Assembly: GCF_964019385.1 (NCBI RefSeq)
Contig: NC_088645.1
Location: 32,387,517-32,451,516, forward strand
Direction of reading: 5' to 3'
DNA: 64,000 nt
Origin: Sycon ciliatum
Taxonomy: Eukaryota; Porifera; Calcarea; Leucosolenida; Sycettidae
Shown here: in pieces, positions 1 to 64,000 of the stretch
Numbering within the stretch: position 1 is the first letter of the stretch
How the letters are laid out: the number at the start of each line of letters is the position of its first letter
Translations under genes and position numbers: made by a program
Notes under the pieces: generated by a model
Told to the model about the DNA's origin: nothing
The model's database searches: none
The model's input: only the letters and a program-made list of their open reading frames with translations

Positions 1-1620
1 TGCATCAGTCATTAACGACTGATATTGTGTACGTACCGTAAAACTGTCGTAACTCCATCGATTTTTGTTTCTCTGATTTTTCTGTTGCAAATATGGAAAT
101 ATGTAGATCAAAGAGGAAGCTCCAAGCTTTCCAATGGTGTAATTGCTTTTGCGATAGGAGGAACGATAATAAAGATAAGGCGCTCGAAAGTTTGATCGCG
201 GCACTAAATTGTTCAAACGTCTCAAAAAACATTTTTTTGCCTCGTGCTTCGGGGATTTCCCGTGGATCACGTGGTATGCAGCCAGCTGATGACGTGTGGG
301 TGTAATGACGTCGAAACTACTGATTGAGATGCAAAAAAATCCAGAGCTGTGCAAGAAACGACAGCGAAATGGCATTGGGATGAAATTTAGAAGTATTTCT
401 TTCAACACGAGGCCCGACCTATGGCGATTCCCTGCGCTCTGGAGCAGGCTTTGTGGCACCCATGGAGTTGAGCCTGGCCTCATTCTCTTGGCAGCGAAAA
501 GAGCGTTTCAAAGAGCCCTAGACTGTCAAAATCAAGCAAACAGAACGTAAGTTATGGTGGAAATGGTGGAGTGAACTGCAATTGCGCATTTTCACGCGTT
601 CAGTGGCACCTCAAAGGGAAGAGACAACCGGCTCCAGTGGTTGTCACCTTTCACCACTGCTGCCATTCACACTTTTAGGTTTTCGCCATGCTACAGCTAT
701 TTACACTTTGCTTTGTGAGTATATAAACCAATACTGATCCAGATTTCTTATTACTGTTTTCTGATGATCGCTTAGTGCGTGAAACTCGGAGTAAAACCAC
801 TTTCTCTGTCCTCCTATTGTTTTAACACCTTTAAATAGCACTATTTAAATGCTACATTTACCTGACTCCACACATGGATTACTAGTATTGAAATGCCATT
901 GCTACATAAAGTCTTTATGTACGAATGTAGTCAGGTAAATGTGCAGGTGATGTAGCATGGCCAATGTTGCAACTAAGGCTGTTACACAAAATCTGTAACG
1001 ATGATTACGAGGAGTTCTTTTTGAGAAATAATGGAGAGCCATGGAGGAGACTAGACGTACCCGAAGTGAATATCAAAGAGACGACGAGGAGTTTTCCTGT
1101 TATGCCATAGGCTCTGGCCTTAGCATCCCTAGCGATACTGAAGAAAACACTGATCTATTGATAAATCTGGACCTAGATGAAGGAGCAGCTATCAACAGAA
1201 AGATCTTTCCAAATAACTGCCTTTGCCGAATCCGGCTCAGCAGGCTCGAAAAGAACTAGAACTTCTCGTGGATGCAGTACCAAGTCAATTTGAGTGCTCA
1301 GGAGCGCGTGTCTTACTTTCCTGGTGAAGCATGTACAGTTCGTCGTGGACGATTGTAATGCAAGGCCTACAGTCAAGTGCTATCAGAAAAGAAGAGTATT
1401 GTTGTTGTGGCCAACTATTTGTCTCCAGATCCTCCCATTCTCGAAAATCCTATTGAACACGTGGTCAGAAGTTATTTTGCCGCTCTACATCCTCTGCTTG
1501 CGCTGTGTTCTTCTCGTCTTGTACATATACTATTGGGGGAAATATATGCATGAATATGAACGGTCGCGGTGGTGGTGAGCTCCACATAAAGAAAGATTAT
1601 CTTGATAATATAGTATATAT
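1..1620. other. No recognised gene; degenerate sequence
   Basis: Short open frames occur on both strands (the longest plus-strand one, 1041-1259, starts with an acidic/Arg-rich stretch), but none shows a domain, signal peptide or paired splice sites that I recognise. A TATA-like element (tatataaacc, near 720) is present without a supported gene behind it. The stretch looks like old repeat-derived DNA. Confidence 0.4.
849..956. repeat. Small foldback repeat
   Basis: The left arm (atgctacat ... ttacctgact) is matched in reverse complement on the right (agtcaggtaa ... atgtagcat), with an 11-base insertion in the right arm and a short central hairpin (acataaagtctttatgt). This is a MITE- or foldback-like structure; no flanking duplication is obvious. 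Confidence 0.4.
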
Positions 1621-1623
1621 CGG

Positions 1624-1992
1624 GTGTTTAACCCATTCGCTCCTTCAAACCGTTCCTCCTCTCTCGCTGCTCGCTACCAGAGCCACGAGCGCGAGAAGCG
1701 TCGCAGGTATGGTCAGAGGGTGCAAGAAGTTGAGCGAGCCTCCTTCGTACCAGTCGTATTCTCAGCCACAGGTGGAGCCGGTCGAGCTGCTTCCGCTCTT
1801 CTGAAGCGAATTGCTGCTCTGTCTGTAGAGAAAACCGGAGAGCCATACGCAATGGTGATGGCGTTGCTGCGTTGTCGTCTCGGTTTTGAACTCCTGCGTG
1901 CCAGTGTTGCCTGCCTTCGCGGTGCCTGGCGGATGCGTCGCGTCAATGATCAGTCTGCTGTCCTAGCAAACGCGGAGGCTGTATTGATTTAA
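1624..1992 (+). pseudogene. Non-LTR retrotransposon ORF, C-terminal fragment
   Basis: The 122-residue frame starts VFNPFAPSNRSSSL, continues with a basic segment (HEREKRRRYGQRVQEVE), an FVPVVFSATGGAGR block, and ends with LLRCRLGFELLRASVACLRG. From memory this is the conserved C-terminal tail found after the reverse transcriptase in many invertebrate LINE-type elements. No reverse transcriptase lies upstream in this window, so this is a 5'-truncated copy. An AATAAA follows at about 2076, consistent with an element 3' end. The open reading frame is intact across the fragment. The family assignment rests on recollection of the motif pattern, not on a search. Confidence 0.5.
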
Positions 1993-2261
1993 CTTTCTTT
2001 GCAACTCCTGCAGTTTAAGTACTGAGTATCATTTTTATCTTGTGTATGTGTGTCTATTCGTGTGTCAGCAGACTTAATAAAAAATTTACCCCTCTTGATT
2101 TCTCATCATTGTGTGGCTTTTAATTTTGGCCGTAAAAGAAGCTGTTGGATTCTTTAAAAAAAACATAACGAATGATAATTTGTATGTACATGCATGTATA
2201 CATGTACAAGTACATGTACATGAATGTGTATGAGCGTAGAGACGTGTTTGCGCTTGTGCGC

Positions 2262-2262
2262 T

Positions 2263-2310
<48 letters not shown>
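2262..2310. repeat. (GT)n microsatellite
   Basis: An uninterrupted GT/TG dinucleotide run of about 45 bases. It creates spurious long frames (poly Thr-His or Val-Cys) on both strands. Confidence 0.95.
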
Positions 2311-2696
2311 CGTGAGGCCTTGCAAGCCCGCGGAGCAAACTACCGCACGAAGACGGCGAATTGGAACGACTCTGAGCATTGGCTCATGGAATATTCGCTC
2401 TGTTGACGGTTGTGGAGAGTGATGGGCCAGTTCAAGCGGCAGCCGTAAGAGGAATCGTTTCCCATGATAAGCCAGATCGCTGCCCGAGATGGCTCTCTCG
2501 AACATGGTCCCTGGCTCCCTGACCTAGTAGATCTACCTCTCTCTCAGTGGACTACCGTTGCTCGTCGTTCCATATTGTCGGCCCCGCAAGGGCACACGTG
2601 ACCATAATAGCAGTGTTTACCAGGACAAGGACCAGGTGTGTGTGTGTGTGGATTACGCAATTACCTGGCGCTAGTCTTGATCTTCTTCATCCGAAT

Positions 2697-3085
2697 TGTA
2701 GTGTCATGTGACTAGATGCATGAAGCTCATGCATACATGCATTCCGATATCATTCCCCTCATCATGATCCACTTACATGATCTAGCATTCCATTCCTCAT
2801 TCCCCCTTTAGCCCGTATCTATATACATGAATCTAATACGTTCGGGCCTGATGTAAGTCTGGCTTTGGAAATTTTATTTTCATTGCTATCAGGTTCGGCC
2901 TCATTCCCTCTGTGCTGCGCTAATGAGTTCACAAAAAACGAAACAGCATGTTGTCCTCAGATTGAGTACATGTCTCTAGTAGATTGCATGTCTTCTAGGT
3001 TTGTTGTCTCATGGTAGTACAACAGTTAGAACTAAGGTTTTGGCTCTCTGGTTGGTCTGGTTAGACTAAAGTACGAAACACTACA
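2697..3085 (+). repeat. 5' LTR of gypsy-like element
   Basis: 389 bases, TGTAGTGT...ACACTACA. It is similar to 4855-5086 but carries about 150 extra bases in its middle (roughly 2830-2985) that are absent from the 3' copy, so one LTR was altered after insertion. Confidence 0.9.
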
Positions 3086-3107
3086 TAGTGACAGCGGTCC
3101 AGAAGCC

Positions 3108-3837
3108 ATGTCTTCTTCGGACTCCAGCTCGATTCAGCCCGCTTCTCGCGGATCTTCCCCCGCCCGTGGCGGAGGCAGCAATGGTGGTTCAGGTAGCTCC
3201 TCTGGTGGAGCGCCTTCTACGTCTTCTTCGGTGCCGGAGCCCCAGGTTTCTCTTCCGGGGATGGTTCACCTCTCACAGGTGTCCCCTCCATCATCGTTCA
3301 ATTTCCAGGCTGCGGATCAGTGGGACCGCTGGCTGCGTCGTTTTAACCGCTATCGTCAGGCGTCTGGTCTTCACACCCAACCGGAGTCGGTCCAGGTGAA
3401 CTCCCTCCTCTACACGATGGGCGAGCAAGCTGACGACCTACTGGACAGTTTTAAATCTAACTGAGGATGACGTGAGTACGTTCACGACAGTCACTGATCG
3501 TTTCAACGACCACTTCGGCAAGAAAAGAAATTATGTGTACGAACGTGCATGTTTCCATCAGCGCACCCAACAGCCCACGGAGTCACTAGATGCATTCGTG
3601 AATGATCTCTACCGCTTGGCAGATAGGTGCAACTTCAAGGCCATGCACGATGAGATGCTCCAGGACCGTTTGATCGCAGGGTTACCAGATGCACGTCTTT
3701 CTGTACGCCTGCAAATAGATTCGGATATGCCGCTGGAGAGGGCGCTGACTCACGCTCATCAAAGCGCTGCCATCAAGGAGCGACAAACGAGGGTACGTGC
3801 AGCAGCTGATGAGGGGGCGTTGCTGTTCGCACAGTGA
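3108..3837 (+). pseudogene. gag-like gene, frameshifted
   Basis: The first frame (3108-3464) has a Ser/Gly-rich N-terminus and then the block WDRWLRRFNRYRQASG and an Y.MGEQADDLL segment typical of Ty3/gypsy capsid proteins. A frame change within an A-run near 3450 moves the reading to the frame 3472-3837, which continues with YERACFHQRTQQPTESLDAF, LYRLADRC and DRLIAGLPDARLS, the expected C-terminal capsid signature. No zinc-knuckle nucleocapsid motif remains, because the internal deletion follows. This is the structural protein of a non-functional retrotransposon copy. Confidence 0.85.
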
Positions 3838-4420
3838 AGAGTCTGTTCCGTCAGGATACTGATTGGCACCTAGCACTACTCGCGTACCGCAACACTCCCT
3901 TGAAGAATGGTAATAGTCCAGGCCAGCTTCTGATGAACCGCCAGCTACAGTCACTCCTACCTCTCTCTCTCTAACACAGCGACAGTCGCATCCAGTCGAT
4001 CAGAGCGACCTGCGTGCCGCGGATCAGCGCGTAAAGGATCGCCAAAGCGCCAACCATGCCAGTCGCCATGCAGCCCGGCCACTGCCGTCTCTATGTCCCA
4101 AACAGCCTGTTTATCTACCTGATCGTGAAGAGTCTGGCCATCTGATGAGCCAACCGGCCTTGCGCTCGTACATCGTAGCCACCCCATCGGGCCAGTACAG
4201 ACGCAACCGGCGGTACATCGTCCCAATGCCAACGCCGCAACAGTTGCCGCCTGCTGGTCACTCGGCCGCTACTACCGATCCTGATCCCCCAGCCAGTCAA
4301 CCCCCAACTCCGCCATGTCCTGCAGTTCCCAACTTACCATCGACCCCTCCGGCTCAAGACCAGCCTGATAAGAATGTCAAGACTCCCGCCGGTGTCGTTC
4401 AAGCTCCAGATCGCTTCTAA
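3838..4420 (+). pseudogene. Integrase C-terminal remnant
   Basis: Directly after the gag stop, the frame at 3840 reads HLALLAYRNTPLKNGNSPGQ and LLMNRQLQSLLP, the conserved tail of Ty3/gypsy integrase cores. After a further frame change the text continues with an integrase C-terminal module (QPVYLPD..ESG, RSYIVATPSGQYRRNRR) and a Pro/Gln-rich end. The catalytic DDE core is absent. The join between gag and this tail marks a deletion of several kilobases. Confidence 0.8.
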
Positions 4421-4854
4421 CTTTGGTCTCTACGAACAGAACACGCTACTCTTCTGTATCTCCCTCTCTTGCTCGTTCTCTTTTCTAATGGCTTGCATGT
4501 GGCCGTGTGTCCTCCGTACACCCCTAGGTCTGTTCTTTGTAGAAGTAGAGAATATACGTATACATGTACAATGCACTCTACTAGAATACTCCCTCGGACA
4601 GACAAGTGCTCACGGAGCTCTGTAATGGATCCCTTCTGCAACGGTCGTATTGTTTTCATTTTCAAAGTAGTCCAGTTAGGTTTCTTCTCCATCTTCTCTT
4701 CTCCATCTTCTTCATCTTCTCCATCTTCTTCACCAGACCAGTTTTTATTGGTGCGAATTACTTTCCTTCTCCATCCTCTTCTTCATCTTCTCCATATTCT
4801 CCATCTTCTCCATCTACTGCTATATTTGCTCTTACAACCTCAAATAAAGGAAGG

Positions 4855-5086
4855 TGTAGTGTCATGTGACTAGATGCATGAAGCTCATGCATACATGTGT
4901 TCTGATATCATTCCCCTCCTCATGATCCGCTTACATGATCTAGCATTCCATTCCTCCTTCCTCCTTTAGCCCGTATCTATATTATCTAGTACATTGCAGG
5001 TTCTTTGTCTTGTCGTAGTACAACAGTTTGAACTAAGGTCTTGGCTCTTTGGTTGGTCTGGTTAGACTAAAGTACGGAACACTACA
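4855..5086 (+). repeat. 3' LTR of gypsy-like element
   Basis: 232 bases, same termini as the 5' LTR, preceded by a purine-rich tract and followed by the CGAAT target-site copy. It lacks about 150 central bases present in the 5' LTR. Confidence 0.9.
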
Positions 5087-5171
5087 CGAATCGTGTCTGC
5101 TATAGTTGCTATGAGAGAAAATCTGAGGGCACACATCAAGGTAATTTGCAGATTTACGTGCTTCTTTTGCG

Positions 5172-5345
5172 ATCTGACGATGGGTGACATGCCCAAAACG
5201 TCAATAAATTTTCAACATCTAAAAGAATTTTCATCTAAAGAGTGAATAGCAACTAAATGGAGCGGTTGTCAATTGACAAACCCCTTTTATTTACAATGCA
5301 GTTGCGTGATGTCCACCACTTTCTGAACGTTCTTTTGCGAAGGGT
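5172..5345 (+). repeat. Retroelement terminal repeat with hammerhead-like core, copy 1
   Basis: It contains CTGACGA, a GGG/CCC stem with a short loop, AAAAC and GTC in the order of a hammerhead ribozyme core. The rest of the sequence (ending in tttatttacaatgc, gttgcgtgatgtccacca) is shared with 6963-7145 in the same orientation. Hammerhead cores of this type are known from the terminal repeats of Penelope-like elements. The GAAA box is altered to AAAA here, so activity is doubtful. Confidence 0.55.
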
Positions 5346-5349
5346 GTAT

Positions 5350-6500
5350 ATAATCATGTTTGAGTGGATTTTTTGGTTGGAGGAAAGCAAATCAGCACAC
5401 GAAGCACAGAATCATATATTTTTGGGACTAGGCCTTACATTACATTACTCTTCAGGTGAAATACAATGGTGATTAACAAGTTAGTAAGCTGATATCATCA
5501 TGTACATGCACATGTACACGGTAAGTGCATACACGCAGTCAGATTGTCAGATAAAGTGGTCATTGGCTGCTCCAGCCATATATTGCTTGGAATGAAACCA
5601 AAAAAAAACTAATACTATGGGTGTGTCGGAATAATTCCCTCCGACACGAAGAAGTTCTTGGCCCGGAGACTGCTACCTGATAGGCCAGACTGCAGTCTAC
5701 GAATGCCCTGGAAGTACTCTCTTGGGGAGACCTTGCACGCTTTCAGGTGGTACAGGATGTTCATAGGTCTTGGGTCGTTCTATGCCGATGTACTCCGTGT
5801 GGTGTAGACCAGGTGTGCATTGGTGGTCAATTCACATGCTTCGAAGGTTGTGTGAGCTGTGGCAGTTCGCACGAGGCCATGGGTAAGCCTTTGCTGCCAA
5901 CCTCGTCTCCAGAGAGCACCTTCTCAAGGCAGTGTCATGGTGGTGAGAGTAACTGTTGAGTGTAGTCAGCTGACGGGCTGAGAGAGGGACACCATGGGCA
6001 GAAGTTGGAAAAAGAAAGAAAGAAGTATAGAAAGAGAAGGAAGAAGAACAAATCAGAACAAACCCTACAACGTTTATGAGGACTGAGTATCAATATGATA
6101 CGACTGACGATACAGCAACAAAAAGACAAAGGCACACCTTAGTGTAATGAGGGCAAGATTTAGCGGTTTCACTGTGAGGGTGCTAGCGCCTTGAATGGCC
6201 ATTCGAAAAAATATATTTATCTCCGGACGACGCTCCAGAATCTCGATGGATTCCCAGATTCTTCTTGTGGACCTCCGTGTTTCCCCGGCCAGTACTTGGG
6301 CCTCGATGAAAATCACATCTGTGCTCTTGATGGTTCCGTGCTGCTGGTGACCAGTAGCCATGTGTTGCCCCACGGTTTGTCGAGCATCCTGTGACGTGCT
6401 TCGTAGTGGTGTTCCTCGAAACGGTCTCTCAGGCGCTAGCATCCTCACAGTGGAACTGCTATATCTTGCTGTGTCTGTACAGGGTTGCACACACAATGAT
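5350..6500. other. No recognised gene
   Basis: Apart from a short inverted repeat (gtgtcgga ... tccgacac, near 5618-5645), I see only short frames without domains on either strand. The sequence lies between two related retroelement termini and may be decayed element interior. Confidence 0.35.
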
Positions 6501-6505
6501 TGTGG

Positions 6506-6750
6506 TACACTCATACCTCGTTTATCCGGGCAGTCCGGGACCTTGCACTGCCCGTAACTTTGAAATGTCCGTAACTCCGAATCATATACAGATTGATGGG
6601 GAAAAGGCCATCGATATGGCATATGACGTCAATATTTCTACGAAAAGTGACAAAAGAGTAGTAATATTTCCCCTGAAACTCGCCCAAATAATGCCCGGTA
6701 GACCGAAGTGCCCGTAACTTCGGGGTCCGGATAACCGAGGTATGAGTGTA
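6506..6750. mobile_element. pogo/Tigger-like MITE
   Basis: A 245-base element with perfect 15-base terminal inverted repeats (TACACTCATACCTCG) whose outer TA is the expected target duplication of Tc1/mariner-pogo elements. The arms extend imperfectly (tttatccgg near one end, ccggataa near the other). No transposase is encoded, so it is non-autonomous. Confidence 0.8.
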
Positions 6751-6962
6751 TACACTTTCGCACACATATTTCCTACGCTTTATTTGCTGAGCTACTACAT
6801 AGCCACTCTTTCAGCGCACATCCCCTTGTCGGTTGTACTTGCAAACTCATACGGCTATTGTGCGTTTCGTTTGGTTTGCACATAGACATACATGTACAAT
6901 GTACATACGCTCTCGCTTGATTTTATTATAGATGGCCAGGTTGGTCCCTAGTTAATTGTTCT

Positions 6963-7145
6963 TACGATGGGTGACTGGCCCGAAGCGTCAATAACTTTCG
7001 ACATCACTAATAATTTAATAATAAAATATTTTTTCATTCAGCGCATGCGCCTAGAGATAGTTGCAACTAAAGAGAGCGGTTGTCAGTTGAAAAACCCCCT
7101 TTTATTTACAATGCCGTTGCGTGATGTCCACCATTTTTTCTGAAT
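6963..7145 (+). repeat. Retroelement terminal repeat with hammerhead-like core, copy 2
   Basis: A direct repeat of 5172-5345. The core reads TTACGA, GGG...CCC, GAAG, CGTC: a decayed hammerhead in which the CUGANGA box has lost its start. The downstream block (gagcggttgtcagttga, tttatttacaatgccgttg) matches copy 1 closely. The two copies may be the ends of one decayed element of about 1.9 kb. Confidence 0.55.
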
Positions 7146-7442
7146 GTAATTATGAAAAATATTGTAAGCTTTAAATTGTAGTGGATTTCTTTTTTTCTCA
7201 TGTTCGATTACATTGAAAAGAATATTGTGTAGCAGTAGTGAGAGGATATGCGGAGCAACGGGATGCGATAGCGCCCAGGGTACTTCATTATTAACTCAAG
7301 ACTCACCCCGTTGAGCAGATTTGGCAAATTTCTGAGTTGAATTTTAATATAGCGCACGTTATAATAGCATGTTGTATAATTTAATTTCGAGAATGGATGC
7401 TCCAAAAATGTAACACATTAATTTAGGAGAAAGGAATCCCGT

Positions 7443-7660
7443 ATGTACATGTACATGGTACATATACATGGAAATGTACATGTATATGAAAATGTACATG
7501 TACATATACGTGGAAATGTACAGGAAAATGAAAATGTACATGTACATATACGTGGAAATGTACAGGAAAATGAAAATGTACATGTACATATACGTGGAAA
7601 TGTACAGGAAAATGTACATGTACATGTACATGTACATGTATACGCATACAATGTACACGT
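7443..7660. repeat. 42-base minisatellite and TACATG array
   Basis: A 42-base unit (core: tacatatacgtggaaatg, then tacaggaaaatg) repeats about three times and runs into a pure TACATG array. It produces periodic His-Val and Tyr-Met reading frames that are artefacts of the repeat. Confidence 0.9.
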
Positions 7661-7875
7661 AAGTGTTACTTTGTAGATGATAGTCGTGCATATGTCGGAA
7701 ATGGAGAAAATCTAAATGCATATCTGAGAAGTTTTCATTCACTGCTTGCCTACAGTACAGGCCCATTGGTCTCGAGCCTTGCACGGTCTAATCAACAGTT
7801 ATCATTGGAGCTAGTGATCACATCACCTGCAATAGTGTTATTTCAAGGTAGAAGGTCTTTGGTATAATTCCAGTG

Positions 7876-10800
7876 TTAGATGAAATTTTGAAACCGGCAC
7901 AACCGGGCTATTCTCTTGTTGGAGTCAGATATTCTTTCAGCGATTATGAAGTCAGCATCAGGACGTTCCACTTCAACTTTGGTCACGTTCATCGGCCACA
8001 AGGATGTCTCGTCGATCACCGGCCGTCGCTTGAACAGGGTAAAGACCGCTTGGGGCACATCTATCCAAGCTGAATTCACCGTAACGCGCAGAACAACATC
8101 TATCCCAAGACGTCCAGCATCAACAGAGCAATTTACTCTTTCTTGATCAGCAGCAGAGTAGCATACACCGCCCAGGGCCGACTGTAGCACGTTTACACTG
8201 CAGCAGCTGCATGTTCGTTGCAGCATTTCGCGAAGCGCCGACAGAAGCTCCCAACGTAGTGCAGCCTGTACATTCACAAACAAAAGACGTGATTTTTGAA
8301 TTGAAAAATTGCCGTTGAATTCAGCAATTGTTTGTAATCAGACTATGAATGATCTAGAAAGGCAGCACCAGTGTTAAGGGTATTTAACAGCCAAAACCGG
8401 GTTGACTTGCGTCTCATGAAAGCACTGAATGAAATATTGTCTTCCTGTTCTTACTATGCTGACAGAACCCTGTGGACACCGGACCCGCGAACAGCCGTCG
8501 GCCGACACCAAGTTCAATGTGATCTTCCAGCTGGTCGCACGGAAGTGTGTCACTGGACAAGGGAAAGAGAGAACATGAGAGCAAATACTACAAGTTTGAG
8601 AACAGTAATTGAGATCTGCCACATCATGTGAATATCTATTGTAATCTTGAGTTTGGGCTGCTCCACATAACAGATAGACTACAGTGCTGGCAACTGAAAT
8701 TAGACCCCTGAGCGGTGCGTTCACATTCTAGCCGTCCTTATCTCGTAGTTTTACCATCCCGAGTTAGGTCTTTGCGATGGGAGCGCACCGCTCAAGGGTC
8801 GGATTTCAGTAGGTCTTGGCACAGTAAGGGCGCGTTCAGACTACCGTGAACCCCGTCAAACCGTGAATGCCGATAAACCGTGAAGGACATTCACACAACC
8901 GATAACAAACTAACGTTACCGTGAAGTTTTCAGNNNNNNNNNNNNNNNNNNNNNNNNNNNNNNNNNNNNNNNNNNNNNNNNNNNNNNNNNNNNNNNNNNN
9001 NNNNNNNNNNNNNNNNNNNNNNNNNNNNNNNNNNNNNNNNNNNNNNNNNNNNNNNNNNNNNNNNNNNNNNNNNNNNNNNNNNNNNNNNNNNNNNNNNNNN
9101 NNNNNNNNNNNNNNNNNNNNNNNNNNNNNNNNNTGGGTAAGTTGTACGAAATTCTGTGGGTCCATTGTTATTAGGCATTATGCCTGTTTTGATTTCCACT
9201 ATAAATAAAGTACATGTGTGCAACAACATGTTACTTACAGTAGTCATCCAATGACGTAGGCTCACTGGCCCGGCCATAGCCAAGATTGGTTAGCGCCTGC
9301 ACTGACACGGATGCCTCAGTCACAGGAGAACACTGCTGGCACTGTGATAGCAGGTTGCTGAGATCCAAGCTGTGCGCTGAATTGGGTACTGTGTGAGAGC
9401 AGACGCTGGTCGTGTGGCCCACCTTGAAAGTGATGTTGACGCGATAGCCGAGCAGGGAGACTTGGCCAGTGCGAGGACGCAGCCACGTGAGTGTGCTCAT
9501 TGGAGCTGACGTGTTAACATTCACAGACGCCATTCTGGGAACTACAATCATGGGGTGTACGTTCACGCACATACATACGCAAACACACACACACACACGC
9601 AAACACACACACAAGTACCCAGATACATAACGGCACCATTTGGGAGGATTTTCAAGAAAATAGATCTTCATGCCAACTCGTGCAATAATCAGGTGCCTAA
9701 GCAAATATGATATGTTCACATACAGTCGACTAACTTCGCTAATAACGACTGCAGATACAACGACAATTCGCGAATAACGACAGAATTACCATGCCCAGAG
9801 CAAAGTCCTATCTAACTGTAATACATATAATGCGACTTCGGGTATAAGGACATATCGCGAATAAGGACACTTTTCTGATGCCCTGCTGAGTGTCGTTATA
9901 CGCAAAGTTGACTGTATAGGTACAGAGAGGGAAAGTCCCACCTCAGTACACTATAGTAGTAAGCAAGTACTCACCTGGTTTGACGCGGACTATGAAGTGG
10001 AAAGTCGAGTTTGGTGAGGCTCTTTTGTCGCCCATTACAACACACGTGTACACGCCGTCGTTGGCAGCAGTGACGTTGTGGATGGTGAAGTGTTTGCTTG
10101 TGAATTTTCGGCACGGCAGCAGAGCGCTGTCATCTTCGTTGAACTGGTGGAATTTGCTGTATTTCCATTGGATGAAACTCATGGAACGTCTATTAGTCCG
10201 CAGTTCTGCAAAACAGTTGTACAATGTCATAATGAATACAGGATGAGCGAAAATGATTCTTACAATCGAGGGGAAAGTATTTCCGCGTACCGAAATTTTT
10301 TTACTAAGTACACAACCTACTTGTCAGAAGGGGAGAAGACAACAGAGTATACAATAAAAAAACAGCAGGGAGAGTAGGGGCTGCAAAGCAAGCCTGTAAA
10401 CATACACTGATTCCTATGCTGTGGGTCCCAGGTTGGTCGGAGCAGCCGTTCCGAGGGTACGTCCATGCCTACGGAAGTCCATTGCAGTAGTGCGGGTATA
10501 AGCCTGTTGTGCCTCCGTTCTATTTAAATATTATGGTTTCATGAGATTGGCTTTGTGAATATACCCGTTCTCAAGTGATAACAGTCATAGCCAGCGATCA
10601 TGGTGTAAACCAGTGGCATGGCAGGCAGGTAATGTGTTCACTGCTTACTGGTAAACGGGCAGCGTAGGACAAGCTTTGATCCCTCCGCCACCGTCACGTT
10701 CTGCTTTTGGCGACGCTCCTCCGGTGTTAGGTTCGGGTAGATTCTTGGCGATGGATAGCACTCGAACACTTCCTGAGGTCATGAGGGGAACACAATAGTA

Positions 10801-13800
10801 GAAGTAGCGCAAGAAAATTATTGTTATGAAGAGCTCTTCCCATTGTCTGAAAATCGATAATTCAGGGGTCGAGTGGTCAATGAGAGTCGAAAATTATACA
10901 TGTACTGGTGATCTAGGGGAAATTGTAGTAGATCCACTTTGCAAAATTGCAAATAGAAGAAACCTTTAACAAAAGCTACGAAAAGAAAAGTATGCGATGC
11001 TTAAAATGTCAAAAAGGTCTTCCCATGGTGGAAGTAAATTTTGTTCAGAATATTTTTTCTTTGCAACCTATCAGACTTATCAAAATGTCTAAATCAAAGC
11101 TGATAATAGCTGGGACATTTTTGGTGTTGTTGATGTCCATAGCAGCAGGTGTATAGCAGGACCATCATGAGAATACTTCAAAAATGAAATAACTGAAAAT
11201 AAAATACGAGTAGCTCACCTGCATTGATGCAGGGACCCGGAGACAGATACAGGTATGGTTGGTCTGGGTCTCTGGTCTACTGTCCTTGCAACGGTATACA
11301 CCGTCATGAACTGGTTTGAATTTTCCCTGGATGCGATAGCTGCAGCGCAAAAGAGTGCAGTGAGCAAATGCATTGAACATGAATGATAGCATCAACAAAA
11401 GAGACTGAGTTGAAGTCCGTGAGGCAGGATGGGATTACATGTGATATATTTGATTGATTTTTTTTTGATTGATTGATTTTTATTTCACGGATCCTCCAGA
11501 GGCAAATAGATGCCTATCGAAGGGAGTCTCCTAAGTAAGTATGGAAAATGAAAAAGTATGTTCGTAAGGGAGAAGAGGTAGAAGATACATTAGAATATAG
11601 AGTACAGAAGAAGTAAATTCAGTACTTCGGGTAGTACATTGCATGCTAATCATAATGAGAATTAGAAAAGCAGCATTGCGGACTACTATGCGATGATCAT
11701 TTCAAGTCTTATGTTGATTGGAAGAATCAGCACTTTACGGTGCACTTTACACTTTACGATGTGGGTTTGGGTTTGAAATTCTTTATTTTACACATGCATT
11801 TTTCTCATTTCTTCTCCAGGGTATGATTTATTGCATTTCAATCCATTGTGTTAACTTACCCGTAAAAGAGGCTAGGAAGTGGCAAAAAAAATTACGGAGC
11901 AAACTTCTGAATATGTACGGTTATTCCAGTTTCGCACGGTTTGCACCAACAGTTAAAGGTGTTCAGCTCCTCTACCCAGGCCGAGTTCCAGGGGATTGCT
12001 AGACGTGGCTAGTATCTTCCAAATTCCGAGGAACCACAATGATGTAACACAAGAGCCAAGGGAAATATGCAACATGCAACATTTGTTCATACATCAAAGT
12101 GATTTGCATGTAAATGTACATGTATTCATTTTACCAAATATGTTGAACTGTCAAGTTGAAACTTACCTGCTGCCCTGGGTAACATTTTCTTGGGAGCCAT
12201 TCGAAGTCAGGCTGATGTAGCTTGTAGCTGGGTCTGTGGTCGTGCAATCTATACGCATGGGAAGGCTGGAACGGCCGGCGTAGCGGCACTGCACAGTGCA
12301 TTCCGGAGTGCATGCGCCGTCCGCCCACTTTGGTGTGTAATACGTGGCTAAGAAAAACGATATACATATACATGTACATACAGAACAGAACAGAACAACA
12401 AGAACAATCAAGGTTTGTACATATAAAAAAGGTCATCAATCTCAGGACATCTAGCTGTTCTGACCTTGTTCGGATTCCTGAGCAGAGCTGAGAGTTACTG
12501 GTCGAAAGATCACAATGAAATCACAATGAAATCTTATGAAAATGAAAGCATTCTAGACCGGCTCAAGAAGAAGCTACATGAGAATTTCTTCTTCTTTTTC
12601 TGAAGTAAAAGATGTAGCAACCCTATCCGGTGGCAATTTGAGATATTTCAACGCGAACGGAGCAAGAATATATTCACCATTGCGGTGCGAAAACCTAGAC
12701 CAGTAAATGCATGTAGATTACGAAAAATTTACACCTCGCAGCCACTGCTCTAACTACTTTTTCGCAACGACTTCGGGTGCGTTTGTTTCGTACGATCTAG
12801 AACAGGATCGAACAGCTGGTGCACATGGAGCAACCTCATGCCAACCAAACGGTACTCCAGAAACAGAGCATATTTTGTGAAAAGGGTGCCAAACTAGGTG
12901 CATTCTTCAAAAATGTGTACGGGTTACCATGGTCACTTTGTACGGCACAACGGGTCCAACCCAAAATCGTATGCACGTGATCATTTGGGACCAAAATCGA
13001 TGTTCCCCCCAGGTTTGACTGTGAAAGAGTGAAACGACTCGTGAAAAGCAGAACATGTTCTGGCTGACCCAGAACACGTGCAGTTCCAACCAAACTCGCT
13101 GTTCTGGTGAATCCTGTTCTAGGTTGTATCAACCGAACGCGGCCCTAAACAGGGTCATGCATGGGTATCCATGACCCTCCTCCCACCTCCCCCCCCCCCC
13201 CCCCCCATTCAACACACACGATTTCCCTTGATGCGTGCATGGTGTCGACTGTGAAGTATATGGCGTAGGTCAGTTTACGCAAGTCCCTGCTTTCTAAATG
13301 TCACAGTAATTTGTCAATGTTTGCAAACATATCAGGACTTTACAAATAGTTAGTACATTATCTTATTGGATGTCAGCACAATACGTCGAGCACCGACGGT
13401 ATAGAATCAATGACAAACTGATTAATTAGCATCACGTGATGCACACTTGCACTTCAAAGACCTTACATAATTGTATAACTTTCAATCCAATAATGAAGCT
13501 TCTTTCCAGTGCCATTTGACATGCACGCACTTGAAAATCCCAGCCCTTTTCCAGGGAAACCTTGCATGTCACAACAGCCCTACTTCTTATTGGAACCGCT
13601 CAACGTGCGTATCAGTTCGTGTTGGCAAGGGAGCTCAAGGACCGAACATCATCCTCAAGAGGTCTTCAAAAGCCTTGAGTGATCAGCCCCTCTTGTAGAG
13701 GCTAAAGTACAGATCATCGTGCTTGCTTATGCATATTATGGGCTAAAAACACTGATCTACTCAAACGGTGCAAGTCTACCTACGACGAAACACTCCAACG

Positions 13801-14611
13801 GAGAACCATACTGATGTCATGTCTCAATACCTTCCATTGGTAATGCTTGAAAATGATAGACAATATACACTCCTGTAACACAACCCTGAACATTTGTTCT
13901 ATTAAAAACCTAGGAAATACATATTATAACTTACATGTACGTCCAATCACCAGGGGTGTAGTGTATATGAGCAAACGTACGAGGAAATAATTCGATTTCC
14001 AAAAGGCAAAAGTGCGATATCGTTGCAAAGAGACTTCCCTGTCTAACGCTTTAGTTCTCCAGAATAAATTGTGAGCTTCCAAGACAACGTTTCGTATACT
14101 TCGTTTCCCCCTTGCCGCTTCAGTGAGTCTAGGAGTTATTTCATTGTTGATACATTGCTATCACGTGATTAGAAAACTTCAACAAACCTTCGCAGAGCAC
14201 GAATTCATGTTCATGTCGCAGTCTAAACAAATTACTTTCCGCCTGACGGTCGACTGGAGAGCGTTTGAGACAATACCCAAATCTGTTACGACTCCGGCGC
14301 GCATACCCCAAACTTGCATTTACTGAAAAGGTGTGTTCAATGGATGCCACTGCACCTTACACGACGGAGTAGAAATGCTGTTGAGGCACAGCACACACCA
14401 GACTAAAACATGTACCTCAAACACGCAAACCCCATAAGTCCCCAAATCTCCTGTCATCATGCTGCATCCAACCAATCCCCTACTCAAAATCACATCAGCA
14501 CATACCGTTCTCAGCGTAGACTCTCCAGTCCGATAGTTTCGGATTCTCCGGCGTGGCCAGCGAGGCTCGTCCCAGAGTAAGTAAAACGATAAGCATGAAC
14601 ACACAGTTCAT
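7876..14611 (-). CDS. Gene A: secreted or surface Ig/FN3 protein, 8-exon model
   Basis: Exons (minus): 14611-14506, 12347-12167, 11339-11219, 10772-10649, 10205-9975, 9541-9239, 8552-8455, 8265-7876. Every junction has GT/AG and the phases agree (1,2,0,1,1,1,0), giving 517 residues. Exon 1 encodes a signal peptide (MNCVFMLIVLLTLGRASLA). Exons 2-3 form Ig-like domain 1, with an extra CTPECTVQC cluster and DGVYRC as F strand. Exons 4-5 form Ig domain 2, ending in NDGVYTCVV. Exon 6 is an FN3 domain (TLTWLRPRTG ... GYRVNITF ... NLGYGRASEP). Exons 7-8 match the membrane-proximal domain of gene B1 (CSCCS). The third Ig exon of B1 is absent. No membrane anchor is seen: the last exon runs to a stop with a basic end, so either the protein is secreted or a further 3' exon exists. 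An assembly gap lies in the intron between exons 6 and 7. The biological role is unknown. Confidence 0.75.
8680..8826. mobile_element. MITE in gene A intron
   Basis: Imperfect terminal inverted repeats (left: tacagtgctggcaactgaaa; right, in reverse complement, a close variant ending in ctactgaaatccgaccc). The same terminus family forms the palindrome at 50187-50277 inside gene C, so related MITEs invaded introns of two paralogues independently or before their duplication. Confidence 0.65.
8934..9133. other. Assembly gap (200 N)
   Basis: Exactly 200 undetermined bases inside an intron of gene A. An exon could be hidden here. The flanking exons nevertheless join in frame without one. Confidence 0.99.
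9721..9916. mobile_element. pogo-like MITE in gene A intron
   Basis: Termini TACAGTCGACT... and ...AGTTGACTGTA are imperfect inverted repeats beginning with TA. The interior repeats short ataacgac and ataaggac motifs. It lies between exons 5 and 6 of gene A. Confidence 0.6.
12770..13148. mobile_element. MITE (hAT-like termini) in gene A intron 1
   Basis: The left end (gcgtttgtttcgtacgatct, then agaacaggatc) and right end (gatt/cctgttctaggttgta, caaccgaacgcggcccta) are inverted copies with mismatches. The interior also pairs loosely, giving a foldback of about 370 bases without coding capacity. The superfamily guess rests only on the terminal motif. Confidence 0.5.
13149..14505. other. Intron 1 of gene A
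   Basis: Non-coding by the gene A model. It contains a poly-C tract at about 13188-13206 and otherwise no recognised element. Confidence 0.5.
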
Positions 14612-14619
14612 GTTCTGTG

Positions 14620-16640
14620 CACGTTCAAGGACGTTCTCCATCATCATCATCAGCATCATGATCATCGTGATCTGCTAACGCTCTGAACTCTGGGTATCTG
14701 AGCAAATCGATTAGAGTTCGGTTTGTAGCGGGGCGTTCCTCAGGCTGGTCGCACCGATTCTGTTGATATCGCTGGAAGAAGGTTTCTCTTTCGGTATTCT
14801 TGTCCTTCTTGCTGAGCAATTCTCGTCTTGTTTCTGCTGTCCTGATGAGCTGGGCCGGGTTTTATAGCACTGCTGCGCTCCACTGCCTGTTCACTATGCA
14901 TTTCAGCTTGCAGCGTAATTTTTAGGTGACCATGGTCGAACGGTGTTCCGGCAGGATTGGTAATCGACGTCGCGTTGGATCTCCCGTCTTCGACCAGCAC
15001 GCCCAAACAGGTCAACGGAAGCTCCGGCTGTCATAGGGCTTTTCGGAACCAGGATCCTGGATTCAAGATTGTACACAGCATGCAGCCTACTCAGTACTCC
15101 TGCATGCGCTTCGGTGTCAAAGAGGCACCAGACGCGACAAAGACTACGGACAGGTTTGCCGCTTTTTGCACGTTCAAAAAATAAAATTAGGGCAAAAATC
15201 GTCGACTTCCCCCCAACCCGAAAAGCTAAACATGCATGTGCACGTAGAAAGTGGGAAGATGAAATGTAAAGTTGTCTATTTCCATGCCTGGCGCTTTTAG
15301 GACTGTTCTCGGGGTGAGAGGACTTCTCCGTGTTCCGCAGCGATGGTGCAGAACATCAATAACTCACAGTTCCTCCCTTCTTAACCCCTGGCTAGTTTTA
15401 ACCACGACCGGTACACGGTTCGATGAAGCTGCGGAAATGATTCATAACCATTTGGAGAGCTAAGTCTGGGGAGGTTGCGAAACTTGTAGCCATAGCTACT
15501 GAAGAAGAGAATTTCTTGATCTACTGCAACTACATGTACATGTACATTCTACAACGGTTGTCAGGTTCAGGAGGCAGCAGTTGGATCTTCAGTCAGAACT
15601 AGATATTTTGTAGTTTCCCAAATGTCCAAGTCACACCTAATGTGGGCCCTGTCGGAATGAGTCAGAAGGTATTCCGAACAAAGATCGTAAGCCAGCACCG
15701 CCAATAATCCTTGTGGTCCATTTCCTTTGCTCACGGGCCACTGTAACGCCTTGGAAATAGCCATCATAATTATCTCTACACTATCATTCATTTGGCGTAG
15801 CGGATGGGGTTTACTGAGAGAAGGTCTTTGATCGACACATAACAGCCACTGCATGGGTGTCGCGTCCGTTGTTATAGTATTTTCCTGTGCCACAGTGCGT
15901 CGAGCATTCTTCACTGGAGTAAAGTGCTGACAGTGCAGAACCTACCATCTGACTGTGGAGACATACAGGTAGGTATCTGTACATTATGTGTTTGCACGTG
16001 AGTTATGACATACATGCACATGACTGTACTTCTGGTGACCAGATATCGTTGCTGCACGGCAGCCTGTGACCGAACTTCCTTCCGGAACGCTATGCACATG
16101 CTTCCATCACTTGGCGATCCGGCAATGTTTGGTAAACTGAGTTTATATGACTCGTACACGTGCTTGTACTTGTGCATACATGTTTGGGTTGTGGATAACT
16201 ATTTACTTCGGTACACAGCAGTGAGTCCGGAGGGATGTTGGTGTTCCTTGGCGCCAGAGAGGGACTTGCCTGCATTACTGGAGTGGAGATCTCATCATCC
16301 TGAGATCCCATCTTACTGAGTTAAGTTTTGAAGTGGAGATGTAGCGTAACGCTTCATGTGCTGAAAGAATCCCAACTGATAACCTTCAAGAGATGATGCG
16401 CCACCCCGAGGCTAAGAGTTCAAGTTAAACAGAAATACTTTTGCAAACTAAAAAAGCCAATTACATCATACACAAAACTGGCATCATGACTCCGAAACAA
16501 TCCAAAACCCTATTGGCCCACTGGCATTCCAAACATGTTGGCTAAATGTTTTCATTCCCGGAACTCAACTAACATTTTGTCTTGCTGAAGTAATGTCGCG
16601 TGTGTCGTAGATTACCCCTCTCGCATCAGCCCAGGGCTGC
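14620..16640. other. Upstream region of gene A; no recognised gene
   Basis: Gene A should start transcription in the first few hundred bases, but no clear TATA element is seen. A minus-strand frame of 115 residues (15914-15567) is the longest open stretch. It has no domain I recognise and no convincing pair of splice sites, so I do not call it a gene. Confidence 0.35.
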
Positions 16641-16644
16641 ATAA

Positions 16645-17472
16645 TTAACCCCTTTACCGTTTGTACGTACAAATTTCGACCGCTCGTGGTTGATGACTTC
16701 TATGCACACAGCGCTGGACCGGTTCATCGCAGGGAGCTTGGATTTTCCCTACTGATAGCCAACATGTACCCGAAGAGGGTGCCAACAATTTTTTTATGTG
16801 ATGCGGGATAAAAAATAGCGGAAATTCCTACTTGAAAAATGCGGTTTGGGGAAAGTGCGTATCTGCTTTGGTATTGCCTGCAGATGTTCTCGACTTTCGC
16901 TTGAGCTGGCTTCGCGACTGTCTGCCATGCTGTGAAAACCATGGACGGGGAGCAAGCTCTTTTGCTTCTGGAGGCCCTTCCCGACGACCCTGTCGCCTCC
17001 TCATCCAGCGAAGATGGGTTTGTGGAGCCAGACGATCCTGTTGAAAATATTTTTTCTGACGACGATAACAACGATGACATGTTGAGTGAAAGCAGCACAA
17101 GCGAGAGTGACATGGATGTCACACACGAGTACAGTGCCGCTGAGATACAATGTAAGTGCTGCTAATGGTGAAAGGGGACATGGCAGAGGACGTGGCAGAG
17201 GGAGAGGAATAGGCCGTGGATTAGGCCGTGGTCGCGGTTGTGATCGTGGTGCACAGGTACAGCCAGCAGTACAACCTGCACTAGTCGATATTTGCAACAC
17301 TTGGGAGAATGCTGACACCGCTGTGACTGGTAACACTCCTGCATCCCACAGAGAGAACGAACCTGGTATCCATCTACCCGAGGGAGCCACTCCAGTGCAA
17401 GAAATTGATTTCTTGCATACTTCAACAATTTGCTCAAACAGCAATACACCCAAATTTCAAGTGCTAAAATAA
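16645..17472 (+). mobile_element. piggyBac-like transposon remnant
   Basis: It starts at TTAA followed by CCCCTTTACCG, the form of a piggyBac target site plus terminus. Downstream, a frame (MDGEQALLLLEALPDDP at 16941) encodes a highly acidic Ser/Asp-rich N-terminal region. In a second frame this is followed by an Arg-Gly repeat segment (GRGRGRGRGIGRGLGRGRG), a combination I associate with piggyBac-derived transposases. The DDD catalytic core and the matching 3' terminus are absent. A GTAAGT lies at the frame change, so an intron rather than a frameshift is possible. Confidence 0.45.
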
Positions 17473-17479
17473 TAGTGAA

Positions 17480-19185
17480 ATATTATTTGTTTTTTAAAGA
17501 CTTGAATAACACTCCTGAGGGGTTTTACTTTCAGAATCAACCTATTTTGTATTTAATAAAACTGAAAATTAAAAACGTTACAGCATCAACAATGGTGGTG
17601 TGTTTTTTGTTGTTGTTCGTGTCCACGTACAAGTACCTAAAACATTACAGGGTTGCGCCACGTCATCTTCTTCGTGCCAAGCGCTACCTGACGTGCCAGC
17701 CCGTTATATAAATACCACTGGCCATGCCTTGATCAGGGGTCATGCGTGAACTGATGGTGGCGGTGTTGCGAAGGGGAGATATGTTCCGGAGGATGACTTT
17801 CCAGCTTGGAAAGCCCGCACGGCCAGGGGTATATTAAATTTTACCAATATTTTAAACGTTAACGGAATGAGTCAAATGACTATACAGCTGCAATTATGTC
17901 ATAAATTAATATCACCCGCATGACATGGATAGAGTAGCCGACTGGTGGTTCCGCACCATTTGGCCTGTAGAATTGTGCAGGGTATGTAGAGAAACCAGCG
18001 AAATTCCGTACGAATATCATTAATTTTGATATGATGAGTTTTCAAATGCATAAGAAAAGGGGGGGGGAAAGTTGACGGATTTGACTCGACTTTGCTTGTA
18101 CGCCGAGAAGCCGGAAAGGGTGAAAAGGGTGGAAGAAGAAGGAATAATTATACCAACACGTTACTTAAATGATAGTGAGTAGTTAAAAAGGAAGAATATT
18201 TACTTCAATATGACTGTAAACAGTATGGTTCAAGCCTTCCATGGTCACTGTCGGAGAAATACTTGCATTGAATAATAGTCCATTGCATGTTTCAGATACC
18301 TCTCAAGACGAACATTATCGTGGTGTTGTCTCATCAGGCAGCACTTTCAAGGAATAAAAATAACCACGTCGGAGAAGTTTGATCTCGACTCTAAGTGTAC
18401 AAGATCAAGTGCACCAGGACGAGTTGTGCACAGCCACCATTCCTATGCATTCCATTCTATCAAGATCGCTAAGCGTGCAGTAGTACCTTTTTTCTTTCTT
18501 TTTCACCATGTTCACAAACCCAGCTCATGATTATGGCGGTAAAAACACCCCTGCCCACACACGCTCTATGGGCTTCAAAGTTCTGGAACGGAGCTCTCCT
18601 TCTCGCCACCATCACCATCAGTTCGCGCCTGGCGCCTAGTAGATTCATGTTTAGCGGTATCCGACATAGCAAGCTGGTACATCAGGTATCGCATGGCACA
18701 TAACAGTTAGAGATGACACAGCAACGACATAGCTCGATTGCGACTGTACGTTTCTTCCCCGCTGGATTCATCAGGCAATATTCTTCTTGGATGTCTTCAT
18801 ACCGAAGACATCCAAGAAGAAGATTGCCATGTGTGTCTTTACCACCATCTAATTCAACCGTAAGTACAGCTGCAGTGGTTTCTTCAACTACATACCCAGC
18901 TCGAAAAGAAAATGAACGACCATCGTACGGAGACTAGGACCAACCGTGCAAATAGTGAGCAGGAGGAGCACCGAGACGCAGCAGTGATGGTGGGGCATTG
19001 ATGGCTCTGCTGACCTTAGGTCTCGGCATCACGGCCAAGAACACGCACCAGACAAAAACAAAAGATAGACCTGTACGGGTCAGGATACCGCACCTTGGAG
19101 CTAAAGACACATACAAACAATGCGATGGAGCGCAAAGAATGTAAAGTAGCTTCAATACTATCCGACGGTCAGCACTGGCAAGTGG
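17480..19185. other. Region downstream of gene B1; no recognised gene
   Basis: Mostly AT-rich sequence with a G-run near 18060 and the palindrome listed separately. No frame has domain or splice support. Confidence 0.4.
18774..18828. repeat. Short near-perfect palindrome
   Basis: Arms of 18 bases (ttcttcttggatgtcttc) pair perfectly around a 5-base loop. Beyond one mismatch the pairing continues for six more bases (ggcaat/attgcc). It lies about 360 bases beyond the gene B1 stop codon. It could be a transcribed hairpin near the 3' end or a snap-back replication scar. Confidence 0.8.
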
Positions 19186-19190
19186 CAACA

Positions 19191-22100
19191 CTAGACACTC
19201 ATCGCCAAAATATTCAGAACAGAGACGGTAACTACTAAATAGTTAATAGCTGATAGGCTTAGCATAACGTCCGCACTACTCTTTGTAGGGGAAAGATATA
19301 GGCTAGAAACAGGTGTGTGGGTCGTGGCCGGCCCTGATGAAGTGATGTACTCTGTGGCATTGCTAGTGACCATAGTTTCTGAAGTTATCATGCTAGTGTG
19401 TTCTGCATGTGCAATATATGTCAATTGGGAACTGAACGCACACAGGCTGGTTGTGAATTGCATGCTCACACTAACAGCTGTCTCAGTCAGGGTGGTCAGG
19501 TTGCCAAGAGAGAATGCCTCCCAGTACGGACCATACACCCAGAATCCTTGGTACGAGAACTCCCAGTCATCGTTGAGGGATAAAACTGGGAATGCGCGGA
19601 GAAAACGATGTAATGGAGCGGCTAGGTTTGTGAGCTCCGTCGTCGACCTTACTGCGAATTTCACTTCCACCAGTGCCCCTCCTGCTGCAGTGCAGTTCAT
19701 TAGAGGGATTACATCGTGGGGATGGCTAAACGTCGTGCATACGTCCTCAGTGGTTTCGTCCAATTGCATAGCAAGCGGTTTCTCGAGCGAACAACATGAG
19801 CACAGCTTGCTGAAGATATCGGTGAGACGTTGATGCCAAAGTCGAGAGAATTCAGTCTGAGCCGGACAAACCCGCAAAGAACAGACAATAAGGAAACCTG
19901 TTAAATTCTTGGATTAATTAAATGAGTGTGGAGGTACAGTGATTGTAAGGTCATGCGCAAGGTGAGTTTCAAAATGTAGCACCATGAATTATTCTGCTTC
20001 TGATGTAATCCCAACAGGCTAATGGTGGGTAAAATGGCACCAAATAGATTGAATTCGGAATCGATTATATGCCAGGAAGCACGAGATGTGAACAAGTGGG
20101 CAATGTGGGGTTGGTAAGCAGTACGAGGTCTTACTTACCACCGACAAGGTGTTGGTGGCAGAACTGGAATTGCTGTTACACCCATTCTCGTTGGCCTTCA
20201 TCAACAGGAGGAATGTGTGAAGATGCGTTTTCGTCAGACCTAAACGGACACAGTACAGTCATGCAGTATAACAAAAGTCAGCGTACCTGAATATGGGCCG
20301 CCATTATCAAGGAACAGACAGTATAGAGATCACATGCTGACGTCCAAGAAAGCGGAACTAGTGCACGGCACTTTTACATTATCTGAACGATATTTCAAGC
20401 TAAGCTTTGTACCACAATACATGGAACGGGGGAGCAAATTTGATGCCTGAAGTGCATTTTTGCGAGAACAATCCGACAAAGGAGCATATTTGGCGTGCTC
20501 AATATGCAATGTACATGTGTACGCCATTGCCAATTGTTCCAGTGATGCTGCACGTTCCAGTGCAGTAGAAAGAAACCCAGTGATGTAATCCGAATTTGTT
20601 AAGGGCGTCAACTTTGCGCTTTTGCTGGACTTCACTCAGGGCAACTACACAGCAACAGGTAACTGGCTTTTGCAGAGTGCAAATCGTGAGATGCAATCGC
20701 TGGCACGTTCTCACGAAGGAGGCACACCGTTGTGTACAAAATAGATCTATTGATCGAACCCTACTTAAAGATGCAATGAAAAATTAATGAAAAATTTTCA
20801 ACGACAAATCTACGTACTTGGGTGGTAGTTCCAGTTTTCTGGCTCGCTTTTACTGCTTCGTATGCCATCACGCGTGATATACTGCAACTCAATAGCCAGA
20901 CTGACGGTAGAGTCTTGGGACGCCATGAAGCAGGCTTCTGATGGAGTCAATTCTTGTTTTGGGTCGGCTTTGCTCTCGAACCTCTCGACCAGGTGGCTCA
21001 TCGCCATGCTCATGCGACCTTGACGGAACGTGCTGATTACGATTAGTTTCGTTGTCGGCTCGTGGTCTTGCTGGATGGCCACGATTTTGTTCCCTGGCCG
21101 CGCGTGAGGCTTCCTTGGTGCATCCGGAGGAACCACTGGAGAGAAAGAAAGAAAATGAGATATAAGTTGCCTAAATGAAGAAAAACTCGATGCTTTGTTA
21201 CCAAGTTACGAAGAAATAGGTAAACGTTCCTCGTGCCAACAAGCACGGAAACAAACTCGCTTTTACCGAATAACAGCAAAACAAGTGCCATGTACATGCA
21301 CATACGGTGGTGGACTTCCGCAACATTTTGAAGATCATGCAGTAATCTCGATAGACCAGTTATCAAACAAATCTGTCGATATAATATACATTGCTTCCTA
21401 GCTTTCGGCCACTTCACTATAATCCTACATCCGTCACCACCATGCGCTCTTAGCGGAACCAATGCACGAAGCATAAGCACACCAGCGCAGCAAGTACACT
21501 TTCGTCAACACGGCTTACTTATAATATTGAAGAGCGCCTCGACGTTGGTCTCGGACATTCTGCATGAGATTGTTGTTCTCCGGGCGAAATCCAGGAGTCG
21601 TAAATCTACGATGATCACGCTTGTCCGCGCAAAGAATACTCCGATTGTGCTGGAGTTTAGCGGCGTTCCGTCCTGAGACCACTGGACAGATTGATTCAGC
21701 GCCCAAGGCATTGTGGCGTAGGGACACGTCAGCCTCCTCGTCACGAGCGATGTCTCGTTTATGACTTTGTTGATGTTTCTCTTTCGGGTGTCTGTACCAA
21801 AACAGTTTGGAAAGTAAAATAATACACACACAAAACAGCAGTAATGAACAGGGAATAAAAGCAATTTTTCAGGCAAGTCACAGCCTTTTCCTGGGCAATG
21901 CTAAAGGTGTAAATGTTACTAGGCAGGCTCACATTCTCTGATGCAACTTGAATCAAATTTATCATCCCCACCATGAAGTATGCTTGGACCAAAATATGAT
22001 AATTATATATTTAAAGGTCAGTATCTCGTGCGAACAGAGTCTGCCACGGTCGAACTTCACAAGCCATTGGCTGAACACATGAAACACCTTTTCACTTTCT

Positions 22101-25100
22101 AGCCTTATACATATACATATACATATACATAATATACATAATATACATGTACATCTCCAAGAGACCAGGCACACCGCATCTTTGTGTACGCGGCATTTAC
22201 GGACGTCAGGCGCATGTCAGGCCATTGCCATACCTTGCTGTATTGTGACGAAGTAATCTACTCTGTCATAGTATTCTCGTCTATGCTTCTCCAGCAGCTC
22301 ACAGGTGTACTGGCCGGCCATGCTTCTTGTCACGTTCCGCAGGACGTAGGTGGGGCTCCACTGGCTAGCGCTGGAGATAGGTGAGCTGTTGAAGAGCCAT
22401 CGACGTAAGTGAGTAGCCCCGCCTGTCAGAGCAGGAGGAATATGATGCAGTCAAGAAACAAGGAATACACTCGCATGGAGAGCCACGGATGAAAGTATTT
22501 CAAAGAAAAGGACCACGGAACTACAAGTTCCGCTATAATGTCCAATTTAACCACCAGTTACATGAAAATCAGCTCTACAAACATTGCACGACACTGACCG
22601 ACAGTGCTAATGTTCCACAACAAACTGCCAATCAGCTCTAGTACGTCTTGGAAACGCACTCCAACAGCGTTCCACAACTAAGGTTCTAAGAAAAGGACCG
22701 AGGAACTACAAGTTACGCTATAATGTCCACTATCACCACCAGTTACTTGACAATCAGCTCATGCGATCATGTCTTGGTTGCACGCACCTTTCCCTCCTAT
22801 GGTATTCCTAGGAATACCATAGGAGGGAAAGGTGCGTGCAACCAAGACAAGCCCAAGCTGAAAGTCTTATCTGTGTTGAAGGACTTTGGCAGATGTACAT
22901 ACATGCATGTCGATGACGATACTTGCAAGACCATTGGACAATACGGTCCAACGACGATTCAAGGACGCAAAGCAACGAACAATCCAAGTTGTAAGGCTGT
23001 CGGAGTGCGCATCCATGGCGTGCTAGAGCTGGTTGGCAGATACATGTAGTTGTAGAACGTGCCGTGAAATGTGATCGTATGAGCTGATTGTCAAGTAACT
23101 GGTGGTGATAGTGGACATCATAGCGTAACTTGTAGTTCCTCGGTCCTTTTCTTTTCTGAAAATATATAGACTAGTAAAATACTTCACAGGTTCAGGCAAT
23201 CTTGGAATTGCCAATCCATGCAGCAACACAAAGGGCAATACTGTTGAAGTACAAATGAACTGTACACAATGTATGAGACAGACCAGAGGGGATGAGACGG
23301 AACTACGCAGAAACTTTACCTGTAGAAAAGCAATCCAACACTAGGCTGGGTTGACCTTCAAAACCTCTCACGTTGCGAGGCCCCGGTGGAGAGATCTTTG
23401 GACGTATCGCCTGCAGACATTGTTGCTGTTCCTGCGGTTGAATAGATTTGCGCAACAATAATGTCATCAAAAGCGCGAGGTAATTCAGCCAAATGTCGCA
23501 CAAGTGAACTCTCACATTCATGTACATTCACAGCAGGAATTATGTTCAGGTATCATGCACTCACTTGCTATGTTCACTCGATGTTCCAGTAAAGACAAAT
23601 TAGTCATCTCATAACCAAAATACACAACCACTGCCGTCCTAAGGTTTACTGTGGTACATTGAAATTCAATAATTAAATAGCTCTGTGCCGTGTCCAGAAA
23701 TTCATTCCCTTGTCTGTTTCTAAAGCCTAACGGATTTGGGGCCTCCCGCAATAATGAAGCTACTGAACGAGATGCGATGGGAATTAAATTCTGCCAGTCG
23801 CTAAAAAATAAACTCTCTGGAAAACGTCACGCGATAGAGCCATCACATAATTCACAGACTCACCTGCTGACCCGATGTGACCACTAGACACTCGCATCTT
23901 GTCCAAAACAGTGTTCGCAGTTCATTCACTCCCCGACAGCGATATTCGCCACTGTGAGTACTGGCTTGCAGGTTCAGAACCTCCAATCTGAAAGCGTACA
24001 CGAGTCGAAACAAAACAGGACGTACAAATTGTAGCGGTCAGATCCTTCGAATAACCTATACGACCATCCTATGACCCATCCAGCCAGCTTTTCAGAGAGG
24101 GAACTTTCCCCGATACTGAAAACTAAATTACTCGATTCGAATTAGTATTAAATTGCTTTCTCAGAGCGCTTTCGGCATAAAAAGTGAATGCACTTGTTTA
24201 CACAATCAGATTGGCTAATCGTTGGGTGGTCCGTAAACATTTTAGAATACAGAATGCACAGCATGTGGCTTTGTTCGTCAAATTTCCTTATTCCAATGGT
24301 GATCCATGCCCAGGAAAAATATCTCCTCAGCAAAAAAACACTTACATTTGTAAGTCACCATCGTGCCTGACTTTTCTCCTGATTGTCATGCCGGATGCTG
24401 TTAGTGCTGACGTGTTGGTAATGGACTGGCCGTCCTTGGAGAAGGTAGCAACTGTAGACCAGCCGCACTTCATGTGCCATGATGTGCCGGACACTTTACA
24501 AGTCTTGGCACATTGGTTGTCGCACTGCGGCAAAAGAACTGTATTCATAGGGGAGTGCAGAAAGGAAACGCAACGTACATCAATATGTTAGACATAAAAT
24601 TGCAATAGCATTATAGAAAAGAGCAAGCGTCATAATTATTTCTCACAATCAAAACTTCTGCCGCTAGGGTTTATCGGGTGTTAGCGGCCGTCGTGAGTTT
24701 TCTTCGGGAACGGATACGATAATTTATTTTTATTATTTTATTTTATCAAAACTTCTAACAATTGACCATCCAAATGTGCAGCCTTTTCATCACAATAGAA
24801 TACACTGGAAAAGAAGCAGAAAAGGCAAAAATATATTATAGATATAGACCAGAGATGTGATGACAGTATCTCGAAGAATAGGAGCCAGAGAAACGGGGCA
24901 AAAAGCCTACAGCTTACACACGAGGGAAAGGGATGAGTGTGAAGGAACAAGACAAGAATATGATTTGACTTGTGAGCAGTGGTGTCGAACACTACACCAT
25001 TTGGTTTCTGGTTACGTTTCTTTGCGCTGTTTCTATTACATCCCTGCTGTATGATAGCATGCCTTTGTTCCTGTCAGTCCCCCCAACTACATACAATGCT

Positions 25101-28100
25101 CTATATTTTTACCAATTTTGCAGTGCATTTCCATTCATTATATCTATTTTGGGGAACTGAGTGTTGCTTCCTACATGGGAGCTCGCGGTTTTCCTGCCGA
25201 CTTGAATTCTCACTTCACTGACTCACGACTGCCTTCCACAGCACAGAAGAATTCCATCGAACCGTCCACTCCCTTTATTTTGCGCGTAAAAGTGGCATAC
25301 GATCCACACAATGCTCTTGATGTTACTGGTGACCTGTTATTCTGTGATACACATTTCGGGGACCACTCATTCTGTGGGGAGTCATTCGGGCCACCAGTTT
25401 TCTTTGAACGCTCTCCATTTCTCTCTTTTACTCGCTCTTCGCCCCCGCCCCTTGAGTCTTTCTCTCACTCGCATTCCTTCTCTTCTTACCCCTATATCGC
25501 TCTTGCTTTTTCTGCCTCTCTATCTATCTCTCCCACCCATCTTTGTAGATACTCATCCAGTCCACCAATATCCGTTCACTGAGCCTCCTTGCTCTCATAA
25601 TTCTACACCCGGCTGACCCAACGCATACGTGCACATGCATTACAGCTTCGCTAAGACACTTACATGAACTTGCTTCAGGTGCGAACAGTGCGTTCATTTG
25701 GAGCAAGGCGATACAGATCAGTATCAGGTGTCTACCTACATGTATATCCTTCATGATACTTCAGTAGGTGATAGTATCGAGTAGCCAATCAGTACCACTC
25801 GGCACTTTTCTCCATTCCGTTGGGAGTGTTGGACACACAGTCTATCCCTCACTGCAAACGTTAACAGGGACGACGCTTTCAGTCTTGCAAGACCATTGAA
25901 TACTATCAGACAAGGTGCAATATGTATGAAGGCAGCGGGGCCAGCTCGGCAACCTCACAGCAGGTAAAGATTGCGATAGCCTGTGAACCGTGATTGTGTT
26001 TGTCTAAGACCTTAATCCAATCACGGCGATTTGATCAACTCTTCTTCCACAGGTGCAGAAAGTAAACAGGCCCAATTCATGTTGAATCGTGCAACACCAA
26101 CAGGAGATACAGCCGTTAGTCTGCTCACCTCTACAGAGTAGAGCCAAGAACACGCAGTTTCATGCCAAACCGCATAGGTTAGGTCAATCTATACTGTATG
26201 GCATGGGACATTAATTTGCTTGCCCTTCATCCCATTGCTGCTCCAATTCTCTCCGGCAGTGGTATTGTCTACACTATATCCTTGCCGCGTGGGTGGCCCA
26301 CAGCTTGGGGGCATCTTCCCCTTGACTCATTAGCAAGCCGGGGCACGTTTACGAAGCGTGGAGATGATCTAGTCCTTCTAGGCTCAGCAGTGATCTTGAC
26401 ATGCGGGCATCTTCAAGTGACAATCGTTTGACACCCTCCCCAGCTCCATGTCAATGCTAGCACGAGATCTCTCAGACTGTCTCACGATGTTTCCTCACCA
26501 ACATCACTGGGTGCCGTGGAGGCTGTACTTGAACGCTAGATACCCGTGCACCAAATGTTTAGCTCCCTCGGTATTAGACTGTTTTCACATCCAGATTAGC
26601 TCCCTCCCTCCATTTTAGCTCATTTTCTTCCTGTTGAAGTTGCGCTTCTGTTTATGTTGGCCATACAAGAGGCTTAGGTATACTGAAAAGAACGAGAAAA
26701 GGAGAAAGAACGATGGATAAAAACATTTTCAGGAAATCAGATTGATCATGAGTTGCCAGGACCGGTGGATATGCCAAGGGATGTTCGTGAGTCATGTCTT
26801 GCACGTTAAATCGTATCCCAATTAGAAGGCAAAAATCTGGACTACAAAACTGACTGCGAACGCCAGGTGTGGAATGCCAAGTGTGGAGTGAGCGTCCTTC
26901 GCTTTGGCAACAGATGCTTTAGTACTAGTTCCAATATCATGCAATTGGTGCCTATTTTCTCGTGCCTTGTGTTCGATGGTAACATTGAGTTTGGAATGAA
27001 TGCCATCGTACGAATTCATGATGCCACGCAGTGCTCAGCTCGACATGTGCTGTCGTTGCTCAACATCTGTTGATGTTGGGTATAGGATGAGCTGAAGCCT
27101 TGACTTTTCCAGCTTGTGTAGACCCTCCAGACCTTTGACAATACGATGTAGGGACACCAGGTACGATGTCGGTTATAATTTGCACCAGTTGCTTGAAACG
27201 ATTGAGAGACTAGGGCATAATAATGTGATCGAACTGTTTCCTCGATTACGCAAAAAAGCTTTTCAGAAGAAAACATCTATCGCAGGTGGATGCCTGCCAT
27301 CAAAACACAAATGTGGCAAATGGGATTTTGGCCTTTGGCCTCTGGTTGGTGGATCTGACCTATCCTCCCCCACCGTTTAGGAGCCGCATCTGACGCCTGA
27401 TCATGGGGTGGTGGCGTCCCACGGAAGCGGAAAGGTGGTTCTTGACCAGGGAGTTGTACGACTACTTGTTCATGACCTACCCAGTACGCGAACCCGTCGA
27501 ATTTTTTATTTTATTTTTTTACATAACACAAATTAATCACGCGCCCCTCGGTTTTTTTAACGCAGAGCGCCGAGAAAAGTGCAACACGAAGCTAGCATAA
27601 AAGGGATCAGGCGCATTCTGTTCCATGCAAGCACAGCAGTTTGTATTGCGTGTTCCACACTCAAGATTCAGTGGAATGAAATCGGTCCCTGCTAGGCTTG
27701 CTCGCTTCGCGCAATCATCAGGAGACATCTCAAGGCTGTTGTTGCTCGAGTAGAAACGGATTTAGTCAACTGGACCTTGTTTATTGGAAAGTTCCGGGGC
27801 ACTGATCTTTTCGCATCCCAATTGAGCACTGTTACTTGTTTTCAAGGTTATTCTGTTGTGGGTTCAACATTTTTTACCGCCAACGTACCCCTACAGCGAG
27901 AAAAATCATAATGTCATACTAGTACTGTTTTCAGAGAAGAGAGTTTAATAAACAAGCGATCGTGGCGAGCAAAACCAAGATAAAGTTAAACTCTCCGATT
28001 TTTGTTCACCTGGAAATAGACTGGAGATTCCGAAACCCAACCAAGTAGAAATGGTTATTAACTAGTGCTGATAGAGACAAGAAATATCCCTCTGTTCACC

Positions 28101-29000
28101 ATCAGTCATACTTGCCTAAGCCCTCCTCACGACGCGGAAAAAGTGAAGTAAATTATCTTGTTCGTTCCAGAAGGGAACTCAGGACGGCTGCTAACACCCT
28201 ATAACCCTATAAATCTAGCGGCAGATGCAGTGCCTAACCGTAGGGCTGAGGGGATAAGTGTCATATCCACTGGCACAAGTGCATTCAGAGCTCAAGTATC
28301 AAATTTATATTCCGGGGGCCCTATTGCTTATCGAAAGAAAAAATAATGATGCTTAATTCTAGGTGTTCGGCGAATGGCTATACAGTGCACTCCATGTATA
28401 TTGACGTTGTTGGTTTGACAGCATGAACAAGGTGTTCTGTACTAGTATTGGATTATGTAATACCATAGTGTACTATAATGTACGGATGGACATAAGAGGG
28501 GAACCATGTGTCCTTTACTACTGTAAGTGACTTTTGTGACTAGTTACTAGTTACATGTAGATCCGGGACAGAAGGTGATCGCACTCAATTCACCCAGCAT
28601 CATGTCAATGAGGGAAACATAGTCATGTCAAGTGTTCTCGTATATGCTAGAAGTTGAACAAGTCGCCAGAGTTTCGCGTTGACAACAATGGTCTGGCAAT
28701 TCAAGTCTGACTGCTTCTTTGTAATATTGGTAATCAAGGTTAACACCTGGCATTTTCGGCACATGCACCATACAGCAGTACTCCCTGCGCGAAAGAGCTT
28801 TGGCCTGGACAGATTGACCAGGCGACTCTTGGGCCTTTTATAGACCGTATTGAGCCCATTTTTCCTCTTGACCTCATGGGTATCTAGACAACACAGATCC
28901 GCAATCACTTACTGGAGCCAGTGGAGGAAGTCGATTGGTTAGCAGCAGGTGACGACTCAACAAAGCACATTGAGCCTAGAATAAGAAAAATAATCCTCAT
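19191..29000 (-). CDS. Gene B1: GPI-anchored-type Ig/FN3 surface protein, 9 exons
   Basis: Exons (minus): 29000-28913, 24538-24346, 23987-23864, 23431-23320, 22422-22234, 21791-21519, 21135-20818, 20644-20523, 19856-19191. All have GT/AG borders and consistent phases (1,2,0,1,1,1,1,0), total 2085 nt, 694 residues. Exon 1: signal peptide MRIIFLILGSMCFVESS. Exons 2-3: Ig-like domain 1 with an extra CDNQCAKTC cluster and HSGEYRC. Exons 4-5: Ig 2 (LVLDC ... RWLFNSS ... AGQYTCELL). Exon 6: Ig 3 (RLTCPY ... VQWSQDG ... TTISCRM). Exon 7: FN3-like. Exons 8-9: a Cys-containing domain with LCSCCS near residue 492, then a Ser/Thr-rich stalk and a hydrophobic tail (YLVVTVSVLNILAMSV) that ends the protein. 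SSA near residue 666 is a plausible GPI attachment site. The weakest border is the exon 8 donor (GTACAC). Intron 1 is 4.4 kb. The ligand and role are unknown. Confidence 0.8.
22504..22577 (+). repeat. Half-copy of foldback MITE family
   Basis: A variant of the arm of the foldback at 22690-23151 (shared words: ctacaagtt, cgctataatgtcca, accaccagtta, aatcagctc). It lies in intron 4 of gene B1; the duplicate is at 33028-33101. Confidence 0.7.
22690..23151. mobile_element. Nested foldback element with 80-base perfect palindrome
   Basis: Outer arms 22690-22772 and 23070-23151 are reverse complements over about 80 bases. Inside, 22770-22849 is a perfect 80-base palindrome centred on CCTAGG. No coding potential. 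It lies in intron 4 of gene B1. A duplicate is at 33214-33675 with its palindrome at 33294-33373. Confidence 0.85.
24540..28912. other. Intron 1 of gene B1
   Basis: 4.4 kb without a supported exon. It holds a pyrimidine-rich tract (about 25410-25540). A minus-strand region at about 26820-27280 with interrupted frames may be a decayed element, but I recognise no motif. The equivalent intron in gene C is only 190 bases. Confidence 0.5.
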
Positions 29001-31519
29001 ATTTAGAAGAACACCTGGCTATTAGTATCGCGAGTCTTTATCTTTGCCAGCACACGATGAGATTCCATTTATGCCCACAAAGTTTGGAAAGGAGCAGAGA
29101 CACGCCGGGGACCAGTTCAAACTTCAGAATAGCTGCATAAAAGAAAGAAAAGGAGTCAAACCTGGTTGGTAGCAAACTTCTTTCTCTGGATGCAAGTAAA
29201 GTTTCACCATCACCACCATTTGCCTTGCATGCAGTCATTTTATTTCATGATGATGAGAACCCACCACATCATCATTAGGCGGACGCCATACTAAACACAT
29301 AGTAGATTCTTGACATACAATTTATCTTTTTCCGCATTCAGATATTTTCAGGATAAACTTTCAACCCAGAATCAGTCCATTTCCGTGACAGTTTTCCTAC
29401 ATGTACTTAAACTCCATGGGTCCCGCTGACAACAACCAGATACCGGTACACGCACCAGCGCTAGAACTAGAGTACCCTGTCGGTGTGCGCCATTCATTTG
29501 ATTGACTACACAGTACGTGCCCTATCATGTACTGTCGTGGACATGGAAATTCGGTGGCACGTCTAGCGGCCCAGCGAGCTGGCCATGCAGCCGTGGTCCA
29601 TGGCGGTCGGGGCATTTATGCGCTGCAGCTCGCTGGTCGCATCGGATCAACATGTGCACTGCATGCAGCGTTCTGTACGCGCTGAGGGCGCCGGCCCCGG
29701 TCAATCGACTGGATTTCCATGTCCACGACAGTAGATTGAAGTACTCGTATTCCGGATAGCTACTGTATATCATGCCTCTTCGAACTGCAATGTTGTATTT
29801 TGACAGTAACCTGTCAATATTGGCCAGTACCCAGAGAAAAAGACTGTCAAACTGGCTGATCTTTTCCCGGTAGAGCAGATGGTGGTAAGATTGCATGTCG
29901 CTTTCTGTGTGCCACAATCCGCGAGGACTGTTGCATCTCCGCTTAGTCTTTGAGCGGGGATTGTAGAAAATGTTCTCTTGTCTGGACCTTCGTAGCACAC
30001 CGCAAGCGACCGAGGTTGATTTTTGAGGGTCTGTGGAAAATCTTGAAAACACCGCCATTCCGGCAACAGGCTCTCAGCTGCACCAAATAAACAACTTTGC
30101 CAATATTTCGCCCATTGGCCATCATCAGGGCATTGAGGTAGGGGAGGCAAAAATACGAAATATAAAGACGAGTTATGCAGGCAGATGAATGTTCTAGAAC
30201 TAACACATCATGGTGACACAATTGGCAAGGCCAGCAAACTTAACAATCATCACTTGTAAGGTGACCTAAACAGAACGAAAGATGAGAACTCACACATACA
30301 CACAGACACAATTTGGCAAGAAGGCAAGACAACTAACACTAAAGTTTACAATCATCACCTGTAAGGTGACCTAAACAGAAGAAAGAGGACTAGTAAGACT
30401 ATCACAGCACGTACAAGAACACTTCCAAGTGTGGGAATGCTAAAGGCGATCTATGTATATGACAGCGGTGTGTGTGCAAAGTATGTGTATGTGCTGTGTC
30501 AGGTGGTAAAGGTCTGTGGAAAATCACTGCATTTATTTTCTCAGTGACAAATGCACAGCAAGAGCGGTCTGTTTGCGTGCAGTGCTCGAATATACACACG
30601 GATTGGTTCATTCATTCCAGCTGGTCCGTATAGTTACCCGCACATGTGTTTTGGAGAAGTTTTGAGCAAAACACGCTCACAATTGATCCGAAGTCAAGTG
30701 CACGACGAAAACGAGCTGGGAAGTGCGCCCTGATTTCCCTCATGCAGCAACACGAGCTTCAGTGCCACCCGGACAGTAAATTTGAATACAGCAGCAAAAA
30801 TATAATCTAGCTACTTGTCACTAATAGTAAGGGATTTCTTATGGCATTACCAGGCACAGTCAGGAAATTTGACTGCCCTGTTTAGCTTCAAGCTTCTCAG
30901 CAGATAAAGGATAATAGGTGGTGGATTCCTGAACTTTTTAATACGTAAAAGACAAAACGGTCTGCTGAAAGTACACTCCGGCAAGTCTCCCTACTGCCCT
31001 CGCGGAGGCCTTCATCACTACTGCCGTACTGGAACACACCGTGCTTACGTACTCCAGATATCAACTGGCGTGCAGTGTTTTATGAGAGTCAGGCTCATCG
31101 AAAGCGACCAATAGAGAGGGTAGTATGCAATAAGTACGGATGTCACCTCTCACATCATGTCTACTAATTACGCGTGAATGTCACGTGTGGAACATGACGT
31201 AAAAATGCTGGACTTTCAGCACATACAGGTAGATTCCTTCCTGCCTAAGAGCCATACACAATGTATCTACCACCTCGGTAACAGGGACAGCTGTAATGAA
31301 ATCTGTATCACAGTAATATAGACCTGCTCATCCTCCTCAGAATTAGAGGCTGATGGAGTCAGCCGTAGGAAGTGTGGATATTTTATTACCCCTAGTCACT
31401 GTTCAGACAGCGTGTTGTACCTTTACTTTATTTTTACATGTAAACGGAGAATGAACATGGTCGGCCGCAGAGCGCAATGGTGGTGGTGGTCACAGGTGGT
31501 GAAGTGGACGCTTACATGT
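29001..31519. other. 5' flank of gene B1
   Basis: Sequence upstream of the B1 start codon, repeated in unit 2 as 46755-49263. It holds a long minus-strand frame (30058-29525, 177 residues, no recognised domain) beside a hammerhead-like motif, two direct copies of a taaggtgacctaaacagaa block (near 30260 and 30360), and no clear TATA box. The frame plus hammerhead suggests an embedded non-autonomous retroelement. Confidence 0.45.
30098..30132 (-). ncRNA. Hammerhead ribozyme-like motif, unit 1
   Basis: The minus strand reads stem I TGCC, CTGATGA, a stem II, GAAA, ATT as cleavage triplet position, then GGCA closing stem I. In this copy stem II is GCC/GGC within TGGCCAATGGGC, because one base differs from unit 2. 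The order and spacing of the conserved boxes fit a type I hammerhead with a minimal stem III. Confidence 0.55.
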
Positions 31520-34500
31520 CGCCATCGCCATGCTCATGCGACCTTGACGGAACGTGCTGATTACGATTAGTTTCGTTGTCGGCTCGTGGTCTTGCTGGAT
31601 GGCCACGATTTTGTTCCCTGGCCGCGCGTGAGGCTTCCTTGGTGCATCCGGAGGAACCACTGGAGAGAAAGAAAGAAAATGAGATATAAGTTGCCTAAAT
31701 GAAGAAAAACTCGATGCTTTGTTACCAAGTTACGAAGAAATAGGTAAACGTTCCTCGTGCCAACAAGCACGGAAACAAACTCGCTTTTACCGAATAACAG
31801 CAAAACAAGTGCCATGTACATGCACATACGGTGGTGGACTTCCGCAACATTTTGAAGATCATGCAGTAATCTCGATAGACCAGTTATCAAACAAATCTGT
31901 CGATATAATATACATTGCTTCCTAGCTTTCGGCCACTTCACTATAATCCTACATCCGTCACCACCATGCGCTCTTAGCGGAACCAATGCACGAAGCATAA
32001 GCACACCAGCGCAGCAAGTACACTTTCGTCAACACGGCTTACTTATAATATTGAAGAGCGCCTCGACGTTGGTCTCGGACATTCTGCATGAGATTGTTGT
32101 TCTCCGGGCGAAATCCAGGAGTCGTAAATCTACGATGATCACGCTTGTCCGCGCAAAGAATACTCCGATTGTGCTGGAGTTTAGCGGCGTTCCGTCCTGA
32201 GACCACTGGACAGATTGATTCAGCGCCCAAGGCATTGTGGCGTAGGGACACGTCAGCCTCCTCGTCACGAGCGATGTCTCGTTTATGACTTTGTTGATGT
32301 TTCTCTTTCGGGTGTCTGTACCAAAACAGTTTGGAAAGTAAAATAATACACACACAAAACAGCAGTAATGAACAGGGAATAAAAGCAATTTTTCAGGCAA
32401 GTCACAGCCTTTTCCTGGGCAATGCTAAAGGTGTAAATGTTACTAGGCAGGCTCACATTCTCTGATGCAACTTGAATCAAATTTATCATCCCCACCATGA
32501 AGTATGCTTGGACCAAAATATGATAATTATATATTTAAAGGTCAGTATCTCGTGCGAACAGAGTCTGCCACGGTCGAACTTCACAAGCCATTGGCTGAAC
32601 ACATGAAACACCTTTTCACTTTCTAGCCTTATACATATACATATACATATACATAATATACATAATATACATGTACATCTCCAAGAGACCAGGCACACCG
32701 CATCTTTGTGTACGCGGCATTTACGGACGTCAGGCGCATGTCAGGCCATTGCCATACCTTGCTGTATTGTGACGAAGTAATCTACTCTGTCATAGTATTC
32801 TCGTCTATGCTTCTCCAGCAGCTCACAGGTGTACTGGCCGGCCATGCTTCTTGTCACGTTCCGCAGGACGTAGGTGGGGCTCCACTGGCTAGCGCTGGAG
32901 ATAGGTGAGCTGTTGAAGAGCCATCGACGTAAGTGAGTAGCCCCGCCTGTCAGAGCAGGAGGAATATGATGCAGTCAAGAAACAAGGAATACACTCGCAT
33001 GGAGAGCCACGGATGAAAGTATTTCAAAGAAAAGGACCACGGAACTACAAGTTCCGCTATAATGTCCAATTTAACCACCAGTTACATGAAAATCAGCTCT
33101 ACAAACATTGCACGACACTGACCGACAGTGCTAATGTTCCACAACAAACTGCCAATCAGCTCTAGTACGTCTTGGAAACGCACTCCAACAGCGTTCCACA
33201 ACTAAGGTTCTAAGAAAAGGACCGAGGAACTACAAGTTACGCTATAATGTCCACTATCACCACCAGTTACTTGACAATCAGCTCATGCGATCATGTCTTG
33301 GTTGCACGCACCTTTCCCTCCTATGGTATTCCTAGGAATACCATAGGAGGGAAAGGTGCGTGCAACCAAGACAAGCCCAAGCTGAAAGTCTTATCTGTGT
33401 TGAAGGACTTTGGCAGATGTACATACATGCATGTCGATGACGATACTTGCAAGACCATTGGACAATACGGTCCAACGACGATTCAAGGACGCAAAGCAAC
33501 GAACAATCCAAGTTGTAAGGCTGTCGGAGTGCGCATCCATGGCGTGCTAGAGCTGGTTGGCAGATACATGTAGTTGTAGAACGTGCCGTGAAATGTGATC
33601 GTATGAGCTGATTGTCAAGTAACTGGTGGTGATAGTGGACATCATAGCGTAACTTGTAGTTCCTCGGTCCTTTTCTTTTCTGAAAATATATAGACTAGTA
33701 AAATACTTCACAGGTTCAGGCAATCTTGGAATTGCCAATCCATGCAGCAACACAAAGGGCAATACTGTTGAAGTACAAATGAACTGTACACAATGTATGA
33801 GACAGACCAGAGGGGATGAGACGGAACTACGCAGAAACTTTACCTGTAGAAAAGCAATCCAACACTAGGCTGGGTTGACCTTCAAAACCTCTCACGTTGC
33901 GAGGCCCCGGTGGAGAGATCTTTGGACGTATCGCCTGCAGACATTGTTGCTGTTCCTGCGGTTGAATAGATTTGCGCAACAATAATGTCATCAAAAGCGC
34001 GAGGTAATTCAGCCAAATGTCGCACAAGTGAACTCTCACATTCATGTACATTCACAGCAGGAATTATGTTCAGGTATCATGCACTCACTTGCTATGTTCA
34101 CTCGATGTTCCAGTAAAGACAAATTAGTCATCTCATAACCAAAATACACAACCACTGCCGTCCTAAGGTTTACTGTGGTACATTGAAATTCAATAATTAA
34201 ATAGCTCTGTGCCGTGTCCAGAAATTCATTCCCTTGTCTGTTTCTAAAGCCTAACGGATTTGGGGCCTCCCGCAATAATGAAGCTACTGAACGAGATGCG
34301 ATGGGAATTAAATTCTGCCAGTCGCTAAAAAATAAACTCTCTGGAAAACGTCACGCGATAGAGCCATCACATAATTCACAGACTCACCTGCTGACCCGAT
34401 GTGACCACTAGACACTCGCATCTTGTCCAAAACAGTGTTCGCAGTTCATTCACTCCCCGACAGCGATATTCGCCACTGTGAGTACTGGCTTGCAGGTTCA

Positions 34501-37500
34501 GAACCTCCAATCTGAAAGCGTACACGAGTCGAAACAAAACAGGACGTACAAATTGTAGCGGTCAGATCCTTCGAATAACCTATACGACCATCCTATGACC
34601 CATCCAGCCAGCTTTTCAGAGAGGGAACTTTCCCCGATACTGAAAACTAAATTACTCGATTCGAATTAGTATTAAATTGCTTTCTCAGAGCGCTTTCGGC
34701 ATAAAAAGTGAATGCACTTGTTTACACAATCAGATTGGCTAATCGTTGGGTGGTCCGTAAACATTTTAGAATACAGAATGCACAGCATGTGGCTTTGTTC
34801 GTCAAATTTCCTTATTCCAATGGTGATCCATGCCCAGGAAAAATATCTCCTCAGCAAAAAAACACTTACATTTGTAAGTCACCATCGTGCCTGACTTTTC
34901 TCCTGATTGTCATGCCGGATGCTGTTAGTGCTGACGTGTTGGTAATGGACTGGCCGTCCTTGGAGAAGGTAGCAACTGTAGACCAGCCGCACTTCATGTG
35001 CCATGATGTGCCGGACACTTTACAAGTCTTGGCACATTGGTTGTCGCACTGCGGCAAAAGAACTGTATTCATAGGGGAGTGCAGAAAGGAAACGCAACGT
35101 ACATCAATATGTTAGACATAAAATTGCAATAGCATTATAGAAAAGAGCAAGCGTCATAATTATTTCTCACAATCAAAACTTCTGCCGCTAGGGTTTATCG
35201 GGTGTTAGCGGCCGTCGTGAGTTTTCTTCGGGAACGGATACGATAATTTATTTTTATTATTTTATTTTATCAAAACTTCTAACAATTGACCATCCAAATG
35301 TGCAGCCTTTTCATCACAATAGAATACACTGGAAAAGAAGCAGAAAAGGCAAAAATATATTATAGATATAGACCAGAGATGTGATGACAGTATCTCGAAG
35401 AATAGGAGCCAGAGAAACGGGGCAAAAAGCCTACAGCTTACACACGAGGGAAAGGGATGAGTGTGAAGGAACAAGACAAGAATATGATTTGACTTGTGAG
35501 CAGTGGTGTCGAACACTACACCATTTGGTTTCTGGTTACGTTTCTTTGCGCTGTTTCTATTACATCCCTGCTGTATGATAGCATGCCTTTGTTCCTGTCA
35601 GTCCCCCCAACTACATACAATGCTCTATATTTTTACCAATTTTGCAGTGCATTTCCATTCATTATATCTATTTTGGGGAACTGAGTGTTGCTTCCTACAT
35701 GGGAGCTCGCGGTTTTCCTGCCGACTTGAATTCTCACTTCACTGACTCACGACTGCCTTCCACAGCACAGAAGAATTCCATCGAACCGTCCACTCCCTTT
35801 ATTTTGCGCGTAAAAGTGGCATACGATCCACACAATGCTCTTGATGTTACTGGTGACCTGTTATTCTGTGATACACATTTCGGGGACCACTCATTCTGTG
35901 GGGAGTCATTCGGGCCACCAGTTTTCTTTGAACGCTCTCCATTTCTCTCTTTTACTCGCTCTTCGCCCCCGCCCCTTGAGTCTTTCTCTCACTCGCATTC
36001 CTTCTCTTCTTACCCCTATATCGCTCTTGCTTTTTCTGCCTCTCTATCTATCTCTCCCACCCATCTTTGTAGATACTCATCCAGTCCACCAATATCCGTT
36101 CACTGAGCCTCCTTGCTCTCATAATTCTACACCCGGCTGACCCAACGCATACGTGCACATGCATTACAGCTTCGCTAAGACACTTACATGAACTTGCTTC
36201 AGGTGCGAACAGTGCGTTCATTTGGAGCAAGGCGATACAGATCAGTATCAGGTGTCTACCTACATGTATATCCTTCATGATACTTCAGTAGGTGATAGTA
36301 TCGAGTAGCCAATCAGTACCACTCGGCACTTTTCTCCATTCCGTTGGGAGTGTTGGACACACAGTCTATCCCTCACTGCAAACGTTAACAGGGACGACGC
36401 TTTCAGTCTTGCAAGACCATTGAATACTATCAGACAAGGTGCAATATGTATGAAGGCAGCGGGGCCAGCTCGGCAACCTCACAGCAGGTAAAGATTGCGA
36501 TAGCCTGTGAACCGTGATTGTGTTTGTCTAAGACCTTAATCCAATCACGGCGATTTGATCAACTCTTCTTCCACAGGTGCAGAAAGTAAACAGGCCCAAT
36601 TCATGTTGAATCGTGCAACACCAACAGGAGATACAGCCGTTAGTCTGCTCACCTCTACAGAGTAGAGCCAAGAACACGCAGTTTCATGCCAAACCGCATA
36701 GGTTAGGTCAATCTATACTGTATGGCATGGGACATTAATTTGCTTGCCCTTCATCCCATTGCTGCTCCAATTCTCTCCGGCAGTGGTATTGTCTACACTA
36801 TATCCTTGCCGCGTGGGTGGCCCACAGCTTGGGGGCATCTTCCCCTTGACTCATTAGCAAGCCGGGGCACGTTTACGAAGCGTGGAGATGATCTAGTCCT
36901 TCTAGGCTCAGCAGTGATCTTGACATGCGGGCATCTTCAAGTGACAATCGTTTGACACCCTCCCCAGCTCCATGTCAATGCTAGCACGAGATCTCTCAGA
37001 CTGTCTCACGATGTTTCCTCACCAACATCACTGGGTGCCGTGGAGGCTGTACTTGAACGCTAGATACCCGTGCACCAAATGTTTAGCTCCCTCGGTATTA
37101 GACTGTTTTCACATCCAGATTAGCTCCCTCCCTCCATTTTAGCTCATTTTCTTCCTGTTGAAGTTGCGCTTCTGTTTATGTTGGCCATACAAGAGGCTTA
37201 GGTATACTGAAAAGAACGAGAAAAGGAGAAAGAACGATGGATAAAAACATTTTCAGGAAATCAGATTGATCATGAGTTGCCAGGACCGGTGGATATGCCA
37301 AGGGATGTTCGTGAGTCATGTCTTGCACGTTAAATCGTATCCCAATTAGAAGGCAAAAATCTGGACTACAAAACTGACTGCGAACGCCAGGTGTGGAATG
37401 CCAAGTGTGGAGTGAGCGTCCTTCGCTTTGGCAACAGATGCTTTAGTACTAGTTCCAATATCATGCAATTGGTGCCTGTTTTCTCGTGCCTTGTGTTCGA

Positions 37501-39515
37501 TGGTAACATTGAGTTTGGAATGAATGCCATCGTACGAATTCATGATGCCACGCAGTGCTCAGCTCGACATGTGCTGTCGTTGCTCAACATCTGTTGATGT
37601 TGGGTATAGGATGAGCTGAAGCCTTGACTTTTCCAGCTTGTGTAGACCCTCCAGACCTTTGACAATACGATGTAGGGACACCAGGTACGATGTCGGTTAT
37701 AATTTGCACCAGTTGCTTGAAACGATTGAGAGACTAGGGCATAATAATGTGATCGAACTGTTTCCTCGATTACGCAAAAAAGCTTTTCAGAAGAAAACAT
37801 CTATCGCAGGTGGATGCCTGCCATCAAAACACAAATGTGGCAAATGGGATTTTGGCCTTTGGCCTCTGGTTGGTGGATCTGACCTATCCTCCCCCACCGT
37901 TTAGGAGCCGCATCTGACGCCTGATCATGGGGTGGTGGCGTCCCACGGAAGCGGAAAGGTGGTTCTTGACCAGGGAGTTGTACGACTACTTGTTCATGAC
38001 CTACCCAGTACGCGAACCCGTCGAATTTTTTATTTTATTTTTTTACATAACACAAATTAATCACGCGCCCCTCGGTTTTTTTAACGCAGAGCGCCGAGAA
38101 AAGTGCAACACGAAGCTAGCATAAAAGGGATCAGGCGCATTCTGTTCCATGCAAGCACAGCAGTTTGTATTGCGTGTTCCACACTCAAGATTCAGTGGAA
38201 TGAAATCGGTCCCTGCTAGGCTTGCTCGCTTCGCGCAATCATCAGGAGACATCTCAAGGCTGTTGTTGCTCGAGTAGAAACGGATTTAGTCAACTGGACC
38301 TTGTTTATTGGAAAGTTCCGGGGCACTGATCTTTTCGCATCCCAATTGAGCACTGTTACTTGTTTTCAAGGTTATTCTGTTGTGGGTTCAACATTTTTTA
38401 CCGCCAACGTACCCCTACAGCGAGAAAAATCATAATGTCATACTAGTACTGTTTTCAGAGAAGAGAGTTTAATAAACAAGCGATCGTGGCGAGCAAAACC
38501 AAGATAAAGTTAAACTCTCCGATTTTTGTTCACCTGGAAATAGACTGGAGATTCCGAAACCCAACCAAGTAGAAATGGTTATTAACTAGTGCTGATAGAG
38601 ACAAGAAATATCCCTCTGTTCACCATCAGTCATACTTGCCTAAGCCCTCCTCACGACGCGGAAAAAGTGAAGTAAATTATCTTGTTCGTTCCAGAAGGGA
38701 ACTCAGGACGGCTGCTAACACCCTATAACCCTATAAATCTAGCGGCAGATGCAGTGCCTAACCGTAGGGCTGAGGGGATAAGTGTCATATCCACTGGCAC
38801 AAGTGCATTCAGAGCTCAAGTATCAAATTTATATTCCGGGGGCCCTATTGCTTATCGAAAGAAAAAATAATGATGCTTAATTCTAGGTGTTCGGCGAATG
38901 GCTATACAGTGCACTCCATGTATATTGACGTTGTTGGTTTGACAGCATGAACAAGGTGTTCTGTACTAGTATTGGATTATGTAATACCATAGTGTACTAT
39001 AATGTACGGATGGACATAAGAGGGGAACCATGTGTCCTTTACTACTGTAAGTGACTTTTGTGACTAGTTACTAGTTACATGTAGATCCGGGACAGAAGGT
39101 GATCGCACTCAATTCACCCAGCATCATGTCAATGAGGGAAACATAGTCATGTCAAGTGTTCTCGTATATGCTAGAAGTTGAACAAGTCGCCAGAGTTTCG
39201 CGTTGACAACAATGGTCTGGCAATTCAAGTCTGACTGTTTCTTTGTAATATTGATAATCAAGGTTAACACCTGGCATTTTCGGCACATGCACCATACAGC
39301 AGTACTCCCTGCGCGAAAGAGCTTTGGCCTGGACAGATTGAACAGGCGACTCTTGGGCCTTTTATAGACCGTATTGTGCCCATTTTTCCTCTTGACCTCA
39401 TGGGTATCTAGACAACACAGATCCGCAATCACTTACTGGAGGAAGTCGATTGGTTAGCAGCAGGTGACGACTCAACAAAGCACATTGAGCCTAGAATAAG
39501 AAAAATAATCCTCAT
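31516..39515 (-). CDS. Gene B2: 3'-truncated duplicate of gene B1
   Basis: Exons (minus): 39515-39437, 35062-34870, 34511-34388, 33955-33844, 32946-32758, 32315-32043, and a cut exon 7 from 31659 to the duplication junction at 31523. Exons 2-6 are the same as in B1, so signal peptide and all three Ig-like domains are intact. Exon 1 has a 9-base in-frame deletion after the signal peptide. Exon 7 loses its second half, and exons 8-9 (membrane-proximal domain, stalk, anchor) are missing. Read straight on, the frame meets a stop about 10 codons after the junction. The junction also contains a GTAAGC donor (exon end 31516, phase 1) that could splice in frame to exon 2 of B1 at 24538. A Penelope-like element ends 10 bases before the ATG, so the normal promoter is 7.2 kb away. 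Function is uncertain; it may be a pseudogene. Confidence 0.65.
33214..33675. mobile_element. Nested foldback element, duplicate copy
   Basis: Copy of 22690-23151 carried by the segmental duplication, including the perfect palindrome at 33294-33373. Confidence 0.85.
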
Positions 39516-39525
39516 ATTTAGAAGA
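39514..39525. repeat. Target-site duplication, left copy
   Basis: ATATTTAGAAGA. It is repeated at 46743-46754 after the inserted element and is present once at the empty site in unit 1 (about 28999-29010). Confidence 0.9.
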
Positions 39526-39928
39526 TGAAAAGGCGACGAGGAGACAATAACTTTATTAATGCGATTAATAGTATAAGTGAAGCGGACATTACAAAATGAT
39601 GAATGAGAATACATGTATCTAAAATGGTTGTTCCTAATCGATTTTCTTGAGACTATCATCAGGGAAAAATCGTCTCACAATAGAGGCTATACGGAAAACA
39701 AACTACTTATAGGTTATAGGATAGTGGGGAGTATACAAGGTGAGGTGTGAAGAAAAAAAAAACTAAAGTGGGAGAGAAGACGAAAGAAATTAGAAGAAAA
39801 GATGTGAGAGTGTTCAGACGGTGTGAGCTACTACAAAAGGTGAGTGAAATGAAGGCGTGGAAGCAGGTGACTGTGATAGAGTGAGGAAGTGTGAGGTGTA
39901 GGTGTATGCGAATGTATGTGTGTGAATG
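39526..39928 (-). repeat. Penelope pseudo-LTR, 3' copy
   Basis: Non-coding terminal sequence downstream of the first ORF, repeated from 42691 and 45858. It contains an A-run of variable length (near 39755) and a CTGATGA ... GAAA segment (39631-39666) discussed as a hammerhead-like core. Confidence 0.85.
39631..39666 (-). ncRNA. Hammerhead-like core in Penelope pseudo-LTR
   Basis: The minus strand reads TTCC, CTGATGA, an unpaired segment, GAAA, a self-complementary ATCGAT, TA, GGAA. Stem I (TTCC/GGAA), both conserved boxes and a stem III candidate are present, but stem II does not pair. Hammerheads are known in Penelope-like terminal repeats, so this may be a decayed or minimal version. The same sequence recurs in the other pseudo-LTR copies (near 42800 and 45967). 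Confidence 0.35.
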
Positions 39929-42754
39929 CTAGGTGAAGAGTCTCAATTTTGTGACATTTTCTTTCTGAATGCATAGATTAGGATTGTGTTTACGGATGAA
40001 AACAGCTTCTAATACCTTAAGTTCACGAAACCTACGAGCACGGCACAAAACAGTGAAGCATGAATCGTCATACACTGAGCGGCATTGGCTACTAGACAAG
40101 AGGTGTTTTTTAATTGCTGACCCTTTCGTTGTGCTCTCACCTTCAGTCCGGTCATCTTCATCTTGGTTGTCCAACTCACTCTCTTCATCACTGCTCACAC
40201 CTTCTTCATCCTCTTCCTCTTCCATCCCGTCCTCTGCACCCGACGACAATCCCACGCTACTGCTCACTGCCAGTCCATGTCCGGTTGTAGATGCCATTAC
40301 CAGCGCACGAGTCATGCTCCTTGTTACTGGTCTCCGTACCTGTGCTTGTCCATTTCCTACAGTCTCACGTAACTGTGCACTTGCAGTGGGTTCACCCGCT
40401 GCTGTAATAGTGTGGTTCTGTTGTGCAACTGGCACCTGTTTGCGGGGACGGCCTCGCCCAGGTCGCTGGGCTTTGGCTGCATCTGACAAAAGGTACAATG
40501 GTACATGTAGTTTGACGCGTGCGTTCAGGTGCTGAAGGGTTCTTCCTACATATCGGCTATCACAATGCCGACATTCAAAATGATAGATTACATGGCTAAT
40601 TAGTTGGGTAGGAAGAACATCCTTCTTCACCGTGAACGCACGGGCCGTAGTGAAGACAGTTGTCAATGCTGTGGCAAAATAGGTTTGTCTGACCACAGTC
40701 CTCACGGCGCGGGCCACATCCAGCGAAATTTGACCTTTCCATGGAAGTCGTAAAAATACACGACATGGGTCAGGTCCAAACTCAGGCTCGGCAACCTGAA
40801 TATCAGGTTCACTAAACAGCTTACTGAGGAGCTGAACAGGATATCCATTCCGAACGAATACCTTCTTCAGGAAACAAAGCTCTTGCTGAAGCTTATCAGG
40901 CGAGCAAATCCGCCTAGCGCGCATGATCAAATTTCGTACGAGATTAGTTTTGTATAAAGTCGAGCAATAGGAGTCGTAGACAATGTATTGCCCGGTGAAC
41001 GTTGGTTTTCGATATACTGAAGTTGAAACAGCCATCTCCGTTTTCTCGACTAACACATCGAGAAAAGACAAACGGTTTGACTGCTCATGTTCACATGTAA
41101 ATTTCAGAGCGGGATGTAGGTTGTTGAGCATACCAAGAAACTCATTCGATTGTTCCAGATTACGGAAATGCGTGAACGAATCATCTACGAATCTAACATA
41201 TAAGCTTGGCCACATCGCACTTGGAATCTTCGATTCATAAAACCCGACAAACACATTGGCCAGAACTGGACCTAATGGTGAACCCATGGCCACCCCGTCA
41301 ATTTGGCGGTACATGGTGTCATCAAAAGAAAATTCAACATCAGTTGTCATCATCTGCATTAGTCTGCGGAACGCAGTTTCGGACATCCAGGGAGAATCGA
41401 ACTGTTTACTGTACTCTTTATCGTGGTACAGAGCATTAGCGCAAATGTCAATTGTCTCCATCACGGGCACATTGGTGAACAAGCTTACAACGTCGAAGGA
41501 GCACATGTGGGAAGAAGACGGTACTGGCTGCTCACGCAGGATATCGATGAATTGGAAAGTGTCTTTTACATTGTGTTTGCAATAGTACTTAGCCACTGGT
41601 GTAATCATATCGCACAACCATTTCGAAACTGTATATTGAGGTGAACCACACATTGAAAGTATTGGGCGAAGGGGACAATCCTTCTTATGGATTTTCGGCA
41701 ATCCATAAAGTCTGGGCCGTGTTGAACCAATCGGTTTAATTCGTAAGTACTCATATTTAGATATTTCCTCTGCATTCCGCAGCTTCCGCAAGTACTTGAT
41801 GATATCAGATTCTATAGCAATTGTACGGTCGTGTATCTGTACAGGGCCTAACTTAACAAACTTCGACCGATCATCAAGGATAGTAGCCATCTTCGTGTGG
41901 TATTGTTCTTTAGTGATTATAACAGTGGCTCTACCTTTGTCCGGTCTCGTGATAATAATGTCTTTCCGTGCTCTGAGATCTCGGAGGGCTTTCAAGTGCT
42001 CTCGAGACAAAGAGAAAGATTTACGGTCTGGTTGTTGTGTGGCATGCTCTTCAGCTATCGATCTCAGCTTGGCAGCACAAAGTGACTTCTGAGTATCCGA
42101 ACAAGGTCTGAATTCAGATAATTTATTGTAAAGTAGTTCAAATTCCATTAAAGTCACTTCAGGTTTCAGCGAAGTAGGAGGAACTCCGTAATCAATGCCC
42201 CTACACAAGAGATCTTTCTCTATGTTGCTAAGTTCTACATTGGCGATGTTGATGATGGTGCTATGGTCAATGGTGAAGGAGCCGAACCGTTTCTTACGAA
42301 GCCAGTCAAAATTCTTACGATATTTTGTAATCAGGCGAACTTGTTGGTTAGCGTCGTTCTGAGACAGAAGGTTCGAGAAACGTAAGAAGTCCAACGGCGA
42401 GAGAAAGGAACGAGCCAGAGCGTATAGATGTCTGAACTGGGATTTGACTTTGCTAAGAGTGTCCTTACTACGGCTAATATCGTCTTTGATAAAAACCCGT
42501 TCCAGCTTGAGTGAATGATAAGCTTTTGCCTTGTGAACGCGGTTTTGTATAGACTGAGGGCAAACACCATACTCTAAACATTGTGTGAGGAATGTAAGGT
42601 TATGTGCAATACTACGGCAAACAAAGCGCTTCCTAATAATTGCGTTCAGGCAATCAACCTGAGTAGCAGAATATCTCCTTTTGAAGTAAATGAAAAGGCG
42701 ACGAGGAGACAATAACTTTATTAATGCGATTAATAGTATAAGTGAAGCGGACAT
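39929..42754 (-). CDS. Penelope-like reverse transcriptase/GIY-YIG endonuclease, unit 1
   Basis: 941 residues, intact. The N-terminal region is basic (RRLFIYFKRRYS). Reverse transcriptase: RPDKGRATVI at 270, RPRLYGLPKIHK at 346, motif A CSFDVVSLFTNVP at 418 (Asp 421), motif B MGSPLGPVLANVF at 490, motif C YVRFVDDSF at 519 (Asp 524/525), then LSFLDV and YRKPTFTGQY. C-terminal GIY-YIG endonuclease: VIYHFECRHCDSRYVGRT at 722 with the Cys-x2-Cys between the GIY and YIG strands that marks Penelope-like enzymes, helix Arg 746, and the final LEAVFIRKHNPNLC with catalytic Glu 916. About 125 residues are inserted inside the endonuclease (753-877), including an AT-hook-like PGRGRPRK and a Glu/Asp-rich tract. 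The protein should copy element RNA primed at a nicked target in the nucleus. The start codon lies in the pseudo-LTR of the neighbouring unit. Confidence 0.95.
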   Translation of the reverse strand: MSASLILLIALIKLLSPRRLFIYFKRRYSATQVDCLNAIIRKRFVCRSIAHNLTFLTQCLEYGVCPQSIQNRVHKAKAYHSLKLERVFIKDDISRSKDTLSKVKSQFRHLYALARSFLSPLDFLRFSNLLSQNDANQQVRLITKYRKNFDWLRKKRFGSFTIDHSTIINIANVELSNIEKDLLCRGIDYGVPPTSLKPEVTLMEFELLYNKLSEFRPCSDTQKSLCAAKLRSIAEEHATQQPDRKSFSLSREHLKALRDLRARKDIIITRPDKGRATVIITKEQYHTKMATILDDRSKFVKLGPVQIHDRTIAIESDIIKYLRKLRNAEEISKYEYLRIKPIGSTRPRLYGLPKIHKKDCPLRPILSMCGSPQYTVSKWLCDMITPVAKYYCKHNVKDTFQFIDILREQPVPSSSHMCSFDVVSLFTNVPVMETIDICANALYHDKEYSKQFDSPWMSETAFRRLMQMMTTDVEFSFDDTMYRQIDGVAMGSPLGPVLANVFVGFYESKIPSAMWPSLYVRFVDDSFTHFRNLEQSNEFLGMLNNLHPALKFTCEHEQSNRLSFLDVLVEKTEMAVSTSVYRKPTFTGQYIVYDSYCSTLYKTNLVRNLIMRARRICSPDKLQQELCFLKKVFVRNGYPVQLLSKLFSEPDIQVAEPEFGPDPCRVFLRLPWKGQISLDVARAVRTVVRQTYFATALTTVFTTARAFTVKKDVLPTQLISHVIYHFECRHCDSRYVGRTLQHLNARVKLHVPLYLLSDAAKAQRPGRGRPRKQVPVAQQNHTITAAGEPTASAQLRETVGNGQAQVRRPVTRSMTRALVMASTTGHGLAVSSSVGLSSGAEDGMEEEEDEEGVSSDEESELDNQDEDDRTEGESTTKGSAIKKHLLSSSQCRSVYDDSCFTVLCRARRFRELKVLEAVFIRKHNPNLCIQKENVTKLRLFT

Positions 42755-43095
42755 TACAAAATGATGAATGAGAATACATGTATCTAAAATGGTTGTTCCT
42801 AATCGATTTTCTTGAGACTATCATCAGGGAAAAATCGTCTCACAATAGAGGCTATACGGAAAACAAACTACTTATAGGTTATAGGATAGTGGGGAGTATA
42901 CAAGGTGAGGTGTGAAGAAAAAAAAAAAACTAAAGTGGGAGAGAAGACGAAAGAAATTAGAAGAAAAGATGTGAGAGTGTTCAGACGGTGTGAGCTACTA
43001 CAAAAGGTGAGTGAAATGAAGGCGTGGAAGCAGGTGACTGTGATAGAGTGAGGAAGTGTGAGGTGTAGGTGTATGCGAATGTATGTGTGTGAATG

Positions 43096-45921
43096 CTAGG
43101 TGAAGAGTCTCAATTTTGTGACATTTTCTTTCTGAATGCATAGATTAGGATTGTGTTTACGGATGAAAACAGCTTCTAATACCTTAAGTTCACGAAACCT
43201 ACGAGCACGGCACAAAACAGTGAAGCATGAATCGTCATACACTGAGCGGCATTGGCTACTAGACAAGAGGTGTTTTTTAATTGCTGACCCTTTCGTTGTG
43301 CTCTCACCTTCAGTCCGGTCATCTTCATCTTGGTTGTCCAACTCACTCTCTTCATCACTGCTCACACCTTCTTCATCCTCTTCCTCTTCCATCCCGTCCT
43401 CTGCACCCGACGACAATCCCACGCTACTGCTCACTGCCAGTCCATGTCCGGTTGTAGATGCCATTACCAGCGCACGAGTCATGCTCCTTGTTACTGGTCT
43501 CCGTACCTGTGCTTGTCCATTTCCTACAGTCTCACGTAACTGTGCACTTGCAGTGGGTTCACCCGCTGCTGTAATAGTGTGGTTCTGTTGTGCAACTGGC
43601 ACCTGTTTGCGGGGACGGCCTCGCCCAGGTCGCTGGGCTTTGGCTGCATCTGACAAAAGGTACAATGGTACATGTAGTTTGACGCGTGCGTTCAGGTGCT
43701 GAAGGGTTCTTCCTACATATCGGCTATCACAATGCCGACATTCAAAATGATAGATTACATGGCTAATTAGTTGGGTAGGAAGAACATCCTTCTTCACCGT
43801 GAACGCACGGGCCGTAGTGAAGACAGTTGTCAATGCTGTGGCAAAATAGGTTTGTCTGACCACAGTCCTCACGGCGCGGGCCACATCCAGCGAAATTTGA
43901 CCTTTCCATGGAAGTCGTAAAAATACACGACATGGGTCAGGTCCAAACTCAGGCTCGGCAACCTGAATATCAGGTTCACTAAACAGCTTACTGAGGAGCT
44001 GAACAGGATATCCATTCCGAACGAATACCTTCTTCAGGAAACAAAGCTCTTGCTGAAGCTTATCAGGCGAGCAAATCCGCCTAGCGCGCATGATCAAATT
44101 TCGTACGAGATTAGTTTTGTATAAAGTCGAGCAATAGGAGTCGTAGACAATGTATTGCCCGGTGAACGTTGGTTTTCGATATACTGAAGTTGAAACAGCC
44201 ATCTCCGTTTTCTCGACTAACACATCGAGAAAAGACAAACGGTTTGACTGCTCATGTTCACATGTAAATTTCAGAGCGGGATGTAGGTTGTTGAGCATAC
44301 CAAGAAACTCATTCGATTGTTCCAGATTACGGAAATGCGTGAACGAATCATCTACGAATCTAACATATAAGCTTGGCCACATCGCACTTGGAATCTTCGA
44401 TTCATAAAACCCGACAAACACATTGGCCAGAACTGGACCTAATGGTGAACCCATGGCCACCCCGTCAATTTGGCGGTACATGGTGTCATCAAAAGAAAAT
44501 TCAACATCAGTTGTCATCATCTGCATTAGTCTGCGGAACGCAGTTTCGGACATCCAGGGAGAATCGAACTGTTTACTGTACTCTTTATCGTGGTACAGAG
44601 CATTAGCGCAAATGTCAATTGTCTCCATCACGGGCACATTGGTGAACAAGCTTACAACGTCGAAGGAGCACATGTGGGAAGAAGACGGTACTGGCTGCTC
44701 ACGCAGGATATCGATGAATTGGAAAGTGTCTTTTACATTGTGTTTGCAATAGTACTTAGCCACTGGTGTAATCATATCGCACAACCATTTCGAAACTGTA
44801 TATTGAGGTGAACCACACATTGAAAGTATTGGGCGAAGGGGACAATCCTTCTTATGGATTTTCGGCAATCCATAAAGTCTGGGCCGTGTTGAACCAATCG
44901 GTTTAATTCGTAAGTACTCATATTTAGATATTTCCTCTGCATTCCGCAGCTTCCGCAAGTACTTGATGATATCAGATTCTATAGCAATTGTACGGTCGTG
45001 TATCTGTACAGGGCCTAACTTAACAAACTTCGACCGATCATCAAGGATAGTAGCCATCTTCGTGTGGTATTGTTCTTTAGTGATTATAACAGTGGCTCTA
45101 CCTTTGTCCGGTCTCGTGATAATAATGTCTTTCCGTGCTCTGAGATCTCGGAGGGCTTTCAAGTGCTCTCGAGACAAAGAGAAAGATTTACGGTCTGGTT
45201 GTTGTGTGGCATGCTCTTCAGCTATCGATCTCAGCTTGGCAGCACAAAGTGACTTCTGAGTATCCGAACAAGGTCTGAATTCAGATAATTTATTGTAAAG
45301 TAGTTCAAATTCCATTAAAGTCACTTCAGGTTTCAGCGAAGTAGGAGGAACTCCGTAATCAATGCCCCTACACAAGAGATCTTTCTCTATGTTGCTAAGT
45401 TCTACATTGGCGATGTTGATGATGGTGCTATGGTCAATGGTGAAGGAGCCGAACCGTTTCTTACGAAGCCAGTCAAAATTCTTACGATATTTTGTAATCA
45501 GGCGAACTTGTTGGTTAGCGTCGTTCTGAGACAGAAGGTTCGAGAAACGCAAGAAGTCCAACGGCGAGAGAAAGGAACGAGCCAGAGCGTATAGATGTCT
45601 GAACTGGGATTTGACTTTGCTAAGAGTGTCCTTACTACGGCTAATATCGTCTTTGATAAAAACCCGTTCCAGCTTGAGTGAATGATAAGCTTTTGCCTTG
45701 TGAACGCGGTTTTGTATAGACTGAGGGCAAACACCATACTCTAAACATTGTGTGAGGAATGTAAGGTTATGTGCAATACTACGGCAAACAAAGCGCTTCC
45801 TAATAATTGCGTTCAGGCAATCAACCTGAGTAGCAGAATATCTCCTTTTGAAGTAAATGAAAAGGCGACGAGGAGACAATAACTTTATTAATGCGATTAA
45901 TAGTATAAGTGAAGCGGACAT
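43096..45921 (-). CDS. Penelope-like reverse transcriptase/GIY-YIG endonuclease, unit 2
   Basis: The tandem copy of the ORF at 39929-42754. The translated protein is identical over all 941 residues; the one base change seen within it (near 45550) is silent in this frame. All catalytic residues of the reverse transcriptase and GIY-YIG domains are kept. It starts in the pseudo-LTR of the third, partial unit (45858 onward). Confidence 0.95.
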   Translation of the reverse strand: MSASLILLIALIKLLSPRRLFIYFKRRYSATQVDCLNAIIRKRFVCRSIAHNLTFLTQCLEYGVCPQSIQNRVHKAKAYHSLKLERVFIKDDISRSKDTLSKVKSQFRHLYALARSFLSPLDFLRFSNLLSQNDANQQVRLITKYRKNFDWLRKKRFGSFTIDHSTIINIANVELSNIEKDLLCRGIDYGVPPTSLKPEVTLMEFELLYNKLSEFRPCSDTQKSLCAAKLRSIAEEHATQQPDRKSFSLSREHLKALRDLRARKDIIITRPDKGRATVIITKEQYHTKMATILDDRSKFVKLGPVQIHDRTIAIESDIIKYLRKLRNAEEISKYEYLRIKPIGSTRPRLYGLPKIHKKDCPLRPILSMCGSPQYTVSKWLCDMITPVAKYYCKHNVKDTFQFIDILREQPVPSSSHMCSFDVVSLFTNVPVMETIDICANALYHDKEYSKQFDSPWMSETAFRRLMQMMTTDVEFSFDDTMYRQIDGVAMGSPLGPVLANVFVGFYESKIPSAMWPSLYVRFVDDSFTHFRNLEQSNEFLGMLNNLHPALKFTCEHEQSNRLSFLDVLVEKTEMAVSTSVYRKPTFTGQYIVYDSYCSTLYKTNLVRNLIMRARRICSPDKLQQELCFLKKVFVRNGYPVQLLSKLFSEPDIQVAEPEFGPDPCRVFLRLPWKGQISLDVARAVRTVVRQTYFATALTTVFTTARAFTVKKDVLPTQLISHVIYHFECRHCDSRYVGRTLQHLNARVKLHVPLYLLSDAAKAQRPGRGRPRKQVPVAQQNHTITAAGEPTASAQLRETVGNGQAQVRRPVTRSMTRALVMASTTGHGLAVSSSVGLSSGAEDGMEEEEDEEGVSSDEESELDNQDEDDRTEGESTTKGSAIKKHLLSSSQCRSVYDDSCFTVLCRARRFRELKVLEAVFIRKHNPNLCIQKENVTKLRLFT

Positions 45922-46743
45922 TACAAAATGATGAATGAGAATACATGTATCTAAAATGGTTGTTCCTAATCGATTTTCTTGAGACTATCATCAGGGAAAA
46001 ATCGTCTCACAATAGAGGCTATACGGAAAACAAACTACTTATAGGTTATAGGATAGTGGGGAGTATACAAGGTGAGGTGTGAAGAAAAAAAAAAACTAAA
46101 GTGGGAGAGAAGACGAAAGAAATTAGAAGAAAAGATGTGAGAGTGTTCAGACGGTGTGAGCTACTACAAAAGGTGAGTGAAATGAAGGCGTGGAAGCAGG
46201 TGACTGTGATAGAGTGAGGAAGTGTGAGGTGTAGGTGTATGCGAATGTATGTGTGTGAATGCTAGGTGAAGAGTCTCAAGGTATTAGAAGCTGTTTTCAT
46301 CCGTAAACACAATCCTAATCTATGCATTCAGAAAGAAAATGTCACAAAATTGAGACTCTTCACCTAGCATTCACACACATACATTCGCATACACCTACAC
46401 CTCACACTTCCTCACTCTATCACAGTCACCTGCTTCCACGCCTTCATTTCACTCACCTTTTGTAGTAGCTCACACCGTCTGAACACTCTCACATCTTTTC
46501 TTCTAATTTCTTTCGTCTTCTCTCCCACTTTAGTTTTTTTTTTTTTCTTCACACCTCACCTTGTATACTCCCCACTATCCTATAACCTATAAGTAGTTTG
46601 TTTTCCGTATAGCCTCTATTGTGAGACGATTTTTCCCTGATGATAGTCTCAAGAAAATCGATTAGGAACAACCATTTTAGATACATGTATTCTCATTCAT
46701 CATTTTGTAATGTCCGCTTCACTTATACTATTAATCGCATTAA
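45888..46743. repeat. Inverted repeat closing the Penelope-like insertion
   Basis: Arms 45888-46279 and 46350-46743 are reverse complements of each other over about 390 bases, around a 70-base centre that encodes, on the plus strand, the last residues of the element ORF. The element's 5' side therefore carries an inverted copy of its own 3' end, stopping at ttaatcgcattaa. Confidence 0.9.
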
Positions 46744-46754
46744 TATTTAGAAGA
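46743..46754. repeat. Target-site duplication, right copy
   Basis: ATATTTAGAAGA, matching 39514-39525. After it the sequence resumes as the unit 1 homologue (acacctg..tattagtatcgcg). Confidence 0.9.
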
Positions 46755-49263
46755 ACACCTGACTATTAGTATCGCGAGTCTTTATCTTTGCCAGCACACG
46801 ATGAGATTCCATTTATGCCCACAAAGTTTGGAAAGGAGCAGAGACACGCCGGGGACCAGTTCAAACTTCAGAATAGCTGCATAAAAGAAAGAAAAGGAGT
46901 CAAACCTGGTTGGTACCAAACTTCTTTCTCTGGATGCAAGTAAAGTTTCACCATCACCACCATTTGCCTTGCATGCAGTCATTTTATTTCATGATGATGA
47001 GAACCCACCACCTCATCATTAGGCGGACGCCATACTAAACACATAGTAGATTCTTGACATACAATTTATCTTTTTCCGCATTCAGATATTTTCAGGATAA
47101 ACTTTCAACCCAGAATCAGTCCATTTCCGTGACAGTTTTCCTACATGTTCTTAAACTCCATGGGTCCCGCTGACAACAACCAGATACCGGTACACGCACC
47201 AGCGCTAGAACTAGAGTACCCTGTCGTTGTGCGCCATTCATTTGATTGACTGCACAGTACGTGCCCTATCATGTACTGTCGTGGACATGGAAATTCGGTC
47301 GCACGTCTAGCGGCCCAGGGAGCTGGCCATGCAGCCGTGGTCCATGGCGGTCGGGGCATTTATGCGCTGCAGCTCGCTGGTCGCATCGGATCAACATGTG
47401 CACTGCATGCAGCGTTCTGTACGCGCTGAGGGCGCCGGCCCCGGTCAATCGACTGGATTTCCATGTCCACGACAGTAGATTGAAGTACTCGTATTCCGGA
47501 TAGCTACTGTATATCATGCCTCTTCGAACTGCAATGTTGTATTTTGACAGTAACCTGTCAATATTGGCCAGTACCCAGAGAAAAAGACTGTCAAACTGGC
47601 TGATCTTTTCCCGGTAGAGCAGATGGTGGTAAGATTGCATGTCGCTTTCTGTGTGCCACAATCCGCGAGGACTGTTGCATCTCCGCTTAGTCCTTGAGCG
47701 GGGATTGTAGAAAATGTTCTCTGGTCTGGACCTTCGTAGCACACCACAAGCGACCGGGGTTGATTTTTGAGGGTCTGTGGAAATTCTTGAAAACACCGCC
47801 ATTCCGGCAACAGGCTCTCAGCTGCACCAAATAAACAACTTTGCCAATATTTCGCCCATTGGGCATCATCAGGGCATTGAGGTAGGGGAGGCAAAAATAC
47901 GAAATATAAAGACGAGTTATGCAGGCAGATGAATGTTCTAGAACTAACACATCATGGTGACACAATTGGCAAGGCCAGCAAACTTAACAATCATCACTTG
48001 TAAGGTGACCTAAACAGAACGAAAGATGAGAACTCACACATACACACAGACACAATTTGGCAAGAAGGCAAGACAACTAACACTAAAGTTTACAATCATC
48101 ACCTGTAAGGTGACCTAAACAGAAGAAAGAGGACTAGTAAGACTATCACAGCACGTACAAGAACACTTCCAAGTGTGGGAATGCTAAAGGCGATCTATGT
48201 ATATGACAGCGGTGTGTGTGCAAAGTATGTGTATGTGCTGTGTCAGGTGGTAAAGGTCTGTGGAAAATCACTGCATTTATTTTCTCAGTGACAAATGCAC
48301 AGCAAGAGCGGTCTGTTTGCGTGCAGTGCTCGAATATACACACGGATTGGTTCATTCATTCCAGCTGGTCCGTATAGTTACCCGCACATGTGTTTTGGAG
48401 AAGTTTTGAGCAAAACACGCTCACAATTGATCCGAAGTCAAGTGCACGACGAAAACGAGCTGGGAAGTGCGCCCTGATTTCCCTCATGCAGCAACACGAG
48501 CTTCAGTGCCACCCGGACAGTAAATTTGAATACAGCAGCAAAAATATAATCTAGCTACTTGTCACTAATAGTAAGGGATTTCTTATGGCATTACCAGGCA
48601 CAGTCAGGAAAATTGACTGCCCTGTTTAGCTTCAAGCTTCTCAGCAGATAAAGGATAATAGGTGGTGGATTCCTGAACTTTTTAATACGTAAAAGACAAA
48701 ACGGTCTGCTGAAAGTACACTCCGGCAAGTCTCCCTACTGCCCTCGCGGAGGCCTTCATCACTACTGCCGTACTGGAACACACCGTGCTTACGTACTCCA
48801 GATATCAACTGGCGTGCAGTGTTTTATGAGAGTCAGGCTCATCGAAAGCGACCAATAGAGAGGGTAGTATGCAATAAGTACGGATGTCACCTCTCACATC
48901 ATGTCTACTAATTACGCGTGAATGTCACGTGTGGAACATGACGTAAAAATGCTGGACTTTCAGCACATACAGGTAGATTCCTTCCTGCCTAAGAGCCATA
49001 CACAATGTATCTACCACCTCGGTAACAGGGACAGCTGTAATGAAATCTGTATCACAGTAATATAGACCTGCTCATCCTCCTCAGAATTAGAGGCTGATGG
49101 AGTCAGCCGTAGGAAGTGTGGATATTTTATTACCCCTAGTCACTGTTCAGACAGCGTGTTGTACCTTTACTTTATTTTTACATGTAAACGGAGAATGAAC
49201 ATGGTCGGCCGCAGAGCGCAATGGTGGTGGTGGTCACAGGTGGTGAAGTGGACGCTTACATGT
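46755..49263. other. Displaced 5' flank of gene B2
   Basis: Homologue of 29011-31519. It includes a 177-residue minus-strand frame (47802-47269) like that in unit 1 and the better-preserved hammerhead-like motif. It is now separated from the B2 start codon by the Penelope-like element. Confidence 0.6.
47842..47876 (-). ncRNA. Hammerhead ribozyme-like motif, unit 2
   Basis: The minus strand reads TGCC, CTGATGA, TGCCCAATGGGC, GAAA, TATT, GGCA. Stem I pairs TGCC/GGCA, stem II pairs GCCC/GGGC around AAT, both conserved boxes are intact, and ATT sits at the cleavage position. Compared with unit 1, stem II is one pair longer. This is a good match to a minimal type I hammerhead. Confidence 0.65.
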
Positions 49264-49890
49264 ACATGTACATGTATAACTAGAACAGTAAGCTTGAACG
49301 TGTATCTTAAAAGTTTTAAAAGCAACCTGCATGCTACCAACCAGTACGGTCAGAGTCATGATAAAGGAGGAATGTAGGGTTCTGGAGAAGAAGGGAGGAA
49401 AAATATATTCTCTTCTTGCTACACGAAATCAAACAAACATGTTTCATAAAGTCTATAGAACCATGAATAGCAAGGTTTGAGGTAAAATCTAAGCGCAATC
49501 TTAAGTATGCCAACTATTCAAATCTTCCAGGACCTCTTTCCTTTCAGTCAATAAGAAAAAATAACGTTCCACAGGAAACAGACTCCTGACAGAACATAAT
49601 TATAAAAGTACAATCCATGCTTGTTCACCCTGAAAACTAGAAGGGTCAACATGAATATTATGGATCAATTGAGGAATTTGGATAGGGATATTTTGTCAAT
49701 ACAATTTGCACACACTTACAGTTTGAAGAATTCATGCCTACGTTCATAGCAACCCACAAGGATAGTGTTTAGATACGGATGTTGGCCTTTACACAAGATA
49801 AAGAAGTATAATCTAAAATTAAATTATACTGTGAGCAAACAGCCATACCTCAAATTGCATTGCTTTCTACACTATACTCAAATGTCTTTT
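49264..49890. other. Unique spacer between duplication and gene C
   Basis: It begins with a TACATG array and then AT-rich sequence. It contains none of the 3' exons (membrane-proximal domain, anchor) that gene C would need. Confidence 0.5.
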
Positions 49891-49892
49891 GT

Positions 49893-52800
49893 TCAGTCAA
49901 CCTTTCGGTCTACGAACAGCATCAGAAACGAGGACATGTATGGGAGTCTGGAGCTGACTTCTGACGGCGTCAAGTCGTGCTTGGGGTCGGCTCTGCTCTG
50001 CTCGAGCCTCTCGACCAGGTGGTTCACCGCCAGGCTCATACGACCGTGACGGGATGTGCTTTGGAAGATAAGTTTGGCTTTTGGCTCGCGGTCTTGCTCG
50101 ATGTTCACGATTTTATAACCTGGCCGCGCTTCAGGCTTACTTGGTGCTTCCGGAAGAACGGCTGGAGAAAAAAAGAAACACAATTCCATGTACAGTGCTG
50201 ACAACTGAAATCCGACCCCCTTGCCGGGGCGCCGCGCCGCCAAGGGGGTCGGATTTCAGTTGTCAGCACTGTACATGTAGATGTGAATGAGCTAAATGAT
50301 GAAAATAGTTGATGTTTTGCTGCCAGGTTACGCAAAGAAATATGGTGAAACCTTGAGCGGCCTCACGATCACTGAGCTAACATTGCCTGTACTGAATAAC
50401 AGCAGAACAAAGGTAACATACAAATGAGGCGGTAGCCTTCGGGCGACATTGTAAATACCAGTAATCTCGATTGGCCAGTAACCAAACGAATCTGCAAACT
50501 ATAAAATATTGCGACTGAGCTTTCCCCCATATACTAGTACCCATTTACTATTATCCTCCACACGTCGCCACCATGCGCTCTTAGCGGAACCAATGCACGA
50601 AGCACAAGCACACCAGCATAGCAAAGACACTTTCGTGAACGCGTCTCATTTATGATATTGAAGAACCCCTGGACGTTGGTCTCTGATGGTCTGCATAAGA
50701 TTGTTGTTCTCTTGGCGAAATCCAGGAGTCATAAATCCACGATGAGCACACTCCTTCGCGAAATCAATACTCCGATTGTGCTGCAGTTTAGCCGCGATCC
50801 CTTCTGATACCACCGTGCTACTGTACGGATTGACTCTGTGCCAAAGAATCTCGTGCAAACAGAGTCTTCCACTGTCACATGTCAACATCATGGCTGACAA
50901 CGTGAAACACCTTTTGAGTTTCCCGCCTTATACATCTCTAATTAGCTAAGAGTCCAGGAGCACTGCACCTTTGCGCAGCTGGCATTTTCGGATGTCAGGC
51001 CCATGTCAGGCCATTGCCATACCTTGCTGTATTGTGACGAAGTAATCAACTCTGTCATAGTATTCTCGTTTATGCTTCTCCAGCAGCTCACACCTGTACT
51101 GGCCGGCCATGGTTCTCGTCACGTTCCGCAGAACGTAGGTGTTGCTCCACGGGTTAGCGTTTGGGATAAGTGTGCCATTGGAGAGCCATCGACGAAAGTG
51201 TGTAGCACCGCCTTTCAGTGCAATGGGTAGCAAGAATACGACACGGGAAAGAAGCAAAGAAGGATTTTCATGCACCTCCAGTAAAGAACAAAGAAATATT
51301 TACATGTACCTCCAGGATGCTATTTTGATCTCCAGTGGCTTTGATTTACGTGAACATCCAATAATCAAATTTTATTCACTGGTTTTGAGGGAAAATACAA
51401 TAATTTACAGAATTTTCAATCTAGAAAACAAACATAAGAAAGGAATAAAAATATAATGTACACGGGAGAAACACTAGAGATTCAAGCGAACTCAGCTGGA
51501 GCTGTACCTTTTGAAAAGCAATCCAGCACTAGGCTGGGCTGACCTTCGATGCCTCTCACATTGCGCGGCCCCGGCGGATAGATCTTCGGCCGTGTCGCCG
51601 CCAGACATTGTTGGTGTTCCTGCGGTTGTGCACGTACATTGTATTGCATGAATTTGTTAACCTCATGCTTTTCATTATTGTCATGAAAACCATGAGGTAC
51701 TTGAGCAGTATTAAATTTCGTGAGCTCGAACACTCATTTACCATAACAAGAGAGATCTAAAATCATGAACTCGTTTTGTTAGGTTCGTTCGATATTATCC
51801 GGTACAGACAAATTGTAGCCACCCCGTAACCGAAACAACCACTACAACCGTCTTGGGTCTTACCTCTTCCTGTATCACACTGCAATTGCATAGTTGGGTG
51901 ACATTTTCTTTTTGGTTTGTCGTAAAGCCTCAGACCGTCAGAAATCAAGCCATTAAGGGATGCGGTGGGATACTCCCAATTCAATTCGGCTAAAAGCCGC
52001 GAAGCCTCTTAGAACGAAATCATATGGGTATATTACTCGTCTGTTGCCTAGGCTCACCTGTTGTTGCGCTGTAACTACTAGGCACTCGCATTTTGTCCAG
52101 ACCTTGGTTCGAAGTTCATCCACCCCCTGACAGCGATACTCGCCGCTGTGGTAAATTGCTTGCACGTCCAGTATCTCCAGTCTGAAAGATGCAACCAAAG
52201 AGACGCACGATTCGGAAACTACCTTTGTTAATAGTGCAAGCTGCATGGAATCCGAGAATAGGGTTATTCCATTCGAAGTGAGCTAAGTCCAGACTGCACG
52301 GTCTGATGATGTTGGTTGGTCATTGTTCCCGTTCTATACTGCAATTAATATCACCTAATTAAATACAGTACGAAAGTTTGGTAGCGGACTCCGCGATAAA
52401 TAAGGAAGTTGTTTCTCCTGCACTGGATCCAGCGCTAGAGTGGCATAAAACAACTTCTTTGCATGATAATACTGCATAAAATTGTAAGTGAATAAGAAAA
52501 CAACTTACACCTGCAAGTCACCGTCGTGCCTGACTTTCCTCCTGATTGTCATGCTGGATGCTGTTAGTGCTGAGGTGTTGGCGATGGACTGGCCGTCCTT
52601 GGAGAAGGTAGCAAATCTAGCCCAGCCGCACCTCATGTGCCATGACGTGCCTGACGCTTTACAGGTCTTGGCACATTGGTTGTCGCATTGGGGCAGAATA
52701 ACTGCATTCACAGGGTCACATACATGTAGACAATAAGAATGGTGGGTTCACTTAATCGAAAGAAACACACATCGACAAATATACATGTAAATTGGAGGAG

Positions 52801-52964
52801 CTTCGGCGACCTCCAATTGGAGTTCTAAGAGCCTCCTTGTAGCATCCAGGACCACAGACGACCAAAACTAAAGATGCTCTCAACCACTTACATGATCTTG
52901 AATGGTTGGAAATAGGAAACGCTGCAGAGATGCATATCAAAGCCAGTAGGATTACAATGCACAT
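49893..52964 (-). CDS. Gene C: older paralogue of gene B, decayed
   Basis: Exons (minus): 52964-52892 (signal peptide MCIVILLALICISAAFPIS), 52701-52509, 52181-52058, 51619-51508, 51211-51023, and an FN3-like exon from 50161. Exons 2-5 are 193, 124, 112 and 189 bases, exactly as in gene B1, and encode the same two Ig-like domains (CDNQCAKTC, HSGEYRC, LVLDC, AGQYRCELL). The third Ig exon survives only as a fragment (about 50640-50840): its 5' half and acceptor are deleted and it carries an in-frame TGA where B1 has CGA. Because that exon is symmetric (phase 1-1), skipping it keeps the frame into the FN3 exon. The FN3 exon diverges from B1 after LTPSE and no 3' exons follow, so the product would end near 49893 without an anchor. 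It is either a soluble variant or a pseudogene. Confidence 0.6.
50187..50277. mobile_element. Palindromic MITE in gene C intron
   Basis: Perfect 37-base inverted arms (50187-50223 and 50241-50277; outer part tacagtgctgacaactgaaa) around a 17-base GC-rich centre. Terminus related to the MITE at 8680-8826. Confidence 0.85.
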
Positions 52965-53459
52965 ATTGCAAGTGAATTCCCACAAATCAGCATGCAATCC
53001 TCTCAGAGAAAAAAACGTTGGTGGAATTGTAGTGGTGAACAAACCCGCCCGAGAGCTTCGGAAAAGCAAACCAACACGCTAAAGGCAGACGCTAAAGAAA
53101 GAACAAATCAAACCGTGGTAAGAATAAGTAGAGCAACATCTCCTTTCCGCTAGAACATTTAAGAACTTTCACCAGTGCCGGAGCTAGTGAGGTGGATAGT
53201 TCATGCGTCAGGCAAGGATGGCGTAAACATACTGGTAATGGAAATGACCACAATATAATTCAAGGACTGATGATAACGAAAGTTTAAGTAGCGCCTACAA
53301 AAACCATACAAGTATAATGTATATGTTGGCGCGCCTGGTTTTGATGAAGCCGAGACCCAAGGTCGGCAGAGCATCCCTGATCACGCCACCACTCCCCTTA
53401 TTCCTGGCTCACACATGACGGGTGTACGTGGCTCTAGTAAAAAATATAAAAAAACTCAC

Positions 53460-53720
53460 AGTCGTGTCAATTGCAGGTCGTGGTACAATAGCTCCACCTC
53501 AGTTATAGTGTGGTTGCAAGCACATGCAGACATGTTCCAGGATACGGCGGGGCGGTATGGTCTGATCCATACCCAGATGTAGCTGAATGTAATGTATTCA
53601 CAGAACACCTGCGTACTACCCATCCTGGACATATTCTGAAGTGTGATTCCCCGCTTGATATTTCTAGTTGAGCTCATGCTCAACTTGACACACGGAATAA
53701 TAATTAAAATACATACTACA
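53460..53720 (-). CDS. Possible exon of an unrecognised gene
   Basis: An open stretch between an AG acceptor and a GTGAGT donor. It encodes a hydrophobic start (VVCILIIIPCVKL), then MSSTRNIKRG, a segment rich in Trp and Tyr, and MSACACNHTITEVELLYHDL. It lies about 500 bases upstream of gene C on the same strand. No partner exon is identified, so this is a guess from splice borders and Cys content. Confidence 0.25.
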
Positions 53721-53799
53721 CTGGGAGAGAGTTGCGGTTGATCTCGACAGTGCTCGTGACACCTAGAACAGGTGCAGAGCCACACACTTCAAAGAAGGA

Positions 53800-55010
53800 A
53801 CTAAAAGCGCTTCTGCTGTAGCTCTGAAAGTTCACGGTTAAACGCTCATCAGATAGCAAGTGATGATCGGTTAAAGCTTAGAGTCCCAGAAGAAACGCTT
53901 TGGATCCTTCTTCCAGGTGTGTGTACTATGACAGGCCCGGTGGTGGCGATTTGCCTGGTATTTTCCTGCTTCCTTGAGCTGCTTGTCTTCTTAGACCTGA
54001 CTCGGATAATGACACTCACTGTACCTTTTTTTAGCCAGGTACGAAGCGACTAAGCCAGGAGTACTTTCAGCATTTCCAAGGGAAGCTTTAGGTTTGACTC
54101 CTTTGGGGAATGGATTGACTTCTACTCTGAGAGGGTGATGTGTGTTTGCACGTGAATTCCCTGGTATCTTTCAAATTCTCACGACACCTCTTTCATTCAA
54201 TCGCTCAACGGCGTATGTTGACTAAACGATATAGCTCTGTGTCGTGCATTGTGCATTGCTCACGGAATTACGAGAGCAAACGTAATGGAGTATTCTGTAC
54301 TTGACACTTAGTCGCCGGACAATGGGAGCAAGATAGGGACATGCTTTGTGAGACAAAACGGGCGCTAGGTCCTATCCGGTGGTTCTGAAACTGTAAAGAA
54401 ATCGTCTTTGCTTGCCTGGCGTAACATAACATACCGAAGCTGCTTACAATATTGATGCGGCACTTTCAGATCCGAAAAGACTGGAGAAATAATGTGATTT
54501 CACAATGTCGGTCCGAAACGGTAGTAATGATCCTAACGCCAACCCAAGCGTAAGGATGAAGGTAATAATTATACACATGTACATGTAACGAGAGATCCTC
54601 CCCAGAACACATCCTACACACGTAATTTTCACTCTTGAAATGAAACCAACACAAATTTGGCATCGCAACATGACCCGATACTTGTACACGAACTGCCATC
54701 GGGTTATCATCATTGTAGTAACATTATTCAGTATATGGATATGAAATCGGCTGTGTTCCACGGATCAGAGCGTGTTGAAAGTGGCAAAGCTACACGAGAA
54801 TCCTGTTGTGCATGAGCATAAACCAGTGCAACAGATTTCAGACTTTCAGCCCCTTGCTTCCATCACGTCATTGATCTCTGGCAGTTTGGAGTTCGCGAAA
54901 GCTGTGCAAAAATAAAAAAAATTCCTGCCTAGCCTAGCTGGTGGACTAGGATGCAGGAACACAAACAAGGTGATAAGACATAAAGGAAATGAAAATTGAC
55001 CGAGCACCCC
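53800..55010. other. No recognised gene
   Basis: Neither strand shows an exon with domain or splice support. A short TACATG block lies near 54577. Confidence 0.35.
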
Positions 55011-55263
55011 AAGGGATGTGATTACCTTTAGGGCTGCGATTGTCCCAGAGATTATTCAAGTCATCGTTATCCTCCCAACTGTTTTGCCCGATAATGAAAT
55101 GAAAAATTCTTCGTTAGATGAAAATAACTTCCGATCATGCCGCTGCGGAGAAAGCCTTCATTCAGGGTACAGATACGGGATCAGGGACCGGTCAGCGAGA
55201 CGTGTGACATTTTGTTACCAGCTGTCTCGAGGTGAATTCTCACTACTGACCCCGCCACTGAAT

Positions 55264-55661
55264 GTCACGGAAAAACTGTGATCTGTGGACGCGACATCAT
55301 TTCTCTTGGTGGCCCAGTTATGGATGTAAATCCTGATTGTACTGGCCTAACTTCTTCATGCACGTTCAAGCTCGTCAAGGATGAGTACTACGCGCACATG
55401 CTGGTGCAATACAAGACAGGAAGACTCGAGAATGTTTGTTGGAGGTGTGGAAAGAGAGAAGGTCTGTCCTGCAAGGACCGAGTAAAGGTGGAGAACAACA
55501 TGATTACTGCACACAGTGGCGTCTACATCCACGCGCTAGACACAATCAGACTTCTACCAGTCAAGACAATGATAGTTCTGAAGACACAAGCTGAATTCTT
55601 CCTACCACGGAGGTGCCAACATAATTTGACATACAAGTGTAGTATCCCTGACTGTCAGTAA
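55264..55661 (+). CDS. Cys-rich Ig-like ORF, plus strand
   Basis: The frame includes CHGKTVICGRD, CTGLTSSCTFKLVKDEY, VCWRCGKREGLSCKDR and HSGVYIHALDTIRLLP, and ends CSIPDCQ with a stop. The HSGVY segment resembles the F strand of Ig domains (compare HSGEYRC in gene B1), but the Cys is replaced by Ile/His. The frame is closed upstream by a TGA near 55233, so an intron or another start is needed. A second frame just upstream (55018-55280) has CRCGESLHSGYRYG. This could be an unrelated or inverted relic of the Ig family; confidence is low. Confidence 0.3.
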
Positions 55662-57300
55662 TAACCCAGCCAAATCTCTACCAGTAGTCACATAATTCAG
55701 GGCTCACAGTTGCGTAGAAAAGCGTCGATTGGATGGGGGCGGTTCACGTGCTCCAAAATGTCAGCTTGGCCCATCAGCAGTCAGCATTTCGTCGCATTTT
55801 TGCTCGAAGTAGGGGTGTTTGAAGGAGTTAGCAGCACTTCAGCCAGGTTCTACGAAGCTGGGACTTGGCCCAGGCACAGATGACAGGTGTTCCAAAAGAT
55901 TTACTGAAACAAATTTTCATTACTCACACGGGTATGCCAGAGCATATGCGTAAACTTCGTGAGATATAGTACAGCATTCGAAAGGAGTATCCAAAAACGT
56001 CTCTGTAAATTTCTTTGCCAGGGTCTCCTGAAATTTTTGAGCCATAGATTGTCCAAATCGACCAAGGGGGAGATGCTCTGTACTGATTTTAGTAACTCCG
56101 AGTCCCAGCGGCGCGCAACCGCTTGCGCGAAAATGTGTGAAGATCAAACAACAAGAAAAACGCATGCATGCAGCAGAACAGCAACGCGTGCCGTCGAAGA
56201 GAAAATCATTGTGCACAGATTGTTCAGTGTTCTCTCCTCAGTTCGCCCGCGGCGTTGGTTGCTGTGCTTTCATTCTCGCTGGAGTTCTTGTGGCAGCGCA
56301 TTTCGCCATCATGGAGGAACTGGCACCATGGGAAACCGGGTCTTCAGTGGCCCTCGACAAACGCCCGGTGGATTTGCAGGTCCCGTTCACCTCCATCCGA
56401 TCACCAGCTCCGTGTGGTATCATCATGTTCTCGGCGTTACCTGCCTGGCGAGCTCTGACTCGTTTGTTTGTCTTCTTACCTGTGGAATCATCACGATCGC
56501 TCATTGTAGCAGCAGCTTTTGGTCGAACATGGCATGTTGTATTTACTGGGACTACTAGTAGCACAGGTTGCGTTTCGCCTTCTCCTCCAAAATATCGCGA
56601 ACATCGGCTCTAAAACTACGAGAACAGGCTACAAGTACAAGTACAACTCTGGTTCTTTCTCTGTTCTGTTCTGTTTTGGATGCGTGGGATGTACACGATC
56701 GGTACTCTCCCGGGGTCACGCGACTTACGTGCACCAAACCCGCCCTCGCACGACGCTTTTGTCGATACTGCATGCCTACTGTGAGCCCTCACATTGTAGT
56801 TCACAGCTACATTCTATCTAAGTGCTTCTCCCGCGCAACCACTTAGGACTAGATAGCCCTGCTTGCAAGACCGGTACGAGACTCTGTAGTGCCTCATACG
56901 CCATTCCGCATCCCCGGGCTCTTAAGCTGCTCTTCTTTGAATAGCGTGTTTCCCGGCATCCTTCCCACCCAATAACGAGCCCTACAAGTAAGATTCCTTT
57001 CGCTACACAATTTTAGATGTCATTCCTGTTGCCCCACCCGTTGCTCGCCACTTAGGTCTATTATTTCCCCCACACTGTTTCTTGTCCTGCTGTTCTCCTG
57101 CTTTCTTTTGCCGTCACTCCCAGCTGCTCCGTCCCCTGGCCTATATAAACCCATTATTCTTTCTCATTGCTTTGTGGAATTATGAAGGGAAGAGTTTTAA
57201 GCCCGAGAGCTTGTTTTCCTCCCGCTAGTGCTGTAAGCCTGTATCACTTTCTGGTGTAAGTCCAAAGTGCCTCAGACACGAGCAGGCTGGCAGACACTAC
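55662..57300. other. No firm gene; overlapping ORFs on both strands
   Basis: Around 56137-56613 both strands are open over 100 codons or more. The plus frame has one hydrophobic segment (GCCAFILAGVLVAAHFAIM). The minus frame starts MSDRDDSTG and is followed at once by a GTAAGA donor-like site. Neither has a recognised domain, so no call is made. Confidence 0.3.
57140..57151 (+). promoter_or_regulatory. TATA-like element
   Basis: cctatataaacc, about 175 bases before a plus-strand ATG that opens a signal-peptide-like frame. The context could equally be an LTR promoter. Confidence 0.3.
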
Positions 57301-57315
57301 ACAAGTACATTGCAC

Positions 57316-57615
57316 ATGTATGTAGTTTGGTTCGCGCTGGTCGTTCACATGACGCCAGCCCTGGCAAGTGTAGACATTTTAATAACCCCTGGTCATTGTA
57401 CAGCCAGTTTAGTGGTAGAGGCCGATGACTCCAGATCAAAGTCTTCCCCAGCCTGGCACATGAAAATCAAGGCATCCCAAACACCCCCACACTCCCCAAA
57501 CAAATCTGCGTGCTCCGCTAATGAAGGCCATCAAGCCTCCGATAAAGTGACAGCTAGCTTCAAGCACCTCTGCAGGACAGCTTTCACTGTAGTCAGTTCA
57601 GTATGTGTAGAGTAG
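57316..57615 (+). CDS. Small secreted-type ORF
   Basis: 99 residues starting MYVVWFALVVHMTPALA, which resembles a signal peptide cleaved before SVD, followed by a polar body with five Cys, ending SSVCVE. It lies downstream of a TATA-like element. No family is recognised. Part of the nucleotide sequence (aataacccctggtcattgta) resembles a segment of the gene B upstream region near 31385, so repeat-derived sequence is possible. Confidence 0.25.
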   Translation: MYVVWFALVVHMTPALASVDILITPGHCTASLVVEADDSRSKSSPAWHMKIKASQTPPHSPNKSACSANEGHQASDKVTASFKHLCRTAFTVVSSVCVE

Positions 57616-58413
57616 AGCTGCAGGATTTCCTCAGGGCGCTCTCCTCCGCACACAACTAAATTTAATGCAGCCAGCACTGAGCAGGTAAGGCACGCTAACG
57701 TGATTTCGCATCAATGATGTCAGATACGATAACCCACATTGCGAGGAGGAAAGATCAAGCAAGGTGAGATTCGCTGTGGCTATAACGGATGTTTATAAAC
57801 GCGATATGTTATTGGTCATGAGAATAGACATACATATACATGTAACTACATTGTATACCTTAGTAAAACACTATTATCTTGTGTTAAATGTGAACAAGTT
57901 ATAAGATAGTGAAAGCCATTCGTGCCAACTAAATTTTCCAACGCGTTTCAGCACCTAATGAAAAAACACAGAAGATTACTCTTGTTATGTCAGCAGTACA
58001 CCCCCCCCCCCTCTTTTGGATGCACCCACTTTTCAAAAACTATCAATCACTGCGGACAAGATCATAAATGTAAAAGATCAAGATAATTACAAGATCCTGC
58101 GAAAACCAAATCAACGAGCAATGCACACAAATCAAGCACTTACGGTACATGTACATGGGAAATACGAGAGGATAGCAGAAAACTCTAAATTCACGTTCGT
58201 ATCCGCTAAAAGTCATTCTTATTTTGATACAAATTATGAAGCCATCGTCATATCAGTAAAGGGATATTATAGTATGAATAGAAGCACCAGTGCAGCCCTT
58301 CTCCGTTTCGAGTGTCCATACCATGTAGAGAGTGAAGTGACACATGTAGAAATGCACAGTGTGATTTTTGTGTTCATAAGTTTATGACATCAGCATTACA
58401 TCATCATTTTTTC

Positions 58414-61400
58414 TCAGGCAGTTGATTTTGAGCACACTGTTAGGCGAGTTGTGCAGATCAGCAAAGCATTCACGGGTGTGTTCGGACCATCGAACCGGCA
58501 GTTGCACGAATAGGAGATGTCCTGGCCTACTTCATGCCTCACCAGACTCCTTATGGAGTATGGGAAGGCGGCTTCGTTGACTTCGCACGCCACTCCGATC
58601 ATAAATTTCCCCTGCATGTACATTGGTGGAGGACAAATATAATAATTCCCGTAGCTATGCAGAAGACGTTACTTCAGTAACGTCTGGCGCTAGCCAGGGT
58701 CCACACAGCTTTAATTTGGTGTTTGTTTGTGTGTTTGTTTGTGTCACGCCTGGCGCTATCCGTATCTGACGGCAAAAAAGCATAGGATGTTATAAATTTT
58801 TCAATTCTCCTTTTTTTCAGGCATATCCTGGGATTCGAACCCGCACTATCGCCCTACATGCATTCCCCCATACACTTCGCATTCATACCCATTCTTCCAA
58901 GTTGCGTTACGTTATTATCTTGCGTTTGAAAGCCCTATTTGAATATTGCGGGAAGCTGTATGTGGCCAGCTGTGTTTGATGGTACGGTACGGTACGGGAG
59001 ACGGTGTCGTATTACCCTCGATCGTACCTGTCCCGTCCCTATCCCCTACCGTACCGTGCCATCAAAGACGGCTGGCCACAATGCATATAACTCAAATAGG
59101 GCTTTCAAATGCAAGATCACAATGTGAAACAACTTGGAAGAATTAGTATGTATGCGAAGTGCATCGGGGGATGAATGCAGGGCGCGCGATAGTGCGGGTT
59201 CGAATCCCAGGTTATGTCTAAAAAAAAGGAATTTTTTAAAGAATTTATAACATCCCTATGCTTTTTTTTTGTCTAGGTCATCAAGGCAAAAAAGCATAGC
59301 GTAGGGCCCTGAGCTTCCAAGCTCTCTCGTAATACAACCCGCAGAAATCAAATCTCAATACACCGAACAAAAGATAACACACATAATCCAATAGGGAACT
59401 GCATCTCTGTACCTAAATTTCCTGTTCACCTAACCATGCCTTTCGCCCTCATACAGAAAATATTGAGAACCTAAAATTTCTGAAATTAGAGTATTGTGTA
59501 CATTTTGGTTGGTTTGATTTGGTGGTTTCCACTGTTTTAGGTGGTTGCCTTTAACAGTTCAAAAATCAAGAGAGGTAAACATGCTTTTCAAAGTTGAGTT
59601 GTTTATAGTAGTTAAAGCAATTGTATATTATTACAATGGACATTGAGCAAACTTTTGTGCTAAATTCACCAAGAAAAGAAACTATAGTCCGCATAGAACA
59701 GGAAATTTGTTGAGATCATTAAATTTTATTTTGGGATGCATCCAGGTAGAAGCTTTTCTGTAGAGGCATTATTGGCTGGAATCCGCCCTCAATATGTGTA
59801 CTGCTCGGGAGCTATGGATTTCTAGCACCATAAGCCGTAGTCGGTTACCGCCTATGGCTAAACGTGCTAGAGATCCATACCTCCACAAGGACGTAGCAGC
59901 CAGTCAGGCCAGGCGACTTTTTTAAAAACAATTCAAACAGTGCCCAGAATGCAGGATTTTGTACCCTAATCTCAACATCTTCCCGGGGACGCCCCCCCCC
60001 CCCCGCACTCCCCTCCGGCCCGACCGCCTCCAACGACGGTGCTATGGGCAAGAAGTACAGTGATTTCTACTCTTCTTAACTCCGGGGTCGAATTACAGTT
60101 GTCACGATTGCCGGGTAGACAATTGCATGATATCACTTATACAGAAATTCGTGTGCTTCTTACCCTTGGAACGGCTAGAGGAAAGTTGACAATGTCACAT
60201 GACTCCACTGATCCTGCTACAGTCGCTACGACATTGCAGGCACGGATAATGTTTGTGCAATTCTGCACGGTGCAGATATGTCCACAAGCACATTCACAAA
60301 CACCAACCCCCACATGGACACACACGTCCACACGGCACACAAACACACACAAGCATATTATACCCACGTTGATCAAACAGGCACACGGATAAAAGATAAC
60401 TTGAAGTGCAAAATACTGACAACACACAATACACAAAGTACGCTGATACTCAAAGGACCATCAAGACAAGGATATAACGTTCTCAACGCTGATTGAAGCA
60501 AAGGCTTGCAGATTACGTGCACTTCGTTCAAATCACCGAGAAAGATGACAAAAAAATTAATTCAAAAGGGGACATTCCTTTTTGAATCAATGGATTTGGT
60601 GATAGCGAAGGGCCCAATATTTTCTGTTTTTCTCTATTTTTTTTTAAATGTAATTTTCTGCTCCAAATAATTCCATATAACAGATAGTACACACGGGAAA
60701 GCCAGCACACAGATCCAACCATGACTACTGGGAGAGCAATTCATCTCCTTCAAATCGACTGCTATCAGCTGATTCCCTGGAGGAGAACGACAAAAGGATC
60801 ACTTACGAAGAGGAGTCCCATACTGTAGGCATTGTTCAGACCTTGATTTAGCTGCATGGAACATAAGCAGAGACGTACATGGAAAGTGGTATGGTTACGT
60901 GCAGGCTCAAACGTTGCACCAAACTCCAACTATACTACGTACTGTCAGGCCTCAAAGAACAGGGGTGGGGGTGGGACCGTAGGGACCGGCGGATTATGCT
61001 CGAAAAGGTGGTAGATTCTGCTCGAAAAGCAGTGAAATTGGCAGAACCACACGAACCGTATGGCGGGAAATTCCTCGAATTCTGCTCCACTTCTTTATTC
61101 ACATACCAAACATGCATGAAACGTACCAAAAAAAGTACCGAATTCTGCCAATTTTTCTGCCGGCAGAATCTGCCGGACCCTAGGTGGGGGTCAGGTTTCT
61201 AGCCTAGCCCATTCCTATTTTAAGCAAACACAGTAGTTTTGAAGTTGATTGTTCCAACTAGGAACACACGCTTCTTGCCGAACTTGAGTTTAGTAGTAGT
61301 TTTATTCTTTTTATTTTGATTGCACAGTCTTCCATGCACATTTATGCAGAGGTATGCATCTCAGTGCACATTGTAGGGTTCATTACGATTTCCGTTGTTA

Positions 61401-62671
61401 TCTGCTTAAAAAAACCAGCCTAGACAGTTGTTATAAATTGGTGAAATTCTAGCCTGGCCGTTCTTCACAACCCGACAGTACTGTATATGGAAAAAAGTCT
61501 AGTGAGCGCTTGTTATGAATCCCTGCTAGTGACGAATTTTTTACTTTCCTTTGAAATGTCTCATCGTGGAAAACAACTATAATCCACACCTGGTGTCATG
61601 TTAGTGTGGCCTATGCAAGTGTTGTGCCACGTTCATTCTCCGTTTTTCCAAAGCCCAGCGTGTTCAGCTGAGTCAACCTCCAACCTAACAAGAGTACTTT
61701 AGTGCCGTAAACCAAGCAAGATAGCACTTCACCAAGCACTACATGCACATGGAGGATGAAAATTGTTATCATTAGCCTGAAGAGCTGTAGGGGAATTAAA
61801 CTATAATGTATTGTCCAAGATTAGGACTGTCAATTCAAGCTGGAGCAGATCATTATAATGACTTGATTGGCATTATCCCCTTGATTGAGATTGTTATTAA
61901 AGTACATGTCGTGACGTGTACTAAATTGATATAAACGCTGGTGATACTGACATCACTTGTATGAAGTGAAAGCACTCACGTCCACTGTCCTCGTTTGAAG
62001 ACTGGAGATATTGGACACCGCTGCGGCAATCCCATTTGTGTTCTGCAGGGCACACACGAAGAAGCCTTAAAGCAATGTTGTTTTTACTGCTAAAATGTAG
62101 GTCTCATAGATATTTTCAGCAAACAGTGTGTGCCGATAGCTGCAAATATACTGTTAAGATCAATGTAAGGCTGCCTTTTGGTAGGAGCGCAAAATCGGGT
62201 ATTATTCGGCTGGTTATGTCCGCACTGAAAATCTTACTCCTCTGGTCACTGTTCAAAAGACAACCTGTTATCAGCGGTACATGCATACTCGATCCACCAT
62301 ACAGTGGCTATTATAGAAGAAAGAAGTGTTGCATCAATCATTTAGACGATGATAGACTCCGGTGGAGAGCCCAGGATTAATTTATAGCGGAGAGAATGAT
62401 TACAGAATTACAAGTTACACCTTGATGTCCATTAAAACCACCAGTCACTTGATAATCAGGTCATGCGATAATATTACGCTTGACGATTTTAGACCGTTCA
62501 TCGCTAATTCAAGAACGAGGTGAGTTAAGCAGCTTCTCCTACCATATTTGATGTCGTCTGCAGTGTGGTTATCGATGCTTCATTCATCTGCAAGCGCTGC
62601 TCTGTACTTGCAGTCTGTGTCTGCACCGTTTCCACGGTGGTATTGAGTGAATCCAGCCTGCTAGCACTGCC
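58414..62671 (-). CDS. Gene F: coiled-coil stalk protein, 3' exons
   Basis: Exons (minus): 62671-62543 (43 codons), 62042-61980 (21 codons), 60262-60164 (33 codons), 58611-58414 (65 codons and stop). All borders are GT/AG and every exon is phase 0-0. The first two encode heptad-patterned sequence (LDSLNTTVETVQ, EQRLQMNEASITTLQ; AAAVSNISSLQTRTV), as in a trimeric stalk. The last two encode a Cys-containing C-terminal domain (NCTNIIRACNVVATVAGS, CDIVNFPLAVPR, GKFMIGVACEVNEAAFPYS, ISYSCNCRF, LLICTTRLTVC). I do not recognise this domain; the design recalls secreted or type II membrane proteins with a stalk and a ligand-binding head. The 5' exons and signal sequence are not found and may lie beyond 62.7 kb or outside the window. 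Confidence 0.5.
58770..59273. mobile_element. Palindromic element with mirrored tRNA B-box motifs
   Basis: Outer arms (gcaaaaaagcatagg, gttataaatt / aatttataac, cctatgctttttttt) and a GGTACC-type centre (atggtacggtacgg ... ccgtaccgtgccat) pair over about 500 bases with mismatches. Each arm has a B-box-like GGTTCGAATCC (59197-59207; mirrored at 58831-58841). It lies in an intron of gene F. Confidence 0.65.
59274..60163. other. Intron of gene F; no other feature
   Basis: AT-rich with a poly-C run near 59993-60004. No supported exon. Confidence 0.4.
60263..61979. other. Intron of gene F; possible missed exons
   Basis: A (CA)-rich block lies at about 60295-60355. Small coiled-coil exons of 63 bases are hard to see by eye, so more may be present here. 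Confidence 0.35.
62396..62472 (+). repeat. Single-arm copy of foldback MITE family
   Basis: Matches the arm of the 22690-23151 element (shared words: attacaagttac, atgtcca, accaccagt, acttgataatcag, tcatgcgat). It shows that the family is dispersed outside the duplicated block. Confidence 0.65.
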
Positions 62672-62679
62672 CTGTAATG

Positions 62680-63433
62680 AAAAAAAAGAGTTAAAAAATC
62701 TCATGCTCATAGATATCACGTCAATTCGGTGTGATTACACAATTCATAGCATTCCAGAATTTTTTAACCAGGCAAACAACAAAGTATGGGCCCGTACTCA
62801 TCTACTTCAAAGTATTCCAATTCTTGTGAAATGATAGATTGAAATCACGTTTCCAAGGGAACACAGGAAGAATCAAAGATTTCTTCTGGAGGAGTGCACT
62901 GCAGTACGAGGTCAAGGCCGTTTGCCACAGAATACTTTCAGAATGCTTTAACCATCGAGAACTATTTGCTGATGCAATGCGGACATCAGGGGGGGGTCCA
63001 CCTTTACTCCTGCCTCCTCAATCCTCTGGTATTCTTTATGAGTGGTCTATGACAGTTAGTAAAAAGTATGAGCTCCACAGATAAGAACCCACTTTAACAT
63101 TCAGCTCTGAATGAGTATCTCTCCAGGTGAGATAATACAGCTCCTCCAAACTCTTCCATAGTGCACATATGCATAGAGAAGTCTTCCTCTGTAATGTACA
63201 TGCCTGTACATTATACGTTCATAACAATGAGTCGGGATTGCGCCTTCGGCATTCAGGATTTTCACTGTGTATAATGCATTTGTGTATATTTTTATGGATC
63301 GGTAATCCTCTCCCAACACGAGCAGCATGTTTATCGATACAAATAAGACCTCCCCCTCCCCTCTCCACACACCCAGCTTTCCGGGATGAACCGCCAGATG
63401 TCGGCATTTAAGTTGTTTCTACCCTCCCTGACT
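62680..63433. other. No recognised gene
   Basis: If gene F extends 5', its next exon should be here or beyond. I found no heptad-patterned open stretch with splice borders. A GTGAGA donor-like site on the plus strand (63127) has no convincing exon before it. Confidence 0.3.
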
Positions 63434-63943
63434 GTTAGCCATTGGCGGACTTTGCTCGGCCAATCGTCAAATTATGCTTTTGATTATGCCACAATTATGC
63501 CAACATATAATTATGCTGAATTATGCTCGGTTCCACCCTATTTTCAAAGGAAAAGCAACGGCCTTTTCAGAGTAAAAACATGTATGCATGAATGATTTTC
63601 GCATGCGTGGCTTCCGAGGTGACGACATCAGGAGTTCAGGACGCGACCTCTGTGCACTTTTGCACTTTTCTCCCATATTTCACTTTTTCAGCACACGTGC
63701 ACGGTACGACATGCATACTTTAAAAGACTTGGACATGAAACTATTACTATTGTAAAAAAAACACATCTGCAGGCTTTCTGACAAAGCTGTATTATGCCCC
63801 TAAGCATAATTTTGTCTAAACAGAAAGATTATGCCGACCTTACACGTTGGAATCCGTATATTATGCCGGAGCATAATTTTTTGACGAAATCCCAAGATTA
63901 TGCCAAATATTATGCCGGAATAATCCGCCAAGGGCTATGACAA
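63434..63943. mobile_element. GCATAAT-rich MITE
   Basis: Imperfect terminal inverted repeats (tagccattggcgga at the left; tccgccaagggcta at the right). Many ATTATGC/GCATAAT words lie in both orientations along the element. No coding capacity. Confidence 0.6.
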
Positions 63944-64000
63944 GAAGTCGTAACTGGGGTATTTAAAAAAATCTGCAGGCTTTCTGACAAAGCTGTATTA
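63764..64000 (+). repeat. Direct repeat cut by window end
   Basis: atctgcaggctttctgacaa followed by agctgtatta occurs at 63764 and again at 63971, reaching the last base of the window. The spacing of 207 bases suggests a tandem or overlapping copy of the MITE interior that continues beyond the window. Confidence 0.6.

Follow-up and report, generated by a model that had tools for sequence, protein, structure and literature searches.

Do the head-to-tail Ig/FN3 genes on contig NC_088645.1 of the calcareous sponge Sycon ciliatum form an allorecognition or immune-receptor locus, or a tandemly expanded family of another kind? A first-pass annotation of a 64,000-nucleotide stretch of this contig (positions 32,387,517 to 32,451,516; referred to here as the window) had described four genes (A, B1, B2, and C) as a possible receptor locus resembling Hydractinia Alr. 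We rebuilt the gene models, followed the cluster past the window, and compared the paralogues with each other and with known recognition systems.

Gene models and exon architecture

Models were built for A, B1, and C (Table 1), and all genes of the cluster lie on the minus strand. The interval delimited at first pass, 7876 to 52964, runs exactly from the stop codon of A to the ATG of C. The claim that the four genes share exon order and phases on one strand was borne out: A, B1, and C have a common exon order and an identical phase chain (signal peptide [SP], 0-1; Ig1a, 1-2; Ig1b, 2-0; Ig2a, 0-1; Ig2b, 1-1; optional Ig3, 1-1; FN3, 1-1; CSCCS first exon, 1-0; last exon, 0-stop), and the exons of B2 lie within a 99.825% identical copy of B1. 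Exon lengths of 193, 124, 112, and 189 bases, reported for B1, B2, and C, are exact in B1 and C, with those of B2 again inside the B1 copy; the corresponding exons of A measure 181, 121, 124, and 231 bases, with the same phases.

Table 1. Positions of genes, repeats, and inserted elements in the window
Feature	Position	Strand	Details
Gene A	7876..14611	-	517 aa; SP 14611-14506; Ig1 12347-12167 + 11339-11219; Ig2 10772-10649 + 10205-9975; FN3 9541-9239; CSCCS domain 8552-8455 + 8265-7876; no anchor at end
Gene B1	19191..29000	-	687 aa; SP 29000-28913; Ig1 24538-24346 + 23987-23864; Ig2 23431-23320 + 22422-22234; Ig3 21791-21519; FN3-like 21135-20818; CSCCS domain 20239-20139 + 19856 onward; Ser/Thr stalk, then hydrophobic C-terminal tail to 19191
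Gene B2	31523..39515	-	Exon starts: SP 39515; Ig1 35062 + 34511; Ig2 33955 + 32946; Ig3 32315; FN3 31659, cut at 31523
Gene C	49893..52964	-	319 aa; SP 52964-52892; Ig1 52701-52509 + 52181-52058; Ig2 51619-51508 + 51211-51023; truncated FN3 50161-49893
Ig3-exon relic in C	50650..50813	-	Second part alone, with stop, without splice donor; likewise in C2 and C3
Duplication unit 1	20999..31519		B1 5' part and upstream region; self-BLAST
Duplication unit 2	31523..49263		B2, with inserted element; self-BLAST
Penelope-like retroelement	39525..46745	-	7.2 kb; two tandem copies and inverted end piece; in unit 2
Larger repeated block	18145..60437		Recurs 61 kb downstream with B3 and C2, without B2 and the element

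All 20 introns of the A, B1, and C models have GT-AG ends; because exon ends were chosen with GT-AG in view, this count alone is not independent support. The identical phase chain is independent support for the predicted models. So is the similarity between B1 and C, which is centered on exons: BLASTN yielded six blocks, one per homologous exon (Ig1a, Ig1b, Ig2a, Ig2b, Ig3 relic, and FN3), of which four ended about 20 bases or less from the exon ends and two extended 200 to 350 bases into an intron. The signal exons of B1 and C gave no DNA alignment by BLASTN. At the protein level, C and B1 share 74% identity across the 232 residues aligned from SP to Ig2. A run of 200 N (window positions 8934 to 9133) lies inside A, within the intron between FN3 and CSCCS, and is probably a scaffold join, on which the model of A thus rests.

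Domain composition and protein ends

A and B1 encode a signal peptide, a CxxxCxxxC cluster with Ig1, Ig2, FN3, and an unclassified CSCCS domain, and C ends within FN3. B1 has an additional phase 1-1 Ig3 exon, which is also present in B2 and is broken in C. In the profile search suggested for B1 at first pass, Pfam Ig_3 exceeded its cut-off of 30 bits in Ig2 (7e-9; 36.5 bits), which establishes an immunoglobulin-superfamily (IgSF) fold by profile. Matches to A and C fell just below the cut-off (Ig_3, 29.1 bits each; in A, Ig_3 at 1.5e-6 and V-set at 1.3e-5). The fn3 profile matched the FN3 of A scanned as a lone domain (25.9 bits; cut-off, 25), identifying an FN3-containing protein; in the whole protein, the score was 21.1, below the cut-off. 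In Pfam, the B1 FN3 exon and B1 Ig1 had no match of their own, and A Ig1 had just sub-threshold matches to unrelated domains; the B1 FN3 exon and the Ig1 domains were assigned by position, phase, and homology.

In B1, one skippable exon encodes Ig3, whose Ig_2 match (E, 0.075) stayed below threshold. The tblastn match to its relic in C contains one TGA, and the C-group copies align with B1 Ig3 starting at its position 110 (83.5%), after which they read atgagacgc instead of gt. The CxxxCxxxC cluster, singled out in the first-pass annotation, does occupy the same position in A, B1, and C; it recurred in 68, 33, and 25, respectively, of 2000 shuffles of each. The CSCCS domain is common to A and B1 (21% identity). 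Neither of the two domains matched a Pfam family at E up to 10 or any PDB sequence, and a structure model of the second exon alone, built from two sequences, had a helix-strand-helix order and a pLDDT of 43.7, too poor to use. By eye, the domain is SEA-like, a resemblance suggested by reading only, for which profile searches and the poor model gave no confirmation.

On the basis of models and hydropathy, the 3' ends were as first described, with a GPI-type tail in B1, an unanchored end in A, and truncation in B2 and C. B1 has 11 N-glycosylation sequons and a stalk (residues 576 to 660) with a Ser/Thr fraction of 0.39. Its final 19 residues have a mean hydropathy of 1.91, the maximum of the protein, and nothing follows the hydrophobic end, as in GPI signals; the signal was judged by eye and hydropathy. 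B4, a copy beyond the window described below, also terminates at the hydrophobic tail. Past the signal peptide, A and C contain no 19-residue stretch above a hydropathy of 1.2 and no GPI-like end, and no model includes a cytoplasmic tail.

The nearest PDB matches to B1 residues 1 to 585 were sidekick-2 and contactin-2 (E, 0.004 to 0.14), followed by protocadherin-15 (0.67 to 1.5), all weak; those to A Ig2 were the IgLONs OBCAM and neurotrimin (E, 6.7e-5 to 3e-4), likewise weak. These closest proteins of known structure are adhesion molecules of the IgSF, and we counted them, weak scores included, in favor of an adhesion or recognition role. Contactins and sidekicks have extracellular Ig and then FN3 domains, as here, and contactins and IgLONs are GPI anchored. 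Contactins have six Ig and four FN3 domains, whereas the cluster proteins have two or three Ig domains and one FN3 domain plus the CxxxCxxxC and CSCCS regions, and their genes form a tandem array.

Origin of B2 and the inserted retroelement

B2 lies in the second unit of a 10.5-kb tandem duplication with a breakpoint within the FN3 exon and so has neither CSCCS domain nor tail. Positions 20999 to 29010 and 31523 to 39525 are 99.825% identical over 8012 bp (5 mismatches and one 9-base gap), and positions 28999 to 31519 and 46743 to 49263 are 99.4% identical; as a 99.8% tandem copy of B1, B2 is of recent origin. We also considered whether C or B2 might use shared 3' exons via long-range splicing: the B2 junction has a chance gtaag, the stop of C lies inside FN3, and the cut FN3 of B2 soon reaches a stop as well (reading ...RMSMAMATCKRPLHHL-stop).

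The element inserted in unit 2 carries two open reading frames (ORFs) encoding identical 962-aa products (39929 to 42817 and 43096 to 45984), and its end piece (45886 to 46745) matches its own reverse complement at 95%. We take it to be Penelope-like from its RT and GIY-YIG motifs; in Pfam, GIY-YIG alone was matched, weakly (E, 0.1). The 12-bp target duplication overlaps the B2 start codon. B2 retains its ATG and 10 bases upstream, so that the element lies 10 bp upstream of the ATG.

Other repeats were observed in the window. A retrotransposon gag fragment lies on the plus strand at 3400 to 3834 (Retrotrans_gag, 35.9 bits), and the gag domain alone passed the cut-off in a Pfam scan of nine hand-chosen window ORFs and part of the retroelement ORF. 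Palindromes with related ends, resembling a small fold-back element by eye, occur in introns of C and A (50190 to 50272 and 8678 to 8812), and an imperfect inverted repeat (self-match, 77.9%) lies at 58774 to 59267.

Extent of the cluster and genomic context

The cluster runs past the window, with four more copies (B3, C2, B4, and C3) within 104 kb, giving at least eight copies (A, B1, B2, C, B3, C2, B4, and C3) in 160 kb. All nine exons of B3 are identical to those of B1, and all six exons of C2 are identical to those of C; in B4, the signal exon was set at 79 bases instead of 88 after its donor was seen. The larger repeated block matches its downstream counterpart over 13375 bp at 99.98% and over at least 13698 bp at 99.85%, the second match reaching the end of the DNA compared. 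Matches under 150 to 200 bp were excluded from the block comparison, and the exon comparison used the top three matches per exon. Through SP-Ig1-Ig2, the C, C2, and C3 copies retain open frames and splice sites. There are about five distinct sequences (A, B1, B4, C, and C3), not dozens. The Ig3 exon of B1 and B2, the recent origin of B2, the 200-N gap in A, and the four further copies are additions to the first-pass annotation.

In a search of the sponge's own genome with B1 (53 candidates scored), all 51 listed matches at E up to 0.01 fell inside the cluster, between 32.4067 and 32.5553 Mb of contig C3. A search with A (E up to 0.5) recovered its own 8 exons and one match at E 0.32.

Among four other families with genome matches, three occur in tandem arrays, namely, Ig_3 (contigs C10, C2, C9, C7, and C14), peptidase C1 (C8 and C9), and homeodomains (C1 and C14), and zf-C4 does not. 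A recent tandem array alone is therefore not a mark of an immune locus. Dense Ig_3 arrays with equal or similar scores lie at C10:29275654-29443989 and C2:29238630-29289882, many of the matches on C10 being about 1.76 kb apart. Nuclear-receptor DNA-binding-domain (zf-C4) matches numbered 5 in 538 Mb; sponges and placozoans have few nuclear receptors, and a count this low suits either of them better than a cnidarian or bilaterian. Homeodomain matches numbered 117, which exceeds the usual sponge number; many are weak, and many lie in one region of C14. This region (C14:15963557-18592294) has dozens of weaker matches, many in open frames of 500 to 630 aa, an unusual expansion, and nine homeodomain matches stand in tandem at C1:64401823-64600837, several of them with the same score. 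Peptidase C1 had 58 genome matches; among the 12 genes inspected, all had CGSCW and none had a silicatein-type site. Two peptidase genes on the small contig C178 are 94.5 and 97.6% identical to those at C10:8838146-8894944, and this contig is possibly a retained second haplotype. COX1 was not found in the assembly.

The near-identical copies B1, B2, and B3 could be polymorphic or assembly errors. If the extra copies were largely an assembly effect, B1 and B3 (perhaps also B2) would be alleles or misjoined haplotypes, and the true locus would comprise A, B, C, and an older B4/C3 pair. The B1-B3 block (99.98% and 99.85%) and the B1-B2 copy (99.825%) are as nearly identical as this would require, the assembly may retain haplotigs (C178 versus C10), and a 200-N join already lies inside A. 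However, the 40 kb after the window, where the second block starts, contains no N, and B2 joins two nonhomologous points, which simple allele mixing would not produce. Moreover, if C178 is a haplotig, alleles differ by 2 to 5% here, far above the difference between B1 and B3. We regard this explanation, which is compatible with the other readings of the locus, as unlikely.

Sequence evolution among the paralogues

We calculated dN/dS between paralogues after removing gap codons and codons with differing exon labels; P values are nominal and uncorrected, numbers are small in recent pairs, and the neutral nonsynonymous share is 0.768. For B1-B4, dN/dS was 0.36 overall, 0.25 in Ig1, and 0.29 in Ig2, with 22 of 40 changes nonsynonymous (P, 0.0019), including 8 of 17 in Ig1 (P, 0.008); from Ig2 to the tail, 8 of 13 were nonsynonymous (P, 0.16), too few changes to show constraint. 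For B1-C, the ratios were 0.21 in Ig1, 0.32 in Ig2, and 0.59 in FN3 (nonsynonymous changes, 24.5 of 51 in Ig1 and 22.5 of 41 in Ig2; P, 0.001 or less), and for B4-C3, the ratio was 0.22 in Ig1. Zero synonymous changes, and thus no ratio, were obtained for the B1-B4 FN3 and CSCCS first exon and for the C-C3 SP. The changes between paralogues in Ig1 and Ig2 (dN/dS, 0.21 to 0.32) point to purifying selection, and diversifying selection in Ig1 was rejected between paralogues (0.21 to 0.25).

B1 and B4 are 98.4 to 99.6% identical from 17711 to 23221, 92.7% identical in the next 500-bp bin, and 83 to 85% identical over the Ig1 region, with lower values beyond. We rejected the larger divergence over Ig1 as a sign of selection because the introns share the same step, at about window position 23.5 kb, and the Ig1 exons (94.7% and 96.8%) are better conserved than the bins of 83 to 85% that include the adjoining introns. 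We read the pair as a mosaic in which the 3' half appears to have been homogenized and the SP-Ig1 half not.

The C group bears on the reading that the array is mostly pseudogenes, with A and full-length B functional and C and B2 decaying. The dead Ig3 exon and a truncated, seemingly unconstrained FN3 are common to C, C2, and C3; in C-C3, 8 of 10 changes in the FN3 remnant were nonsynonymous (dN/dS, 1.21), the sole ratio above 1. The retroelement just upstream of the B2 ATG fits as well. On the other hand, SP-Ig1-Ig2 remains open with intact splice sites in all three copies, and the 2 of 5 nonsynonymous changes in this part of C-C3 (P, 0.08) are too few to decide. Such decay is a distinct possibility, if somewhat short of an even chance, and is compatible with the explanation that we prefer below.

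Comparison with known recognition systems

Sponge aggregation factors are Calx-beta/Wreath proteins. A Pfam search of A, B1, and C (E up to 1) gave no match to these domains, and the cluster does not belong with the aggregation factors by this measure. They are discussed as sponge recognition proteins in PMC5450542, and the grafts described there showed no enrichment for them. No relatives of the cluster genes were confirmed in viral contigs.

The Hydractinia allorecognition complex is described as a group of linked IgSF genes, some intact and some defective (PMC11067881), and ITIM- or hemITAM-type motifs are reported for Hydractinia candidates (PMC11067881, PMC12065747). Like Alr, the present locus is a genomic cluster of IgSF paralogues. 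The Alr proteins, compared here by description, differ in that Alr1 and Alr2 are single-pass transmembrane proteins with highly polymorphic ectodomains (PMC11067881), whereas the proteins here are GPI type or secreted and are conserved between paralogues. None of the models has an Alr-type transmembrane segment with a cytoplasmic tail (in B1 and B4, nothing follows the hydrophobic tail, and A and C have no such stretch) or an ITIM/ITAM motif, the models having no intracellular part. Because the cluster feature was found but the membrane and signaling features were not, we did not file the locus as an Alr-type member. On allelic polymorphism, the paralogue ratios below 1 in Ig1 and Ig2, which come from the genome of one individual, bear only indirectly. 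In Botryllus, one locus, fuhc, is described as coding for secreted and membrane proteins (PMC3691228); the likeness, secreted and putative membrane members at one locus, is again by description.

In an allorecognition or immune-receptor locus with a role like that of Alr or fuhc, a polymorphic Ig1 would bind like with like, turnover and conversion would make new types, and secreted forms would act as decoys or ligands. A tandem array of IgSF genes that includes full-length, truncated, and secreted forms would suit such a role, as would the very recent duplications and the sharp mosaic boundary between a divergent SP-Ig1 half and a near-identical anchor half; the step may leave different Ig1 domains on one stalk, which this reading would welcome. 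The Hydractinia genome, too, has 44 Alr-like models that are not predicted at the cell surface (PMC11067881). Nevertheless, the low Ig1 ratios in all three pairs and the Ig2 ratios of 0.29 to 0.32, the greater divergence of the introns beside Ig1 than of its exons, the lack of a cytoplasmic tail for ITIM/ITAM motifs, and the small number of distinct sequences all speak against it, and we consider it quite unlikely.

Interpretation

The predicted genes establish a shared exon and phase anatomy, a group B with a hydrophobic tail, an unanchored A, 3'-truncated B2 and C, a tandem duplication, and a B1/B4 mosaic. The cluster probably encodes a lineage-restricted family of IgSF adhesion or recognition proteins, some secreted and some GPI anchored, whose tandem genes multiplied through unequal exchange and gene conversion. 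One or the other of these processes would have produced the mosaic. The B proteins may be held on the cell surface by a glycosylated Ser/Thr stalk and a putative GPI anchor, with N-terminal Ig domains that would bind a putative partner, either another family member or a matrix or cell ligand. A, together with C and B2 if they are expressed, would be soluble and could either bridge the partner of B or compete for it. Purifying selection in Ig1 and Ig2 fits a constant ligand and hence adhesion or general recognition, not individual-specific recognition.

Of the initial reading, a head-to-tail, fast-changing cluster of IgSF surface genes is supported, in an animal that may well be early branching. 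The step from there to an allorecognition or receptor locus was not supported, given the purifying selection in Ig1 and Ig2, the lack of a cytoplasmic tail, and the other tandem families in the genome. As judged from sequence, the cluster is real, and the way it evolves resembles ordinary conservation more than an arms race in immunity or tissue matching. Very unlikely, in our view, is a sponge-type self/non-self locus in which GPI-anchored IgSF proteins act with secreted partners and truncated decoys and conversion keeps the anchor half uniform and the Ig1 halves apart; if true, it would mean allorecognition without transmembrane signaling receptors, independent of Alr, fuhc, and aggregation factors.

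For the preferred reading, an adhesion or recognition family, the locus documents ways in which such a family can change: tandem duplications of 10 kb and larger, 3' truncation, insertion of a retroelement at a start codon, and copies that are near-identical in their 3' halves but divergent in their 5' halves. Its sequence evolution is a caution before such clusters are named immune loci. Little is known about recognition genes in early-branching animals, and this compact group of IgSF genes for surface and secreted proteins, for which the exon models are exact, offers a candidate that can be tested.
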